Below the pieces are notes generated by a model. It did not search any database. It saw only the letters and a list, made by a program, of their open reading frames with translations, and was not told where the DNA came from. A stretch of DNA of 44,060 nt, taken from assembly GCF_001428545.1 (NCBI RefSeq), contig NZ_LMHZ01000030.1, forward strand, positions 1-44,060, written 5' to 3'. This DNA is from Noviherbaspirillum sp. Root189. GTDB taxonomy: Bacteria > Pseudomonadota > Gammaproteobacteria > Burkholderiales > Burkholderiaceae_D. Below are positions 1 to 44,060 of the stretch, piece by piece (the first letter of the stretch is position 1; every line of letters begins with the position of its first letter). Made by a program: the position numbers and the translations under genes.

Positions 1-124
1 GTCTTGCGCCGGTCATCCATTCGGTCCGAACTCTGCATCACGATTCTCTTCTTCAAATTGTTTAAAGGAACGTGTTGCAGTGACCAGTTGAATCCATCAC
101 CTCTATCTGCCGGGGGGATTACCC
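1..124 (-). mobile_element. End of an unclassified insertion sequence, running off the window
   Basis: Read on the minus strand this stretch starts with GGTAATCCCCCCGG, then a ~70-nt leader, then an ATG at 38 that opens a frame beginning MQSSDRMDD and continues past base 1. The same arrangement, mostly identical over about 108 bp, recurs in opposite orientation at 6613-6723, where the frame begins MQNSNRMDG. A terminal repeat, leader and conserved N-terminus found twice is what an IS end looks like. The transposase family cannot be named from a dozen residues; the leader's resemblance to IS30-type ends is only an impression. Confidence 0.6.
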
Positions 125-310
125 AGGCTCCCTGTGTCGATGACACGCCCGGCAACTCCGTGAATCGACATCTGGCCTCGAGTTAAGCATTGTCCTCAAT
201 GCACTCGATAGTCTGCCTACTGTCAGTGGGGGTGGATTGAGGTCAGCGCTTTTGTTGAAATTGCCTTAATGCCGGCTATTACAGCGTCGCACATCAGCTC
301 AATAGGGTAA

Positions 311-1300
311 AGATGCTCCATCCATGACATTGATTTGTTCGACAGTTGCCGGAACTGTGGAGCATGCACGCCATACTGGTTGAATGCATTGCTACTGGAT
401 GCGCCATACCGGTGTAGTAAGTGCCATGGAATCTATCCTGGCATGCTGCCGTCATTATCGAAAAGATCGCCAATGCAGAAGTCGGGACGAATCGCAATTA
501 CGCGTGCCCGCTTTGGATAGAAGTGGCTATGGATATTTCCTGGGAAGATAAAAGCGAAAATTTGTAGCCAAATTTACTCCGCAGTCGGTCTTCCACAGGA
601 TCTCAGCGCATTTCATCGTAAGTTATTAATTCAATGCGAAAAGTTTCCCAAGAACGGACATGTAGCTAAAATTACTTACGCGTTTCAGCCAATTTTATTT
701 TTAACTAGGGAGGTAGCTTCTCCAAAACACGCGCAATCAGGCTCATGGAGCTTCCCCTTTTCCATTCACGCCATATTACCGGCTTACGCCGGACACCGGC
801 CAGTATGCATAGTCACGCGTGAGACGCAGCTTGATGCAATAAAAGAAAAGTATCCCACGATGTCGGTTAGCGTCATCGCCCAGGCCGCGATTACAAATGT
901 ACTCAGCGTGAACCCTGTCAAAGAAAATCAGCCATTTCGACGAAGCCCGATCAAAATATCTTCGAAATTGCCTAATGCGCGCACACCGATTTTGACCAAG
1001 ATACCAAAGGTGCTAATGGCGGAGCTGAAGATGATTGCAAGCGACAGCGGCCTTATTACGTTAAGGGCGACCTTGGATCAGGTATTTGAACGGTTTTTAA
1101 AATTGAAACCGTACTTCCAGTTCGCTAGCGGCCGGAAGCAAACTGGAATTTCGGGCTGGGCTCGATCACCGCGTGGCGAGGATAAGGAATGGAAACTCTT
1201 CAATGTAATGCTCCGTCCCGAATTGGCAGACCAAGTGCGTGACGAAGCGCTACGGTTCGGCGCATCTGTGAGCCAATTCGTGGCGACTGGTTTGTTCTGA
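311..1300 (+). pseudogene. Split gene: zinc ribbon in the first part, ribbon-helix-helix-like segments in the second
   Basis: One reading frame runs from the TAA at 308-310 to 1300, broken only by a TAG at 518-520. The upstream part has a CxxC-x18-CxxC zinc-ribbon pattern (CRNC ... CSKC). The downstream part is open for 260 codons from 521; the first ATG is at 860, with no ribosome-binding site, and the sequence before 860 already reads like protein. Residues encoded at about 1000-1100 and 1190-1300 each resemble a ribbon-helix-helix unit (beta strand, then two amphipathic helices). I do not recognise the family. The simplest reading is one gene inactivated by a nonsense mutation; a shorter functional gene starting at 860 or at a non-ATG codon is possible. 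The stretch 125-310 shows nothing. Confidence 0.4.
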
Positions 1301-1412
1301 TAGGTGAATGAAAAGAATCCTTCTTTCTTCACCGGTATCTCAATGTTGGCATGTATGCAGCGCTAAATTTCATTTGAATACGTTTTAGAATAAAACAGAC
1401 TTCGATAAAAAA

Positions 1413-2312
1413 TCAAATTAACCTACTTTTACCGTACGCATCGCGAATGAACTGGATGAAGTTTTTACTTTCTTGAGATAGAACCTCGAACCTAGATGTG
1501 ATTAGACATACTGACGCAGGTAGACCAAAGTCAATCTCTTTCACCGTCAACCTGTTCCAGATGTCCTCGTCGACGCAAAACCGATTAACCAATGCGATAC
1601 CGACACCTTGATGGACAAGGGAGCAAGCAAGTTCGGAGCGATTGATTTCAACTATTGAGTTCACCTTAACACCAGCTCCAAGCAGCAAGTCACGAATGAA
1701 CGCGCCAAGAGGCAAATCCTGTCGATAAGTTATCATCTGTTGCCCATCAAGATCTTTTAATTGCACTGTCTCAGCAGAAGCAAGAGGATGCGTGTTTGGC
1801 ACAACCAATACCATTTCTCCTTCAAAAAGCGTTTCACATAAGAGATTTGGATGATTTATTGGCCAAACCGAAATAGCAAATGCAGAGGCCCTTCCCAGAA
1901 GATCCATAGGCATGTCCTTGACAAGAACTGTCCTATACTCAAACCTTATATCTTCATTCTTTTCCAAAAAATTCCGAATCGCTAGCGGAACCAGATTTAT
2001 CCCCAGTGCTGGGCTTGAGCAAAAAGAAATTTTGGATTTCTTTTTGCTACGAAGATTGGTCACCAATTCATCAACGCGTAATGCCGAGATGTATACATCT
2101 TCAATTTCACGAAAAATTATCCGGGCATCGTCAGTCGGTATCAACGCTCCAGACTTCCTCACAAAAAGCGAAATCTTCAATGAATCTTCCATATATGAGA
2201 GCGCTCTACTAACTACTGGCTGAGAAATAAATAGCATTCTCGCAGCTCCACTAATCGAGCCCGTTATCATAATGGCACGAAAAATTTCCATTTGACGCAG
2301 CTTGAAATGCAT
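1413..2312 (-). CDS. LysR-family transcriptional regulator
   Basis: 299 residues, the usual LysR length. The N-terminal winged helix-turn-helix is clear (residues ~1-65: LRQMEIFRAIMITGSISGAA, then SQPVVSRAL), followed by a linker helix and the LysR substrate-binding domain from about residue 95. These proteins bind DNA as tetramers and respond to a pathway metabolite. The start at 2312 leaves a normal N-terminus; MEIF (residue 8) is an alternative. It lies 149 bp downstream of the aldehyde dehydrogenase stop, in the same direction, and is AT-richer than that neighbour. Its targets could be the aldehyde dehydrogenase or the divergent operon at 4310; the sequence does not decide. Confidence 0.9.
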   Translation of the reverse strand: MHFKLRQMEIFRAIMITGSISGAARMLFISQPVVSRALSYMEDSLKISLFVRKSGALIPTDDARIIFREIEDVYISALRVDELVTNLRSKKKSKISFCSSPALGINLVPLAIRNFLEKNEDIRFEYRTVLVKDMPMDLLGRASAFAISVWPINHPNLLCETLFEGEMVLVVPNTHPLASAETVQLKDLDGQQMITYRQDLPLGAFIRDLLLGAGVKVNSIVEINRSELACSLVHQGVGIALVNRFCVDEDIWNRLTVKEIDFGLPASVCLITSRFEVLSQESKNFIQFIRDAYGKSRLI

Positions 2313-2374
2313 TTGGATCCCATTTCTAAAATGGCGGCTTCAAACCTCCTACAATGAAGCTGCGAAAGCAGGGT

Positions 2375-2461
2375 GCCTAGCCGTGTAGTTGATTTGGGCA
2401 GCGCCGGGACCAGAAGCGTTGAGATCGCCCCGACCACCAGCAGGATGCCAGAATACAGCAA
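2375..2461 (-). other. Possible gene fragment with a transmembrane helix, abutting the aldehyde dehydrogenase stop
   Basis: Immediately after the aldehyde dehydrogenase stop the minus strand reads MLYSGILLVVGAISTLLVPA, a strongly hydrophobic segment that would suit a helix of an MFS-type transporter. Nothing similar precedes or follows. It may be the tail of a lost transporter gene left by a rearrangement. Chance hydrophobicity cannot be excluded. Confidence 0.25.
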
Positions 2462-3901
2462 TCAGCCGTTCATCACCGCGACCGACCGAACGTTCAGATA
2501 CGCCTCCAGCGCTTCCGGGCCGCCTTCCGACCCATAGCCCGATTCCTTGATGCCGCCAAAGGGCATCTCGGCCGAAGTCACTGCCGGCATGTTAATCCAC
2601 ATCATGCCGACTTCCACCTTGCGCGCCAATAGGTCCGCGGACTTCAGCGATTGCGTGAACCCATAGCCCGCGAGGCCGTAAGACAGGCGGTTCGCCTCCG
2701 CGATCGCCTCTTCGATCCTCTCGAAGCTGCGAATCGCGGCGACCGGCCCGAACGGCTCTTCATTGAAGATCTTCGCGGTGGCCGGCACGTCGCTAAGCAC
2801 CGTGGGCTGCCAGAAATTGCCCGCGTTGCTGATACGCTGGCCGCCAGTCACCAGCGTCGCGCCGCGCGCAACCGCTTCCTGTATCAATCCTTCCATTGCC
2901 GTGACGCGCCGTGGATTGGCGAGCGGCCCCATTTGAGTTTCCGCGGCCAGTCCGTCACCCACTTTCAATCCCTGCGCATGTTTCGCGAACGCCTTGGTAA
3001 ATTCTTCGCAAACGCTCCTATGGACCAAGAACCGGGTAGGCGAAATGCATACCTGTCCCGCGTTACGGAACTTGGCCGCGCCGGCCGCCTTGACCGCCAA
3101 TTCGATATCGGCATCTTCGGCGACGATTACCGGGGCATGGCCCCCCAGTTCCATCGTCACGCGCTTCATGTGCTGGCCCGCCAGCGCCGCCAATTGCTTG
3201 CCTACCGCAGTGGAGCCGGTGAAGGTAATTTTGCGGATTTCCGGGTGCGGAATCAGGAAGCCGGAGATTTCCGCCGGGTCCCCGTAGACCAGTCCAAGCA
3301 CGCCGGGTGGCAGGCCCGCATCGGCAAATGCCTGAATCAACGCCGCGGGGCTTGCCGGCGTTTCTTCCGGCCCTTTTACCAGCATTGAGCAGCCGGTCGC
3401 GAGCGCCGCGCCAACCTTACGCACCACCTGGTTGATCGGGAAGTTCCATGGCGTGAATGCGGCGACCTGGCCAACCGGATCCTTCAATACCATTTGGCGT
3501 ATCGCCAGATTGGTGCGGGACGGCACGATGCGCCCGTAAACCCGGAAGCCCTCGTCGGCGAACCAATCGATGATATCGGCGGCGGCCCGCACCTCGCCCT
3601 TGGCTTCAGCCAGCGGCTTGCCCTGTTCCAGGGTCATGAGCGTGGCGGTGCTGTCCACCCGCTCGCGCAGCAAATCAGCGGCTTTACGCATGATCCCGCT
3701 GCGTTCGGCAGGTGTCATGTCACGCCAGGTTTCAAAACCCTTTCTGCCCGCTGCTACGGCCGCTTGGAGATCCGCCTGCGCGGCATGGGCGACCCGCCCG
3801 ATTTCCTTACCGGTAGCGGGGTTGACCACCGCAATGGTCTTGCCCCCTGTCGCCTCTTGCCAGCGTCCGTTGATAAACAGTTTCGTATCCTGGTAACCCA
3901 T
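2462..3901 (-). CDS. NAD(P)-dependent aldehyde dehydrogenase, succinate-semialdehyde dehydrogenase (GabD) type
   Basis: 479 residues, the normal length for GabD-like enzymes, which oxidise an aldehyde to the carboxylic acid with NAD(P)+. Seen in order: the Asn motif FTPWNFP, the coenzyme motif [12 protein letters not shown], the general-base Glu in [10 protein letters not shown], the nucleophilic Cys in [11 protein letters not shown], and EEPFGPVAA near the C-terminus. Succinate semialdehyde is the family's usual substrate, but related enzymes take glutarate semialdehyde and other aldehydes, so the substrate is open. GC-rich, unlike the AT-richer genes on both sides. It is divergent from the operon at 4310. 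Confidence 0.9.
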
Positions 3902-4309
3902 TATCTTCTCTCTTTATCTGATTATGTAGTTGAGTGCCATCGGTCGACATACGCGCTCTTGCCTTCCGAATGCATGTCTCGCCCCCGCACGGAAGACCTA
4001 GCCAGAATATTTCATAAGCGGGCAGCCGTTCCAAGCCAAAGCGCCTTATTACTAAAGTCCAAGCAAATCAACAACCGGATCAAACTACGCAAGATTGTAC
4101 GACTGGAACAACCACCGTCGCAATGAAGTTGTTGTCGCGTTGACGAAGCATACGTCCGCTATGTTCCCCAGGCTGTAATGAGGCCAACATCATCGAAATT
4201 CCTCCCCATACCTTTCCGCTATAGCCCCCTACAAATTCGCAATTCACGCAACGCATAGCAAGTGATTAAATTGAGCCCATATCTTTTTATATTTTATTGA
4301 GAGGTCGAA
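3902..4309. promoter_or_regulatory. Divergent intergenic region between aldehyde dehydrogenase and the 4310 operon
   Basis: 408 bp with no credible gene; the open frames crossing it are antisense extensions. It must hold the promoters of both flanking units and is a natural place for a LysR operator, but I could not fix a -35/-10 pair, a T-N11-A box or a sigma-54 site. The last 50 bp before 4310 are AT-rich and end in GAGAGG, the ribosome-binding site of the next gene. Confidence 0.35.
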
Positions 4310-4690
4310 ATGAGTCAGATAAGAGAAACTGGACGTTCAATTCTTCGCAAGGTATTGGGTGAAGAATACTTTGCGAAGCGCGAGTTAAAGGAAAATTCTT
4401 TCAATACCGAATTTCGTGCAATTACAGAGGAATACTGTTTTGGTACGGTCTGGGGGCGTCCTGGAATCGACCACCGAACACGTAGTTTGATATTGCTCGG
4501 AATGTTAACGGCACTCAACAAGGGGCCCGAGCTAAGACTTCACGTCCGGGGTGCGATCAATAACGGATGCTCCGTTGAGGAAATTAAGGAAGTTTTGCTG
4601 CAAGCAGCCGTGTATTGCGGAATACCAGCCGGTGTGGAGGCATTCCGCGCTGCAGAGGAAGTTTTTGGCGAGCTCAATTTAATCAAATAA
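4310..4690 (+). CDS. Carboxymuconolactone decarboxylase (PcaC/AhpD superfamily) protein
   Basis: 126 residues, matching stand-alone PcaC, which decarboxylates 4-carboxymuconolactone in the protocatechuate pathway. The family pattern is visible: RSLILLGMLTALN, PELRLHVRGAINNGCSVEEI, VLLQAAVYCGIPAGVEAF. It lacks the CxxC of AhpD peroxidases, so it belongs to the decarboxylase-like branch. GAGAGG lies 8 nt before the ATG. It is followed after 12 nt by a 3-hydroxyisobutyrate dehydrogenase-family gene and then a Bug gene, apparently one operon. No other protocatechuate-pathway gene is adjacent, so the true substrate may be another lactone or beta-keto acid. Confidence 0.85.
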   Translation: MSQIRETGRSILRKVLGEEYFAKRELKENSFNTEFRAITEEYCFGTVWGRPGIDHRTRSLILLGMLTALNKGPELRLHVRGAINNGCSVEEIKEVLLQAAVYCGIPAGVEAFRAAEEVFGELNLIK

Positions 4691-4702
4691 GGCTGAATAA
4701 TC

Positions 4703-5590
4703 ATGGCAAATATCGGTTTTATCGGACTTGGCACAATGGGCTTGCCCATGGCAATTAACCTTGTTAAAAAGGGTAATGTCGTATACGGCCTTGACCTTTC
4801 TGAAAAGGCTGTTAAAGAGTTTGAATCAAACGGTGGTGTTGCGGCGGTGGACATTGCAGATCTAATGTCAAACGCTGAAGTTGTCTTTACCATGCTTCCC
4901 ACTGGTCCTCACGTCATCAGTATGTATGAAGCCGAGTCTGGAATCATCGAACATGCAACCAGCCGACATCTTTTGATTGATTGCTCAACTTCTGGTGTGC
5001 CGAGTGCGCGCAAGCTACACGCGCTTGGAAGGGCTAAAGGCGTTCGCACGCTGGACGCCCCCGTTACCGGTGCAGTTGCCGGCGCTGAGGCTGCAACGTT
5101 GACTATCATGGTAGGTGGAGACCGTGATGTCTTTGATTGCGCAAAGCCGATCCTGGAGCAAATAGGGAAGGTCATCATCCACGCTGGCGCAGAGGGTGTC
5201 GGTCAAGCCGCCAAGATCTGCAACAATATGGTTGCAGGCATTAACAAAATCGCGCTTAGCGAAGCTTTCGTGTTAGCTAAAAAACTCGGGCTTGATGATA
5301 AAATTTTCTTCGATGTGGCGTCAAATGGGAGTGCCCAGTCATTCTCGCTAACTAAAACCTGCCCTGTTCCTGGACTCGTTCCTACTGCCCCGAGTAGTCG
5401 AAATTATACAAACGGCTTTACAACTAAACTTTTACTTAAGGACATGCTGCTTGCCCAGGAAGCTGCGATGGAGGTTGGAGCAGGAACAGTCTTAGGTAGT
5501 GCCGCTGCCCAGTTGTACCAGCTCTGTGCGAATGCTGGCCATGCAGATCGAGATAGTGCGATTATCTACCAGTACTTGCTCGGCAAATAG
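4703..5590 (+). CDS. 3-hydroxyisobutyrate dehydrogenase-family (beta-hydroxyacid) oxidoreductase
   Basis: 295 residues, normal for MmsB, tartronate semialdehyde reductase and relatives. Visible: the Rossmann motif GLGTMGLPMA at residues ~6-15, the substrate motif DAPVTGAVAGAEAATLTIMV, and the catalytic Lys in GVGQAAKICNN. These enzymes interconvert a beta-hydroxyacid and its semialdehyde using NAD(P). It lies 12 nt after the carboxymuconolactone decarboxylase-family gene and before a Bug gene. Which hydroxyacid it uses cannot be read from the sequence; 3-hydroxyisobutyrate, glycerate or a related acid is possible. AT-richer than the catabolic genes beyond 9 kb. Confidence 0.85.
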   Translation: MANIGFIGLGTMGLPMAINLVKKGNVVYGLDLSEKAVKEFESNGGVAAVDIADLMSNAEVVFTMLPTGPHVISMYEAESGIIEHATSRHLLIDCSTSGVPSARKLHALGRAKGVRTLDAPVTGAVAGAEAATLTIMVGGDRDVFDCAKPILEQIGKVIIHAGAEGVGQAAKICNNMVAGINKIALSEAFVLAKKLGLDDKIFFDVASNGSAQSFSLTKTCPVPGLVPTAPSSRNYTNGFTTKLLLKDMLLAQEAAMEVGAGTVLGSAAAQLYQLCANAGHADRDSAIIYQYLLGK

Positions 5591-5630
5591 CAGTGATTAT
5601 AGAAATACAAGAACTGATAATGGAGACACT

Positions 5631-6608
5631 ATGAAACGGTTTAGGAGAGTCGCATTAGCATTAATTATAAGCGGGGCTTTCGTTGGCAATTTTGCATATA
5701 GCCAAGATTCATTTCCAAGTAAGCCGGTTACAATGGTGGTGGGGTTCGCACCAGGCGGCGCTACCGATTTTTTGGCTCGATTACTTGCTCGTGAATTTTC
5801 GGAGGAATTCAAAAAGCCATTCATAGTGGTCAACAAGCCTGGCGCAAATAGTGGGTTAGCTATGTCTTCAGTCGCTACAGCCCCTTCCGATGGCCATACG
5901 CTCTTGCTTGTTCCCGTCGGCCTAGCTGTTAATGAGCTTTTCTATAATAAAGTCACATACAGTATCAAAGATTTTGAGCCAATTGGCCTCATCGCCAAAA
6001 TGCCAAACGTGATTATTGTCAACAAGAAATTAAATGTTTCATCTTTGAAGGAGCTAGTGGATTATTCGGTTAACCACCCAAAGAAAGAAGTCGCCTTTGC
6101 CGCTCCTGCAGCTGGATCTTCGGCACATCTTTCTAGCGAACTCCTTCGGCGGGAAACCAAGGCTAACCTATTACATATTCCATACAATGGCGATGCGCCT
6201 TCTATAGTGGCTGTTAAAAGTGGCGTGGTTGATATCGGACTTGTCAATTTGTCGGCTGCTGCTGGGCTGATCAAGTCAGGTGATTTTACGGCTTTGGCTG
6301 TCACGACTGCTAAACGTGCACCTAATTTTCCTGATATTCCAACGATTGCAGAATCAGGGGTGCCAAACTACGAGGTATCCTCTTATTATGGATTAGGCGC
6401 TCCCGCTGGAACGCCACCGGAAATTGTGGAAAAGCTTAACAAGTCTCTGATGAGAATTCTTGAGCAGCCAGCCGTCAAAACGAAGATAGCCGAGATGGGC
6501 TTCATAACAGAAAATAATAGTCCAGTCGATTTTAAAAAATTTTTGATTAGTGAAAATAACAAATGGCGTGTGATAGTTAAGGAATCTGGAATGAAACCAG
6601 TTAACTAG
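5631..6608 (+). CDS. Bug-family (TctC-like) periplasmic solute-binding protein
   Basis: Tripartite tricarboxylate transporter receptor of about 325 residues. An open frame extends upstream to 5499, but the ATG at 5631 is preceded by GGAG and gives a proper signal peptide (MKRFRRVALALIISGAFVG ... AYS). Family signatures follow: SFPSKPVTMVVGFAPGGATD, then APSDGHTLLLV, then APAGTPPEIVEKLN. Bug proteins capture carboxylates in the periplasm, or act as sensors when no TctAB membrane pair is present; none is encoded nearby. It ends 4 nt before the second IS-end copy. Confidence 0.92.
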   Translation: MKRFRRVALALIISGAFVGNFAYSQDSFPSKPVTMVVGFAPGGATDFLARLLAREFSEEFKKPFIVVNKPGANSGLAMSSVATAPSDGHTLLLVPVGLAVNELFYNKVTYSIKDFEPIGLIAKMPNVIIVNKKLNVSSLKELVDYSVNHPKKEVAFAAPAAGSSAHLSSELLRRETKANLLHIPYNGDAPSIVAVKSGVVDIGLVNLSAAAGLIKSGDFTALAVTTAKRAPNFPDIPTIAESGVPNYEVSSYYGLGAPAGTPPEIVEKLNKSLMRILEQPAVKTKIAEMGFITENNSPVDFKKFLISENNKWRVIVKESGMKPVN

Positions 6609-6612
6609 TGCT

Positions 6613-6723
6613 GGTAATCTCCCCGGCCAAAAGAGGGGATGGATTCAACCGGTGACTGCAACACGTTCGGTTAAATCAAATTAAGAGGGGGAATCGTGTA
6701 TGCAGAACTCGAACAGAATGGAT
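6613..6723 (+). mobile_element. Second copy of the unclassified IS end, truncated by the IS3 element
   Basis: Inverted relative to 1-124 and homologous over about 108 bp: GGTAATCTCCCCGG, the GGATTCAAC...TGCAACACG leader, a GAGGGGG ribosome-binding site, and an ATG at 6700 opening MQNSNRMDG. The frame is cut where the IS3 terminal repeat begins at 6724. With the copy at the window start it brackets 125-6612 like the inner ends of a composite transposon. Confidence 0.6.
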
Positions 6724-6762
6724 GGTAATCCCCCCGGAATTGAGGGCGTTCAGAAGTAGAAT
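6724..6762 (+). repeat. Left terminal inverted repeat of the IS3 element
   Basis: Begins GGTAATCCCCCCGG and ends CAGAAGTAGAAT; pairs with 9228-9267 read on the other strand. Confidence 0.75.
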
Positions 6763-7343
6763 CACGCGGCCATGGCCAACCGCTGTTTTGGCGTGAAGCC
6801 GCCCAGGACCATGTCTGGGCGGTCATGATTGTAGTCGTACATCCACCGCGTAGCGAACAACTGCACTTCCTCGAGATCGTCCCAGTAGTACTGCGATAGC
6901 CACTCGTAGCGCACGGTGCGGTTGAATCGCTCGACGTAGGCATTTTGCTGAGGCTTGCCGGGCTGGATGTAATCGATCCGTATTTGCCGTCGTGCTGCCC
7001 AGCCCTGTACGGCGCCGCTGATGTTCTCTGGTCCGTTATCGCAACGAATGGCGGCCGGCTTGCCGCGCCACTCGATGATCTGCTCGAGAGCTCGAATCAC
7101 TCTCTCGGCTGGCAAGAAGAAATCGATCTCGATGCCCAGTGCTTCGCGGTTGAAGTCATCGATCACGTTCAGCAGCCGGAAGCAGCGGCCGTCACCGAGT
7201 TGATCATGCATGAAGTCCATGGACCAAACCTGGTTGATCGTTATTAGCACCATTAACGGCTCCGGCTTCTCTCGGACCAGTCGCTTCCTCGGCTTGATCC
7301 GCAGATTCAGCTCCAGCTCGCGATAAATCCGGTAAATCCTCTT
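6762..7343 (-). pseudogene. IS3 OrfB, C-terminal part (DDE integrase core)
   Basis: The minus strand reads [20 protein letters not shown] and continues through [26 protein letters not shown] and the [15 protein letters not shown] block to the stop at 6762. The DDE triad is recognisable (D in SMDFM, D in CDNGPE, E in YVERFN). The upstream part of the same protein is at 8689-8947. The two pieces join at WNH|KR, the normal OrfB sequence, so this is one gene split by the IS110 insertion. Confidence 0.85.
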
Positions 7344-7344
7344 A

Positions 7345-7382
7345 TCGTCTAATTGCAGCCAAGTCGTCTAATTGCAGTCAAG
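7345..7382. repeat. 19-bp tandem duplication at the IS110 right end
   Basis: TCGTCTAATTGCAGCCAAG at 7345-7363 is followed directly by TCGTCTAATTGCAGTCAAG at 7364-7382, differing at one base. It covers the junction between the IS110 element and IS3 orfB and includes the TAATTGC motif also found at the other end. Confidence 0.9.
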
Positions 7383-7616
7383 TAGATCAGATCAATTTCT
7401 TCCCCGGTAGTTTAAACATTCAACACACGTTCTCTGCTGTTTCGTTGTCGTCTTTGTGATCACGGTTTTTCGTGTCACCACATGCCGCCAGAATCTATGG
7501 TCGCTGTGACGTTCCAGTGTGATTCCCGTAGTCCATGCAGCTGCAAAGAGAGTCAAGGAATCGTCACGGCGACGTAATCGGTCAGAGAGCTGTGCCTCCT
7601 TGATTGATGTGCTTTG
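7383..7616 (-). ncRNA. Candidate bridge-RNA region of the IS110 element
   Basis: 234 bp of non-coding sequence between the transposase stop and the element end. IS110-family recombinases are known to use a structured bridge RNA encoded in a non-coding end; in IS1111-type members this lies downstream of the gene, which is where the only long non-coding flank is here. I have not folded the sequence or located its guide loops; the call rests on position. Confidence 0.35.
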
Positions 7617-8636
7617 CTACGCCGAACCAGGAACGAAGTCTTTGTCCTGTCGCCATAGCGTAAGTAGCACGGTAGCCAGTTTGCGTGCAGTCGCCACGGT
7701 TGCCTTTCGCAGACCGCAACGGGATGCAAGTTCAAGTGCCCATTGCCGCAATGCGCATTCCTTCTTCAGCCGGGTAATCAGGATGCTGGCTGCTTCAAAC
7801 AGTAGCTGCCGGGTCATCGGGCCCCCGGTTTTGGAAATGCTGCCTTGGCGGTCTACGTCTCCGGACTGATACTTCTTCGGTGTCAGTCCCAAATACGGTC
7901 CGATGTCCTGCAGTCGCTTGAAGCGCGCGGGATCGTCCACCGCTGATGCAAAGGCGACAGCGGTCAGTGAACCGACACCCGGGACAGTCATGAGTCGCCG
8001 GCAGACATGGCTGGTGTTGGCTAGGCGAGCAATGGCTTTGTCGAAGTCGCGGATTTGTAGGTTTAGGTGACGCCAGGTATCAAGCAATGCATGGATGACA
8101 TGCTGGATCAGCGAGGAGCGCGGAGTCTGGGACAGTACCAGCTGCTCGAAAGTCAATCCTTTTCCTGCGGCCAATACAACGCCAAAGGTCTTGAGGGTAC
8201 CGCGAATCTGGTTGTACATGGCGGTGCGCAAGCCAACCAGTTTGTGGCGTGCGCGTAAGAGTAGCCGCACTTCATGACTTGCCATGCTCTTGATCTCGAC
8301 AGGACGGTACCAGCCGGTACGGGTAAGTTGCGCAATGCCGTGCGCATCATTGGTGTCGGTCTTGTTAAGCTGGCTCGCCAGCGCGGCATGGGCATGACGC
8401 GCATGGATACAGTCAATAGGCACACCCAACCGCCGTAATCCGTGATAAAGCCATACAGCCAGCGGGCCGGTTTCCATACCGGCCCGCTGGAGCCGGGGAG
8501 CCCGTTGCTGCAAGACTGCGGCAATCGAGGCTGGAGAGGTGGCACAGTTGCCACGCCAGAGTTGCTTGCCGTCCTGGTCGATAACGCAAATTGCCGTCAG
8601 TTTCTGCGAAACATCTAAGCCCACATACTGGTCCAT
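7617..8636 (-). CDS. IS110-family transposase (DEDD recombinase)
   Basis: 339 residues from the ATG at 8636, which has GGAGGG just upstream; a longer frame to 8663 exists but lacks this. The RuvC-like DEDD domain is visible (MDQYVGLDVSQK, AGMETGPLAVW, NKTDTNDAHGIA), followed by a coiled middle and the Transposase_20 domain (MTVPGVGSLTAVAFASAVDD, GPYLGLTPKKYQSG, SKTGGPMTRQLL). The gene is full length and looks functional. Confidence 0.92.
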   Translation of the reverse strand: MDQYVGLDVSQKLTAICVIDQDGKQLWRGNCATSPASIAAVLQQRAPRLQRAGMETGPLAVWLYHGLRRLGVPIDCIHARHAHAALASQLNKTDTNDAHGIAQLTRTGWYRPVEIKSMASHEVRLLLRARHKLVGLRTAMYNQIRGTLKTFGVVLAAGKGLTFEQLVLSQTPRSSLIQHVIHALLDTWRHLNLQIRDFDKAIARLANTSHVCRRLMTVPGVGSLTAVAFASAVDDPARFKRLQDIGPYLGLTPKKYQSGDVDRQGSISKTGGPMTRQLLFEAASILITRLKKECALRQWALELASRCGLRKATVATARKLATVLLTLWRQDKDFVPGSA

Positions 8637-8688
8637 GTTGCCCTCCACGGAAGGTAAGTCCAACCATTAGAGCATGCAGTAAAAGCAA

Positions 8689-8947
8689 TTACAGCATGTG
8701 GTTCCAGCTGTAGCCCCGTACGTTACGCAAATACAGGTAGCACAGGCCAAAGCCCCAGCTGCGATGGTTGTCCGTCAAGCGCATCAGCCAATGGGCAATT
8801 TCTTCGTTCTCGGCGTTGCGCTTGGCATTGTAGCGATAGCACGTCTGGCTGACCTGGAAGATGTCACAGGCCAGACGGATACTGATCCCTTTGCTTTCCA
8901 CGGCTTCCTTGGCCATCTCTCGTCGGCGAGATGGCCTCAAAACTTTT
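8689..8947 (-). pseudogene. IS3 OrfB, N-terminal part
   Basis: Entered from orfA by a -1 shift at the AAAAAAG run (about 8941-8947): VKKVLRPSRRREMAKEAVES, then a helix-turn-helix-like region and RSWGFGLCYLYLRNVRGYSW. The frame ends artificially in IS110 sequence just after WNH. The rest of the protein is at 6762-7343. Confidence 0.85.
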
Positions 8948-9203
8948 TTGACATCGCCTCCTTGAGGATATCGGCCTTCAAGCGCTCCTCGGCGTACATC
9001 TTCTTCAGGCGCGCATTCTCCGCTTCCAACTCCTTCATCCGTGCCATCATCGACGTATCCATCCCGCCGTACTTCGCGCGCCACTTGTAGAACGTCGCCG
9101 AGCTGATCCCCAGCTCCCGGCACAACTCCGGCACCGACAATCCGCCTTCTACGCGCTTGAGCGCTTCGATTATCTGGCTATCTGAAAACTTCGACTTCTT
9201 CAT
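8937..9203 (-). CDS. IS3 OrfA (helix-turn-helix protein)
   Basis: 88 residues: MKKSKFSDSQIIEALKRVEG, an HTH (VPELCRELGISSATFYKWRA), then a leucine-zipper-like region (ELEAENARLKKMYAEERLKA). It ends at a TGA just past the slippery AAAAAAG run that normally makes the OrfAB fusion. Typical of IS407/IS51-type IS3 members. Confidence 0.92.
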   Translation of the reverse strand: MKKSKFSDSQIIEALKRVEGGLSVPELCRELGISSATFYKWRAKYGGMDTSMMARMKELEAENARLKKMYAEERLKADILKEAMSKKF

Positions 9204-9227
9204 GCAGAACTCTCCCTAAACGAGAAA

Positions 9228-9267
9228 ATTCTACTTCTGTTCGCTTCTTTTGGCCGGGGTGATTACC
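9228..9267 (-). repeat. Right terminal inverted repeat of the IS3 element
   Basis: On the minus strand it begins GGTAATCACCCCGG and ends CAGAAGTAGAAT, matching 6724-6762. The 206 bp between this repeat and the thiolase stop hold no gene. Confidence 0.75.
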
Positions 9268-9473
9268 GGCACCGACTTCTCTTCCATTAATTCCTCCATA
9301 CAAACAGAAAATTATCAAATTTCCTGCTGTACGTGAAATCGGGGCAAGGTCCGGGATTGGTATTATATGTTTCAGCCAAAATTACTTTCCAAGACGAGAA
9401 ACTTCTTGGTGACGTCCAGTACGAACAGATCAATTACTAAATCGCGGTTGTTAAAACCGCTGTCGCCTATCAT

Positions 9474-10679
9474 TCAGACTCGCTCCAGTACAACCGCGAT
9501 CCCCTGACCGACGCCGATACACATTGTGCACAATGCATAGCGGCCGCCAGTGCGGTGTAACTGGTACGTAGCCGTCGTGATCAGGCGCGCGCCGCTCATG
9601 CCAAGAGGATGGCCGAGTGCAATTGCTCCGCCGTTGGGATTGACACGCGGATCGTCATCGGCAATGCCCAGCATGCGTGTCACCGCCAAACCTTGGGCCG
9701 CAAAGGCTTCGTTGAGTTCGATGACGTCCATTTTGTCAATGTGTAAGCCAAGCTTTGCGAGCAAATTTTGCGTTGCCGGTGCTGGCCCGATACCCATGAC
9801 ACGCGGTGCAACGCCTGCCGTGGCCATGCCGACGATTCTGGCCCGAGGGGTGAGGCCGTAACGCCTAGCAGACTCTTCATTGGCCAACAGAAGCGCGCAT
9901 GCGCCGTCGTTGATTCCCGAGGCATTGCCCGCTGTTACCGTGCCGTCCGGGCGGATTACACCCTTGAGCTTGCTCAGTGATTCCAGCGTGGTTGCACGCG
10001 GGTGCTCATCGTGCTCGACGACGATCGGGTCGCCTTTTTTCTGCTTTATCGTAACAGGCACAATTTCCTGAGACAGGATTCCGCTTTCCTGTGCACGTGC
10101 CGCCTTGTTCTGGCTCGATAGGGCAAAACGATCCTGATCTTCCCGACTGATTTTGAATTCCTGTGCAACGTTCTCGGCGGTTTCTGGCATTGAATCCACA
10201 CCAAAGGCACGCTGCATTTCCGGATTAACGAACCGCCATCCAATCGTCGTATCGAAGATCTCGACGCTGCGGGAAAAGGCGCTATCCGCCTTGCCCATGA
10301 CAAACGGAGCCCGCGTCATCGACTCAACGCCGCCGGCAATCATCAGGCCTGCATCGCCGGATTTGATTGCCCTTGCCGCGCTGCCTACGGCATCCATGCC
10401 GGAGCCGCACAGACGATTAATGGTCGATCCGCCAACTTCCATCGGCAAACCCGCCAGCAACAAGCCCATTCGCGCGACATTTCGGTTGTCCTCGCCCGCT
10501 TGGTTGGCGCAGCCGAAGATGACGTCTTGGACATCGGACCAATCAACTTTGCCGTTTCGCTCCATCAGCGCCCGCAGCGGAATGGCGGCCAGGTCGTCGG
10601 CACGGATATCTTTCAGCGCGCCACCGTATCGTCCGATCGGCGTGCGAATTCCGTCGCAAATATAGGCCTCGTTAATCAT
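9474..10679 (-). CDS. Thiolase (acetyl-CoA acyltransferase), PcaF/PaaJ 3-oxoadipyl-CoA thiolase type
   Basis: 401 residues, the exact size class of 3-oxoadipyl-CoA thiolases, which it resembles throughout: [40 protein letters not shown], the nucleophilic Cys in [14 protein letters not shown], the His in [13 protein letters not shown], and the second Cys in [10 protein letters not shown]. All catalytic residues are present. It cleaves a 3-oxoacyl-CoA with CoA. The natural substrate here is more likely a dicarboxylic or branched 3-oxoacyl-CoA of the local pathway than necessarily 3-oxoadipyl-CoA. AAAGGAG lies 8-14 nt before the ATG. It is downstream of the EthD-like gene in the same direction, 180 bp apart. 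Confidence 0.93.
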
Positions 10680-10735
10680 TCGTTAAACTCCTTTAAAGGG
10701 GGATGGTAAAAATGGTGCAGGGTGTTGAAGGCGGT

Positions 10736-10761
10736 GCAATCGGCGAACAAATGCCGATTGC
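10736..10761. other. Intergenic hairpin between the EthD-like and thiolase genes
   Basis: GCAATCGGC and GCCGATTGC form a perfect 9-bp stem with an 8-nt loop, flanked by further imperfect GAAGGC/GCCTTC pairing. There is no T-run on either strand, so it is not a standard terminator; an RNA processing or attenuation site, or a small repeat, is possible. Confidence 0.4.
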
Positions 10762-10859
10762 CTTCAAGCCTGTACGGGTAAGGACGTGCACGGGTTCGCC
10801 TGTGATGCCAAGCAGTTTCGCTTGCCTGGAGGCTCACGGCAGGCAATGTTCACTGGTTG

Positions 10860-11555
10860 TCAGGGCGCTTTGTACATGCACATCAGTTCATAACGGATGA
10901 GCGATCCAATCAGCAGGCCATCGCGCTGGCCGTCGCATTGGAGTACTTCGCTGTGCAATGCCAGGGAAAGAAGCGCAGGATCGTAGCTTTCCACCAGCAT
11001 TACCCAATCCGCATAATGATCCGGTGAGCTGCGCCGGGTGGTTTCTGAATTGGAGGCGGCGGTAACCTCAGCGTCGGATTCCCACAGCGACATAGAAACC
11101 ATGCCGCCCGATTCCTTCAACCGCTCGGCGAGGACGTTCTTAATGAATCGGCGCGCATCATCTTCCCGACCTTCAATCGCCTTACATTGGATGATGACCG
11201 CGCTTCCTCCAATAGCGTCGCCGCTGGACCAGGTTTCCCGGCAGGCTGCCCGAATGACGTTCTGCAAGCTGGGAATGATTTTCCTTGTGCTTTCGGTGGG
11301 GTTATCCAGCACGTTTCGATATGCCGGCGAATGCAGGGCATGGATCGACTCGCACTTGTAGACAACCATGTACGCTGGCTGGCCTCCAACTGCTCGGTAG
11401 CGGCGGGCCCAAGTGAAGCCGGGCAGGCTGAGCCGCTCCGCCAGATGTTCTTCGTGGTACCAGCGATTCAAATCCTTTTCCAGTTCAGCTGGAATGTCAT
11501 TCATGACAACGAGCAGGCCGGGTGTATTTTCTCCGCGTCCTTTGTTTTCCTTCAT
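10860..11555 (-). CDS. EthD-like (dimeric alpha/beta barrel) protein
   Basis: 231 residues from the ATG at 11555, which has AGAGG before it; the frame extends to 11633 without a ribosome-binding site. The first half has an EthD/DUF4286-like pattern: LLVVMNDIPAELEKDLNRWY followed by HEEHLAERLSLPGFTWARRY, then AYMVVYKCESIHALHSPAYR. The second half (AVIIQCKAIEGREDDARRFI) may be a second ferredoxin-like barrel. Such proteins occur in catabolic clusters, but the reaction is usually undefined. It precedes the thiolase gene and lies below a candidate sigma-54 site. Confidence 0.65.
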   Translation of the reverse strand: MKENKGRGENTPGLLVVMNDIPAELEKDLNRWYHEEHLAERLSLPGFTWARRYRAVGGQPAYMVVYKCESIHALHSPAYRNVLDNPTESTRKIIPSLQNVIRAACRETWSSGDAIGGSAVIIQCKAIEGREDDARRFIKNVLAERLKESGGMVSMSLWESDAEVTAASNSETTRRSSPDHYADWVMLVESYDPALLSLALHSEVLQCDGQRDGLLIGSLIRYELMCMYKAP

Positions 11556-11616
11556 ATCGGCCTCTAACTCTCGTATTGTGGATGTCGCAAATGGAATCTG
11601 CTTCGAGTTATAGTGA

Positions 11617-11632
11617 TGCAAGTTCCATTCCA
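11617..11632 (-). promoter_or_regulatory. Candidate sigma-54 promoter for the EthD-like/thiolase unit
   Basis: The minus strand reads TGGAATGGAACTTGCA: a perfect TTGCA -12 element and the required GG-N10-GC spacing, but a weak -24 (TGGAATG against TGGCACG). It lies 61 bp before the 11555 start. Confidence 0.4.
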
Positions 11633-11772
11633 TTCTCTAACGGCGCGATACAGGTGGCTGCGTGTCCTTTCAATGGGCTTACCTTGCCAATAGTGTCTTT
11701 GCAAAAGTCACTCGTTTGTACGCGGAAAAAGCATGGGAAGCAGGCTTTGGCCGGCGTATCAATGCATTTGTT

Positions 11773-11788
11773 GGGCACATAGTTTGCT
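11773..11788 (+). promoter_or_regulatory. Candidate sigma-54 promoter upstream of the MFS gene
   Basis: GGGCACATAGTTTGCT: one mismatch to TGGCAC-N5-TTGCW, with correct GG-N10-GC spacing. It is about 270 bp before the MFS start, so the leader would be long. Apart from this site and the divergent one at 11617, the 11556-12060 gap shows no gene. Confidence 0.5.
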
Positions 11789-12060
11789 TTCGGCAGACTG
11801 CTGAAAAAACGACTGCACGACCCTGGCGCCTGCGATGCGCATCATACCATTCGTCTAATCGCGCTTCCCGGAACTAATCCGGGCCTGCTCGCTATAGAAG
11901 AAAGACAAGAAGGCTGTTCAGGGCTTGTACTGCGGCGCGTCGGGCACCTTGGATTGCGTCTCGGTATAGCCACGAAGTTGCACCACTTATTCCTGTACGG
12001 ACCATCAGTGTTAGTTCCGTAACCTCCATTTTATTTTGCCCTGACTGGACGCGCACCGAT

Positions 12061-13290
12061 ATGTCATCTCGATACTCCCGCTACGCTAGCGATAAGAGAT
12101 TGTCTGGCCCCTGCTTGCTGTCGATGCTATTGCTAATCCTGGCCACCGGCGGATTCTGCGCCGGGGTTTCCATGCGCGTGATGGATCCCATGCTGCCTTT
12201 TCTCAGTAGAGAATTCAATGTATCCCTGAGCGAGGCCGGGCAGACGATTACCTACTTTTCCATGGCTTATGCAGTCAGCTTGCTTTTCATCGGTATGGTG
12301 GGCGACCGCTACGGAAAGCTCCGTGTAGTGGGCTGGGCGTGCGTTATGTGCTCGATAACTACTTTTGCCTGTGCAGTTGCGCCAGACTTTTTGTCTCTGC
12401 GAGCCGCCCGGCTGCTTTGTGGAGCGGCAAGCAGTGCGGTAATGACCTTGGGCATGGCTTGGGTAGGCGACACGATACCCTATGAGCGGAGACAGTCGAC
12501 GCTGTCCCGGCTGTTGATCGGGATGTCGCTCGGCGTCGCGGTCGGCGCCGCCGTCGGGGGATTCGCCGCAGACCAGACGATTAGCTGGAGATCGGTTTTC
12601 GGAACTATTGCCGCTTGTTTCCTGCTGGTTGGCCTAGCGCTGTTGTTAATGTTGCGCTGGGCGGTGCCGCAAGCTCTCCAGCCGCAGGCCATGTCCGCCA
12701 CCCGTGAGCATGTGGTGGATGGCGAGTTGAGGAGCGGAGCTATGTGTTTGATATTGTTTGTTTCGTTTTTTGAAGGAGCCCTGTACCTCGCGGCCTTGGC
12801 TTTCGTTCCTTCTCATCTGCATGCCCGATACGGCATCTCACTCAGTATGTCTGGCTCCATTGCGATGCTCGCAGGTCTGGGAGGCTTGTTTTATGCGCTA
12901 TGCGCCGGGAAGCTGGTCAATCTCGGAGAGCGTCGGCTCATTACCATCGGCGGCGTCCTGATGGTGGCTTCATTCCTGGTGGTCGGATTTTCTCCTGCCT
13001 GGCAAATGGCCCTGCCGGCATGCTTTTGCGTGGGATTAGGTTTTTACATGCTGCACAGCACACTGCAGACGCGCGCCACCCAGATTGCACCGGAGCAGCG
13101 AGGCACGGCGATGGCGGCCTTTTCTGCGTGCTTTTTCTTTGGCCAGTCGGTTGGCGTCTCGTTGTTTGGCCGGTTCATCGAGCAAGTGAACTCTTCGGTG
13201 GTCATGGCAACGGCCGCAATTGGCCTACTGGCCGTTACAGTGTTGCTTGCTGCCCGCGTAAAGGTCCGGCAGGCATCACGCAATTTGTAG
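12061..13290 (+). CDS. MFS transporter
   Basis: 409 residues with about twelve hydrophobic segments. The first helix is at ~19-36, and the MFS loop 2-3 motif follows as GMVGDRYGKLRVVG. Other helices include MTLGMAWVGDTIPYERRQST, AACFLLVGLALLLML, LILFVSFFEGALYLAAL, and FSACFFFGQSVGVSLFG near the C-terminus. It would sit in the inner membrane and move a small solute, probably an acid substrate or a product for export; direction and solute cannot be read. The ATG has no obvious Shine-Dalgarno sequence. Divergent from the EthD-like/thiolase unit. Confidence 0.88.
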   Translation: MSSRYSRYASDKRLSGPCLLSMLLLILATGGFCAGVSMRVMDPMLPFLSREFNVSLSEAGQTITYFSMAYAVSLLFIGMVGDRYGKLRVVGWACVMCSITTFACAVAPDFLSLRAARLLCGAASSAVMTLGMAWVGDTIPYERRQSTLSRLLIGMSLGVAVGAAVGGFAADQTISWRSVFGTIAACFLLVGLALLLMLRWAVPQALQPQAMSATREHVVDGELRSGAMCLILFVSFFEGALYLAALAFVPSHLHARYGISLSMSGSIAMLAGLGGLFYALCAGKLVNLGERRLITIGGVLMVASFLVVGFSPAWQMALPACFCVGLGFYMLHSTLQTRATQIAPEQRGTAMAAFSACFFFGQSVGVSLFGRFIEQVNSSVVMATAAIGLLAVTVLLAARVKVRQASRNL

Positions 13291-13506
13291 TGTCTTCGCT
13301 GTTATCAGCGCTACTGTCTTTCATAAATGCACTCCCGTTCTCTCGGGGTGTAGATGGAGCCGTGTCAGCCCGGTTTATTCTGTGCATAGACGTGCCTCCG
13401 GACGCTCGCCCACCACAGAAAAACACATAAATTCAAGAGCTTATCTATGCGTTTCCGCGCAAGACCAGCCTTGCTGGCCAGTGTTGCGCGTTCGGCGTCC
13501 GTCAAC

Positions 13507-13522
13507 TGGCATGTAGCTTGCT
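13507..13522 (+). promoter_or_regulatory. Sigma-54 promoter for the 13565-17344 operon
   Basis: TGGCATGTAGCTTGCT matches TGGCAYR-N4-TTGCW with exact GG-N10-GC spacing. The predicted start point is near 13533, giving a leader of about 30 nt before the ATG at 13565. The rest of the 13291-13564 gap holds no gene. Confidence 0.75.
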
Positions 13523-13564
13523 CAACTGCCTCCATCGCGAATCCTCCTTTTCAACAGAAGACAA

Positions 13565-14329
13565 ATGTATATGGACACTTCAGAAGTCTTGCTCCACAAA
13601 GATGGCGGCATAGCGACCATCACGCTTTCACGCCCTGACAAACTGAACGCGCTTTCGACATCCATGCGGAACAGTCTGGGTGAATGCTTGGCCAACGTCG
13701 CCGAGGATCAGGAGGTGAAAGTAGTAGTGCTGCGCGGCGAGGGGCGAGCCTTCTGCGCCGGTGCAGATCTGGTCGACGCACCTAAGACGCCTTTGGCATG
13801 GCGTGATCGCATTCTGACGGCGCAGTCGCACCATATGACGATCGCAATGATGCGCAAGCCGGTGATCGCGGCGGTGCAGGGCGCGGCGGTTGGTGGCGGT
13901 GCGTCGCTAGCCCTGGCAGCCGACATTCGGATCATGGCGGACGATGCCAAGTTGGTGTTCCCGTTTGTGCGCTTGGGCATTGTGCCCGACGGCGGCGCTT
14001 CATTTTTACTTCAGGCCAAGCTGCACGCCGGTATCGCGCTCGATTTGCTGCTCACTGGAGGCACGCTGACCGCCGCCGAGGCGGAGCGGCTCGGACTAAC
14101 GCGTCGCGTTGTGTCCGCCGAGCAGCTTGATCAAACAAGCCAGACCTTGGCCAGGGATCTGCTTAACCTGCCTTGGGAGGCCTTGATGCTAACCAAGGCA
14201 TTGTGCGCGCAGCAATGGGCGCAAGGCTTGCAGCGCGCGTTGAGCCACGAAGCGGATGCCTTCGCATTGGCGACGACAACTGAAGGACACAAGGCGGCAT
14301 TGGCCGAAATACTGAAGAAATTTAAATAA
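13565..14329 (+). CDS. Crotonase-family protein, PaaG/enoyl-CoA isomerase-like
   Basis: 254 residues with the crotonase fold: RPDKLNALSTSMR, the oxyanion-hole region GEGRAFCAGADLVD, and AAVGGGASLALAADIRIM. Both Glu of true enoyl-CoA hydratases are absent (GGGASLA instead of GGGxELA, and VFPFVRLG instead of the PEI motif). An Asp follows in GIVPDGGASF, as in PaaG-type ring isomerases and Delta3-Delta2 enoyl-CoA isomerases. I therefore favour double-bond isomerisation over hydration. First gene of the 13565-17344 operon, just below a sigma-54 promoter. A second in-frame ATG is at 13571. Confidence 0.85.
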   Translation: MYMDTSEVLLHKDGGIATITLSRPDKLNALSTSMRNSLGECLANVAEDQEVKVVVLRGEGRAFCAGADLVDAPKTPLAWRDRILTAQSHHMTIAMMRKPVIAAVQGAAVGGGASLALAADIRIMADDAKLVFPFVRLGIVPDGGASFLLQAKLHAGIALDLLLTGGTLTAAEAERLGLTRRVVSAEQLDQTSQTLARDLLNLPWEALMLTKALCAQQWAQGLQRALSHEADAFALATTTEGHKAALAEILKKFK

Positions 14330-14348
14330 ATAACGGGAGGAGATTAAG

Positions 14349-15128
14349 ATGTTCAAGGCAGACACGCTCGAAGGCAGGGTGGCGTTCATCACTGGCGGCG
14401 CGAGCGGAATCGGCATGGAGATCGCCGAGATGTATGGCCGCCTCGGCGCCACGGTGATGCTGGCAAGCCGCAATCAGGAACGGTTGGATGCCGCCGTATC
14501 CATCATGGCGGGCCAGGGTATCAAGGTGGCTGCCACTCGTACCGACGTGCGAGATTATGACGACGTCAAGAGCGCCATCGACAAAACAGTGAAGCAATTT
14601 GGTGCGCTCGATATTCTGGTCAACAACGCGGCTGGCAATTTCCACTGCCCGACGGCCGAACTGTCGCCCAACGGGTGGCGCACCGTAATCGACATCGATT
14701 TGAACGGTACCTTCTATGGATGCCATGCCGCCTACGAACATCTGAAACGCTCGTCCTTCGGCGGATCCATCATCAGCATCATTACCATGCTCGGCGTGAG
14801 TGGTTGGCCGGGGGCGGCCCATGCCGCTGCCGCGAAGTCCGGCATCCTGGCGCTGTCAAGGACGCTGGCGGTGGAGTGGGGTGAGGACAATATCCGTGTC
14901 AACACAATTTCCCCCGGCCCTATCGGCGACACCGAAGGAGTGCGGCGCATGTACCAGGAAACCGGGCGCGAAGAGCTGGAGCGCAAAAAGACGGCGCTGG
15001 GACACCTGGGGCGCAAAGCCGACATCGCCAATGCCGCCGTTTATCTCGCATCAGATCTGGCTTCCTATGTTACCGGGGAAAACATGGTCGTCGATGGCGG
15101 GCGCTGGCTGAAATACGTTGCTGCCTGA
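14349..15128 (+). CDS. SDR-family oxidoreductase, 2,4-dienoyl-CoA reductase-like
   Basis: 259 residues. NADP-binding motif FITGGASGIGMEIAEM at ~residue 14, and the dienoyl-CoA-reductase-like stretch NNAAGNFHCPTAELSPNGW. The usual YxxxK active site is replaced by HAAAAK, then SGILALSRTLAVEWG and SPGPIGDTEG. Loss of that Tyr with the NNAAGNF block is typical of 2,4-dienoyl-CoA reductases of the SDR class, which remove a double bond from unsaturated acyl-CoAs with NADPH. GGGAGG lies upstream of the ATG; 19 nt after the crotonase gene. Confidence 0.83.
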   Translation: MFKADTLEGRVAFITGGASGIGMEIAEMYGRLGATVMLASRNQERLDAAVSIMAGQGIKVAATRTDVRDYDDVKSAIDKTVKQFGALDILVNNAAGNFHCPTAELSPNGWRTVIDIDLNGTFYGCHAAYEHLKRSSFGGSIISIITMLGVSGWPGAAHAAAAKSGILALSRTLAVEWGEDNIRVNTISPGPIGDTEGVRRMYQETGREELERKKTALGHLGRKADIANAAVYLASDLASYVTGENMVVDGGRWLKYVAA

Positions 15129-15212
15129 GATCGTGCACGGGCCGAATCATCTACATTTGAACCCGGGTTTCGAGGCAATGAGCGAACGCTGACCCTTTTT
15201 TGGAGGCATAAC

Positions 15213-16355
15213 ATGAGTTTTACACCGACTGAAGATCAAAAAATGCTGCGCGAGGCGATTGAGCGCCTCGTCCAATCCGAATGCACGCCGTCAAAAGTGC
15301 GTCAATGGGACCGCGACGGTGTCTTCCCCGAAGACGTGTATGCTAAGATGGCAGAGGCCGGTTTCGTGTCGATGGTTGTCCCAGCCGAATACGGCGGCAT
15401 CGGCAGCCCGATGTCCGATTGCATCATCCTTTTCGAGGAAGTGGCCAGGCCCGCCGTTGACTTCGCCACACGCATCGGACTCCAGGGATGGGGCGCAATG
15501 ATCCTGGCGGATTTCGCGGAAGAAGAACTCAAGCGCGAGATCTTGCCGCGCGTGGCCAAGGGCGAGCTTAAGCTTTCGTTCAGTCTCACGGAACCGCAGT
15601 CCGGCTCCGACGCCGCTGCGCTTACTACCAGCGCACGGCGGGACGGCGATGATTGGGTGCTCCGGGGCCAGAAGGTGTTTTCCAGCGGCGCGCATGCGCC
15701 AGACAACATGATTGTCGTTGCAGCCCGTACCGCGAAGGGCAAGACCAGGCACGAAGGCATCTCGCTGTTCCTGGTACCGAACGACTTGCCGGGCCTGACG
15801 ATCCGTCGGCTCGACGTCATCGGGCGCCGTGTGCTCGGACTGACGGAAATTTTCTTCGACGATGTCAGGATCCCAGGGCATTACCTGATTGGCGAAGAAG
15901 GAAAAGGCTGGGGCTATGTCGGACGCCACTTGGAGCGCGAACGCATCACCTTGGCGGCGAATTACCTCGGCAGCGCGCGCAGCGCACTAGACGAAGCACT
16001 GGCGTATGCCAAGGAAAGGCAGCAGTTCGGACGACGGATCGGTGAATTTCAAGTCATAGCGCACATGTTGGCGGACATGGCGACCGAAATCGAGGCCGCA
16101 CGCTGGATGACAGCAATGGCAGCCTGGCGCTATGACAGTGGCCTCCCTTGCCGCAAGGAGGCCAGCATGGCCAAGCTGTTTGTCTCCGAGATGCTGCAGC
16201 GCGTGACGGCAGCCGGCATGCAGATCCTAGGCGGCCATGCCTACACTACCGATCACGACATGCAGCGCCATTGGCGCGATGGGCGCAATGCGACGGTGGG
16301 CGGCGGCACCTCCCAGATCCAGCGGCAGCTTATCGCCAGAGAGTTGGGACTATGA
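15213..16355 (+). CDS. Acyl-CoA dehydrogenase
   Basis: 380 residues, full length: an N-terminal helical domain, then FAD/substrate motifs LSFSLTEPQSGSDAAALTTS and WVLRGQKVFSSGAH, then QFGRRIGEFQVIAHMLADMA. The usual C-terminal YEGT catalytic Glu position reads VGGGTSQ, with Gly instead. HLERERITLAA has a Glu where isovaleryl-CoA and long-chain dehydrogenases keep their base, suggesting a branched or bulky substrate. Introduces an alpha,beta double bond using FAD; electrons go to ETF. TGGAGG precedes the start. It overlaps the next gene by 4 nt (ATGA), so the two are translationally coupled. Confidence 0.92.
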   Translation: MSFTPTEDQKMLREAIERLVQSECTPSKVRQWDRDGVFPEDVYAKMAEAGFVSMVVPAEYGGIGSPMSDCIILFEEVARPAVDFATRIGLQGWGAMILADFAEEELKREILPRVAKGELKLSFSLTEPQSGSDAAALTTSARRDGDDWVLRGQKVFSSGAHAPDNMIVVAARTAKGKTRHEGISLFLVPNDLPGLTIRRLDVIGRRVLGLTEIFFDDVRIPGHYLIGEEGKGWGYVGRHLERERITLAANYLGSARSALDEALAYAKERQQFGRRIGEFQVIAHMLADMATEIEAARWMTAMAAWRYDSGLPCRKEASMAKLFVSEMLQRVTAAGMQILGGHAYTTDHDMQRHWRDGRNATVGGGTSQIQRQLIARELGL

Positions 16356-17344
16356 GTACGGCGTCGATGCACATACCGCCCATGGACAGGATCGAGACCC
16401 GAGCAACCCATGCGCTCAACATCCGCTATCCGATCGTCCAGGGCGGATTGGCGCGCATTGCCAAGGCTGAGCTTGCGGCAGCAGTGTCCAACGCCGGCGG
16501 CATGGGGCAGATCGCTGTGGCAGGCCTGTCCGACCCTGATGTGCTGCGTGCCGAAATTCGCAAGGCCAAGCGCCTGACGCAAGCGCCGTTCGGGGTTAAT
16601 TTTCCCATTGGGCACCTGAAGATCGATGCTTTACTCGATCTGACGATTGAAGAAGGCGTGACAGCAGTATCCTTCACGGGCGGCAATCCTCAGCCATATA
16701 TCCGGCGGCTTGAAGGCACGGACACTCGAGTGATGGTGCTCGTCTCCGGGCCAGAGCAGGCACAGAAAGCCGAACAGGCAGGGGCGCATGTCGTGGCAAC
16801 GGTCGGTTATGAAGGAGGAGGTCATATCGGGCGTTCAGACCTGACGACCATCGTGGCGATCCCGCTTGTCGTACGCGCCGTCGGAATACCGGTCCTTGCC
16901 GGCGGAGGCATTGCCGACGGCGCAGGCCTCGCGGCCGCACTCGCGCTCGGTGCAGACGGTGTCGAAATCGGCACACGATTCATCGCGGTGAAAGAGGCCT
17001 TTGCCCATGACAATTACAAAGACGCGGTCGTTCGCGCGAATGCGTCGGACACTGTCGTCGTTAAGCGTTCGCTTGGGACGCCGGGCAGGGCATTGGCCAA
17101 TGCGTGGACAGAACGTATTCTATCCGCGGAAGCAGAGGGGCAGTCGCGCGAGGCGATTTTCGAGATGGTGAAAGCCGACGCGAACGAGCGCGGTGTCTTC
17201 GGTGGAGATATGGAGAGCAGCCTTGTGTGGGTAGGCCAGGCTGCCGCCATGGTGGACGACGTGCCAAGCGCAGGAGAGTATGTCGAGAGAATGGTTGCCG
17301 AGGCCAAGGCCGCAGGCAAGAGGCTTGCAAGACTGCTTGGGTAG
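16352..17344 (+). CDS. Nitronate monooxygenase / 2-nitropropane dioxygenase-family flavoprotein
   Basis: 330 residues from the ATG that overlaps the previous stop; an open frame runs farther upstream but lies inside the dehydrogenase gene. FMN-dependent TIM barrel motifs are clear: IRYPIVQGGLARIAKAELAA, AVSNAGGMGQIAVAG, VATVGYEGGGHIGRSD with the family GGHxGR, VLAGGGIADGAGLAAAL and GADGVEIGTRFIAVKEAF. Members oxidise nitronates, but many in CoA-ester operons have no known nitro substrate and may act as enoyl reductases or other flavoenzymes. The tight coupling with an acyl-CoA dehydrogenase favours a CoA-ester role; that is inference. Confidence 0.88.
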   Translation: MSTASMHIPPMDRIETRATHALNIRYPIVQGGLARIAKAELAAAVSNAGGMGQIAVAGLSDPDVLRAEIRKAKRLTQAPFGVNFPIGHLKIDALLDLTIEEGVTAVSFTGGNPQPYIRRLEGTDTRVMVLVSGPEQAQKAEQAGAHVVATVGYEGGGHIGRSDLTTIVAIPLVVRAVGIPVLAGGGIADGAGLAAALALGADGVEIGTRFIAVKEAFAHDNYKDAVVRANASDTVVVKRSLGTPGRALANAWTERILSAEAEGQSREAIFEMVKADANERGVFGGDMESSLVWVGQAAAMVDDVPSAGEYVERMVAEAKAAGKRLARLLG

Positions 17345-17537
17345 TATTTTTGAATCAGTGGTAGGACCATAGGCAGGAGAGCCGGGTCGCAGACATGGCA
17401 CCCTGCCGACACTGTTTTTTGTGCAGACACCAAACAAAGCGTATGCAACAACGACACTCTATGCCGCTGTGTACGTAACGCATCCACGGTCTTGATCGAG
17501 AAGCCGCTTGAAACCAAGGCTTTTCACATGTTTGCGC

Positions 17538-17553
17538 TGGCACGTCGATTGCA
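17538..17553 (+). promoter_or_regulatory. Sigma-54 promoter upstream of the 17701 CoA transferase
   Basis: TGGCACGTCGATTGCA is a perfect match to TGGCACG-N4-TTGCW. The predicted start point is near 17564, about 137 nt before the ATG at 17701. The rest of the 17345-17700 gap shows no gene. Confidence 0.82.
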
Positions 17554-17700
17554 TTGCCTTTACCGAGGCAAATTTCGATCTGAGCCATTGCCGCTTCGGC
17601 GCTCGCATTACTTCGAAGATTTATGGAATTAAACGAGCGGCGATGAGCATTGACTTTCGAGTTTGATTACAACCTAACTTCAATCATTCATATATTCGCT

Positions 17701-18888
17701 ATGCCTGGTCCGTTATCTGGAATTAAAGTTATCGATCTCACTTCGGTCGTGATGGGCCCCTATGCAACCCGGATCTTCGGGGACATGGGGGCGGAAGTCA
17801 TTAAGGTGGAAAGCCCGGATGGTGACATCATGCGCCACATGGGCGCTGCGCAAAGGCCGACGATGGGACCGATCCATGTGTCGGTGAACCGCAACAAAAA
17901 GAGCTTGATGCTCGACCTGCGCCAGGAGGCTGCACGATCAGCGCTGCTTCGCGTGGTGCGTGATGCCGATGTATTCGTGCATGCGATGCGCCCGGATGCA
18001 ATTGAAAGGCTTGGCCTCGGTTACGACGTGATTCGGGAGGTCCGCCCGGATATCGTTTACTGTGGCGCCTATGGATTCGGCAAGGCGGGCCCCTATGCAC
18101 AGGATCCGGCTTACGACGACATGATTCAAGGTGTTTGCGGAATGGCATCAATCAACCGGCATCTCGCGGGGGAGCCACGGTTTACGCCGACAATCTTGGG
18201 CGACAAGGTCGCCGGTTTGACCATTGCACACAGCGTGCTGGCTGCATTATTCCACCGCTTACGGACCGGCGAAGGGCAATTCTTGGAAGTGCCGATGTTC
18301 GAGACGCTGGTTTCTTTCATAATGGTCGAGCACCTCTGGGAGCGGGCCTTTGATCCTGTAAATGGCGTAGCCGGCTATCCGCGCGTGATGAGCCAGTTGC
18401 GAAAGCCCCATCGCACCAGCGACGGATACGTTTGTGTTCTTCCCTATACGGACCGCAACTGGCGTGACTTTTTTGAACTTGCCAAGCGGCCGGATCTTGC
18501 CGCCGATCTCAGGTATGCAACGGCCACCTCGCGTAGTTCGAACTATGAAACCCTGTACGCCGTTCTGGGCGAAATCATGGCGCAGCAATCCACCGAATTC
18601 TGGCTGACGCATTGCAAGCCGTTAAGCATTCCGATCGCTCCGGTCAATAGTCTCGAGGACCTGTTCACCGATCCGCACCTGCGCGCTGTGGGTACATTTT
18701 TTCAGGCCGAGCATCCCGATCTCGGCGCCATCACGCAAGTTAAGAGCCCGGTGACTTTCAGCCAAACCCCAAACGAGGTGCGAACCCTTGCACCCAAGTT
18801 GGGGGAGCACAGCAGAGAGGTGCTCTCGGGCGCGGGCTTGTCCGACGAAGAGATTAATGCTCTAGTGGCCCGCGGTGCCACACTTTGA
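17701..18888 (+). CDS. CaiB/BaiF family (class III) CoA transferase
   Basis: 395 residues from the ATG at 17701 (MPGPLSGIKVIDLTSVVMGP); a TTG 51 nt upstream is in frame but adds a non-family leader. Family motifs: GPYATRIFGDMGAEVIKVES, VNRNKKSLMLDLR, GFGKAGPYAQDPAYDDMIQG with the catalytic Asp, and LEVPMFETLVSFIM. These enzymes move CoA between a donor acyl-CoA and a carboxylic acid without ATP. Transcribed from its own sigma-54 promoter and followed 120 bp later by a Bug gene, which suggests uptake or sensing and activation of the same acid. Confidence 0.92.
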   Translation: MPGPLSGIKVIDLTSVVMGPYATRIFGDMGAEVIKVESPDGDIMRHMGAAQRPTMGPIHVSVNRNKKSLMLDLRQEAARSALLRVVRDADVFVHAMRPDAIERLGLGYDVIREVRPDIVYCGAYGFGKAGPYAQDPAYDDMIQGVCGMASINRHLAGEPRFTPTILGDKVAGLTIAHSVLAALFHRLRTGEGQFLEVPMFETLVSFIMVEHLWERAFDPVNGVAGYPRVMSQLRKPHRTSDGYVCVLPYTDRNWRDFFELAKRPDLAADLRYATATSRSSNYETLYAVLGEIMAQQSTEFWLTHCKPLSIPIAPVNSLEDLFTDPHLRAVGTFFQAEHPDLGAITQVKSPVTFSQTPNEVRTLAPKLGEHSREVLSGAGLSDEEINALVARGATL

Positions 18889-19008
18889 TATTTTAGACGA
18901 AGCACCGGGTTTGGTTTTGGCGTCAACATTCATATTGAAAATCGAGTGTGTAGTGAAACTAGCCGCCGGAATTCAGTTTCACATTTTTTTTAAAACAGTG
19001 AGAAAATA

Positions 19009-19995
19009 ATGAACATAAGAACATTAAAAAAAGCGATTGGTACAGCCTTGCTCTGCCTTTCGTGCGTTATGCCTTTCGGCGCTGCCGCGGCAAGCGATTA
19101 TCCGATCCGTCCCATTCGATTGGTCTGCCCTTATGCTGCGGGTGGATTGACCGACGTGCTCGCCAGGGTATTGGCAAAGCGATTGTCGGAGCGCATCGGA
19201 CAGCCCGTGGTTGTGGAAAATCGCACCGGTGCAGGCGGCATTATCGGCGTCGATGCAGTGGCCAAATCGCCGGCGGACGGTTACACCATCGTACTAGTCG
19301 CGCAAGGGCTGGCAAGTGTGAATGCAAGCCTGCACAAAAACCTCCCTTATGACACCTTGCGTGACTTCGCGCCGATATCACTGGTTTCGACGTTCTCGCT
19401 GGTCTTTGTGGGCAATCCTGAACTGCCGCCCAAATCGATGGAAGAATTCATCGCGACGGCGCGTGCGAAGCCCGGTAAATTGGATTACGGATCTGCGGGC
19501 AATGCCTCGACCTCGCATCTGATGACCGAATTGCTGAAAGATCAAGTCGGCATTGATGTCGTTCACATTCCCTTCCGTGGAGAATCGGCTGCGTTTACCG
19601 AATTGATGGGAGGGCGCTTGACCGGCATGTTTGCCACTCTCGGCGGCGCATTGCCGTCCATCCAGTCGGGCAAGCTCCGCGCCCTTGCTGTGGCGACAAA
19701 GGAACGAAACAGCCTGCTTCCGAATGTTCCGACGGTCTCGGAGTCCGGCGTACCGGGATTTGAAGTCTTAGGATGGTACGGAATCCTGGCACCGATCAAT
19801 GTGCCAAAACACATTCGTGATCGTCTCAGCAAGGAATTCATGGCCATGGCCAAGGAGCCGGAAATGCGTCAGATGCTGGCGTCTCGCGGTATGGATTCGG
19901 TTGGCAGCTCGCCAGAAGCGTTCAGCAAAATGATCAAGTCCGAGACGGAACGCTGGCGCCAAGTGGTAACCAAAGCAAAGATTCAGGCAGACTGA
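19009..19995 (+). CDS. Bug-family (TctC-like) periplasmic solute-binding protein
   Basis: 328 residues with a signal peptide (ALLCLSCVMPFGAAAAS). Then SDYPIRPIRLVCPYAAGGLTD, VAKSPADGYTIVLVAQG, LPYDTLRDFAPISLVSTF and APINVPKHIRDRLSKEF. Binds a carboxylate in the periplasm. There is no TctA/TctB gene here. GTGAGAAAATAATG gives only a weak ribosome-binding site. Probably co-transcribed with the preceding CoA transferase. Confidence 0.92.
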   Translation: MNIRTLKKAIGTALLCLSCVMPFGAAAASDYPIRPIRLVCPYAAGGLTDVLARVLAKRLSERIGQPVVVENRTGAGGIIGVDAVAKSPADGYTIVLVAQGLASVNASLHKNLPYDTLRDFAPISLVSTFSLVFVGNPELPPKSMEEFIATARAKPGKLDYGSAGNASTSHLMTELLKDQVGIDVVHIPFRGESAAFTELMGGRLTGMFATLGGALPSIQSGKLRALAVATKERNSLLPNVPTVSESGVPGFEVLGWYGILAPINVPKHIRDRLSKEFMAMAKEPEMRQMLASRGMDSVGSSPEAFSKMIKSETERWRQVVTKAKIQAD

Positions 19996-20170
19996 AAAGG
20001 AACTTCCTTGACATTGCCTGCCGGCGTAGAAAAACGCTCCGGCCAGGCTGTCTCACCAGAGACCAGGGCTAGCTCCTTGGCCAGCTTGGCGATCGTGGGT
20101 GTTATTACCAGCACCCACGCATTGTAGTCCTGTAAAAGTTGATTTCGGCAAGGCGCAGGAGGAGCTAATA

Positions 20171-20201
20171 GCGGTGCTATTGACGACGAGTGCAGCACCG
20201 C
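20171..20201. repeat. Inverted repeat (GCGGTGCT...AGCACCGC)
   Basis: Perfect 8-bp stem with a 15-nt loop in the non-coding stretch between the Bug gene and the IS5 remnant. No T-run follows. It could be a degraded IS end, a REP-type element or part of a terminator. Confidence 0.35.
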
Positions 20202-20239
20202 CAGACGGAAAAAGATACGATTTCATCTTACGTATTGGT

Positions 20240-20960
20240 TATTAAAACTGATTTTATAAATACCTTCGGATCAGAAACATGGCAAGGGCAAGTTGAACAA
20301 AGGCATTGCGGTCCGACGCAACGGTCCCATCGGGTAATCGCACGCTTAAACTTATTGAGCCATGCGAAAGTGCGTTCAATTTTTCAGCGTCTGGCGTAAC
20401 GCCGCAGCGCTCGCCTGTCCTGCGTTACTGCTTTCTTCCGGCTTCGCTTATGCGGCGCAATCAGTTCAATACCACGCTGTGCCAGCCTTTGATCGACCGG
20501 ATCACTGTCGTAGGCGCGATCCCCAATAAGTCGTCGGGGTCGTCCCACAGTGACGCCATCATCGATGGTAGGCTCGACAAGGGTAACGAAATAACGGCTA
20601 GCAGAAGCCGTGTGCACGGCGAGTGAAAGACCTTAAACGTCTGCAATAACCAAGAGCATCAAAGCTTTGTCCAGCTTCTTCCAGGTGTCAGGCCAGCGCT
20701 TCTGGTAACTGCCGCATGACGCTGGCTTTCACCCAGCGACTAAAGCGTCTGAAGCAGGTCGAACCGGAAAGAAACCGGTCAGGTAGATCGGCCCAGCGCG
20801 CACCGGCACGCAATACCAACAAAATGCCATTGAGTACCACCCGATCACTATGCACTTCGGGTCGTCCACGGCCATCAGGTCGCCGTGCTGTCACGGAAAT
20901 AATCGCTCTAGTAGTTCCCATTGCTCATCGGTAAGCTCTTCTCTTCGTGACGTGATGAAA
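20240..20960 (-). pseudogene. Decayed IS5-family transposase
   Basis: Minus-strand pieces in different frames line up as one IS5 (IS427-like) transposase: EELTDEQWELLERLFP, a TGA, then VVLNGILLVLRAGARWADLP and TCFRRFSRWVKASVMRQLP, a gap, then VGRPRRLIGDRAYDSDPVDQ, then RR-TGA-KIERTFAWLNKFKRAITRW. Several frameshifts and stops make it clearly dead. No terminal repeats were identified. Confidence 0.8.
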
Positions 20961-21333
20961 ATTCTGCTGGTCCGAAAAAGAGCATCGACTACCTATTTAT
21001 GGAACAAGTTCTCATTATATCCGAGTGCGACAACGTCCCCTTCAGCACCGCCTTGCGGTACCCATGCAAATGGAACACCAACTCGCATTATCTAGATCGA
21101 TCCTGACGATTGCTATGCCCACCTCTCGTTATGAAATGCGGTGGCCACGCGTTGCTTCACCACCAGCGTATCCAGCTTCGAAGGTGGGGGAGTCCATGAC
21201 ATTAGCGCTAAATTATCATCGAGGACTTGGTATCCGCCGTGATTCACCCTGCAAGGCGGAAGTGACCTTACGGCGCGCGCTCCATGTTCCATCCGAAAAT
21301 TAGGGAGCGCCCGGCCACTAGTTAAGTTTGATG
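20961..21333. other. Non-coding stretch with nothing recognisable
   Basis: Between the IS5 remnant and the operon terminator. The open frames here have no family features and no ribosome-binding sites. It may be IS-associated debris. Confidence 0.4.
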
Positions 21334-21369
21334 ATTAAAGAAATGCAGGATGCGCAAGTGCATCCTGCA
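21334..21369 (-). terminator. Rho-independent terminator of the ten-gene operon
   Basis: On the minus strand TGCAGGATGC-ACTTGC-GCATCCTGCA forms a perfect 10-bp stem with a 6-nt loop, followed by TTTCTTTAATC. It lies 58 bp after the last stop codon of the operon. Confidence 0.75.
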
Positions 21370-21426
21370 ACATCATTTGAATGACTTGCCGCGCCTTCCG
21401 CCATGTGACGGAAAGTCTGGTCATCA

Positions 21427-22965
21427 TCAAATTCTGCCGTGAAACCTGCTGCCGCTCCACATATGCTGGTGGATCAGTGGCGAAACGCGATAACGGTCTT
21501 CGCCGTAGCTCATGGAAAGGTTGCGCAGCACACGTGCCAGGTAGTTCGCGCCGAGTTCATCGGCCCAGGCAAGGGGGCCTCGCGGATAGTTGACGCCTTT
21601 GAGCATTGCGGTGTCTGCTGCGCGGGCGTCGCACACCCCTTGATTTACTGCGTCAGCCGCTTCATTGGCCAGCATCGCAACCGTGCGCATGACTGCCATG
21701 CCCGGGACGTCGCCGAGCCGCGACACTTCGTAACCGCATGCTTGCAGCAGACCGACAACAGCCTGATAGGCTTCAGATGAGCACTGCTGGGCAGGGCAGA
21801 GCGCTAATCTCTTGGCCTTGCCGTAATCCAGTGCCAAGTCGAGAAGAACCGTGTTCGCAATGCCGATTTCGAAAGCACGTTGCGTGGCGCTGCGGCCGTC
21901 AGTGAGATAGAGCACTGCTTCGCCGCATTCCAGCAATGCACCGTCCTTTCGACTCGCCGGTGCGTTGACGACCTGCACTCCGCCTGCGGCGGCACGGGCG
22001 GCGATGGCGTCGATCACCGATCCCCGCTCACTGATAATCATATAGGCTGGCGCCGGTACTGTCGCTTCGTTGCGCGGCATCGGCGGCTGGCTGCCGTCCC
22101 CGTAACTATAGAAACCGCGTCCCGATTTTCGCCCGAGGAAGCCTGCATTGACCAGTTCCTGCTGCACGAGCGAGGGTGTAAAGCGTGGATCGTTGAAGTA
22201 TGCTTGGAACACCGATTGCGTCACCGCAAAATTGACGTCATGTCCAATCATGTCCATCAGTTCGAACGGGCCCATGCGGAACCCGCCCGATTCGCGCAGG
22301 ATGGCATCGATAGTGGCGGCCTCGGCAGCCTGCTCGTTTAGCAGGCGCAAGGCTTCCGCGTAATACGGCCGCGCTACGCGATTGACGATAAACCCCGGTG
22401 TTGAGCGCGCATATACCGGGCTCTTTCCCCACGCCGCAGCTGTGTCATGGACTACTTGTGCGACGGCAGGATCGGTGGCAAGTCCACTAATAACTTCGAC
22501 CAACGCCATCAGCGGCACTGGGTTGAAGAAATGCATGCCGACAAAACGCCCGGCGAGACGCAGTTCGGCAGCAAGGGAGGTAATTGAGATGGATGAGGTA
22601 TTGGTCGCAAGTATGCACTGTGCATCGACGATTGCCTCGAGTTCGGCAAACAGGCGCCGCTTCACGTCAAGGTTTTCGACAATCGCTTCTACCACCAGAC
22701 TTGCGTCGGCCAGCTCGGAGAGCGAGGTGGCCGGCGAAAGACGCTGGCCGGCTTCTTCAGCCTGCGCTGCCGTCATTCGCCCCTTCTCCACGAGCATATT
22801 GAATGTCTTGCGGATGCCGGTGATGCTTTTGTCGATGGCTTCTGGCCGTGTGTCGTACAGCTTGACCGGATGACCGGCGGCGGCTGCCACTTGCGCAATG
22901 CCGGAACCCATTGCGCCGCTACCGACGATCGCCACGACGGAGGATTCTTTCAGTTGGTATGTCAT
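21427..22965 (-). CDS. 3-hydroxyacyl-CoA dehydrogenase, PaaH type
   Basis: 512 residues from the ATG at 22965, which has AAGGAG 7 nt before it; in-frame codons run to 23109 inside the neighbouring gene. NAD motif VAIVGSGAMGSGIAQVAAA, the Glu of VVEAIVENLDVKRR, ILATNTSSISITSLA, the catalytic His region FVGMHFFNPVPLMALVEVI, C-terminal domain GFIVNRVARPYYAEALRL, and FLGRKSGRGFYSYGDG. A further ~200-residue C-terminal extension (VSRLGDVPGMAVMRTVAMLA) repeats the C-terminal-domain theme, as in PaaH. Oxidises a 3-hydroxyacyl-CoA to the 3-oxo form with NAD+. Last gene of the operon. Confidence 0.92.
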   Translation of the reverse strand: MTYQLKESSVVAIVGSGAMGSGIAQVAAAAGHPVKLYDTRPEAIDKSITGIRKTFNMLVEKGRMTAAQAEEAGQRLSPATSLSELADASLVVEAIVENLDVKRRLFAELEAIVDAQCILATNTSSISITSLAAELRLAGRFVGMHFFNPVPLMALVEVISGLATDPAVAQVVHDTAAAWGKSPVYARSTPGFIVNRVARPYYAEALRLLNEQAAEAATIDAILRESGGFRMGPFELMDMIGHDVNFAVTQSVFQAYFNDPRFTPSLVQQELVNAGFLGRKSGRGFYSYGDGSQPPMPRNEATVPAPAYMIISERGSVIDAIAARAAAGGVQVVNAPASRKDGALLECGEAVLYLTDGRSATQRAFEIGIANTVLLDLALDYGKAKRLALCPAQQCSSEAYQAVVGLLQACGYEVSRLGDVPGMAVMRTVAMLANEAADAVNQGVCDARAADTAMLKGVNYPRGPLAWADELGANYLARVLRNLSMSYGEDRYRVSPLIHQHMWSGSRFHGRI

Positions 22966-23032
22966 TCTTTCTCCTTGCTGCTCAGGCCGTGATGCAGACC
23001 CAGCTGCGAATTCATTCATATGGGATCCTGGT

Positions 23033-24151
23033 TCATCCGATCCCGAAATCGCGGTTTCCTTCGCCCAGCGCCGGAAAGCCCTTGCTGACTGCGTCGTCGC
23101 GAAGTCCATTCACTACAGGCACAGGTAGGGCAGCGATGCGCTTTCCTTGGCTTTCCAATTCTCGAGCAAACAGGCCGCGTGCCCGGAAATGCGCATCCTG
23201 CATGGCTTCCTGCACGGTCGCCATGATGGTGCAGCAGACGTCTTTGTCTTTGAAACGCTCGCGCCAATGGTCGGCAGTGTGCGTCCGGATAATTTCCTGG
23301 ATGCGCTTCTTCACCGCCTCGGGGTTGGTGCTGTCGTCGAGCAATTCTCGCGGCGCTCCGATTGTTTCAATGAAGTTCGACCAGAATTTGTCTTCCAGTG
23401 GCGCGGCGGCTAGGAACCTGTTGTCCGCGGTGCGGTAAATTTGGTAGCGCGGCGTACCACCGGTCACGAGGTCGCCCCCGGATGTCGGCCATTTGCCAGC
23501 AACCTGCCCGTTGCCGAGTGCCCAATAGAGGAGGGGAAACAAATTGTCCGCCATCGCGATATCCAGTTTGCAACCCTTGCCCGTGCGATCGCGCTTGCGC
23601 AGCGCGAGCAAAATGTTGACGACAGCCGGATAGGAGCCGCCGGCGATATCGGCAATGAGTGCAGGAGGTAGCACCGGAGCGCCGTCTGCGCCGGCGGACA
23701 GGCCGAGCATGCCGGACTCGGCAACGTAATTGAGATCGTGTGCCGCCACATCGGCGCGTGGTCCGGACTGGCCGTAACCGGTGATGGCGCAGTAAATGAT
23801 TTTTTCATTGATCGCCGACAGTGCGTTGTAACCCAGACCTAGACGATCCATGACGCCCGGTCGGAACTGCTCGACCACGATGTCGGCGCTCTCGATGAGA
23901 CCGCGCAGCTTGTCGACGATGCCGTTTTCCTTGAGATCGATCGCCAAGCTGCGCTTGCCACGGTTGAGCATCGCGAAGTTGACGCTGTCGCCGCCAAACT
24001 TTGGGACGTAGCTTCGCATCTCGTCACCCCGGCCGGGCCGTTCGATCTTGAATACTTCCGCGCCGGCCTCCGCCAGTATCAGCGTGGCCAGCGGGCCCGG
24101 AAGAAGCGTGCTGAAGTCGAGGACCCGGACCCCCTCTAATGGCAGCGTCAT
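23033..24151 (-). CDS. CaiB/BaiF-family protein, alpha-methylacyl-CoA racemase-like
   Basis: 372 residues, shorter than the other two family members here. MTLPLEGVRVLDFSTLLPGP, AEAGAEVFKIERPGRGDEMR, then AAHDLNYVAESGMLGLS and ALIADIAGGSYPAVVNILLA. The His-Asp pair in HDLNY and the Asp in ADIAGGS match the two-base arrangement of alpha-methylacyl-CoA racemases rather than the single Asp of CoA transferases. It would invert the centre next to the thioester of a 2-methyl or otherwise alpha-substituted acyl-CoA so that a stereospecific dehydrogenase can act. One nt separates it from the preceding stop. Confidence 0.82.
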   Translation of the reverse strand: MTLPLEGVRVLDFSTLLPGPLATLILAEAGAEVFKIERPGRGDEMRSYVPKFGGDSVNFAMLNRGKRSLAIDLKENGIVDKLRGLIESADIVVEQFRPGVMDRLGLGYNALSAINEKIIYCAITGYGQSGPRADVAAHDLNYVAESGMLGLSAGADGAPVLPPALIADIAGGSYPAVVNILLALRKRDRTGKGCKLDIAMADNLFPLLYWALGNGQVAGKWPTSGGDLVTGGTPRYQIYRTADNRFLAAAPLEDKFWSNFIETIGAPRELLDDSTNPEAVKKRIQEIIRTHTADHWRERFKDKDVCCTIMATVQEAMQDAHFRARGLFARELESQGKRIAALPVPVVNGLRDDAVSKGFPALGEGNRDFGIG

Positions 24152-24152
24152 G

Positions 24153-24809
24153 TCAGGCGCTCTTCTTCTGGGCGCGCATCTTCGCTACGCGTGCCCGGCG
24201 AGCGGGTGCATAGGGCGTCTCACCCAGAGCTTCGAACAGGGCGCTTGTCACGTCAAAGTGATGCTCAATTCCGGTCCGCTCAAGCAGCGCAATCGGTCCC
24301 TCCGGGTAGCCAAGTCCCAGGCGCAAAGTGAGGTCGAGGTCGTCCGCGGTGGCCAGACCCTCGTCCAAGCGGCGTAATGCGGCATTGTAGTAGGGGCGTA
24401 CCAGGCGGTCGATGATACGGCCGGTAACGTCGAAACATACCGCGACCTTGAGTCCCGCGCCTTCTAGCACCTGTTTCGCAGCGTTAATGGTGGACTGCGG
24501 AGTATTGGGCTGGCGTACCAGCTCAACCAAATTTGACGGCTCCGCGTCGCCGAGGCGGAAGCGGTTAAAACCGAGTACGTTTGATCCTTCGTTGCCGCGG
24601 CTTTCGCCGGTATGTACGCCGAGGGATTCGTTTCCGAGTTCAATCAGGATCGCTGCTTTCTTATCGGCGCCTTGTATTTTCGCCTGAGCGTCGCCCGCCT
24701 GTTGTCCGAGCAGGATGACGACCTCGCCATCTGCTGCCGTGCCTTGTAACAGGGCGTGCGGTGTCGGGAAGGAACGGCTGTTTCCGGTATCAATGATGGA
24801 ATAGTTCAT
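24153..24809 (-). CDS. 3-hydroxyacyl-CoA dehydrogenase paralog lacking the NAD-binding motif
   Basis: 218 residues. The C-terminal half has the 3HCDH helical domain: AVCFDVTGRIIDRLVRPYYN, AALRRLDEGLATADDLDLTL and LGLGYPEGPIALLERTG. The N-terminal half has no GxGxxG Rossmann loop and no HFFNP catalytic His region; it keeps only LGFNRFRLGDAEPSNLVELV, which parallels the strand after that site. It is intact, tightly packed (3 nt after the Hbd gene, 1 nt before the racemase-like gene) and therefore not obvious debris. It may be a partner subunit, a substrate-binding domain, or an enzyme on a different chemistry. Confidence 0.7.
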   Translation of the reverse strand: MNYSIIDTGNSRSFPTPHALLQGTAADGEVVILLGQQAGDAQAKIQGADKKAAILIELGNESLGVHTGESRGNEGSNVLGFNRFRLGDAEPSNLVELVRQPNTPQSTINAAKQVLEGAGLKVAVCFDVTGRIIDRLVRPYYNAALRRLDEGLATADDLDLTLRLGLGYPEGPIALLERTGIEHHFDVTSALFEALGETPYAPARRARVAKMRAQKKSA

Positions 24810-24812
24810 GTG

Positions 24813-25688
24813 TCAGCTCCCAAACATGGCATTGCCTTGATATGTATAGAAACCGCGGCCGGACTTGCGGCCGAGGTGACCGGCGGCGATCATGCGCTTG
24901 ACCAGCGGCGGGCATGCTGTTCGAGGCTCATTCGTAATTCCGTACATCGCCTCGCACAGCAATAGCTGCGTGTCGAGGCCGACCAGGTCGAGCAACTCCA
25001 GCGGACCCATCGGGTAGCCGAGACCCTCCTTGATCGCGCGGTCGATATCGGCCGGCTCCGCAACGCCGGCTTCAACCATGCGGATCGCATCGTTGTTGAA
25101 CGGGACAAGGAAGTAGTTCAGGATAAAGCCCGGATTGTCCTTGGTTTTCACCGGTTTTTGCCCCAAGGCTTCGCATGCAGTCCACGCCTTTGCCAAAGTT
25201 TCTTCCGAGGTGTTAAGGCCGGGCGACATTTCGACCAACTTCATTAACTGCGCCGGCAGGCAGAAATGCATGCCGACAAAACGGTCGTCGCGTCCCGAAC
25301 CGGCGGCGATCTCGGTAATGGACAAGGTCGACGTATTGGATGCGAAAATCGTGTGCGGCGGGCACACTTCATTGAGCTTGCCGAACAAGTCATGCTTGAC
25401 GCGCAAATCTTCGAACACCGCGTCGATCACCAGGTCGCATGACCCCATGTCGCTCAGGCTGGTTGTTAGAACGAAGTTGTTGACGCTCGCTGCAGCCTGC
25501 TCTTCGGTCAGCTTGCCACGCTGTACCGACTTCGCAAGAAAATCCTTGGTCTGCTTCAGCGCGCGGTCCAGCGCGTCCTGGCGCGTGTCATACACGACGG
25601 TACGGAAGCCGGCGCGGGCTGCGACGATGGCAATGCCAGCGCCCATGGTGCCGCAGCCGGCAATACCGATGGTCTTGATTTCACTCAT
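24813..25688 (-). CDS. 3-hydroxybutyryl-CoA dehydrogenase-family (Hbd) enzyme
   Basis: 291 residues, the size of Hbd. IGIAGCGTMGAGIAIVAARA, VIDAVFEDLRVKHDLF with the Glu, IFASNTSTLSITEIA, FVGMHFCLPAQLMKLVEMS with the catalytic His, PGFILNYFLVPFNNDAIRMV, and HLGRKSGRGFYTYQG. The usual HFFNP reads HFCLP, an Asn-to-Leu change next to the catalytic His that may alter substrate range. Oxidises 3-hydroxyacyl-CoA with NAD+. Seven nt after the acyl-CoA dehydrogenase gene. Confidence 0.9.
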   Translation of the reverse strand: MSEIKTIGIAGCGTMGAGIAIVAARAGFRTVVYDTRQDALDRALKQTKDFLAKSVQRGKLTEEQAAASVNNFVLTTSLSDMGSCDLVIDAVFEDLRVKHDLFGKLNEVCPPHTIFASNTSTLSITEIAAGSGRDDRFVGMHFCLPAQLMKLVEMSPGLNTSEETLAKAWTACEALGQKPVKTKDNPGFILNYFLVPFNNDAIRMVEAGVAEPADIDRAIKEGLGYPMGPLELLDLVGLDTQLLLCEAMYGITNEPRTACPPLVKRMIAAGHLGRKSGRGFYTYQGNAMFGS

Positions 25689-25695
25689 TAAGTCC

Positions 25696-26862
25696 TCACT
25701 TTTTCAAAAAACTGCGTCCGATCAACTGACGGTGCACCTGATTAGTTCCTTCCCAGATCTGAGTGATCTTGGCGTCGCGCATCAGCCGTTCGACGCGATA
25801 GTCGCAACAATATCCGTAGCCACCGAGCAGCTGCACGGCGTCCGTGGCGATGCGCATGGCCAAGTCGGAAGCGCGCATCTTCAGCATCGATGCCTCGATA
25901 CCGAAATCGGTCGCGCCGGCATCGACCATCGCTGCCAGGCGCCAGAGCCAACCCTCGCACATTGCCAGGTCCGTCGCCATGTCGGCGAGCATGAACTGGA
26001 TGCCCTGGAACTCAATGATCTTTCTGCCCGACTGCTTGCGTTCATTGATGTAGGTCACCGCGTCTTCGAAGGCGGCGCGCGCGATGCCTAGCGCATGCGC
26101 AGCGACGCTGGGACGCGACTTGTTAAGCGACGAGAACAAGATGTGCAGGCCGTCGCCCGGTTCCTTGATCAGGTTGGCGCGTGGAACACGGCAGTTGTCG
26201 AAGGAAATGGCCGCTGTGGTGGACGCGCGATGCCCCATCTTGGTTTCGGTGCCAACCACCGACAGGCCGGGAGTCTCTTTTTCCAGCACCAGCACGGAGA
26301 TCGACTGCCTGGGATCTTCAATCTCGCTCCACTTGCCGAACAGGATATAGAGGTCAGCGACGTCGCCGTTGGTAATGAAGACCTTGCCGCCTTGGATTAC
26401 GATGTCATCGCCGTCCGGCGTGAACTTTGTGCGCATGCCCAAGGCATCTGAACCGGCGCCCGGCTCGGTGATTGCCAACGAGGCTAGGCCACCTGCCGCC
26501 ATGCGTGGCAGGAAGCGCTGCTTCTGGTCCTGCGTGCCAAAGTCGATCAGCGGCTTGATCGCGTGGAAATTGGTTGCCCAGATGATGCCGGTAGAAGCGC
26601 AGGCCTTCGAGATTTCCCGCACGCAGGCCAGGTAAGCCGAATAGGACAGGGGTGCCCCGCCATACTCTTCGGGGATGAACATGGCGTTCAAGCCGAGGTC
26701 GTTAATGGCCTGAATGTTTTCCCAGGGGAATTTGCCGGTCTTGTCATAATGCTCGGCCTTCGCAGCGATCTGCTCCTGTGACAACGTGCGGACGGCGTCC
26801 AGCAGTATCCTCTCTTCTTGATTCAGGGATACCGCGAAATCGAGCCGTTCGAAAATGTTCAT
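25696..26862 (-). CDS. Acyl-CoA dehydrogenase (AliB-like position in the operon)
   Basis: 388 residues. SLAITEPGAGSDALGMRTKF, VIQGGKVFITNGDVADLYIL, KMGHRASTTAAISFDNCRVP, KIIEFQGIQFMLADMATDLA, QLLGGYGYCCDYRVERLMRD and ITQIWEGTNQVHRQLIG. The catalytic Glu is in the classical WEGT position, unlike the other two dehydrogenases in this window. Predicted to convert an acyl-CoA, plausibly a cyclohexanecarboxyl-type CoA, to the 1-ene. Electrons go to ETF, which is not encoded here. Between the SDR and Hbd genes. Confidence 0.9.
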   Translation of the reverse strand: MNIFERLDFAVSLNQEERILLDAVRTLSQEQIAAKAEHYDKTGKFPWENIQAINDLGLNAMFIPEEYGGAPLSYSAYLACVREISKACASTGIIWATNFHAIKPLIDFGTQDQKQRFLPRMAAGGLASLAITEPGAGSDALGMRTKFTPDGDDIVIQGGKVFITNGDVADLYILFGKWSEIEDPRQSISVLVLEKETPGLSVVGTETKMGHRASTTAAISFDNCRVPRANLIKEPGDGLHILFSSLNKSRPSVAAHALGIARAAFEDAVTYINERKQSGRKIIEFQGIQFMLADMATDLAMCEGWLWRLAAMVDAGATDFGIEASMLKMRASDLAMRIATDAVQLLGGYGYCCDYRVERLMRDAKITQIWEGTNQVHRQLIGRSFLKK

Positions 26863-26885
26863 GTGCTTGCCTTTCTAACGAAATT

Positions 26886-27626
26886 TTAGTGGGCGATGCC
26901 CTGTGCGCCGTCGATATAGATGGTTTCCCCGGTCAGGAAGGACGTGTCAGTTGCATAGAGCGTTGCAACGACGTTGGCGACTTCCGCGGAGGTGCCAGGC
27001 GTGCCGCGTGGGATGCGCTTTTCCAGGTAGGTGCGCAGCGGCCCGGATTCCATCGCTTCCTTGTTGAGGTCGGTGACGATATAGCCCGGCGCGACATTCA
27101 TGACGTTGATGCCCTTGCTGGCCCATTCGACCGCCAGGCAGCGTGTCATTGCCGCCACGGCTGCCTTGGAGGCGCAATACGCCAAGTTGCGCTTGACCCC
27201 CATCTTGTCGAAGAAAGAGCCAATATTCACGATTAGCCCGCCGCCAGCTTCGAGGAATGGATACGCACATTGGCTAGCAATCAGCACAGCCTTGGCATTC
27301 GTGTCGAATACCGTGTCGTAGTCTTCCAGAGAAAACGACTTGCTTGGACCTTCTAGATGGATGCCCGCATTATTGACCAGTCCGACCACGGGATAGCCGA
27401 GTGCCGCGATCTGGTCGAACGCGGCCCGCATGCTGTCCGGGCGGGTGACGTCACAGGAAAATGCTTTGCAGCGGTCGGTGAGTAGTGCGCTGTCGCCCAT
27501 TGCTGGCAGGGCACCGCTGCGCGACAGGCAGGCTATGCGATAGCCGGCGCGCAGCAGAGCCGAAGCAATAGCGGCACCGATGCCGCGGCTGCCGCCAGTG
27601 ATGATGATGATCCCGTCTTTGTTCAT
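26886..27626 (-). CDS. SDR-family 3-hydroxyacyl-CoA dehydrogenase/reductase (BadH-like position)
   Basis: 246 residues from the ATG at 27626 (MNKDGIIIITGGSRGIGAAI); longer readings run into the upstream gene. TGGSRGIG nucleotide site, VGLVNNAGIHLEG, the Ser in VNIGSFFDKMG, the YxxxK in LAYCASKAAVAAMTRCLAVE, then NVAPGYIVTDLN and FLTGETIYIDGAQG. A complete classical SDR. In the cyclohexanecarboxylate pathway an SDR (BadH) oxidises 2-hydroxycyclohexanecarboxyl-CoA to the 2-keto form; operon position suits that, but the sequence is not distinctive enough to prove it. Four nt after the crotonase gene. Confidence 0.85.
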   Translation of the reverse strand: MNKDGIIIITGGSRGIGAAIASALLRAGYRIACLSRSGALPAMGDSALLTDRCKAFSCDVTRPDSMRAAFDQIAALGYPVVGLVNNAGIHLEGPSKSFSLEDYDTVFDTNAKAVLIASQCAYPFLEAGGGLIVNIGSFFDKMGVKRNLAYCASKAAVAAMTRCLAVEWASKGINVMNVAPGYIVTDLNKEAMESGPLRTYLEKRIPRGTPGTSAEVANVVATLYATDTSFLTGETIYIDGAQGIAH

Positions 27627-27630
27627 GGGC

Positions 27631-28398
27631 TTATCGATCCTTGAAAATGGGTTGACGTTTGGCGAGGAACGCCGCCATCCCTTCGTCGGCATCCTCCGTG
27701 CAGTAGGCCAGCGTGGACAGGTCGGCCTCGATCTTGAGTCCTTCCTGCAGCGGTGTCTGCAGCGCTCGCTGAACAGCGCCGCGCGCCAGGCGCGACGCCA
27801 ACATGCCGAAGCCGCTGAATTCACGGGCGAAAGCAATTCCCGCTTCAACCGGGTCGCCTTCGACCAGGCGATTGACCAGCCCGATGCGATAAGCTTCCTC
27901 CGCCGGCACCGTGCGGCCGGTAAGGATTAGCTCCATCGCTCTTGCTTCGCCGACCAAGCGCGGCAGGCGCTGCGTCCCGCCGTAGCCGGGAATCAGTCCA
28001 AGCTTGATTTCCGGCAGGCCCATTTTTGCGTTGGGCATCGCCAGCCGGAAGGTACAGGCTATCGCCAGTTCCAGTCCGCCGCCGAACGCGAAACCGTTAA
28101 TGACGGCCACCGAAGGCATTGGCAGCGTGTCGAGCTTGGCAAACGTGTGCTGGCCGATTTCGGAACCTCGTTTTTGCGCCTCGAGGTCGCGTCCGGTCAA
28201 TTCGGTGATGTCGGCACCGGCGCAGAAGGACTTGGGACCGGCGCCCGTGATGATAAGTGCGCGGCAGCCCGAGTCGGCTGCTTCGTCCAAAGCCATTCCG
28301 ATCTCCTGGATCAGGGAAAAACTAAGCGCGTTCAACGCTTCCTGGCGATCGATCGTCAGCAAGCAGAACTCGTCTTTGCGGCTTAGCGTGATGGGCAT
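27631..28398 (-). CDS. Enoyl-CoA hydratase (BadK-like position)
   Basis: 255 residues and the only classical hydratase in the window: both catalytic Glu are present (FAFGGGLELAIACTFRLA and KMGLPEIKLGLIPGYGGTQR). It also has AGPKSFCAGADITELTGRD. Adds water to an alpha,beta-unsaturated acyl-CoA; in this operon cyclohex-1-ene-1-carboxyl-CoA or a similar ring enoyl-CoA is a reasonable guess. GGAGACC lies about 9 nt before the ATG. Between the ligase and SDR genes. Confidence 0.92.
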   Translation of the reverse strand: MPITLSRKDEFCLLTIDRQEALNALSFSLIQEIGMALDEAADSGCRALIITGAGPKSFCAGADITELTGRDLEAQKRGSEIGQHTFAKLDTLPMPSVAVINGFAFGGGLELAIACTFRLAMPNAKMGLPEIKLGLIPGYGGTQRLPRLVGEARAMELILTGRTVPAEEAYRIGLVNRLVEGDPVEAGIAFAREFSGFGMLASRLARGAVQRALQTPLQEGLKIEADLSTLAYCTEDADEGMAAFLAKRQPIFKDR

Positions 28399-28420
28399 TT
28401 TCAGGTCTCCTTTGGTTTCA

Positions 28421-30079
28421 TTACCGGCCGCCGGTCCAGCGTACCGGCGTGGGGGCGATGCGTTTCTGCTTGACCCATTCCATCAATTCGCGCTTGAGGA
28501 TCTTGCCGCTGGCGGTGAGCGGGAATTCCCGCATCGCGATGTAGTACTCCGGCATGTCGAACTTGGATAGACCGGCGTCATTCAGGTGTTGTAGCATCGC
28601 GTCGCCGTCCAGTTCGATGTTGTGGGCGAGGATGACGGCCAGGCAGACTTTTTCGCCGAGCCGGTCGTCGGCAACCGAAAAAGCGGCTGCCTTTAGCACG
28701 GCGGGATGCGTGATTGCGCGATCCTCGATGCTCGAGGGATAAATGTTGTGGCCGCCACGGATAATCAAATCTTTTTTCCGACCGACAATGACCAGACAGC
28801 CGTTTTCATCCATCCGGCCGAGGTCGCCGCTTAGGAACCAGCCGTCGGCGTTGAAGCACTTTTCCGTTGCGGATTGGTTGTTAAAGTAGCCGAGCATCAG
28901 ATTGCCACCGCGGCTGCCGATTTCCCCCACTTCGCCTGGCGCTACTTCCACGTTGGGATTGTCCTGAGTCCAGAGCTTGACTTCGAATCCGGCGCAGGCG
29001 CGCCCGCAGGTGCCGACGATGGTGTCAGCGCCGTCCGAGGGGAGCGTGTACTGGTGCGAGCCGTTCTCGGTCATGCCGTACACATTCTGCGGCGTCACGC
29101 CACGAGACAGGAAGGACTGCGCCGTTTCCGGCGGAATCGGCGAGCCGGCCATATAGAAGACTTTCACCTGGCCCAGCCCCTCCAGGCCACGCTGTTTGGC
29201 CTCGGCCAGGATGTCCATCGCGTGGGTAGGCACGCCCATGACATAGGTGGCGCCAGTCTCCAGGATCCAGTCAAGCGGCTTCATGCCTTGCGGGACATCG
29301 TTGAGCACCATTTCGAAGCCAGCTGCAAGCGCCTGTTCCAGACCGACCGTCGCGATATGGTGGCTGACCGGGGACAGCGATAGCAATATCGTGTTCGCAT
29401 CGTGATGCCAATCCTTGACCATCGCCCGACCGTTTGCAAGCAGCGTGTTGTCACTGTGCATGACCGCCTTGGGAAGCCCGGTCGTGCCGGAGGTGAAGGC
29501 TAGGTAAGTGACCTTGTCCGGATTAAGATTCGCAGCCTGGACGGGCCGGCGGCCGGCGTCAGGTCTAGGGAAGTTGCCTTCCTGCGCCTGCGCTTCAAGT
29601 GGCGGTAGCCACCATGCACGCCGCATGCTCGCCACCGTGGCGATCGAACCAGGCGCATCCGCTTGAGCAGCATCTGCGCCATAACCTGTCTGGCCGAAAA
29701 AAGCTTCGGACTCGATCCGGTTCAGCAGCGTAACAATCTCTGCGACGGTGTAGTTCTGGTGAAGCGACGCATTGCAGACGTAGCCGTTGCGCGAACATGC
29801 CAAGAACACGATGATGGATTCGACGCGATTGGGCAACCACACGGACACCCGTGAACCATTGCGCAGGCCGGCATTCTCTAGGTCGGCGGCGACCGCGTCG
29901 GTCCATGCCAGCAGGGCAGACCATGTGATACGGCGGCTGCGGTCGCGCAGCGCGTAGGCGTTGGGACGCTCCGCGGCATGTTGCGCCAGCAGCGTATACA
30001 AAGTGTCCTTCTGCCAGACGCCGCTTGCATACAAGGCTGCGGCCTTGCCCGGATCGTGCAGGGTGAGGATGGTAGTCAT
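28421..30079 (-). CDS. Acyl-CoA ligase of the ANL superfamily, AliA-like
   Basis: 552 residues from the ATG at 30079; an in-frame TTG at 30103 lies inside the upstream gene. P-loop YLAFTSGTTGLPKAVMHSD, YGMTENGSHQYT, WFLSGDLGRMDENGCLVIVG, RKKDLIIRGGHNIYPSSIED, and the C-terminal Lys in LTASGKILKREL. It makes an acyl-CoA from acid, ATP and CoA. The stretch around LACSRNGYVCNASLHQNYT recalls cyclohexanecarboxylate-CoA ligases (AliA), and the neighbours support this. 13 nt after the BadI-like gene. Confidence 0.88.
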   Translation of the reverse strand: MTTILTLHDPGKAAALYASGVWQKDTLYTLLAQHAAERPNAYALRDRSRRITWSALLAWTDAVAADLENAGLRNGSRVSVWLPNRVESIIVFLACSRNGYVCNASLHQNYTVAEIVTLLNRIESEAFFGQTGYGADAAQADAPGSIATVASMRRAWWLPPLEAQAQEGNFPRPDAGRRPVQAANLNPDKVTYLAFTSGTTGLPKAVMHSDNTLLANGRAMVKDWHHDANTILLSLSPVSHHIATVGLEQALAAGFEMVLNDVPQGMKPLDWILETGATYVMGVPTHAMDILAEAKQRGLEGLGQVKVFYMAGSPIPPETAQSFLSRGVTPQNVYGMTENGSHQYTLPSDGADTIVGTCGRACAGFEVKLWTQDNPNVEVAPGEVGEIGSRGGNLMLGYFNNQSATEKCFNADGWFLSGDLGRMDENGCLVIVGRKKDLIIRGGHNIYPSSIEDRAITHPAVLKAAAFSVADDRLGEKVCLAVILAHNIELDGDAMLQHLNDAGLSKFDMPEYYIAMREFPLTASGKILKRELMEWVKQKRIAPTPVRWTGGR

Positions 30080-30092
30080 GGCGTGGTCGGCT

Positions 30093-30878
30093 TCAGTGGC
30101 CAAAGGTCGACGGATCGGGCTTGCGCTTTTCGGCGAAGGACTTTGACATTTCCTTCGATTCGTCAGTATCGAGATACTGGCGCAGCAACTGGTCGTGCGT
30201 CACACGGGACAGGCCAGCAACGCCGCCGTGGCGTGCACCGAAAGCGCCTTTGATTGCTGCCAGCGCGAACGCACCGCGGTTGGCAACTTCCAGCGCCATC
30301 TCGCGGGTGGCGGCGGCTAGCTGGTCGTCCGGAACAACCTTGTTGATTAGTCCGATAGACACGGCTTCTGCCGCTGAGATCTTGGGATTGAGGTACCAGA
30401 TCTCCTTGGCTTTTTTCTTGCCAACCAGGTCTTCGAGATACCATGTGCCGTATCCGGCATCGAAGCTGCCCATCATCGGACCCACCTGACGGAACACAGC
30501 GCTTTCCTTTGCAATGGTCAGGTCGCACATCACCTGCAGCACATTCCCGCCACCGACGGCAAAGCCGTTCACCGAGGCGATTACGGGCTTCTGCAGCCGG
30601 TCGATACTCTCGTACATTTCTAGGACCGGAAGCACGCCCGCATAAAGTTTTGTGTCTTCCATACCCGTCTTCTCGCCCCCGATACAGAAGAAGCGATCGC
30701 CTGCCCCCGTGATCACCACGACACGTGTGCGCGTTTCGCGGCGAATCTCGTTGATGCAGTCGCGGATCTCGTGACACATGCGCTCATTGAACATGTTGCC
30801 GTTGTCCGGGCGGTTGAGCGTGATTGTGCCGATCGGGCCGTCTTCTTGATACAGGATGGTTTCGAATTTGCTGCTCAT
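30093..30878 (-). CDS. badI: 2-ketocyclohexanecarboxyl-CoA hydrolase-like (BadI/MenB branch of crotonases)
   Basis: 261 residues. The MenB/BadI signature is clear: GFAVGGGNVLQVMCDLTIAK, VFRQVGPMMGSFDAGYGTWY, EDLVGKKKAKEIWYL, and a C-terminus YLDTDESKEMSKSFAEKRKP that closely parallels Rhodopseudomonas BadI. BadI hydrolytically opens the ring of 2-ketocyclohexanecarboxyl-CoA to pimelyl-CoA, a reverse Dieckmann reaction. A MenB ring-closing role is unlikely: no menaquinone genes are nearby, and it is sandwiched between a CoA transferase and an acyl-CoA ligase. This is the best single clue that the substrate contains a carbocycle. The exact ring is unknown. Confidence 0.8.
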   Translation of the reverse strand: MSSKFETILYQEDGPIGTITLNRPDNGNMFNERMCHEIRDCINEIRRETRTRVVVITGAGDRFFCIGGEKTGMEDTKLYAGVLPVLEMYESIDRLQKPVIASVNGFAVGGGNVLQVMCDLTIAKESAVFRQVGPMMGSFDAGYGTWYLEDLVGKKKAKEIWYLNPKISAAEAVSIGLINKVVPDDQLAAATREMALEVANRGAFALAAIKGAFGARHGGVAGLSRVTHDQLLRQYLDTDESKEMSKSFAEKRKPDPSTFGH

Positions 30879-30918
30879 CGGTGATCTCCTTGTCGTCGAA
30901 TTGAGGATTAAGTATGTA

Positions 30919-32151
30919 TTACTGTGCAGGCTTACCCGCGAGCGCTGCGAGTCTGGTGTCGTCCCAGTCGAGCCAGGTCTTAAATACTTTCATGGTGTCC
31001 TCGCCAAGGCGCGGCGGGGCCGACCGGCAGGCGTGGCTATTGCCGTCGAAGCGTATGCCGAGGCCAATCTGTGGGATGGCGAAGCCGTTGCGTTCGAGTG
31101 AAAAAAACAACCCGCGTTCCTGCATGGCCGGGTCCTGCACAACTTCATCGAGACGGTTGATCGGACCGGCTGGTACACGAGACTTGGCAAAAAGCGCAAG
31201 CCAATGGCTGCGAGGTTTAGTGCGGAGTGCTTTCTGGATTTCTTCCACGATTTCCGGCCGGTGACGGCGTCGTCCCTCGTTATTCGCCAAGCGCGGGTCG
31301 GCCGCCATATCCTGACGCCCGATGGCGTTGCAGAAGCGGATCCAAATGCCGTCATTGCCGAGGCCCAGAGTCAACGGGGCATCTTCGGCGTCGAAGGTCT
31401 GATAGATCGCGATCACGCTGTCCTTGCCTCCGGCGCGGCGCGGCAGCTCACCCGAGCCAAGGAACGGAATGATGCGCGGCGTGAGGAAGCGTGTCATGCT
31501 TTCGACCATCGAGACGTCGATTTCCTGGCCGAACCCGGTGCGGTTGCGCGCAATGATTGCAGCCAGCGTGGCCAAGGCCGCATCCTGTCCCGCCAGAAGA
31601 TCCGCCGCCGGCGTGCCGACTTTCTGCGGATCGCCGTCTGCTTCACCCGTTAGGTCCATGACACCGCTATAGCCCTCGGCGATCAGGTCATAGCAAGGCA
31701 GGTCGGCGTTCGGGCCGCTCAAGCCAAATCCTGTGATGGAAACATGGATTAAGCGAGGGTTAACCGCCTTGAGCGTTTCGTAGTCGATGCCAAGTTTCTT
31801 CTGGCTGCGCAGTACCTGGTTCGTGAGCATGACGTCCGCCTTGGAAACCAGCGCTCGCAACGTCTCTCGGCCGGCGGGCTGCGAAGTGTCGAGAGTGACA
31901 CTCTGCTTGTTGCGGTTCACGCTCAGGAACCACAGGGACTCGCCGTCGAGGAAAGGAGGTCCCCAGGCGCGCGCGTCATCCCCCTGTTCCGGCCGCTCGA
32001 TCTTGGCGACTTCGGCACCTAAGTCCGCCAGCAGCAGGCCCGCATAAGGGCCCGCCACCGATGTTGTCATATCCAGTACACGAATACCTTCGAGAAGATT
32101 GATCGCTTGAGAAGGCAGTGGCGGAGAGCGCATGTTATCAGCAGGGACCAT
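30919..32151 (-). CDS. CaiB/BaiF family (class III) CoA transferase
   Basis: 410 residues. LLEGIRVLDMTTSVAGPYAG, LLLADLGAEVAKIERPEQGD, SVNRNKQSVTLDTSQPAG, GFGLSGPNADLPCYDLIAEG with the catalytic Asp, and IDVSMVESMTRFL. First gene of the ten-gene operon; a perfect sigma-54 promoter ends about 40 nt upstream of the start. An ATG at 32133 is an alternative start; neither has a strong Shine-Dalgarno. It probably recycles CoA from a pathway product onto the incoming acid, in parallel with the ATP-dependent ligase. Confidence 0.92.
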   Translation of the reverse strand: MVPADNMRSPPLPSQAINLLEGIRVLDMTTSVAGPYAGLLLADLGAEVAKIERPEQGDDARAWGPPFLDGESLWFLSVNRNKQSVTLDTSQPAGRETLRALVSKADVMLTNQVLRSQKKLGIDYETLKAVNPRLIHVSITGFGLSGPNADLPCYDLIAEGYSGVMDLTGEADGDPQKVGTPAADLLAGQDAALATLAAIIARNRTGFGQEIDVSMVESMTRFLTPRIIPFLGSGELPRRAGGKDSVIAIYQTFDAEDAPLTLGLGNDGIWIRFCNAIGRQDMAADPRLANNEGRRRHRPEIVEEIQKALRTKPRSHWLALFAKSRVPAGPINRLDEVVQDPAMQERGLFFSLERNGFAIPQIGLGIRFDGNSHACRSAPPRLGEDTMKVFKTWLDWDDTRLAALAGKPAQ

Positions 32152-32189
32152 GAGGAAAGCAGTTCAAAAGTTGTAGGTAATCTCGCAAT

Positions 32190-32205
32190 AGCAACGTCTG
32201 TGCCA
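32190..32205 (-). promoter_or_regulatory. Sigma-54 promoter of the ten-gene operon
   Basis: The minus strand reads TGGCACAGACGTTGCT, a full match to TGGCAC-N5-TTGCW with exact GG-N10-GC spacing. The predicted start is near 32179, 28 nt before the ATG at 32151. Confidence 0.85.
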
Positions 32206-32273
32206 CTGGCGCTCAGTCATGCCCTACCTTCTCCAAACCCTGCCGCAAGCTTGTATTTACGTGGCTAGGCGGA

Positions 32274-32289
32274 GCGTGTCCGGGCACGC
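32274..32289. promoter_or_regulatory. Possible activator-binding palindrome upstream of the 32205 promoter
   Basis: GCGTGTCCGGGCACGC is a 16-bp palindrome with one mismatched pair, about 70 bp upstream of the -24 element, a plausible distance for an enhancer site. GCGTGTCC recurs as a half-site at 11660-11667, upstream of the 11773 candidate. No clear copy was found before the other sigma-54 sites. The rest of the 32152-32534 gap shows no gene. Confidence 0.3.
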
Positions 32290-32534
32290 GGCGATCAGAT
32301 CAAGCTCCTGGAGGAGTACAGTTGTCTACGTCGAAGACAGTGCTTGGAGGCAGTTTGCTCGTGGCGAAGGCAGTACGAGAACGGGATGGTGAAAAAACGA
32401 CGGCGGACTGCAGGCGGAGAGGATGTATGCGCCGGCTTTACTTATGGAATGGAATTTGCGTTTCATTTGCTGCAGCGGTGTATGCGCCGTTGACGCCCTT
32501 CCCATTAACAACTACAAAACAAATGGAGACGATG

Positions 32535-33743
32535 ATGAAACTTCATTCTAAGTCGGCAACCCTTCTGATTGCGCTTTCCGTTCTACCGTTGTTCGCCTTC
32601 GCTCAAGTTTCTGACAATGAGGTAAAAATCGGTGTCATGGTTGACAAGACTGGGGTCTACTCCGCTAACGGCGGACCAGGCGCAGTCAGGGCAGTCGAGA
32701 TGGCAGTCCAAGATTTCGGCGGCAAGGTCCATGGCAAGCCGATTCAGGTATTGAGTGCCGATTACCAGAACAAGGTCGATATTGCCGCCACTAAGGGCCG
32801 GGAGTGGTTCGACCGTGAGCAAGTTGATATGATCATTGAGTCGACCGATTCGGCCGCGGCAATCGCACTGCAAAAACTAGGTGCTGAGAAGAAGAAAGTT
32901 ATGATTTTCGCCGGCTCGGCCTCCACGGCGCTTACCAACAACGAGTGTTCTCCTTACGGAATCCACTATGTATACGACACCTATGCGCTGGCGACAGGAA
33001 CCGGCCGCGCAGTGATGCAGGAGGGCGGAGATAGCTGGTATTTCATTACGGCCGACTACGCGTTCGGCAGCTCCTTGGAAAAGGATACCACCAAGGTTAT
33101 ACAAAAGATGGGCGGCAAAGTCCACGGCACGCGCAGGCATCCGCTGAACGCGACTGACTTTTCTTCCTTCCTTTTGCAGGCTCAGACATCCAAGGCAAAG
33201 ATTATCGGGCTGGCCAATGCCGGCAAGGATACGCAGAACGCGGTACGGCAGGCAGCGGAGTTCGGCGTCGGGCGCTCCGGCCAAAAACTGGCGACGCTGC
33301 TGGTATTCGATACCGACATCAAAGGCATGGGGCTGAATATCTCCCAGAACCTCCTGTTCACCACGGGCTTCTATTGGGATTACAACGATGAGACACGCAA
33401 TTGGTCGAAACGGTTCTACGCCGTCCACGGGGCGATGCCAACAATGATTCAGGCGGGGGCATATTCCGCAACCATGCATTACCTCAAGGCCATCCAGTCT
33501 GCCGGAACGGACAACGCCGACGCCGTAACCAAAAAGATGAAAGAGACCGAAATCAACGACTTCTTCGCCAAGGGTGGAAAGATTAGGGCAAACGGCCGAA
33601 TGGTGCATGACATGTATCTGGCCGAAGTCAAGACGCCCGCCGAGTCGAAAGGCGAATGGGACATTGTCAGGATCAAGAGGGTCATTTCAGGCGAGCAGGC
33701 GTTTCAGCCGCTATCTGAAAACACTTGTTTTCTCGGTAAATAA
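32535..33743 (+). CDS. ABC transporter substrate-binding protein (branched-chain amino acid/urea type)
   Basis: 402 residues from the ATG at 32535, chosen because GGAG sits 6 nt upstream and a clear signal peptide follows (SATLLIALSVLPLFAFA). Peripla_BP_6 features: VKIGVMVDKTGVYSANGGPG, GRAVMQEGGDSWYFITADYA and FGSSLEKDTTKVIQKMGGKV. Such proteins deliver amino acids, urea, amides or aromatic and alicyclic acids to a LivHMGF-type permease; no permease or ATPase gene is present. Divergent from the ten-gene operon and directly before the sigma-54 activator, so it may feed or sense the pathway substrate. Confidence 0.9.
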   Translation: MKLHSKSATLLIALSVLPLFAFAQVSDNEVKIGVMVDKTGVYSANGGPGAVRAVEMAVQDFGGKVHGKPIQVLSADYQNKVDIAATKGREWFDREQVDMIIESTDSAAAIALQKLGAEKKKVMIFAGSASTALTNNECSPYGIHYVYDTYALATGTGRAVMQEGGDSWYFITADYAFGSSLEKDTTKVIQKMGGKVHGTRRHPLNATDFSSFLLQAQTSKAKIIGLANAGKDTQNAVRQAAEFGVGRSGQKLATLLVFDTDIKGMGLNISQNLLFTTGFYWDYNDETRNWSKRFYAVHGAMPTMIQAGAYSATMHYLKAIQSAGTDNADAVTKKMKETEINDFFAKGGKIRANGRMVHDMYLAEVKTPAESKGEWDIVRIKRVISGEQAFQPLSENTCFLGK

Positions 33744-33905
33744 GGTGGTGAGGAACAGGCATGGCCGTATGGTGCGGTTTGGAGTCCTGCTCCTTCCACA
33801 CTCACTACGCATAACCATCGTCCGGTAGCTGTGTCGGCCCCATGATATAAGTGTATTCTTGGAAGACACCGCAGATTTCCCATACTTATAAGACGGATAA
33901 TAGAT

Positions 33906-35570
33906 ATGATGGTAAATGAGACAGGCCGTTTCGGAATTCTGATAATAGACACCAACGATATCGTGGTGTACGCCGGCGGTTGCGCCGATAGCATCAAGAT
34001 TCGGCACAAGCTTCTGGAAGGCCTGGATGAAAAGCGCGCGCAAGGCAGCGGGATGATAGCGCTGGAACTTGGAAGGCAGATGGTTGTGACGTATCGCGCA
34101 ATGGCAGATGCGATGGTCTTTTTCATCCAGCCGGTTGAAGAGAAGTCGGCGCTCTTCGATTTGATTACCTGCGTTGATTTCGCGCACGCCATCTTTACCT
34201 ATCTGGTTGAAAACCCCTATTTTTCGATGATCGTAGCGGATGAGCAATCGCGGCTCAAATTTATTCCCCCAGTACATGAGAAGTTTTTCGGATTCAAGCG
34301 CGGGGAAGGAATAGGGAAGCACGTCACGGAAGTGATTGAGAACACCCGGCTGCATGAGGTCGTGCAGAGCGGCCGTGCGGAGATCGGCAAGCTGCAGGAA
34401 ATGGGTGGAGTGACTCGCGTCGTTTCCCGCATTCCCATCACGCAAAACGGCAAGACTGTCGGGGCGATTGGCCAGGTCATGTTCAAGGAACCGGAGACTG
34501 TTCACAATCTCTCACGTGAAGTGACCAAGTTGCGTTCGGAAGTCCAATTCTACCGGCAAGAAATGTCAGGCATGAAGAAGAGCTCCTTTGATTTGGAACA
34601 GATGGTGGGCGACAGCGAAGCGATGCGACAACTCAAGTCGGACATCATCAAGGTGGCGCCGCTCCATGTCCCGGTGTTGATTGTCGGCGAGAGCGGCACA
34701 GGGAAGGAACTGGCCGCGCACGCAATTCATGCGTTAAGCCTGCGCAGCAAGAACCGAATGATTTTTGTCAACGCAGCAGCACTTCCGGGCGGGCTTGTCG
34801 AAAGCGAATTGTTCGGATACGAGTCCGGCGCATTCACGGGGGCAGAGAAAGCCGGCCGCAAAGGCAAGTTCGAACTGGCTGACAACAGCTCATTGTTCTT
34901 CGACGAGGTCGGCGACATGCCGGCTGAAATTCAGGTAAAGCTGCTGCGTGTCCTGCAGGATGGCATGTTTGAGCGTGTCGGCGGCAACCGGGTCTTTCAT
35001 TCGGACTTCCGTCTTATCTGCGCCAGTAACTGTAACTTCCAGGAGATGATAGGCAACGGACAGTTCCGACTCGACCTTTATTATCGAATCAGCGGTGTGA
35101 CCATTCGCATGCCGAGCTTGCGTGAGCGCCTTGAGGACGTCCCGGAGCTCGTGCAAAGCATCCTGGTTTCATTCGCCAACCGTCATCGAACGTCGGTAAA
35201 GCGCGTTGATGGTCGTGTCTATGACTTTTTGCGAGAGCAGTCGTGGCCCGGGAATGTCCGGCAGCTCTTGCATGAAGTGGAGAAAGCAGCCATCTTCTGC
35301 GACGGTCCCGAAATCACCATCGAGAATTTTCGCCTTATGAGCGACATCCCGCTGGAGAGAGCGTCTTCCTCCGAGGCGCCCGTTCCAGTCAATGCTTCAA
35401 ACGGCACAGCTGCGCCTTCTTCGACGCGAACGATCCAAGACGCCATCAATGAGCTGGAAAAAAACATGATTCGAGAAGCCATGAGCAGGCATCGCGGAAA
35501 CAAAAAGAAGGCGGCGGAGGAACTGGGGATCTCGCGTGCCTATCTCTACAAGAAGCTCGATCCGGAATAG
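33906..35570 (+). CDS. Sigma-54-dependent transcriptional activator (PAS, AAA+, Fis-type HTH)
   Basis: 554 residues. N-terminal signal-sensing part with a PAS-like domain at ~95-205 (NPYFSMIVADEQSRLKFIPP), a coiled linker (VTKLRSEVQFYRQEM), then the AAA+ domain: Walker A GESGTGKE at ~260, GAFTGA at ~308 for sigma-54 contact, Walker B SSLFFDEVGDMP at ~330, and WPGNVRQLLHEVEKA. The C-terminal Fis helix-turn-helix is at ~510-554 (HRGNKKKAAEELGISRAYLY). All parts needed to open sigma-54 promoters are present. It is encoded between the operons that carry matching promoters, so it is the obvious candidate activator. The ligand of the PAS part is unknown. Confidence 0.95.
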   Translation: MMVNETGRFGILIIDTNDIVVYAGGCADSIKIRHKLLEGLDEKRAQGSGMIALELGRQMVVTYRAMADAMVFFIQPVEEKSALFDLITCVDFAHAIFTYLVENPYFSMIVADEQSRLKFIPPVHEKFFGFKRGEGIGKHVTEVIENTRLHEVVQSGRAEIGKLQEMGGVTRVVSRIPITQNGKTVGAIGQVMFKEPETVHNLSREVTKLRSEVQFYRQEMSGMKKSSFDLEQMVGDSEAMRQLKSDIIKVAPLHVPVLIVGESGTGKELAAHAIHALSLRSKNRMIFVNAAALPGGLVESELFGYESGAFTGAEKAGRKGKFELADNSSLFFDEVGDMPAEIQVKLLRVLQDGMFERVGGNRVFHSDFRLICASNCNFQEMIGNGQFRLDLYYRISGVTIRMPSLRERLEDVPELVQSILVSFANRHRTSVKRVDGRVYDFLREQSWPGNVRQLLHEVEKAAIFCDGPEITIENFRLMSDIPLERASSSEAPVPVNASNGTAAPSSTRTIQDAINELEKNMIREAMSRHRGNKKKAAEELGISRAYLYKKLDPE

Positions 35571-35590
35571 CGGTTGGCTTGCCGCGCTCT

Positions 35591-35626
35591 GCACTTCCCT
35601 CTCCCGCGGGCGGGAGAGGGAAGTGC
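35591..35626. terminator. Strong palindrome after the activator gene
   Basis: GCACTTCCCTCTCCCGC pairs perfectly with 35610-35626 around a 2-nt loop (17-bp stem). No T-run follows, so it is either a rho-assisted terminator or a REP-like repeat. It separates the activator gene from the next sigma-54 promoter. Confidence 0.45.
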
Positions 35627-35780
35627 AAGCTGCCGAATTCAGACATCGCAATCAAAGCGCCTCTCGGTCTCTTCCCCCACAGACACCTATTTTGTCTTGC
35701 CCGCATACAGCTCACATGAATTGAGCGGCTCGACTACCCGAGAACCGCGACAACACGCGCTACAACTTCAGTATTTGTGA

Positions 35781-35796
35781 TGGCATACGACTTGCT
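35781..35796 (+). promoter_or_regulatory. Sigma-54 promoter of the thioesterase gene
   Basis: TGGCATACGACTTGCT matches TGGCAYR-N4-TTGCW with exact GG-N10-GC spacing. The predicted start is near 35807, 27 nt before the ATG at 35834. It overlaps the 5' end of the longest open frame, which starts at 35777; that argues for the later start codon. Confidence 0.78.
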
Positions 35797-35833
35797 CCGT
35801 AGCGGCCTAATGATGACACTCATGGGAGATCGC

Positions 35834-36265
35834 ATGGAAAAAATTAAACAACAATATGAAGTCGGCGGGCGTGAAGGATCCGCTCCTCATTTTAAAGCCC
35901 TGCTTGGTTTCGAGCGCCTGGAATCGCCAGAGGGAAGCGCTATCGTAGAGCTCAAGCTGCGACAGGAACACTGCAATTTCAAAGGTACAGTTCACGGTGG
36001 CGTGGTCATGACGCTGATTGACGTCGCCGGCTACTGGGCAGGCGTAAAAAAAGACGTTTCGGAGCATATCGCCTCCACGGTTTCCATGAATTGCTCCTTC
36101 CTGCGTGGTACCGGCCTTGCGCAGACAACGTCATTGCGAGCCGAAGCTCAAATCACCAAACGCGGCCGATCCATGTACTTTTCAACGATCAAGGTCTACG
36201 CGTGTCCGGGGGGAGAAATGCTGGCATCCGGACAAGGCGTCTTCAGCGTAGCGCAGCCGCGGTAA
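35834..36265 (+). CDS. PaaI-family hotdog thioesterase
   Basis: 143 residues from the ATG at 35834, with GGGAG 5 nt upstream. Upstream in-frame ATGs at 35777 and 35822 are less likely, the first because it lies beside the -24 element of a sigma-54 promoter. Hotdog/PaaI motif: CNFKGTVHGGVVMTLIDVAG with the HGG turn, then YWAGVKKDVSEHIASTVSMN, then AEAQITKRGRSMYFSTIKVY. It hydrolyses acyl-CoA to acid and CoA, likely releasing trapped or dead-end CoA esters of the pathway. Confidence 0.88.
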   Translation: MEKIKQQYEVGGREGSAPHFKALLGFERLESPEGSAIVELKLRQEHCNFKGTVHGGVVMTLIDVAGYWAGVKKDVSEHIASTVSMNCSFLRGTGLAQTTSLRAEAQITKRGRSMYFSTIKVYACPGGEMLASGQGVFSVAQPR

Positions 36266-36494
36266 GGCGAGTGTATCCCGCGCTGCCAATTGCGTATCAG
36301 TTGTATGTGAAGCAGACATCTCAGCTGGCGAAAGACGCTATTCCGCGCAGCTCGGCATACGGCTCCTTGCATCTCGCAGGCGCGTCACCAACTGCTTCAG
36401 TCGGAAAATTGTTTTGACGAATCAATGAGTTGGCGAAGTGCGTTTTGACTCAAGCCATGCTTGGCAAGCCGCATCAACACATTTCTTACCCCAT

Positions 36495-36510
36495 TGGCAT
36501 ATCGATTGCT
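36495..36510 (+). promoter_or_regulatory. Sigma-54 promoter of the 36563-41676 operon
   Basis: TGGCATATCGATTGCT matches TGGCAYR-N4-TTGCW with exact spacing. The predicted start is near 36521, about 42 nt before the ATG at 36563. The remaining part of the 36266-36562 gap shows no gene. Confidence 0.8.
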
Positions 36511-36562
36511 ATTCCAGATGCGATAAGGCGCATTTCGGCGCATCGATGCATGGAGACTGATA

Positions 36563-37360
36563 ATGACTAACAAACTAGTGACTACGGAAAGAGACGGCGG
36601 TGTAATGATTATCCGCCTTTCGAGTCCGGAGAATTTGAATTCCCTGACGATGGACATGCGCGCGCAAATTGGCGCCGCGGTGGACGAGGCTGGACGTGAT
36701 CACGCTGTGCGATCGGTGTTCTTGGCTGCCGACGGCCCGAGCTTCTGTGCAGGCGGAGACCTGCACATGCTGAAGACATCGTGCGACCCATGGACCGTCC
36801 ATCGCCGGTTCCGCGGCCTGAATCAGTGGTTGTCACCCTTAATTAATCTTGACAAGCCGGTAGTAATCGGTGTTCAGGGTTACGCGGTCGGGGGCGGCAT
36901 GGGACTGGCGTTGACCGGTGATGTGCTGATCGCCGGCGAAAGCGCGAAGTTCATGGCAGGTTTTTTCCGGTTAGGCGTGGTGCCGGACATCGCCACCATG
37001 TATCACCTTCCGCGTCTCATCGGCATGGCGCGCGCCAAAAATTTCATATTCAGTGGTGGAACCTTCACTGCGCACCAAGCCGCCGAGCTCGGCCTGGTAG
37101 CCAAGGTGGTGCCGGATGACGAGCTCCACGCGATGGGATTGCGTCAAGCGCAGCGCCTCGCCGAGGGGCCGGCCGAGGTCATGGGGCTTGCCAAGACGTT
37201 GATGGCGCGCACCTTTGAAACATCTCTGTCCGACATGATGGCCTTCGAGGGCTTTGGCCAGGTGCTGGCCATGTCGAACCCTGAATTCCATGAAGGCCTT
37301 GATGCCGCGATCGAACGCAGGCCCGCAGACTTCCCTGGCGCCACCGCCAAGGCCAAGTGA
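36563..37360 (+). CDS. Crotonase-family protein without the hydratase glutamates
   Basis: 265 residues. RLSSPENLNSLTMDMRAQIG, GPSFCAGGDLHML, YAVGGGMGLALTGDVLIAGE, FMAGFFRLGVVPDIATMYHL and GGTFTAHQAAELGLVAKVVP. Neither hydratase Glu is present (GGGMGLA and AGFFRLG); an Asp follows in VVPDIA. This resembles isomerases of the PaaG/ECI type more than hydratases. First gene of the second operon. Confidence 0.85.
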   Translation: MTNKLVTTERDGGVMIIRLSSPENLNSLTMDMRAQIGAAVDEAGRDHAVRSVFLAADGPSFCAGGDLHMLKTSCDPWTVHRRFRGLNQWLSPLINLDKPVVIGVQGYAVGGGMGLALTGDVLIAGESAKFMAGFFRLGVVPDIATMYHLPRLIGMARAKNFIFSGGTFTAHQAAELGLVAKVVPDDELHAMGLRQAQRLAEGPAEVMGLAKTLMARTFETSLSDMMAFEGFGQVLAMSNPEFHEGLDAAIERRPADFPGATAKAK

Positions 37361-37389
37361 GATTGCTCAACTATTTAGCGAGAAAACGA

Positions 37390-37815
37390 ATGAGTCAAAA
37401 CCTTCCGCAACCCATCGCCAATCCAGACTCCCAAGTTTACTGGGATGGCGCTCGCGAGAATCGCCTGATGATCCGGAAATGCAAATCCTGCGGGACGGTC
37501 CATTTCCTCCCTCGCTACTTGTGTCCAAAGTGCTGGAGCACCGAGCTGGAATGGATACAGGCGAGCGGACGGGGCACTGTCCACAGCTATAGCATAGTCC
37601 GTCGTGCGGCGCTCCCCGAATTTGCCGATCAGGTGCCATATGTGTTGGCACTAATTGATTTGGATGAAGGAACGCGAATGATGGCCAACATCCTTGGCAA
37701 GGACGCGCTTGAAACCCGGATCGCTGACCGGGTCGAGGTTTGCTTTGAACAGCGTGGGGACAACGCGAAAGTGCCTCAATTCGTCCGCCAGTCCGGCACA
37801 AAGGAAGGTAACTGA
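37390..37815 (+). CDS. Zn-ribbon/OB-fold DUF35 protein (ChsH2 C-domain-like)
   Basis: 141 residues from the ATG at 37390; a GTG overlapping the previous stop (37357) is an alternative. The four-cysteine rubredoxin-like zinc ribbon is plain: CKSCGTVHFLPRYLCPKCW at ~34-52, followed by the OB fold (GTVHSYSIVRRAALPEFADQ, PYVLALIDLDEGTRMMANIL). DUF35 proteins partner thiolase-like enzymes; in steroid side-chain degradation the DUF35 domain of ChsH2 binds the aldolase Ltp2. The next gene is a thiolase-like protein 1 nt downstream, so a complex is very likely. Confidence 0.88.
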   Translation: MSQNLPQPIANPDSQVYWDGARENRLMIRKCKSCGTVHFLPRYLCPKCWSTELEWIQASGRGTVHSYSIVRRAALPEFADQVPYVLALIDLDEGTRMMANILGKDALETRIADRVEVCFEQRGDNAKVPQFVRQSGTKEGN

Positions 37816-37816
37816 C

Positions 37817-38989
37817 ATGATGAACACATTGCGCAACAAGGTAGCGATTGTGGGAGTCGGAGAGTCCGACATCGGCAAGGTGCCGGGTATGAGCGGTCTG
37901 GGACTCAATGCCCAGGCAGCGCGGCGCGCACTGGATGATGCCGGAATGAAGGTGTCTGATATCGACGGCTTGTTGACCGCGTACTCCTTTACGGAGCCGT
38001 ACTTCATGCTTGGAACCGTGATTAGCGAATACCTCGGCATCAAGCCGCGGTACAACGCATCCATGGTGGTAGGCGGTGCCTCACCTGGGGTCATGCTCAA
38101 GCATGCTGCCGAAGCAATCGCATCCGGACAATGCAATACCGTCCTAGTGTGCGCTGGCGAAAACCGCGCCACCGGACAGAGCCGCGACCAAGCTGTAGCG
38201 GCACTTACCGCAGTAGGTCACCCATATTTCGAACAGCCCTACGGGGCATCAATTCCTGCCTTCTACGCAATGATTGCGCGTCGGCACATGGAAGAATTCG
38301 GCACGACGGAGGAGCAGATGGCCGCCGTCGCTGTCACGACCCGCGCACACGCAATGCTTCATCCGAACGCGCACGCCAAAAAGCCCTTGACGCTGGAAGA
38401 CGTAATGAATTCCAAGCCGATCGCCGATCCGCTCAAAATGCTGGATTGCTGCTTGCTGTCGGACGCCGGCGGCGCGTTCATCGTGACCTCCGCCGAACGC
38501 GCCAAGGATCTGCTCCGCCGCCCGGTATACCTGGCAGGCATCGGCGAGTTTCACACGCATGAGCACATTTCCTTCGCGCCGAGCCTCACTGAGTTCGGCG
38601 CACGCGAATCCGGTGAAGCTGCGTACCGCATGGCAGGGCTCGGACCATCGGACATTGATGTTGCGCAGCTCTACGATTGCTTCTCCATCGTACCGATCGT
38701 CGAGCTGGAAGAACTAGGATTCTGCGGACGCGGCGAAGGCGGCTTCTATTACCAGGAAGGCCATGCCCGAATTGGCGGAAAGATGCCGGTCAATACGCAT
38801 GGCGGCATGTTGTCGCATGCGCACGCAGGCTCGGTAGGGGGACTGTTCGGCATTGTCGAAGCGGTTCGGCAGTTGCGTGGAGGTCTGGGAAGCCGGCAGG
38901 TGGAAGGAGCGGAAGTGGCGTTAGTGCATAACGAAGGAGGCATTCTATCGTCGCATTGCACGCTGATACTGACAAACGAAAAACGATAA
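37817..38989 (+). CDS. Cys-less thiolase-like protein (Ltp2/SCP-x type, likely aldolase or transferase partner of DUF35)
   Basis: 390 residues from the ATG at 37817 (a second ATG follows directly); AAGGAAGG lies 8 nt upstream and the frame farther up overlaps DUF35. Thiolase fold: VAIVGVGESDIGKVPGMSGL, AQAARRALDDAGMKVSDIDG, IDVAQLYDCFSIVPIVELEE, LGFCGRGEGGFYYQEG, NTHGGMLSHAHAGSVGGLFG. At the nucleophile position VNxxCAxG reads VVGGASPG: the Cys is missing, so Claisen chemistry is not expected. Such proteins with DUF35 partners include the Ltp2 retro-aldolase. I infer C-C cleavage of a beta-hydroxyacyl-CoA; a scaffold role is the alternative. Confidence 0.85.
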   Translation: MMNTLRNKVAIVGVGESDIGKVPGMSGLGLNAQAARRALDDAGMKVSDIDGLLTAYSFTEPYFMLGTVISEYLGIKPRYNASMVVGGASPGVMLKHAAEAIASGQCNTVLVCAGENRATGQSRDQAVAALTAVGHPYFEQPYGASIPAFYAMIARRHMEEFGTTEEQMAAVAVTTRAHAMLHPNAHAKKPLTLEDVMNSKPIADPLKMLDCCLLSDAGGAFIVTSAERAKDLLRRPVYLAGIGEFHTHEHISFAPSLTEFGARESGEAAYRMAGLGPSDIDVAQLYDCFSIVPIVELEELGFCGRGEGGFYYQEGHARIGGKMPVNTHGGMLSHAHAGSVGGLFGIVEAVRQLRGGLGSRQVEGAEVALVHNEGGILSSHCTLILTNEKR

Positions 38990-39014
38990 CACTTTTTATA
39001 GAGGAGAAACCACC

Positions 39015-39479
39015 ATGTCTACACGCCCCATCCGAGGCAAGTATTTCGAAGATTTTGAGGCTGGCGCCGAATACATCACACCAGCACGTACTATCACTTC
39101 GACCGACATCGTCAATTTCGCTTGCCTGTCGGGCGACTTCAACGAAGTGCATGCCAATTTCGAGTATTGCAAATCGACCCCCTTCGGCGAGCCGGTTGCA
39201 CACGGTCCCCTAGTTTACGCCATCGCCGCCGGTCTCCAATATGCCAGCGGCCTGAACGATGGAACGCTGCTCGCATTGCTGCAAATCGACGGCTGGAAGA
39301 TGCTCGCGCCTGTCAAACACGGTGACACCATTCATATGGTGTCGAAGGTGCTTGGCAAGAAGGAATCAAGCAAGCCAGATCGCGGTGCAGTGACATTGCA
39401 GCGACGGATCGTCAAGCAGGACGGCACCACGGTCCAGGAGATGAACGTCACTCTTCTGTACCGCCGCCGGCCTCAATAA
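39015..39479 (+). CDS. MaoC-like (R)-specific enoyl-CoA hydratase
   Basis: 154 residues. Hotdog hydratase signature TITSTDIVNFACLSGDFNEV followed by HANFEYCKSTPFGEPVAHGP, with the catalytic Asp and His of the hydratase-2 motif, then VYAIAAGLQYASGLNDG. GAGGAG precedes the ATG. In ChsH1-ChsH2 of steroid-degrading actinobacteria a MaoC hydratase supplies the hydroxyacyl-CoA that Ltp2-DUF35 cleaves; here the same three activities are adjacent as separate genes. Confidence 0.9.
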   Translation: MSTRPIRGKYFEDFEAGAEYITPARTITSTDIVNFACLSGDFNEVHANFEYCKSTPFGEPVAHGPLVYAIAAGLQYASGLNDGTLLALLQIDGWKMLAPVKHGDTIHMVSKVLGKKESSKPDRGAVTLQRRIVKQDGTTVQEMNVTLLYRRRPQ

Positions 39480-39516
39480 CCAAGGCCGCCCTTTTCAATT
39501 TCCAGGAGATGACAGA

Positions 39517-40674
39517 ATGATGAACCAATCCAACGTGGACTTCGGACTGACGGAAGCACAAAAGATGATCCGTGAAAGTGCGCTGCAGCTCGTCGAAGAG
39601 GCGTTGCCGCGCGAAAAGATTCTAGAGCTTGACGAAGCACGCCAGTTTCCATTTGAAGCGTATGAGGCGATGGCTAAGGCAGGGTGGCTTGGCCTTCCAT
39701 ACGAAGTGGAGTATGGCGGTTCCGAAGGCTCCTTCAAGGATTTAACAATCTTTATCGAGTCAGTTGCGTATCACAGTGCGCAGCTCGCGTCGGCGTACAT
39801 GACTAGCGTGATCTACGGTGGAATGCAGGTGAGGCACGGCGGCAGCCAGGCGTTGAAGGCAGAAATCCTGCCTGGTGTGATTGCAGGTACCACCCGCCTT
39901 GCGCTGTGTCTTACGGAGCCCGAAACCGGCTCCGATGTTGCCTCCATCCGCACCAGAGCAGTCCAGGATGGTGACGACTACGTCATTACAGGGCAAAAGG
40001 TGTACATCACATGCGCGCACGTCGCGCATCACCTAGTCGTGGCCACCAAGACCGAGCGCGATGCCGGACACAAGGGGATTACGCTGTTCCTAGTGGATGT
40101 ACGCTCACCAGGTGTGACGATACGTCCTCTCAAGTCCCTTGGTCGGCGCATGATACACACTAGTGAAGTCTACTTCGACAATGTTCGTGTTCCAGCAGCA
40201 CGCATGCTGGGAGAGAAAAACGGCGGCTGGAAAGCGCTGATGCGCGGCCTGAATCTTGAAAGGATGGGTTTGGCGGCAGCAGCATGCGGAAACATGATGA
40301 AAATTATTGATTATGCCCGCGATTACGCCGTCGAGCGCACGCAGTTCGGCAAACCGATCTCAAGTTACCAGGCCATTGCCCATAAATTCGCGGACATGCA
40401 AATCATGGCGGAAAGCGCCCGAGTCATGACGCACCGGGTGGCAGATATGCTGGATGCCGGAGAGTCACCGACGATGGAAACGGCGATGGCCAAGGTGCTC
40501 GCGACGGAAAACAATTCACGCTGCGCCGACATGGGCATCCAAATTATGGGTGGCGCGGGTTACATGATGGAACACGAGATGCAGATGTATTTCCGGGACG
40601 CCCGGATTGGAGCAATCGGCGGCGGCACGAACGAGATTATGCGTTCCGTTATCGCCAAGCAGATGGACCTATAA
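39517..40674 (+). CDS. Acyl-CoA dehydrogenase
   Basis: 385 residues. GLTEAQKMIRESALQLVEEA, LGLPYEVEYGGSEGSFKDLT, LALCLTEPETGSDVASIRTR, KVYITCAHVAHHLVVATKTE, RTQFGKPISSYQAIAHKFAD and ARIGAIGGGTNEIMRSVIAK. The YEGT catalytic Glu is Gly (GGGT), while LNLERMGLAAAACG carries a Glu in the isovaleryl/long-chain dehydrogenase position. It probably makes the enoyl-CoA that the adjacent MaoC protein hydrates. CCAGGAGA precedes the ATG. Confidence 0.92.
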   Translation: MMNQSNVDFGLTEAQKMIRESALQLVEEALPREKILELDEARQFPFEAYEAMAKAGWLGLPYEVEYGGSEGSFKDLTIFIESVAYHSAQLASAYMTSVIYGGMQVRHGGSQALKAEILPGVIAGTTRLALCLTEPETGSDVASIRTRAVQDGDDYVITGQKVYITCAHVAHHLVVATKTERDAGHKGITLFLVDVRSPGVTIRPLKSLGRRMIHTSEVYFDNVRVPAARMLGEKNGGWKALMRGLNLERMGLAAAACGNMMKIIDYARDYAVERTQFGKPISSYQAIAHKFADMQIMAESARVMTHRVADMLDAGESPTMETAMAKVLATENNSRCADMGIQIMGGAGYMMEHEMQMYFRDARIGAIGGGTNEIMRSVIAKQMDL

Positions 40675-40701
40675 CAACCCGTACCAGGAGACGAGATAAA
40701 A

Positions 40702-41676
40702 ATGAAACCCAGATTTTTAAGTAAGATGATTGTAGGTATTGTAGTACTAGGATTTGCTTTATCGGCTGCGGCCCAGGGATATCCGACCAAGCCGATTCGG
40801 TTGATCGTTCCCTATTCCGCCGGCGGCACAACCGACACGCTTTCGCGCGCCTATGCGAAGACGTTGTCCGACATTCTCAAGCAGCCGGTCGTGGTCGACA
40901 ACAAGCCTGGCGCCGGCGGCAATATCGGCATGGATTTTGTAGCCAAGTCTGCGCCCGACGGGTACACGCTCGGCTTCGCACCAAACGGGCCGCTGGCTGT
41001 CAACGCCACGCTGTTTACCAAGTTGCCCTATGATCCAGCCACAGACTTCGCACCTGTCACGCTGATGGCATTCGTTCCAAATGTGATCGCTGCGCATCCA
41101 AGCGTGGGCGTGAAGTCGCTGGAAGACTTGATCCGTCTTGCTAAGGCCAATCCTGACAAATACAATTTCGCAACCGGTGGTAATGGCACCACTCAGCACC
41201 TCAGTGGCGAAATGCTGAAGGTCATGGCAAATATCAATCTTAGCCATATCCCCTACAAGGGGGACGGTCCGGCGATAACGGATGCTATCGGCGGACAGGT
41301 GTCGATCGTTATTGGTAGCGTAACCGCCACCTTGCCGTATGTGAAGGCGGGCAAGCTGATCCCGTTGGCCGTCACATCACGCAAAAGAAATCCGGCGTTA
41401 CCAGATGTACCGACGGTTGAGGAGACGGGATTGTCTGGATATGAGGCAACAGCGTGGTATGGAGTTGTCGCACCGGCAGGGACGCCGAAGGAGATTATTC
41501 AAAAGCTGAATAGCGCAAGCATCAAGGCCATCAGTTCGAGAGAAGTAGCCGATCGCATTGCTGCCACAGGCGGCACCTCAGTCACGAATAGCCCCGAGGA
41601 ATTTGCAGCATTTATCCGAACCGAGATTCCACGCTGGGCCCAAGTGGTCAAACAGGCCGGCGCGAAGATTGACTGA
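40702..41676 (+). CDS. Bug-family (TctC-like) periplasmic solute-binding protein
   Basis: 324 residues with a signal peptide (MIVGIVVLGFALSAAAQG), then YPTKPIRLIVPYSAGGTTDT, NKPGAGGNIGMDFVAKSAPD, GYTLGFAPNGPLAVNATLF and VAPAGTPKEIIQKLNSASI. Last gene of the second operon, 27 nt after the dehydrogenase. A decayed TctB gene follows 0.3 kb downstream, suggesting that a TctCBA transporter once stood here. Confidence 0.92.
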   Translation: MKPRFLSKMIVGIVVLGFALSAAAQGYPTKPIRLIVPYSAGGTTDTLSRAYAKTLSDILKQPVVVDNKPGAGGNIGMDFVAKSAPDGYTLGFAPNGPLAVNATLFTKLPYDPATDFAPVTLMAFVPNVIAAHPSVGVKSLEDLIRLAKANPDKYNFATGGNGTTQHLSGEMLKVMANINLSHIPYKGDGPAITDAIGGQVSIVIGSVTATLPYVKAGKLIPLAVTSRKRNPALPDVPTVEETGLSGYEATAWYGVVAPAGTPKEIIQKLNSASIKAISSREVADRIAATGGTSVTNSPEEFAAFIRTEIPRWAQVVKQAGAKID

Positions 41677-41767
41677 CACAGAAACAAGTCGCGTACGGTG
41701 TTGATTAACGAGGCGGCTAGTTTGTAAGCCTTGCCTATAGGTTGCCTACTCCTGCTTCTAAATCACA

Positions 41768-41802
41768 AACCGGCTCGCGGCAAAAATGGTCGCAAGCCGG
41801 TT
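41768..41802. terminator. Hairpin downstream of the second operon
   Basis: AACCGGCT and AGCCGGTT pair, extended past one mismatch by GCG/CGC, around a 13-nt loop. No T-run. Possible operon end signal. Confidence 0.3.
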
Positions 41803-41983
41803 CCCAGATAAGTAAGTTTATTGGGGAAATGGCGCGTCCCAAGCACACATGTATCTTCACCGCATTCGAGGGCTTGAAGCACATAACAAAACATCGGGCT
41901 CTGGTAGAGCCGAAAAACTGCGCTCGACGCTTAGAACCCATGTCGTTCATATTCATGCAGGCTACCTTGTGCAACATCTAGTT

Positions 41984-42406
41984 CGAGACTTAAGGGGCTT
42001 CGGATCCAAATCCATTTTTATATTCTTCGGCATGGCCGCCGTCATCGTTAGTCGCGCCTGCTTCATGTGGAGCGCCAGGAGGATAAAGGCTGCCTATTTC
42101 CCGACAGTGCTTGGCGGGACGCTCGCTCTGATCGGGCTTGCCACGGTCGTCTGCTCGGTATTCCGGCCTGGCGAAGCGATTCTAAAATTCGCGCTTAAAG
42201 AGGTATGCCTGATTCTGTTGTCGATTATCCTTTTCGGCTTTTTGGTGGTCCGAGCAGGTCTGATGGTCGCAATCATCAATGATGTGATAGTAGACGGTTA
42301 CGCGAGCGCAGCGTTCAAGTTCAGCGCTTTGTGTTGCGGCTCGAATCGGGAGAACAAATCGTCTCCGTGGTTTTTGAGCAGCTTGTGTGTGGGCCATTAT
42401 GAGTAA
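41984..42406 (+). pseudogene. Remnant of a TctB-like membrane subunit
   Basis: The frame reads GSKSIFIFFGMAAVIVSRAC, AAYFPTVLGGTLALIGLAT with the TctB YFPxxLGG motif, and KEVCLILLSIILFGFLVVRA: two to three hydrophobic helices as in TctB. After ASAAFKF the resemblance is lost, and no normal start is visible. No TctA follows. I read this as a decayed small subunit of a tripartite tricarboxylate transporter. Confidence 0.5.
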
Positions 42407-42451
42407 ACAACACTACAAGCGTCCATTTGCCTCGCATGCGGAGCGACAGAG

Positions 42452-42727
42452 ATGAGTTGGACAAAGTTCATTGAACAGCAGCTTCGCGCTTCGGAGTTGT
42501 TGCACAAGGATCGCAACCAGCTTGTGAAAAAGCGTGCTGCTGCAGACATTTCAAGAACGACGTGGTACGACAGAGCTGCGGTCTTGGCTAGAATTAGCCA
42601 ATGCCGGCAACGGGGCAAGACGTTCAGTGCGATTGCCTCTGAACTGAACCGGCAGGGTTTACGGGGCCGGAATGGAGCGCGTTGGTATTCATCCAGCGTT
42701 CGTGCATTCCTGGTAAGACACCAGTAG
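42452..42727 (+). CDS. Small protein resembling the recombinase-domain end of serine recombinases
   Basis: 91 residues. The C-terminal half (AVLARISQCRQRGKTFSAIA, SELNRQGLRGRNGARWYSSS, VRAFLVRHQ) follows the pattern of the serine-recombinase 'recombinase' domain, which ends in a helix-turn-helix for target choice; the N-terminal half (TWYDR) may also be an HTH. No catalytic resolvase domain. It could be a DNA-binding protein or a truncated recombinase. Confidence 0.45.
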   Translation: MSWTKFIEQQLRASELLHKDRNQLVKKRAAADISRTTWYDRAAVLARISQCRQRGKTFSAIASELNRQGLRGRNGARWYSSSVRAFLVRHQ

Positions 42728-42752
42728 CTCCAACTTGGCTGGCGCACGCTGC

Positions 42753-42857
42753 TTACTTCACGTGGTCTACGTAGTACCCGCGCTTGGGGTCCACCTCGTA
42801 CCGCACCAAGCCGTGCATATCGGTTTCAAGACCCGGAACTGTTTGTTGAAGCGCCGG
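42753..42857 (-). other. Possible C-terminal gene fragment
   Basis: The minus strand encodes LRPALQQTVPGLETDMHGLV then RYEVDPKRGYYVDHVK before a stop at 42753, preceded by a stop with no start. It reads like a protein tail; I do not recognise it. Apart from this the 42728-43207 gap holds nothing clear. Confidence 0.25.
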
Positions 42858-43207
42858 TCTTAATCAAGGCATGGTATCAGGATGACAATTAAGCCAGCCG
42901 CACAGCTCACTGGATTACAGGGCACAAGCTGAATTTGCAGCCCTTCACCACTTTGCATCCAAGGATTCTACACTGTCGTGTTGTTAAATTCACGGAGCAA
43001 GTCAACTATGCCGACTTCCCTTTATTGAATGCGCAGCCTACGCTTCGCGTAACCATCAGTGTATCTGCTTCAGGGGTGGAGGAAGTCCATTACATTGCCG
43101 GTAAACCGAATCACAACCCACCTAACTTATACCAATCCTAAGGTTAAGCGAACCGCCTCTGGCGGAAGAGGTCGTGAATAAGACGAAGTTCCGTCTTGGA
43201 GGCGACT

Positions 43208-43960
43208 ATGTTGACGCCAGAGGGATTGCGGCACCTGCAACAGTACAACTTTGACTTGCTGGCGAGGGAAGAACCGAACGGGCAACGACGGCGACGCTAT
43301 ATCGCCTTAGCTCACTTGAAGGACGGCAAGAGCTATACCGAAGTCGCAGCCGCCCGGCGTACCACCCGCCATACCGTTGCGCGCTGGGAGAGATGGTTCG
43401 AACGTGATAGTCTCAAAGGCTTAGGTAGCAAGCCGCGCTATTGGTGCAATCAGCGTCTGCCCAGAGAGCAGGAAGAAGCGTTTCGTGTGGCGATTGAGCA
43501 GTTACAGCAAGTCCGTCCTGGCGGTCGTCTCCGCGGCGAAGACATCCGCCAATTGCTGGCGCAATAGTTTGACGTGACGTACTCTCTCAATGGCGTCTAT
43601 GAACCGTTAAAACGCCTGGGGATTGTGTGGATCTCGGCACGCTCGAGAAGCCCGTACGCTGATGCAGTCAGACAAGTGGATTTCGAAAAAAACTGCTGCG
43701 GGAAGTTCAGGCAGTTCTGCCCGCTGAGGTCAGCCTGGCCCAAGTCGATATTTGGTTCCAGGACGAGATGCGCATCGGCCAGCGCGGCACACAAACACGC
43801 TTGTGGGCCCGTAAGGGAACACGGCCTCGAATCGTGCGGCAACAGCTGTCGGAGTCGGCATATCTCTTTGGTGCCGTCTGTGCTGAGCGCGATACCGCCG
43901 TCGGTCTGGTGCTGCCCCATGCCGATACACAGACGATGTCGCATCACTTACAAGCCATCA
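43208..43960 (+). pseudogene. Broken IS630-family transposase
   Basis: Begins MLTPEGLRHLQQYNFDLLAR with GGAGG upstream, then an HTH region (YTEVAAARRTTRHTVARWER) and GGRLRGEDIRQLLAQ. A TAG at 43565-43567 interrupts it; the same frame resumes DVTYSLNGVYEPLKRLGIVW. At the A7 run near 43690 the similarity moves to another frame: EVSLAQVDIWFQDEMRIGQR, QLSESAYLFGAVCAERDTAV and HADTQTMSHHLQAIS. Similarity ends about 43960, so the rest of the DDE domain is missing. Nothing recognisable follows to the window end. Confidence 0.82.
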
Positions 43961-44060
43961 GTGGTCTCGCCCCTATATTCCCGGACCGTCGGTATTAGTT
44001 ATTTAAGGACTGCCGCTCCCTGAACATCCTCGGCGGCAGATACTTCAATGCACTGTGTGG

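Follow-up and report, generated by a model that had tools for sequence, protein, structure and literature searches.

A predicted sigma-54 regulon spanning a CoA-dependent catabolic island of Noviherbaspirillum sp. Root189

The stretch of DNA analysed here (44,060 nucleotides of contig NZ_LMHZ01000030.1, hereafter the window) carries an acid-degrading island of about 30 kb, in which the genes of CoA-dependent catabolism are split among several separate units. This raises the question of whether these units are switched on together and, if so, by which regulator. An earlier note on the sequence proposed that sigma-54 promoters dispersed over the region form one regulon with an activator encoded among them.

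Candidate promoters and the units they precede

Eight candidate -24/-12 promoters were identified in the island. Five are exact matches to TGGCAYR-N4-TTGCW and were re-found where the earlier note had placed them. TGGCATGTAGCTTGCT (13507..13522, plus strand) lies before genes for an enoyl-CoA hydratase, an SDR, an acyl-CoA dehydrogenase and an NMO-like protein (13565-17344), and TGGCACGTCGATTGCA (17538..17553, plus) before those for a CaiB-type CoA-transferase and a TctC-type binding protein (17650-19995). On the minus strand, TGGCACAGACGTTGCT (32190..32205) precedes a predicted ten-gene operon (32151 to 21427): its first five genes encode a CoA-transferase, a BadI/MenB-like hydrolase, a ligase, an ECH and an SDR, the rest an acyl-CoA dehydrogenase, two hydroxyacyl-CoA dehydrogenase-type proteins, a second CoA-transferase and PaaH, and a terminator-like hairpin is found at its end (21369-21344). 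The remaining exact sites are TGGCATACGACTTGCT (35781..35796, plus), before a thioesterase gene with a likely start at 35834, and TGGCATATCGATTGCT (36495..36510, plus), before ECH, BbsA-like, thiolase, MaoC, acyl-CoA dehydrogenase and TctC-type genes (36563-41676). Two weaker sites claimed for a divergent region were also borne out, each having one mismatch and touching noncoding DNA: TGGAATGGAACTTGCA (11617..11632, minus) precedes gene 10860-11555 and perhaps also serves the pcaF-type thiolase gene 180 bp beyond (9474-10679), and GGGCACATAGTTTGCT (11773..11788, plus) precedes an MFS transporter gene (12061-13290). The list was incomplete, as it had overlooked TGGAATGGAATTTGCG (32445..32460, plus; two mismatches), located before an ABC solute-binding-protein gene with a likely start at 32532.

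The five exact sites compare with a mean of 0.08 and a maximum of 1 in 150 first-order Markov simulations of the window. Across the 6.15-Mb genome, which has one sigma-54 factor gene (a single PF04552 match, 223 bits), the exact pattern occurs 28 times against 6 for the reversed pattern, and five of the 28 lie in a 23-kb span of the island. Loose matching (up to two mismatches, GG/GC not required) gave no enrichment in the window (31 sites, 27.2 expected); the signal therefore sits in the strict sites, and these were used. Noncoding DNA makes up 13.4% of 9474-41676 by the analysis's own gene calls. Among sites with exact GG-N10-GC, all those without mismatches (5/5) and all with one mismatch (2/2) touch noncoding DNA, compared with 1/10 at two mismatches (the site at 32445) and 3/39 at three. 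Three of the sites, 11617 (minus), 32445 and 35781, fall within the longest possible ORFs (10860-11633, 32322-33743 and 35777-36265) and are noncoding only given inner starts at 11555, 32532 and 35834, which are supported because relatives have promoters at the same places.

The activator and a common upstream palindrome

The putative activator (33906..35570, plus) possesses a PAS-type N-terminal region (PAS fold at residues 83-194), an AAA+ sigma-54 interaction domain (PF00158, 204.5 bits against a cut-off of 20.2) with the GAFTGA loop present in the translation, a matched AAA+ lid domain and a Fis-type DNA-binding domain (PF02954 HTH_8, 50.8 bits; cut-off 22). Of the proteins of the window that were scanned, it is indeed the sole sigma-54 activator, while the genome has 16 PF00158 matches above 200 bits and six weak ones below 28 bits. 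The core of its HTH, GNKK..AEELGISRAYLYKKL, is nearly constant among close homologs and differs in the other activators of this genome that were compared. TyrR and DhaR type activators likewise carry N-terminal PAS domains. The best NCBIfam match is PrdR (NF041552) at 355.5 bits, and the protein was not assigned to it, the equivalog cut-off being 795. In searches of an open-access library, no title or abstract on this PAS-type family or its upstream activator site (UAS) was found.

A palindrome with the consensus TGTCTTTnnnAAAGACA, of TGT-N11-ACA form, was learned from related loci. Searches at widths of 17, 19, 21 and 23 converged on one dyad and a width of 15 on its core; widths of 13, 16, 18 and 20 fitted poorly. 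Using a matrix trained on 22 promoters from related loci and none from the window, seven of the eight best matches in the 44 kb lie upstream of the eight promoters or of the activator, and the window contains seven promoter-motif pairs (32445 being left out for its two mismatches) against a simulation mean of 0.007; the training loci include orthologs of several window promoters, so both statistics partly measure common descent. No such pair was found at any of 37 unrelated activator loci. With training restricted to 16 operon and SBP promoters, the matrix gave 11.8-18.1 bits at the six window promoters that belong to other classes; the lowest of these values belongs to the element at 13315, which with its promoter class held out falls below a coding-region match. 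Among 12 class-held-out promoters, the MFS promoter of related locus G055C48 scored only 8.5 bits and the ECHc promoter of G039C6 10.2 bits.

Six predicted UAS elements, 70-185 bp upstream, would serve all eight promoters. One (11694..11710, 15.7 bits) lies midway between the divergent promoters at 11632 (minus) and 11773 (plus), 70 and 71 bp away, with a weaker copy 23 bp from it (11717-11733, 11.9 bits). Another (32323..32339, 19.8 bits) is a perfect TGTCT-N7-AGACA palindrome common to the divergent promoters at 32205 (minus) and 32445 (plus), and a weak copy is located 33 bp away (32356-32372, 8.8 bits). The others are at 13315..13331 (15.9 bits, 184 bp upstream of the 13507 promoter), 17413..17429 (17.6 bits, 117 bp upstream of 17538), 35693..35709 (80 bp upstream of 35781, with a modest score of 12.9 bits) and 36302..36318 (18.0 bits, 185 bp upstream of 36495). 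A seventh element (33852..33868) is the top match of the window (20.2 bits) and lies 46 bp before the activator gene; no -24/-12 consensus site was found before that gene, and the element is a probable autoregulatory site. A strong match at 15320 (14.2 bits) falls within coding sequence and has no sigma-54 site in register.

Taking these promoters and common sites, their conservation and phasing (below) and the protein domains together, all read from the sequence, we infer with high confidence that the island is one regulon, in which the 33906-35570 protein and sigma-54 drive the eight promoters through the common UAS. Nearly all genes of the island in this soil-type bacterium thus appear to be co-activated. 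The PAS-type sensor of this one-component activator would respond to a signal from inside the cell, which is probably either the substrate or a CoA thioester formed early in the pathway. The protein would then bind one or two helically phased palindrome copies upstream of the eight promoters and loop to the waiting sigma-54 polymerase, ATP hydrolysis opening the promoters. The ligase and CoA-transferases (CoA activation), beta-oxidation and ring-cleavage-like enzymes, thiolases and uptake proteins would be switched on jointly, and the site before the activator's own gene would probably render it self-limiting.

Conservation, phasing and a second activator

The single coherent regulon postulated earlier is supported by the common palindrome, by the near-absence of the promoter-palindrome pair at unrelated sigma-54 sites and activator loci, by the conservation of both in orthologous loci and by the helical phasing of tandem motifs. 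The promoter at 32205 (minus) is kept in all 10 related loci compared, and that at 32445 as a TGGAAY variant in 9/9. At the position of 11617 (minus) a TGGAAT variant occurs in 2/2 loci; G055C48 and G039C6 have an exact consensus at the place of 11773 and also keep 13507, whose counterpart in G055C48 precedes an SDR gene, no ECH match being found there. The sites at 35781 and 36495 are kept in G039C6, and the 17538 unit has no close ortholog in the loci compared. In all 11 related loci a matrix match of 14.7-21.4 bits occurs in the 200 bp preceding the activator gene; in most of them this UAS is common with a neighbouring operon promoter. Among the 14 held-out loci of the family (the full set of 26 includes training loci) the promoter-motif pair is present in 12, being missing in L059 and L111, and at order level it is present in five of eight loci and absent from three. 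Promoters and motif thus recur in relatives from several families.

Second motif copies stand in helical register at 26/26 held-out promoters (a repeat among the original 27 was left out) against a null of 7.7 (maximum 14 of 400), the helical windows having been set after the held-out offsets were listed and orthologous promoters not being independent. In a separate count, the spacings scored (23, 24, 33 and 34 bp) were likewise a post hoc choice following an earlier look at spacings, and 6/35 promoter rows, whose DNA overlaps with that of a divergent neighbour, were dropped. At three or four window promoters helical second sites were not found.

Nine of the 28 exact sigma-54 sites of the genome are accompanied by the motif. 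Five of them are in the island, two belong to a paralogous locus (contig C56) and two are promoters of CoA genes elsewhere; the other 19 have motif scores of at most 11.2 bits. Judged by this signature, the predicted regulon exceeds the window, taking in the C56 locus and two further promoters. The palindrome alone cannot define the regulon, since one-mismatch palindromes occur at 103 places in the genome against 84 for the reversed control. Perfect TGTCT-N7-AGACA palindromes number only four. The one at C1:368274 was rejected, as it falls inside a long coding frame and the 400 bp around it contain no sigma-54 site. That at C23:101938 (matrix score 11.6 bits) has a one-mismatch sigma-54 site, TGGCATGACAATTGCC, 181 bp away and upstream of an SDR-type gene. 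This locus encodes a different activator, with about 35% identity; the palindrome may be a regulon member, or the C23 activator may use the same UAS class.

The C56 activator is 67% identical to that of the window over most of its length and has a nearly identical HTH core, so that it probably reads the same sites, and the matrix, whose training set included promoters of the C56 locus, recognises the window sites just as well. It is accordingly possible, if the less likely reading, that the promoters are indeed sigma-54-dependent but the paralog is their main activator, or that both are interchangeable on a merged regulon. Against this, the window activator forms one clade with those of G055C48 and G039C6 (99/99), with which an extended gene set is held in common, whereas the paralog clusters with loci carrying a smaller set; control of the island by the 33906-35570 protein remains the preferred reading. 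It is improbable that some other regulator, such as a repressor, uses the palindrome as its operator: a strong site close before the activator gene would fit repression there, but the palindromes sit at enhancer distances, motif and activator family occur together, no other regulator is among the NCBIfam matches listed for the 28 genes of 9474-41676 (the 10860 gene is without a match), and the TGT-N10-12-ACA form is a class which PMC6615313 reports for many Fis-HTH activators. Chance matches favoured by composition are scarcely credible, since, although matching at two mismatches with no GG/GC requirement gives no excess in the window, the strict sites, promoter-motif pairs, conservation and phasing are all far above their nulls.

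A broader proposal, made tentatively and, as a whole, at a little under an even chance, is that PAS-type sigma-54 activators form a broad family, as yet without a name, whose members command whole CoA-dependent catabolic islands by way of a conserved code of helically phased TGT-N11-ACA site pairs, the acids degraded being probably alicyclic or branched; that the family extends over several Burkholderiales families and one record labelled Martelella; and that in this cell two paralogs with one code govern a merged regulon with about 13 promoters, of which eight are in the island, three at the C56 locus, one at C56:275762 and one at C31:90470. Two paralogous activators with one DNA code in one cell would be a good case for post-duplication cross-talk.

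Related systems and the predicted pathway

The principle of such a system is already known, and this regulon is apparently an undescribed member of its kind. In a survey of Clostridiales (PMC6615313), Fis-HTH activators are described with UAS made of inverted TGT/ACA halves 10-12 bp apart, the UAS lying mostly 100-250 bp upstream and often several per promoter; 170 of 263 activators govern one operon and the others two to six, and PrdR governs proline reduction genes. The UAS architecture is alike, while the island differs in having eight units at one locus and in serving CoA-dependent acid catabolism. The sigma-54 regulome of Desulfovibrio vulgaris (PMC4641369) resembles the present work as a comparative regulon reconstruction, in other organisms and for other functions: three activators govern 6, 9 and 12 operons, and most one to four. 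The system had been called unusual in the earlier note; eight units at one locus do exceed what these two surveys report for most activators, but multi-promoter sigma-54 activators are known. EtpR of Aromatoleum aromaticum EbN1 is a predicted sigma-54 activator, a substrate-binding regulator of the p-ethylphenol pathway. According to PMC4630880, this betaproteobacterial degradation pathway has -12/-24 consensus sites but none before etpR itself, just as none precedes the activator gene of the island; no palindrome or UAS term was found in that text. What began as pattern matching has become a testable regulon, with promoters, activator sites and activator named and unlinked members predicted.

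As to the pathway, PaaH (691.7 bits, cut-off 669.4) and the pcaF-type thiolase (727.9 bits, cut-off 597) were matched above their cut-offs. The hydrolase was assigned neither to BadI (TIGR03210, 228.8 bits against an equivalog cut-off of 467.6) nor to MenB (241.4 against 380 and 214.6 against 342.7). Together with the BadI-like hydrolase, the first two suggest dicarboxylyl-CoA intermediates after ring opening. The regulon gives a handle on this uncharacterised CoA-dependent pathway, since the activator's inducer should point to the substrate. Comparable enzymes are described in PMC9795900 for the bad-ali cluster of Aromatoleum sp. CIB, where cyclohexane carboxylate is degraded by a CoA ligase, dehydrogenases and the ring hydrolase BadI via a dicarboxylyl-CoA route, under the MarR-type repressor BadR (operator CAAN4TTG). 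No MarR (BadR-type) regulator is among the NCBIfam matches listed for the 28 genes of 9474-41676, the 10860 gene having none. The island's hydrolase is only BadI-like and below cut-off, and its gene set would be under positive sigma-54 control, whereas repression by a MarR-type protein is the rule in the bad-ali clusters described.

Candidate sigma-54 promoters and their predicted transcription units

The catabolic region at 9474-41676 is predicted, on evidence that is all sequence-based, to form a regulon of sigma-54 and the PAS-type activator encoded at 33906-35570 (+). The five exact sigma-54 sites proposed in the earlier note (13507, 17538, 35781 and 36495 on the plus strand, 32205 on the minus) were all recovered by pattern search of the window, against a mean of 0.08 and a maximum of one in Markov-simulated windows (n=150). 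Noncoding DNA makes up 13.4% of 9474-41676 by our own gene calls, and GG-N10-GC sites there touch it in 5/5 cases at no mismatch, 2/2 at one, 1/10 at two and 3/39 at three; 11617-, 32445+ and 35781+ lie inside the longest ORFs, counting as noncoding only if the genes start at 11555, 32532 and 35834. The eighth candidate promoter, 32445+, has two mismatches to the consensus and lies 87 bp ahead of where the binding-protein gene probably starts.

The predicted unit of 11617- comprises a gene without an NCBIfam match (10860-11555) and perhaps also pcaF, while those of 11773+, 32445+ (the SBP promoter) and 35781+ hold an MFS, an ABC binding-protein and a thioesterase gene, respectively. The unit of 13507+ carries ECH, SDR, acyl-CoA dehydrogenase and NMO-like genes; that of 17538+, CaiB and TctC-type genes; and that of 36495+, ECH, BbsA-like, thiolase, MaoC, acyl-CoA dehydrogenase and TctC-type genes. 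The operon promoter, 32205-, precedes ten genes extending to 21427, followed by a terminator-like hairpin (21369-21344). Apart from this hairpin end, we infer operon extents from gene spacing; the terminator scan overall found no excess (15 vs 12.6 in shuffles). A short gene at 24153-24809 (-), kept in the ten-gene operon of relatives, encodes only the C-terminal domain of a 3-hydroxyacyl-CoA dehydrogenase (PF00725, residues 132-216). The thiolase end of the region adjoins an IS110-family transposase gene (within 6762-9123 (-); 238 bits vs a cut-off of 140), flanked by apparent fragments of other transposase genes.

A shared predicted activator site

The activator possesses an AAA+ domain, a lid and a Fis-type HTH, together with a PAS fold spanning 83-194. 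Searching upstream regions of the window and its relatives for palindromes, with no motif preset, gave AgTGTCTTTnnnAAAGACAcT; the log-likelihood at width 17 was 200 vs 31-37 in four shuffles. The 22 promoters used to train a matrix came from related loci outside the window, two of them from the C56 locus of the same genome, which encodes a paralogous activator. The eight best matches of this matrix in the 44-kb window were 33852, 32323, 36302, 17413, 13315, 11694, 15320 and 35693: six serve the eight promoters (two lying between divergent pairs), one is 5' of the activator gene and one is coding. The coding match (15320-15336, 14.2 bits), inside an acyl-CoA dehydrogenase gene and without a sigma-54 site in register, is either chance or an internal binding site. 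Because this training set included orthologs of some window promoters, a second matrix was built from just 16 promoters, of the operon and SBP classes; with it, the 12 promoters of other classes scored 8.5-18.1 bits (six in the window, 11.8-18.1), and a coding-region match at 17194 (12.2 bits) ranked above 13315.

Spacing between the best and the second-best motif is 23, 24, 33 or 34 bp in 24 of 29 distinct upstream regions (null mean 1.5, max 6, n=300). Among 26 held-out promoters every offset was 19-22, 30-34, 40-44 or 52, these helical windows thus holding 26/26 vs 7.7 by the null (sd 2.3, max 14, n=400); second sites of at least 5 bits numbered 18 vs 1.4 expected. Clear helical pairs in the window are 11694/11717 (23 bp) and 32323/32356 (33 bp). 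Second sites of 17413, 36302 and 13315 were 57, 30 and 59 bp away (8.0, 4.9 and 3.4 bits), and for 35693 none was found. Such same-face tandem sites would be the trace expected of cooperative binding by an oligomeric activator.

Conservation and specificity

The operon promoter is kept in 10/10 related loci and the SBP promoter in 9/9 as a TGGAAY variant (at most one mismatch in eight, two in G162). The 10860-type gene has its promoter conserved in 2/2 as a TGGAAT variant, and in 2/2 the MFS promoter matches the consensus exactly. Sites of 14.7-21.4 bits occur at most 200 bp upstream of the activator in 11/11. In G039C6, a single cluster combines the greater part of the window gene set with six such promoters: a site of at least 12.5 bits accompanies five of them, and one of only 7.5 bits the SBP promoter. 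The promoter-motif pair was present in 12/14 more distant held-out loci. Homologs of the activator were found in 9 of 399 genomes at order level (1e-120) and in 15 of 392 at family level (1e-100), own genome counted in both; of eight new order-level loci, five have the pair, two the promoter only and one neither. The activator's closest named relative is from Noviherbaspirillum denitrificans (67%).

Across the 6.15-Mb genome, in which the window constitutes contig C30, the motif reaches at least 12.9 bits at 9/28 exact sigma-54 sites, the remaining 19 scoring at most 11.2. Five of the nine are in the window. Two at the C56 paralogous locus are part of the training set or overlap it in DNA, and the last two are new: C31:90470, at CaiB-type and TctC-type genes, and C56:275762, at a gene of 3-hydroxyacyl-CoA dehydrogenase type. 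The window holds seven promoter-motif pairs (32445+ excluded for its two mismatches) vs a simulated mean of 0.007. The pair was absent at 37/37 other activator loci and, of 15 more such loci in this same genome, occurred at one, the C56 paralog; it is present at 23/26 family loci, training loci counted in.

Known systems and paralogous loci

In Clostridiales, 170/263 activators govern a single operon each, the others between two and six, and PrdR falls in a TGT-N10-12-ACA class of activator site (PMC6615313). In D. vulgaris most activators have one to four targets, and three have 6, 9 and 12 (PMC4641369). In Aromatoleum sp. CIB, the bad-ali genes are regulated by the MarR repressor BadR (PMC9795900). 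By these comparisons, the mechanism predicted for the region is therefore classical. The activator family, its site and its target set appear undescribed in the open-access literature searched.

Within C23:101765-101954, a perfect TGTCT-N7-AGACA palindrome and a sigma-54 site with one mismatch stand 181 bp apart, next to an SDR-type gene and another activator gene (~35% identical); this is possibly a sister regulon using the same site class. At C56 ~274758 (locus L141, 18759), a 20.4-bit site lies between 3-hydroxyacyl-CoA dehydrogenase-type and ligase-type genes; a sigma-54 site in register with 0-1 mismatch was not found there.

In the tree, G055C48 and G039C6 are joined to the window activator (99/99); G141, G162 and G077 form a group with the C56 paralog (100/100). 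The ten-gene operon occurs twice, each time with its own activator, in both G039 (contigs C5 and C6) and the present genome (C30 and C56): once in a small locus and once in an extended one. The ABC-type binding-protein gene of the window (within 32445-33743) stands without transporter genes, LivGFHM-type ORFs being absent from the window. At C56:257683-261200, ORFs that, on our own reading, would encode a LivGFHM-type transporter lie behind a divergent, motif-bearing sigma-54 promoter, and the window binding protein may use this transporter.
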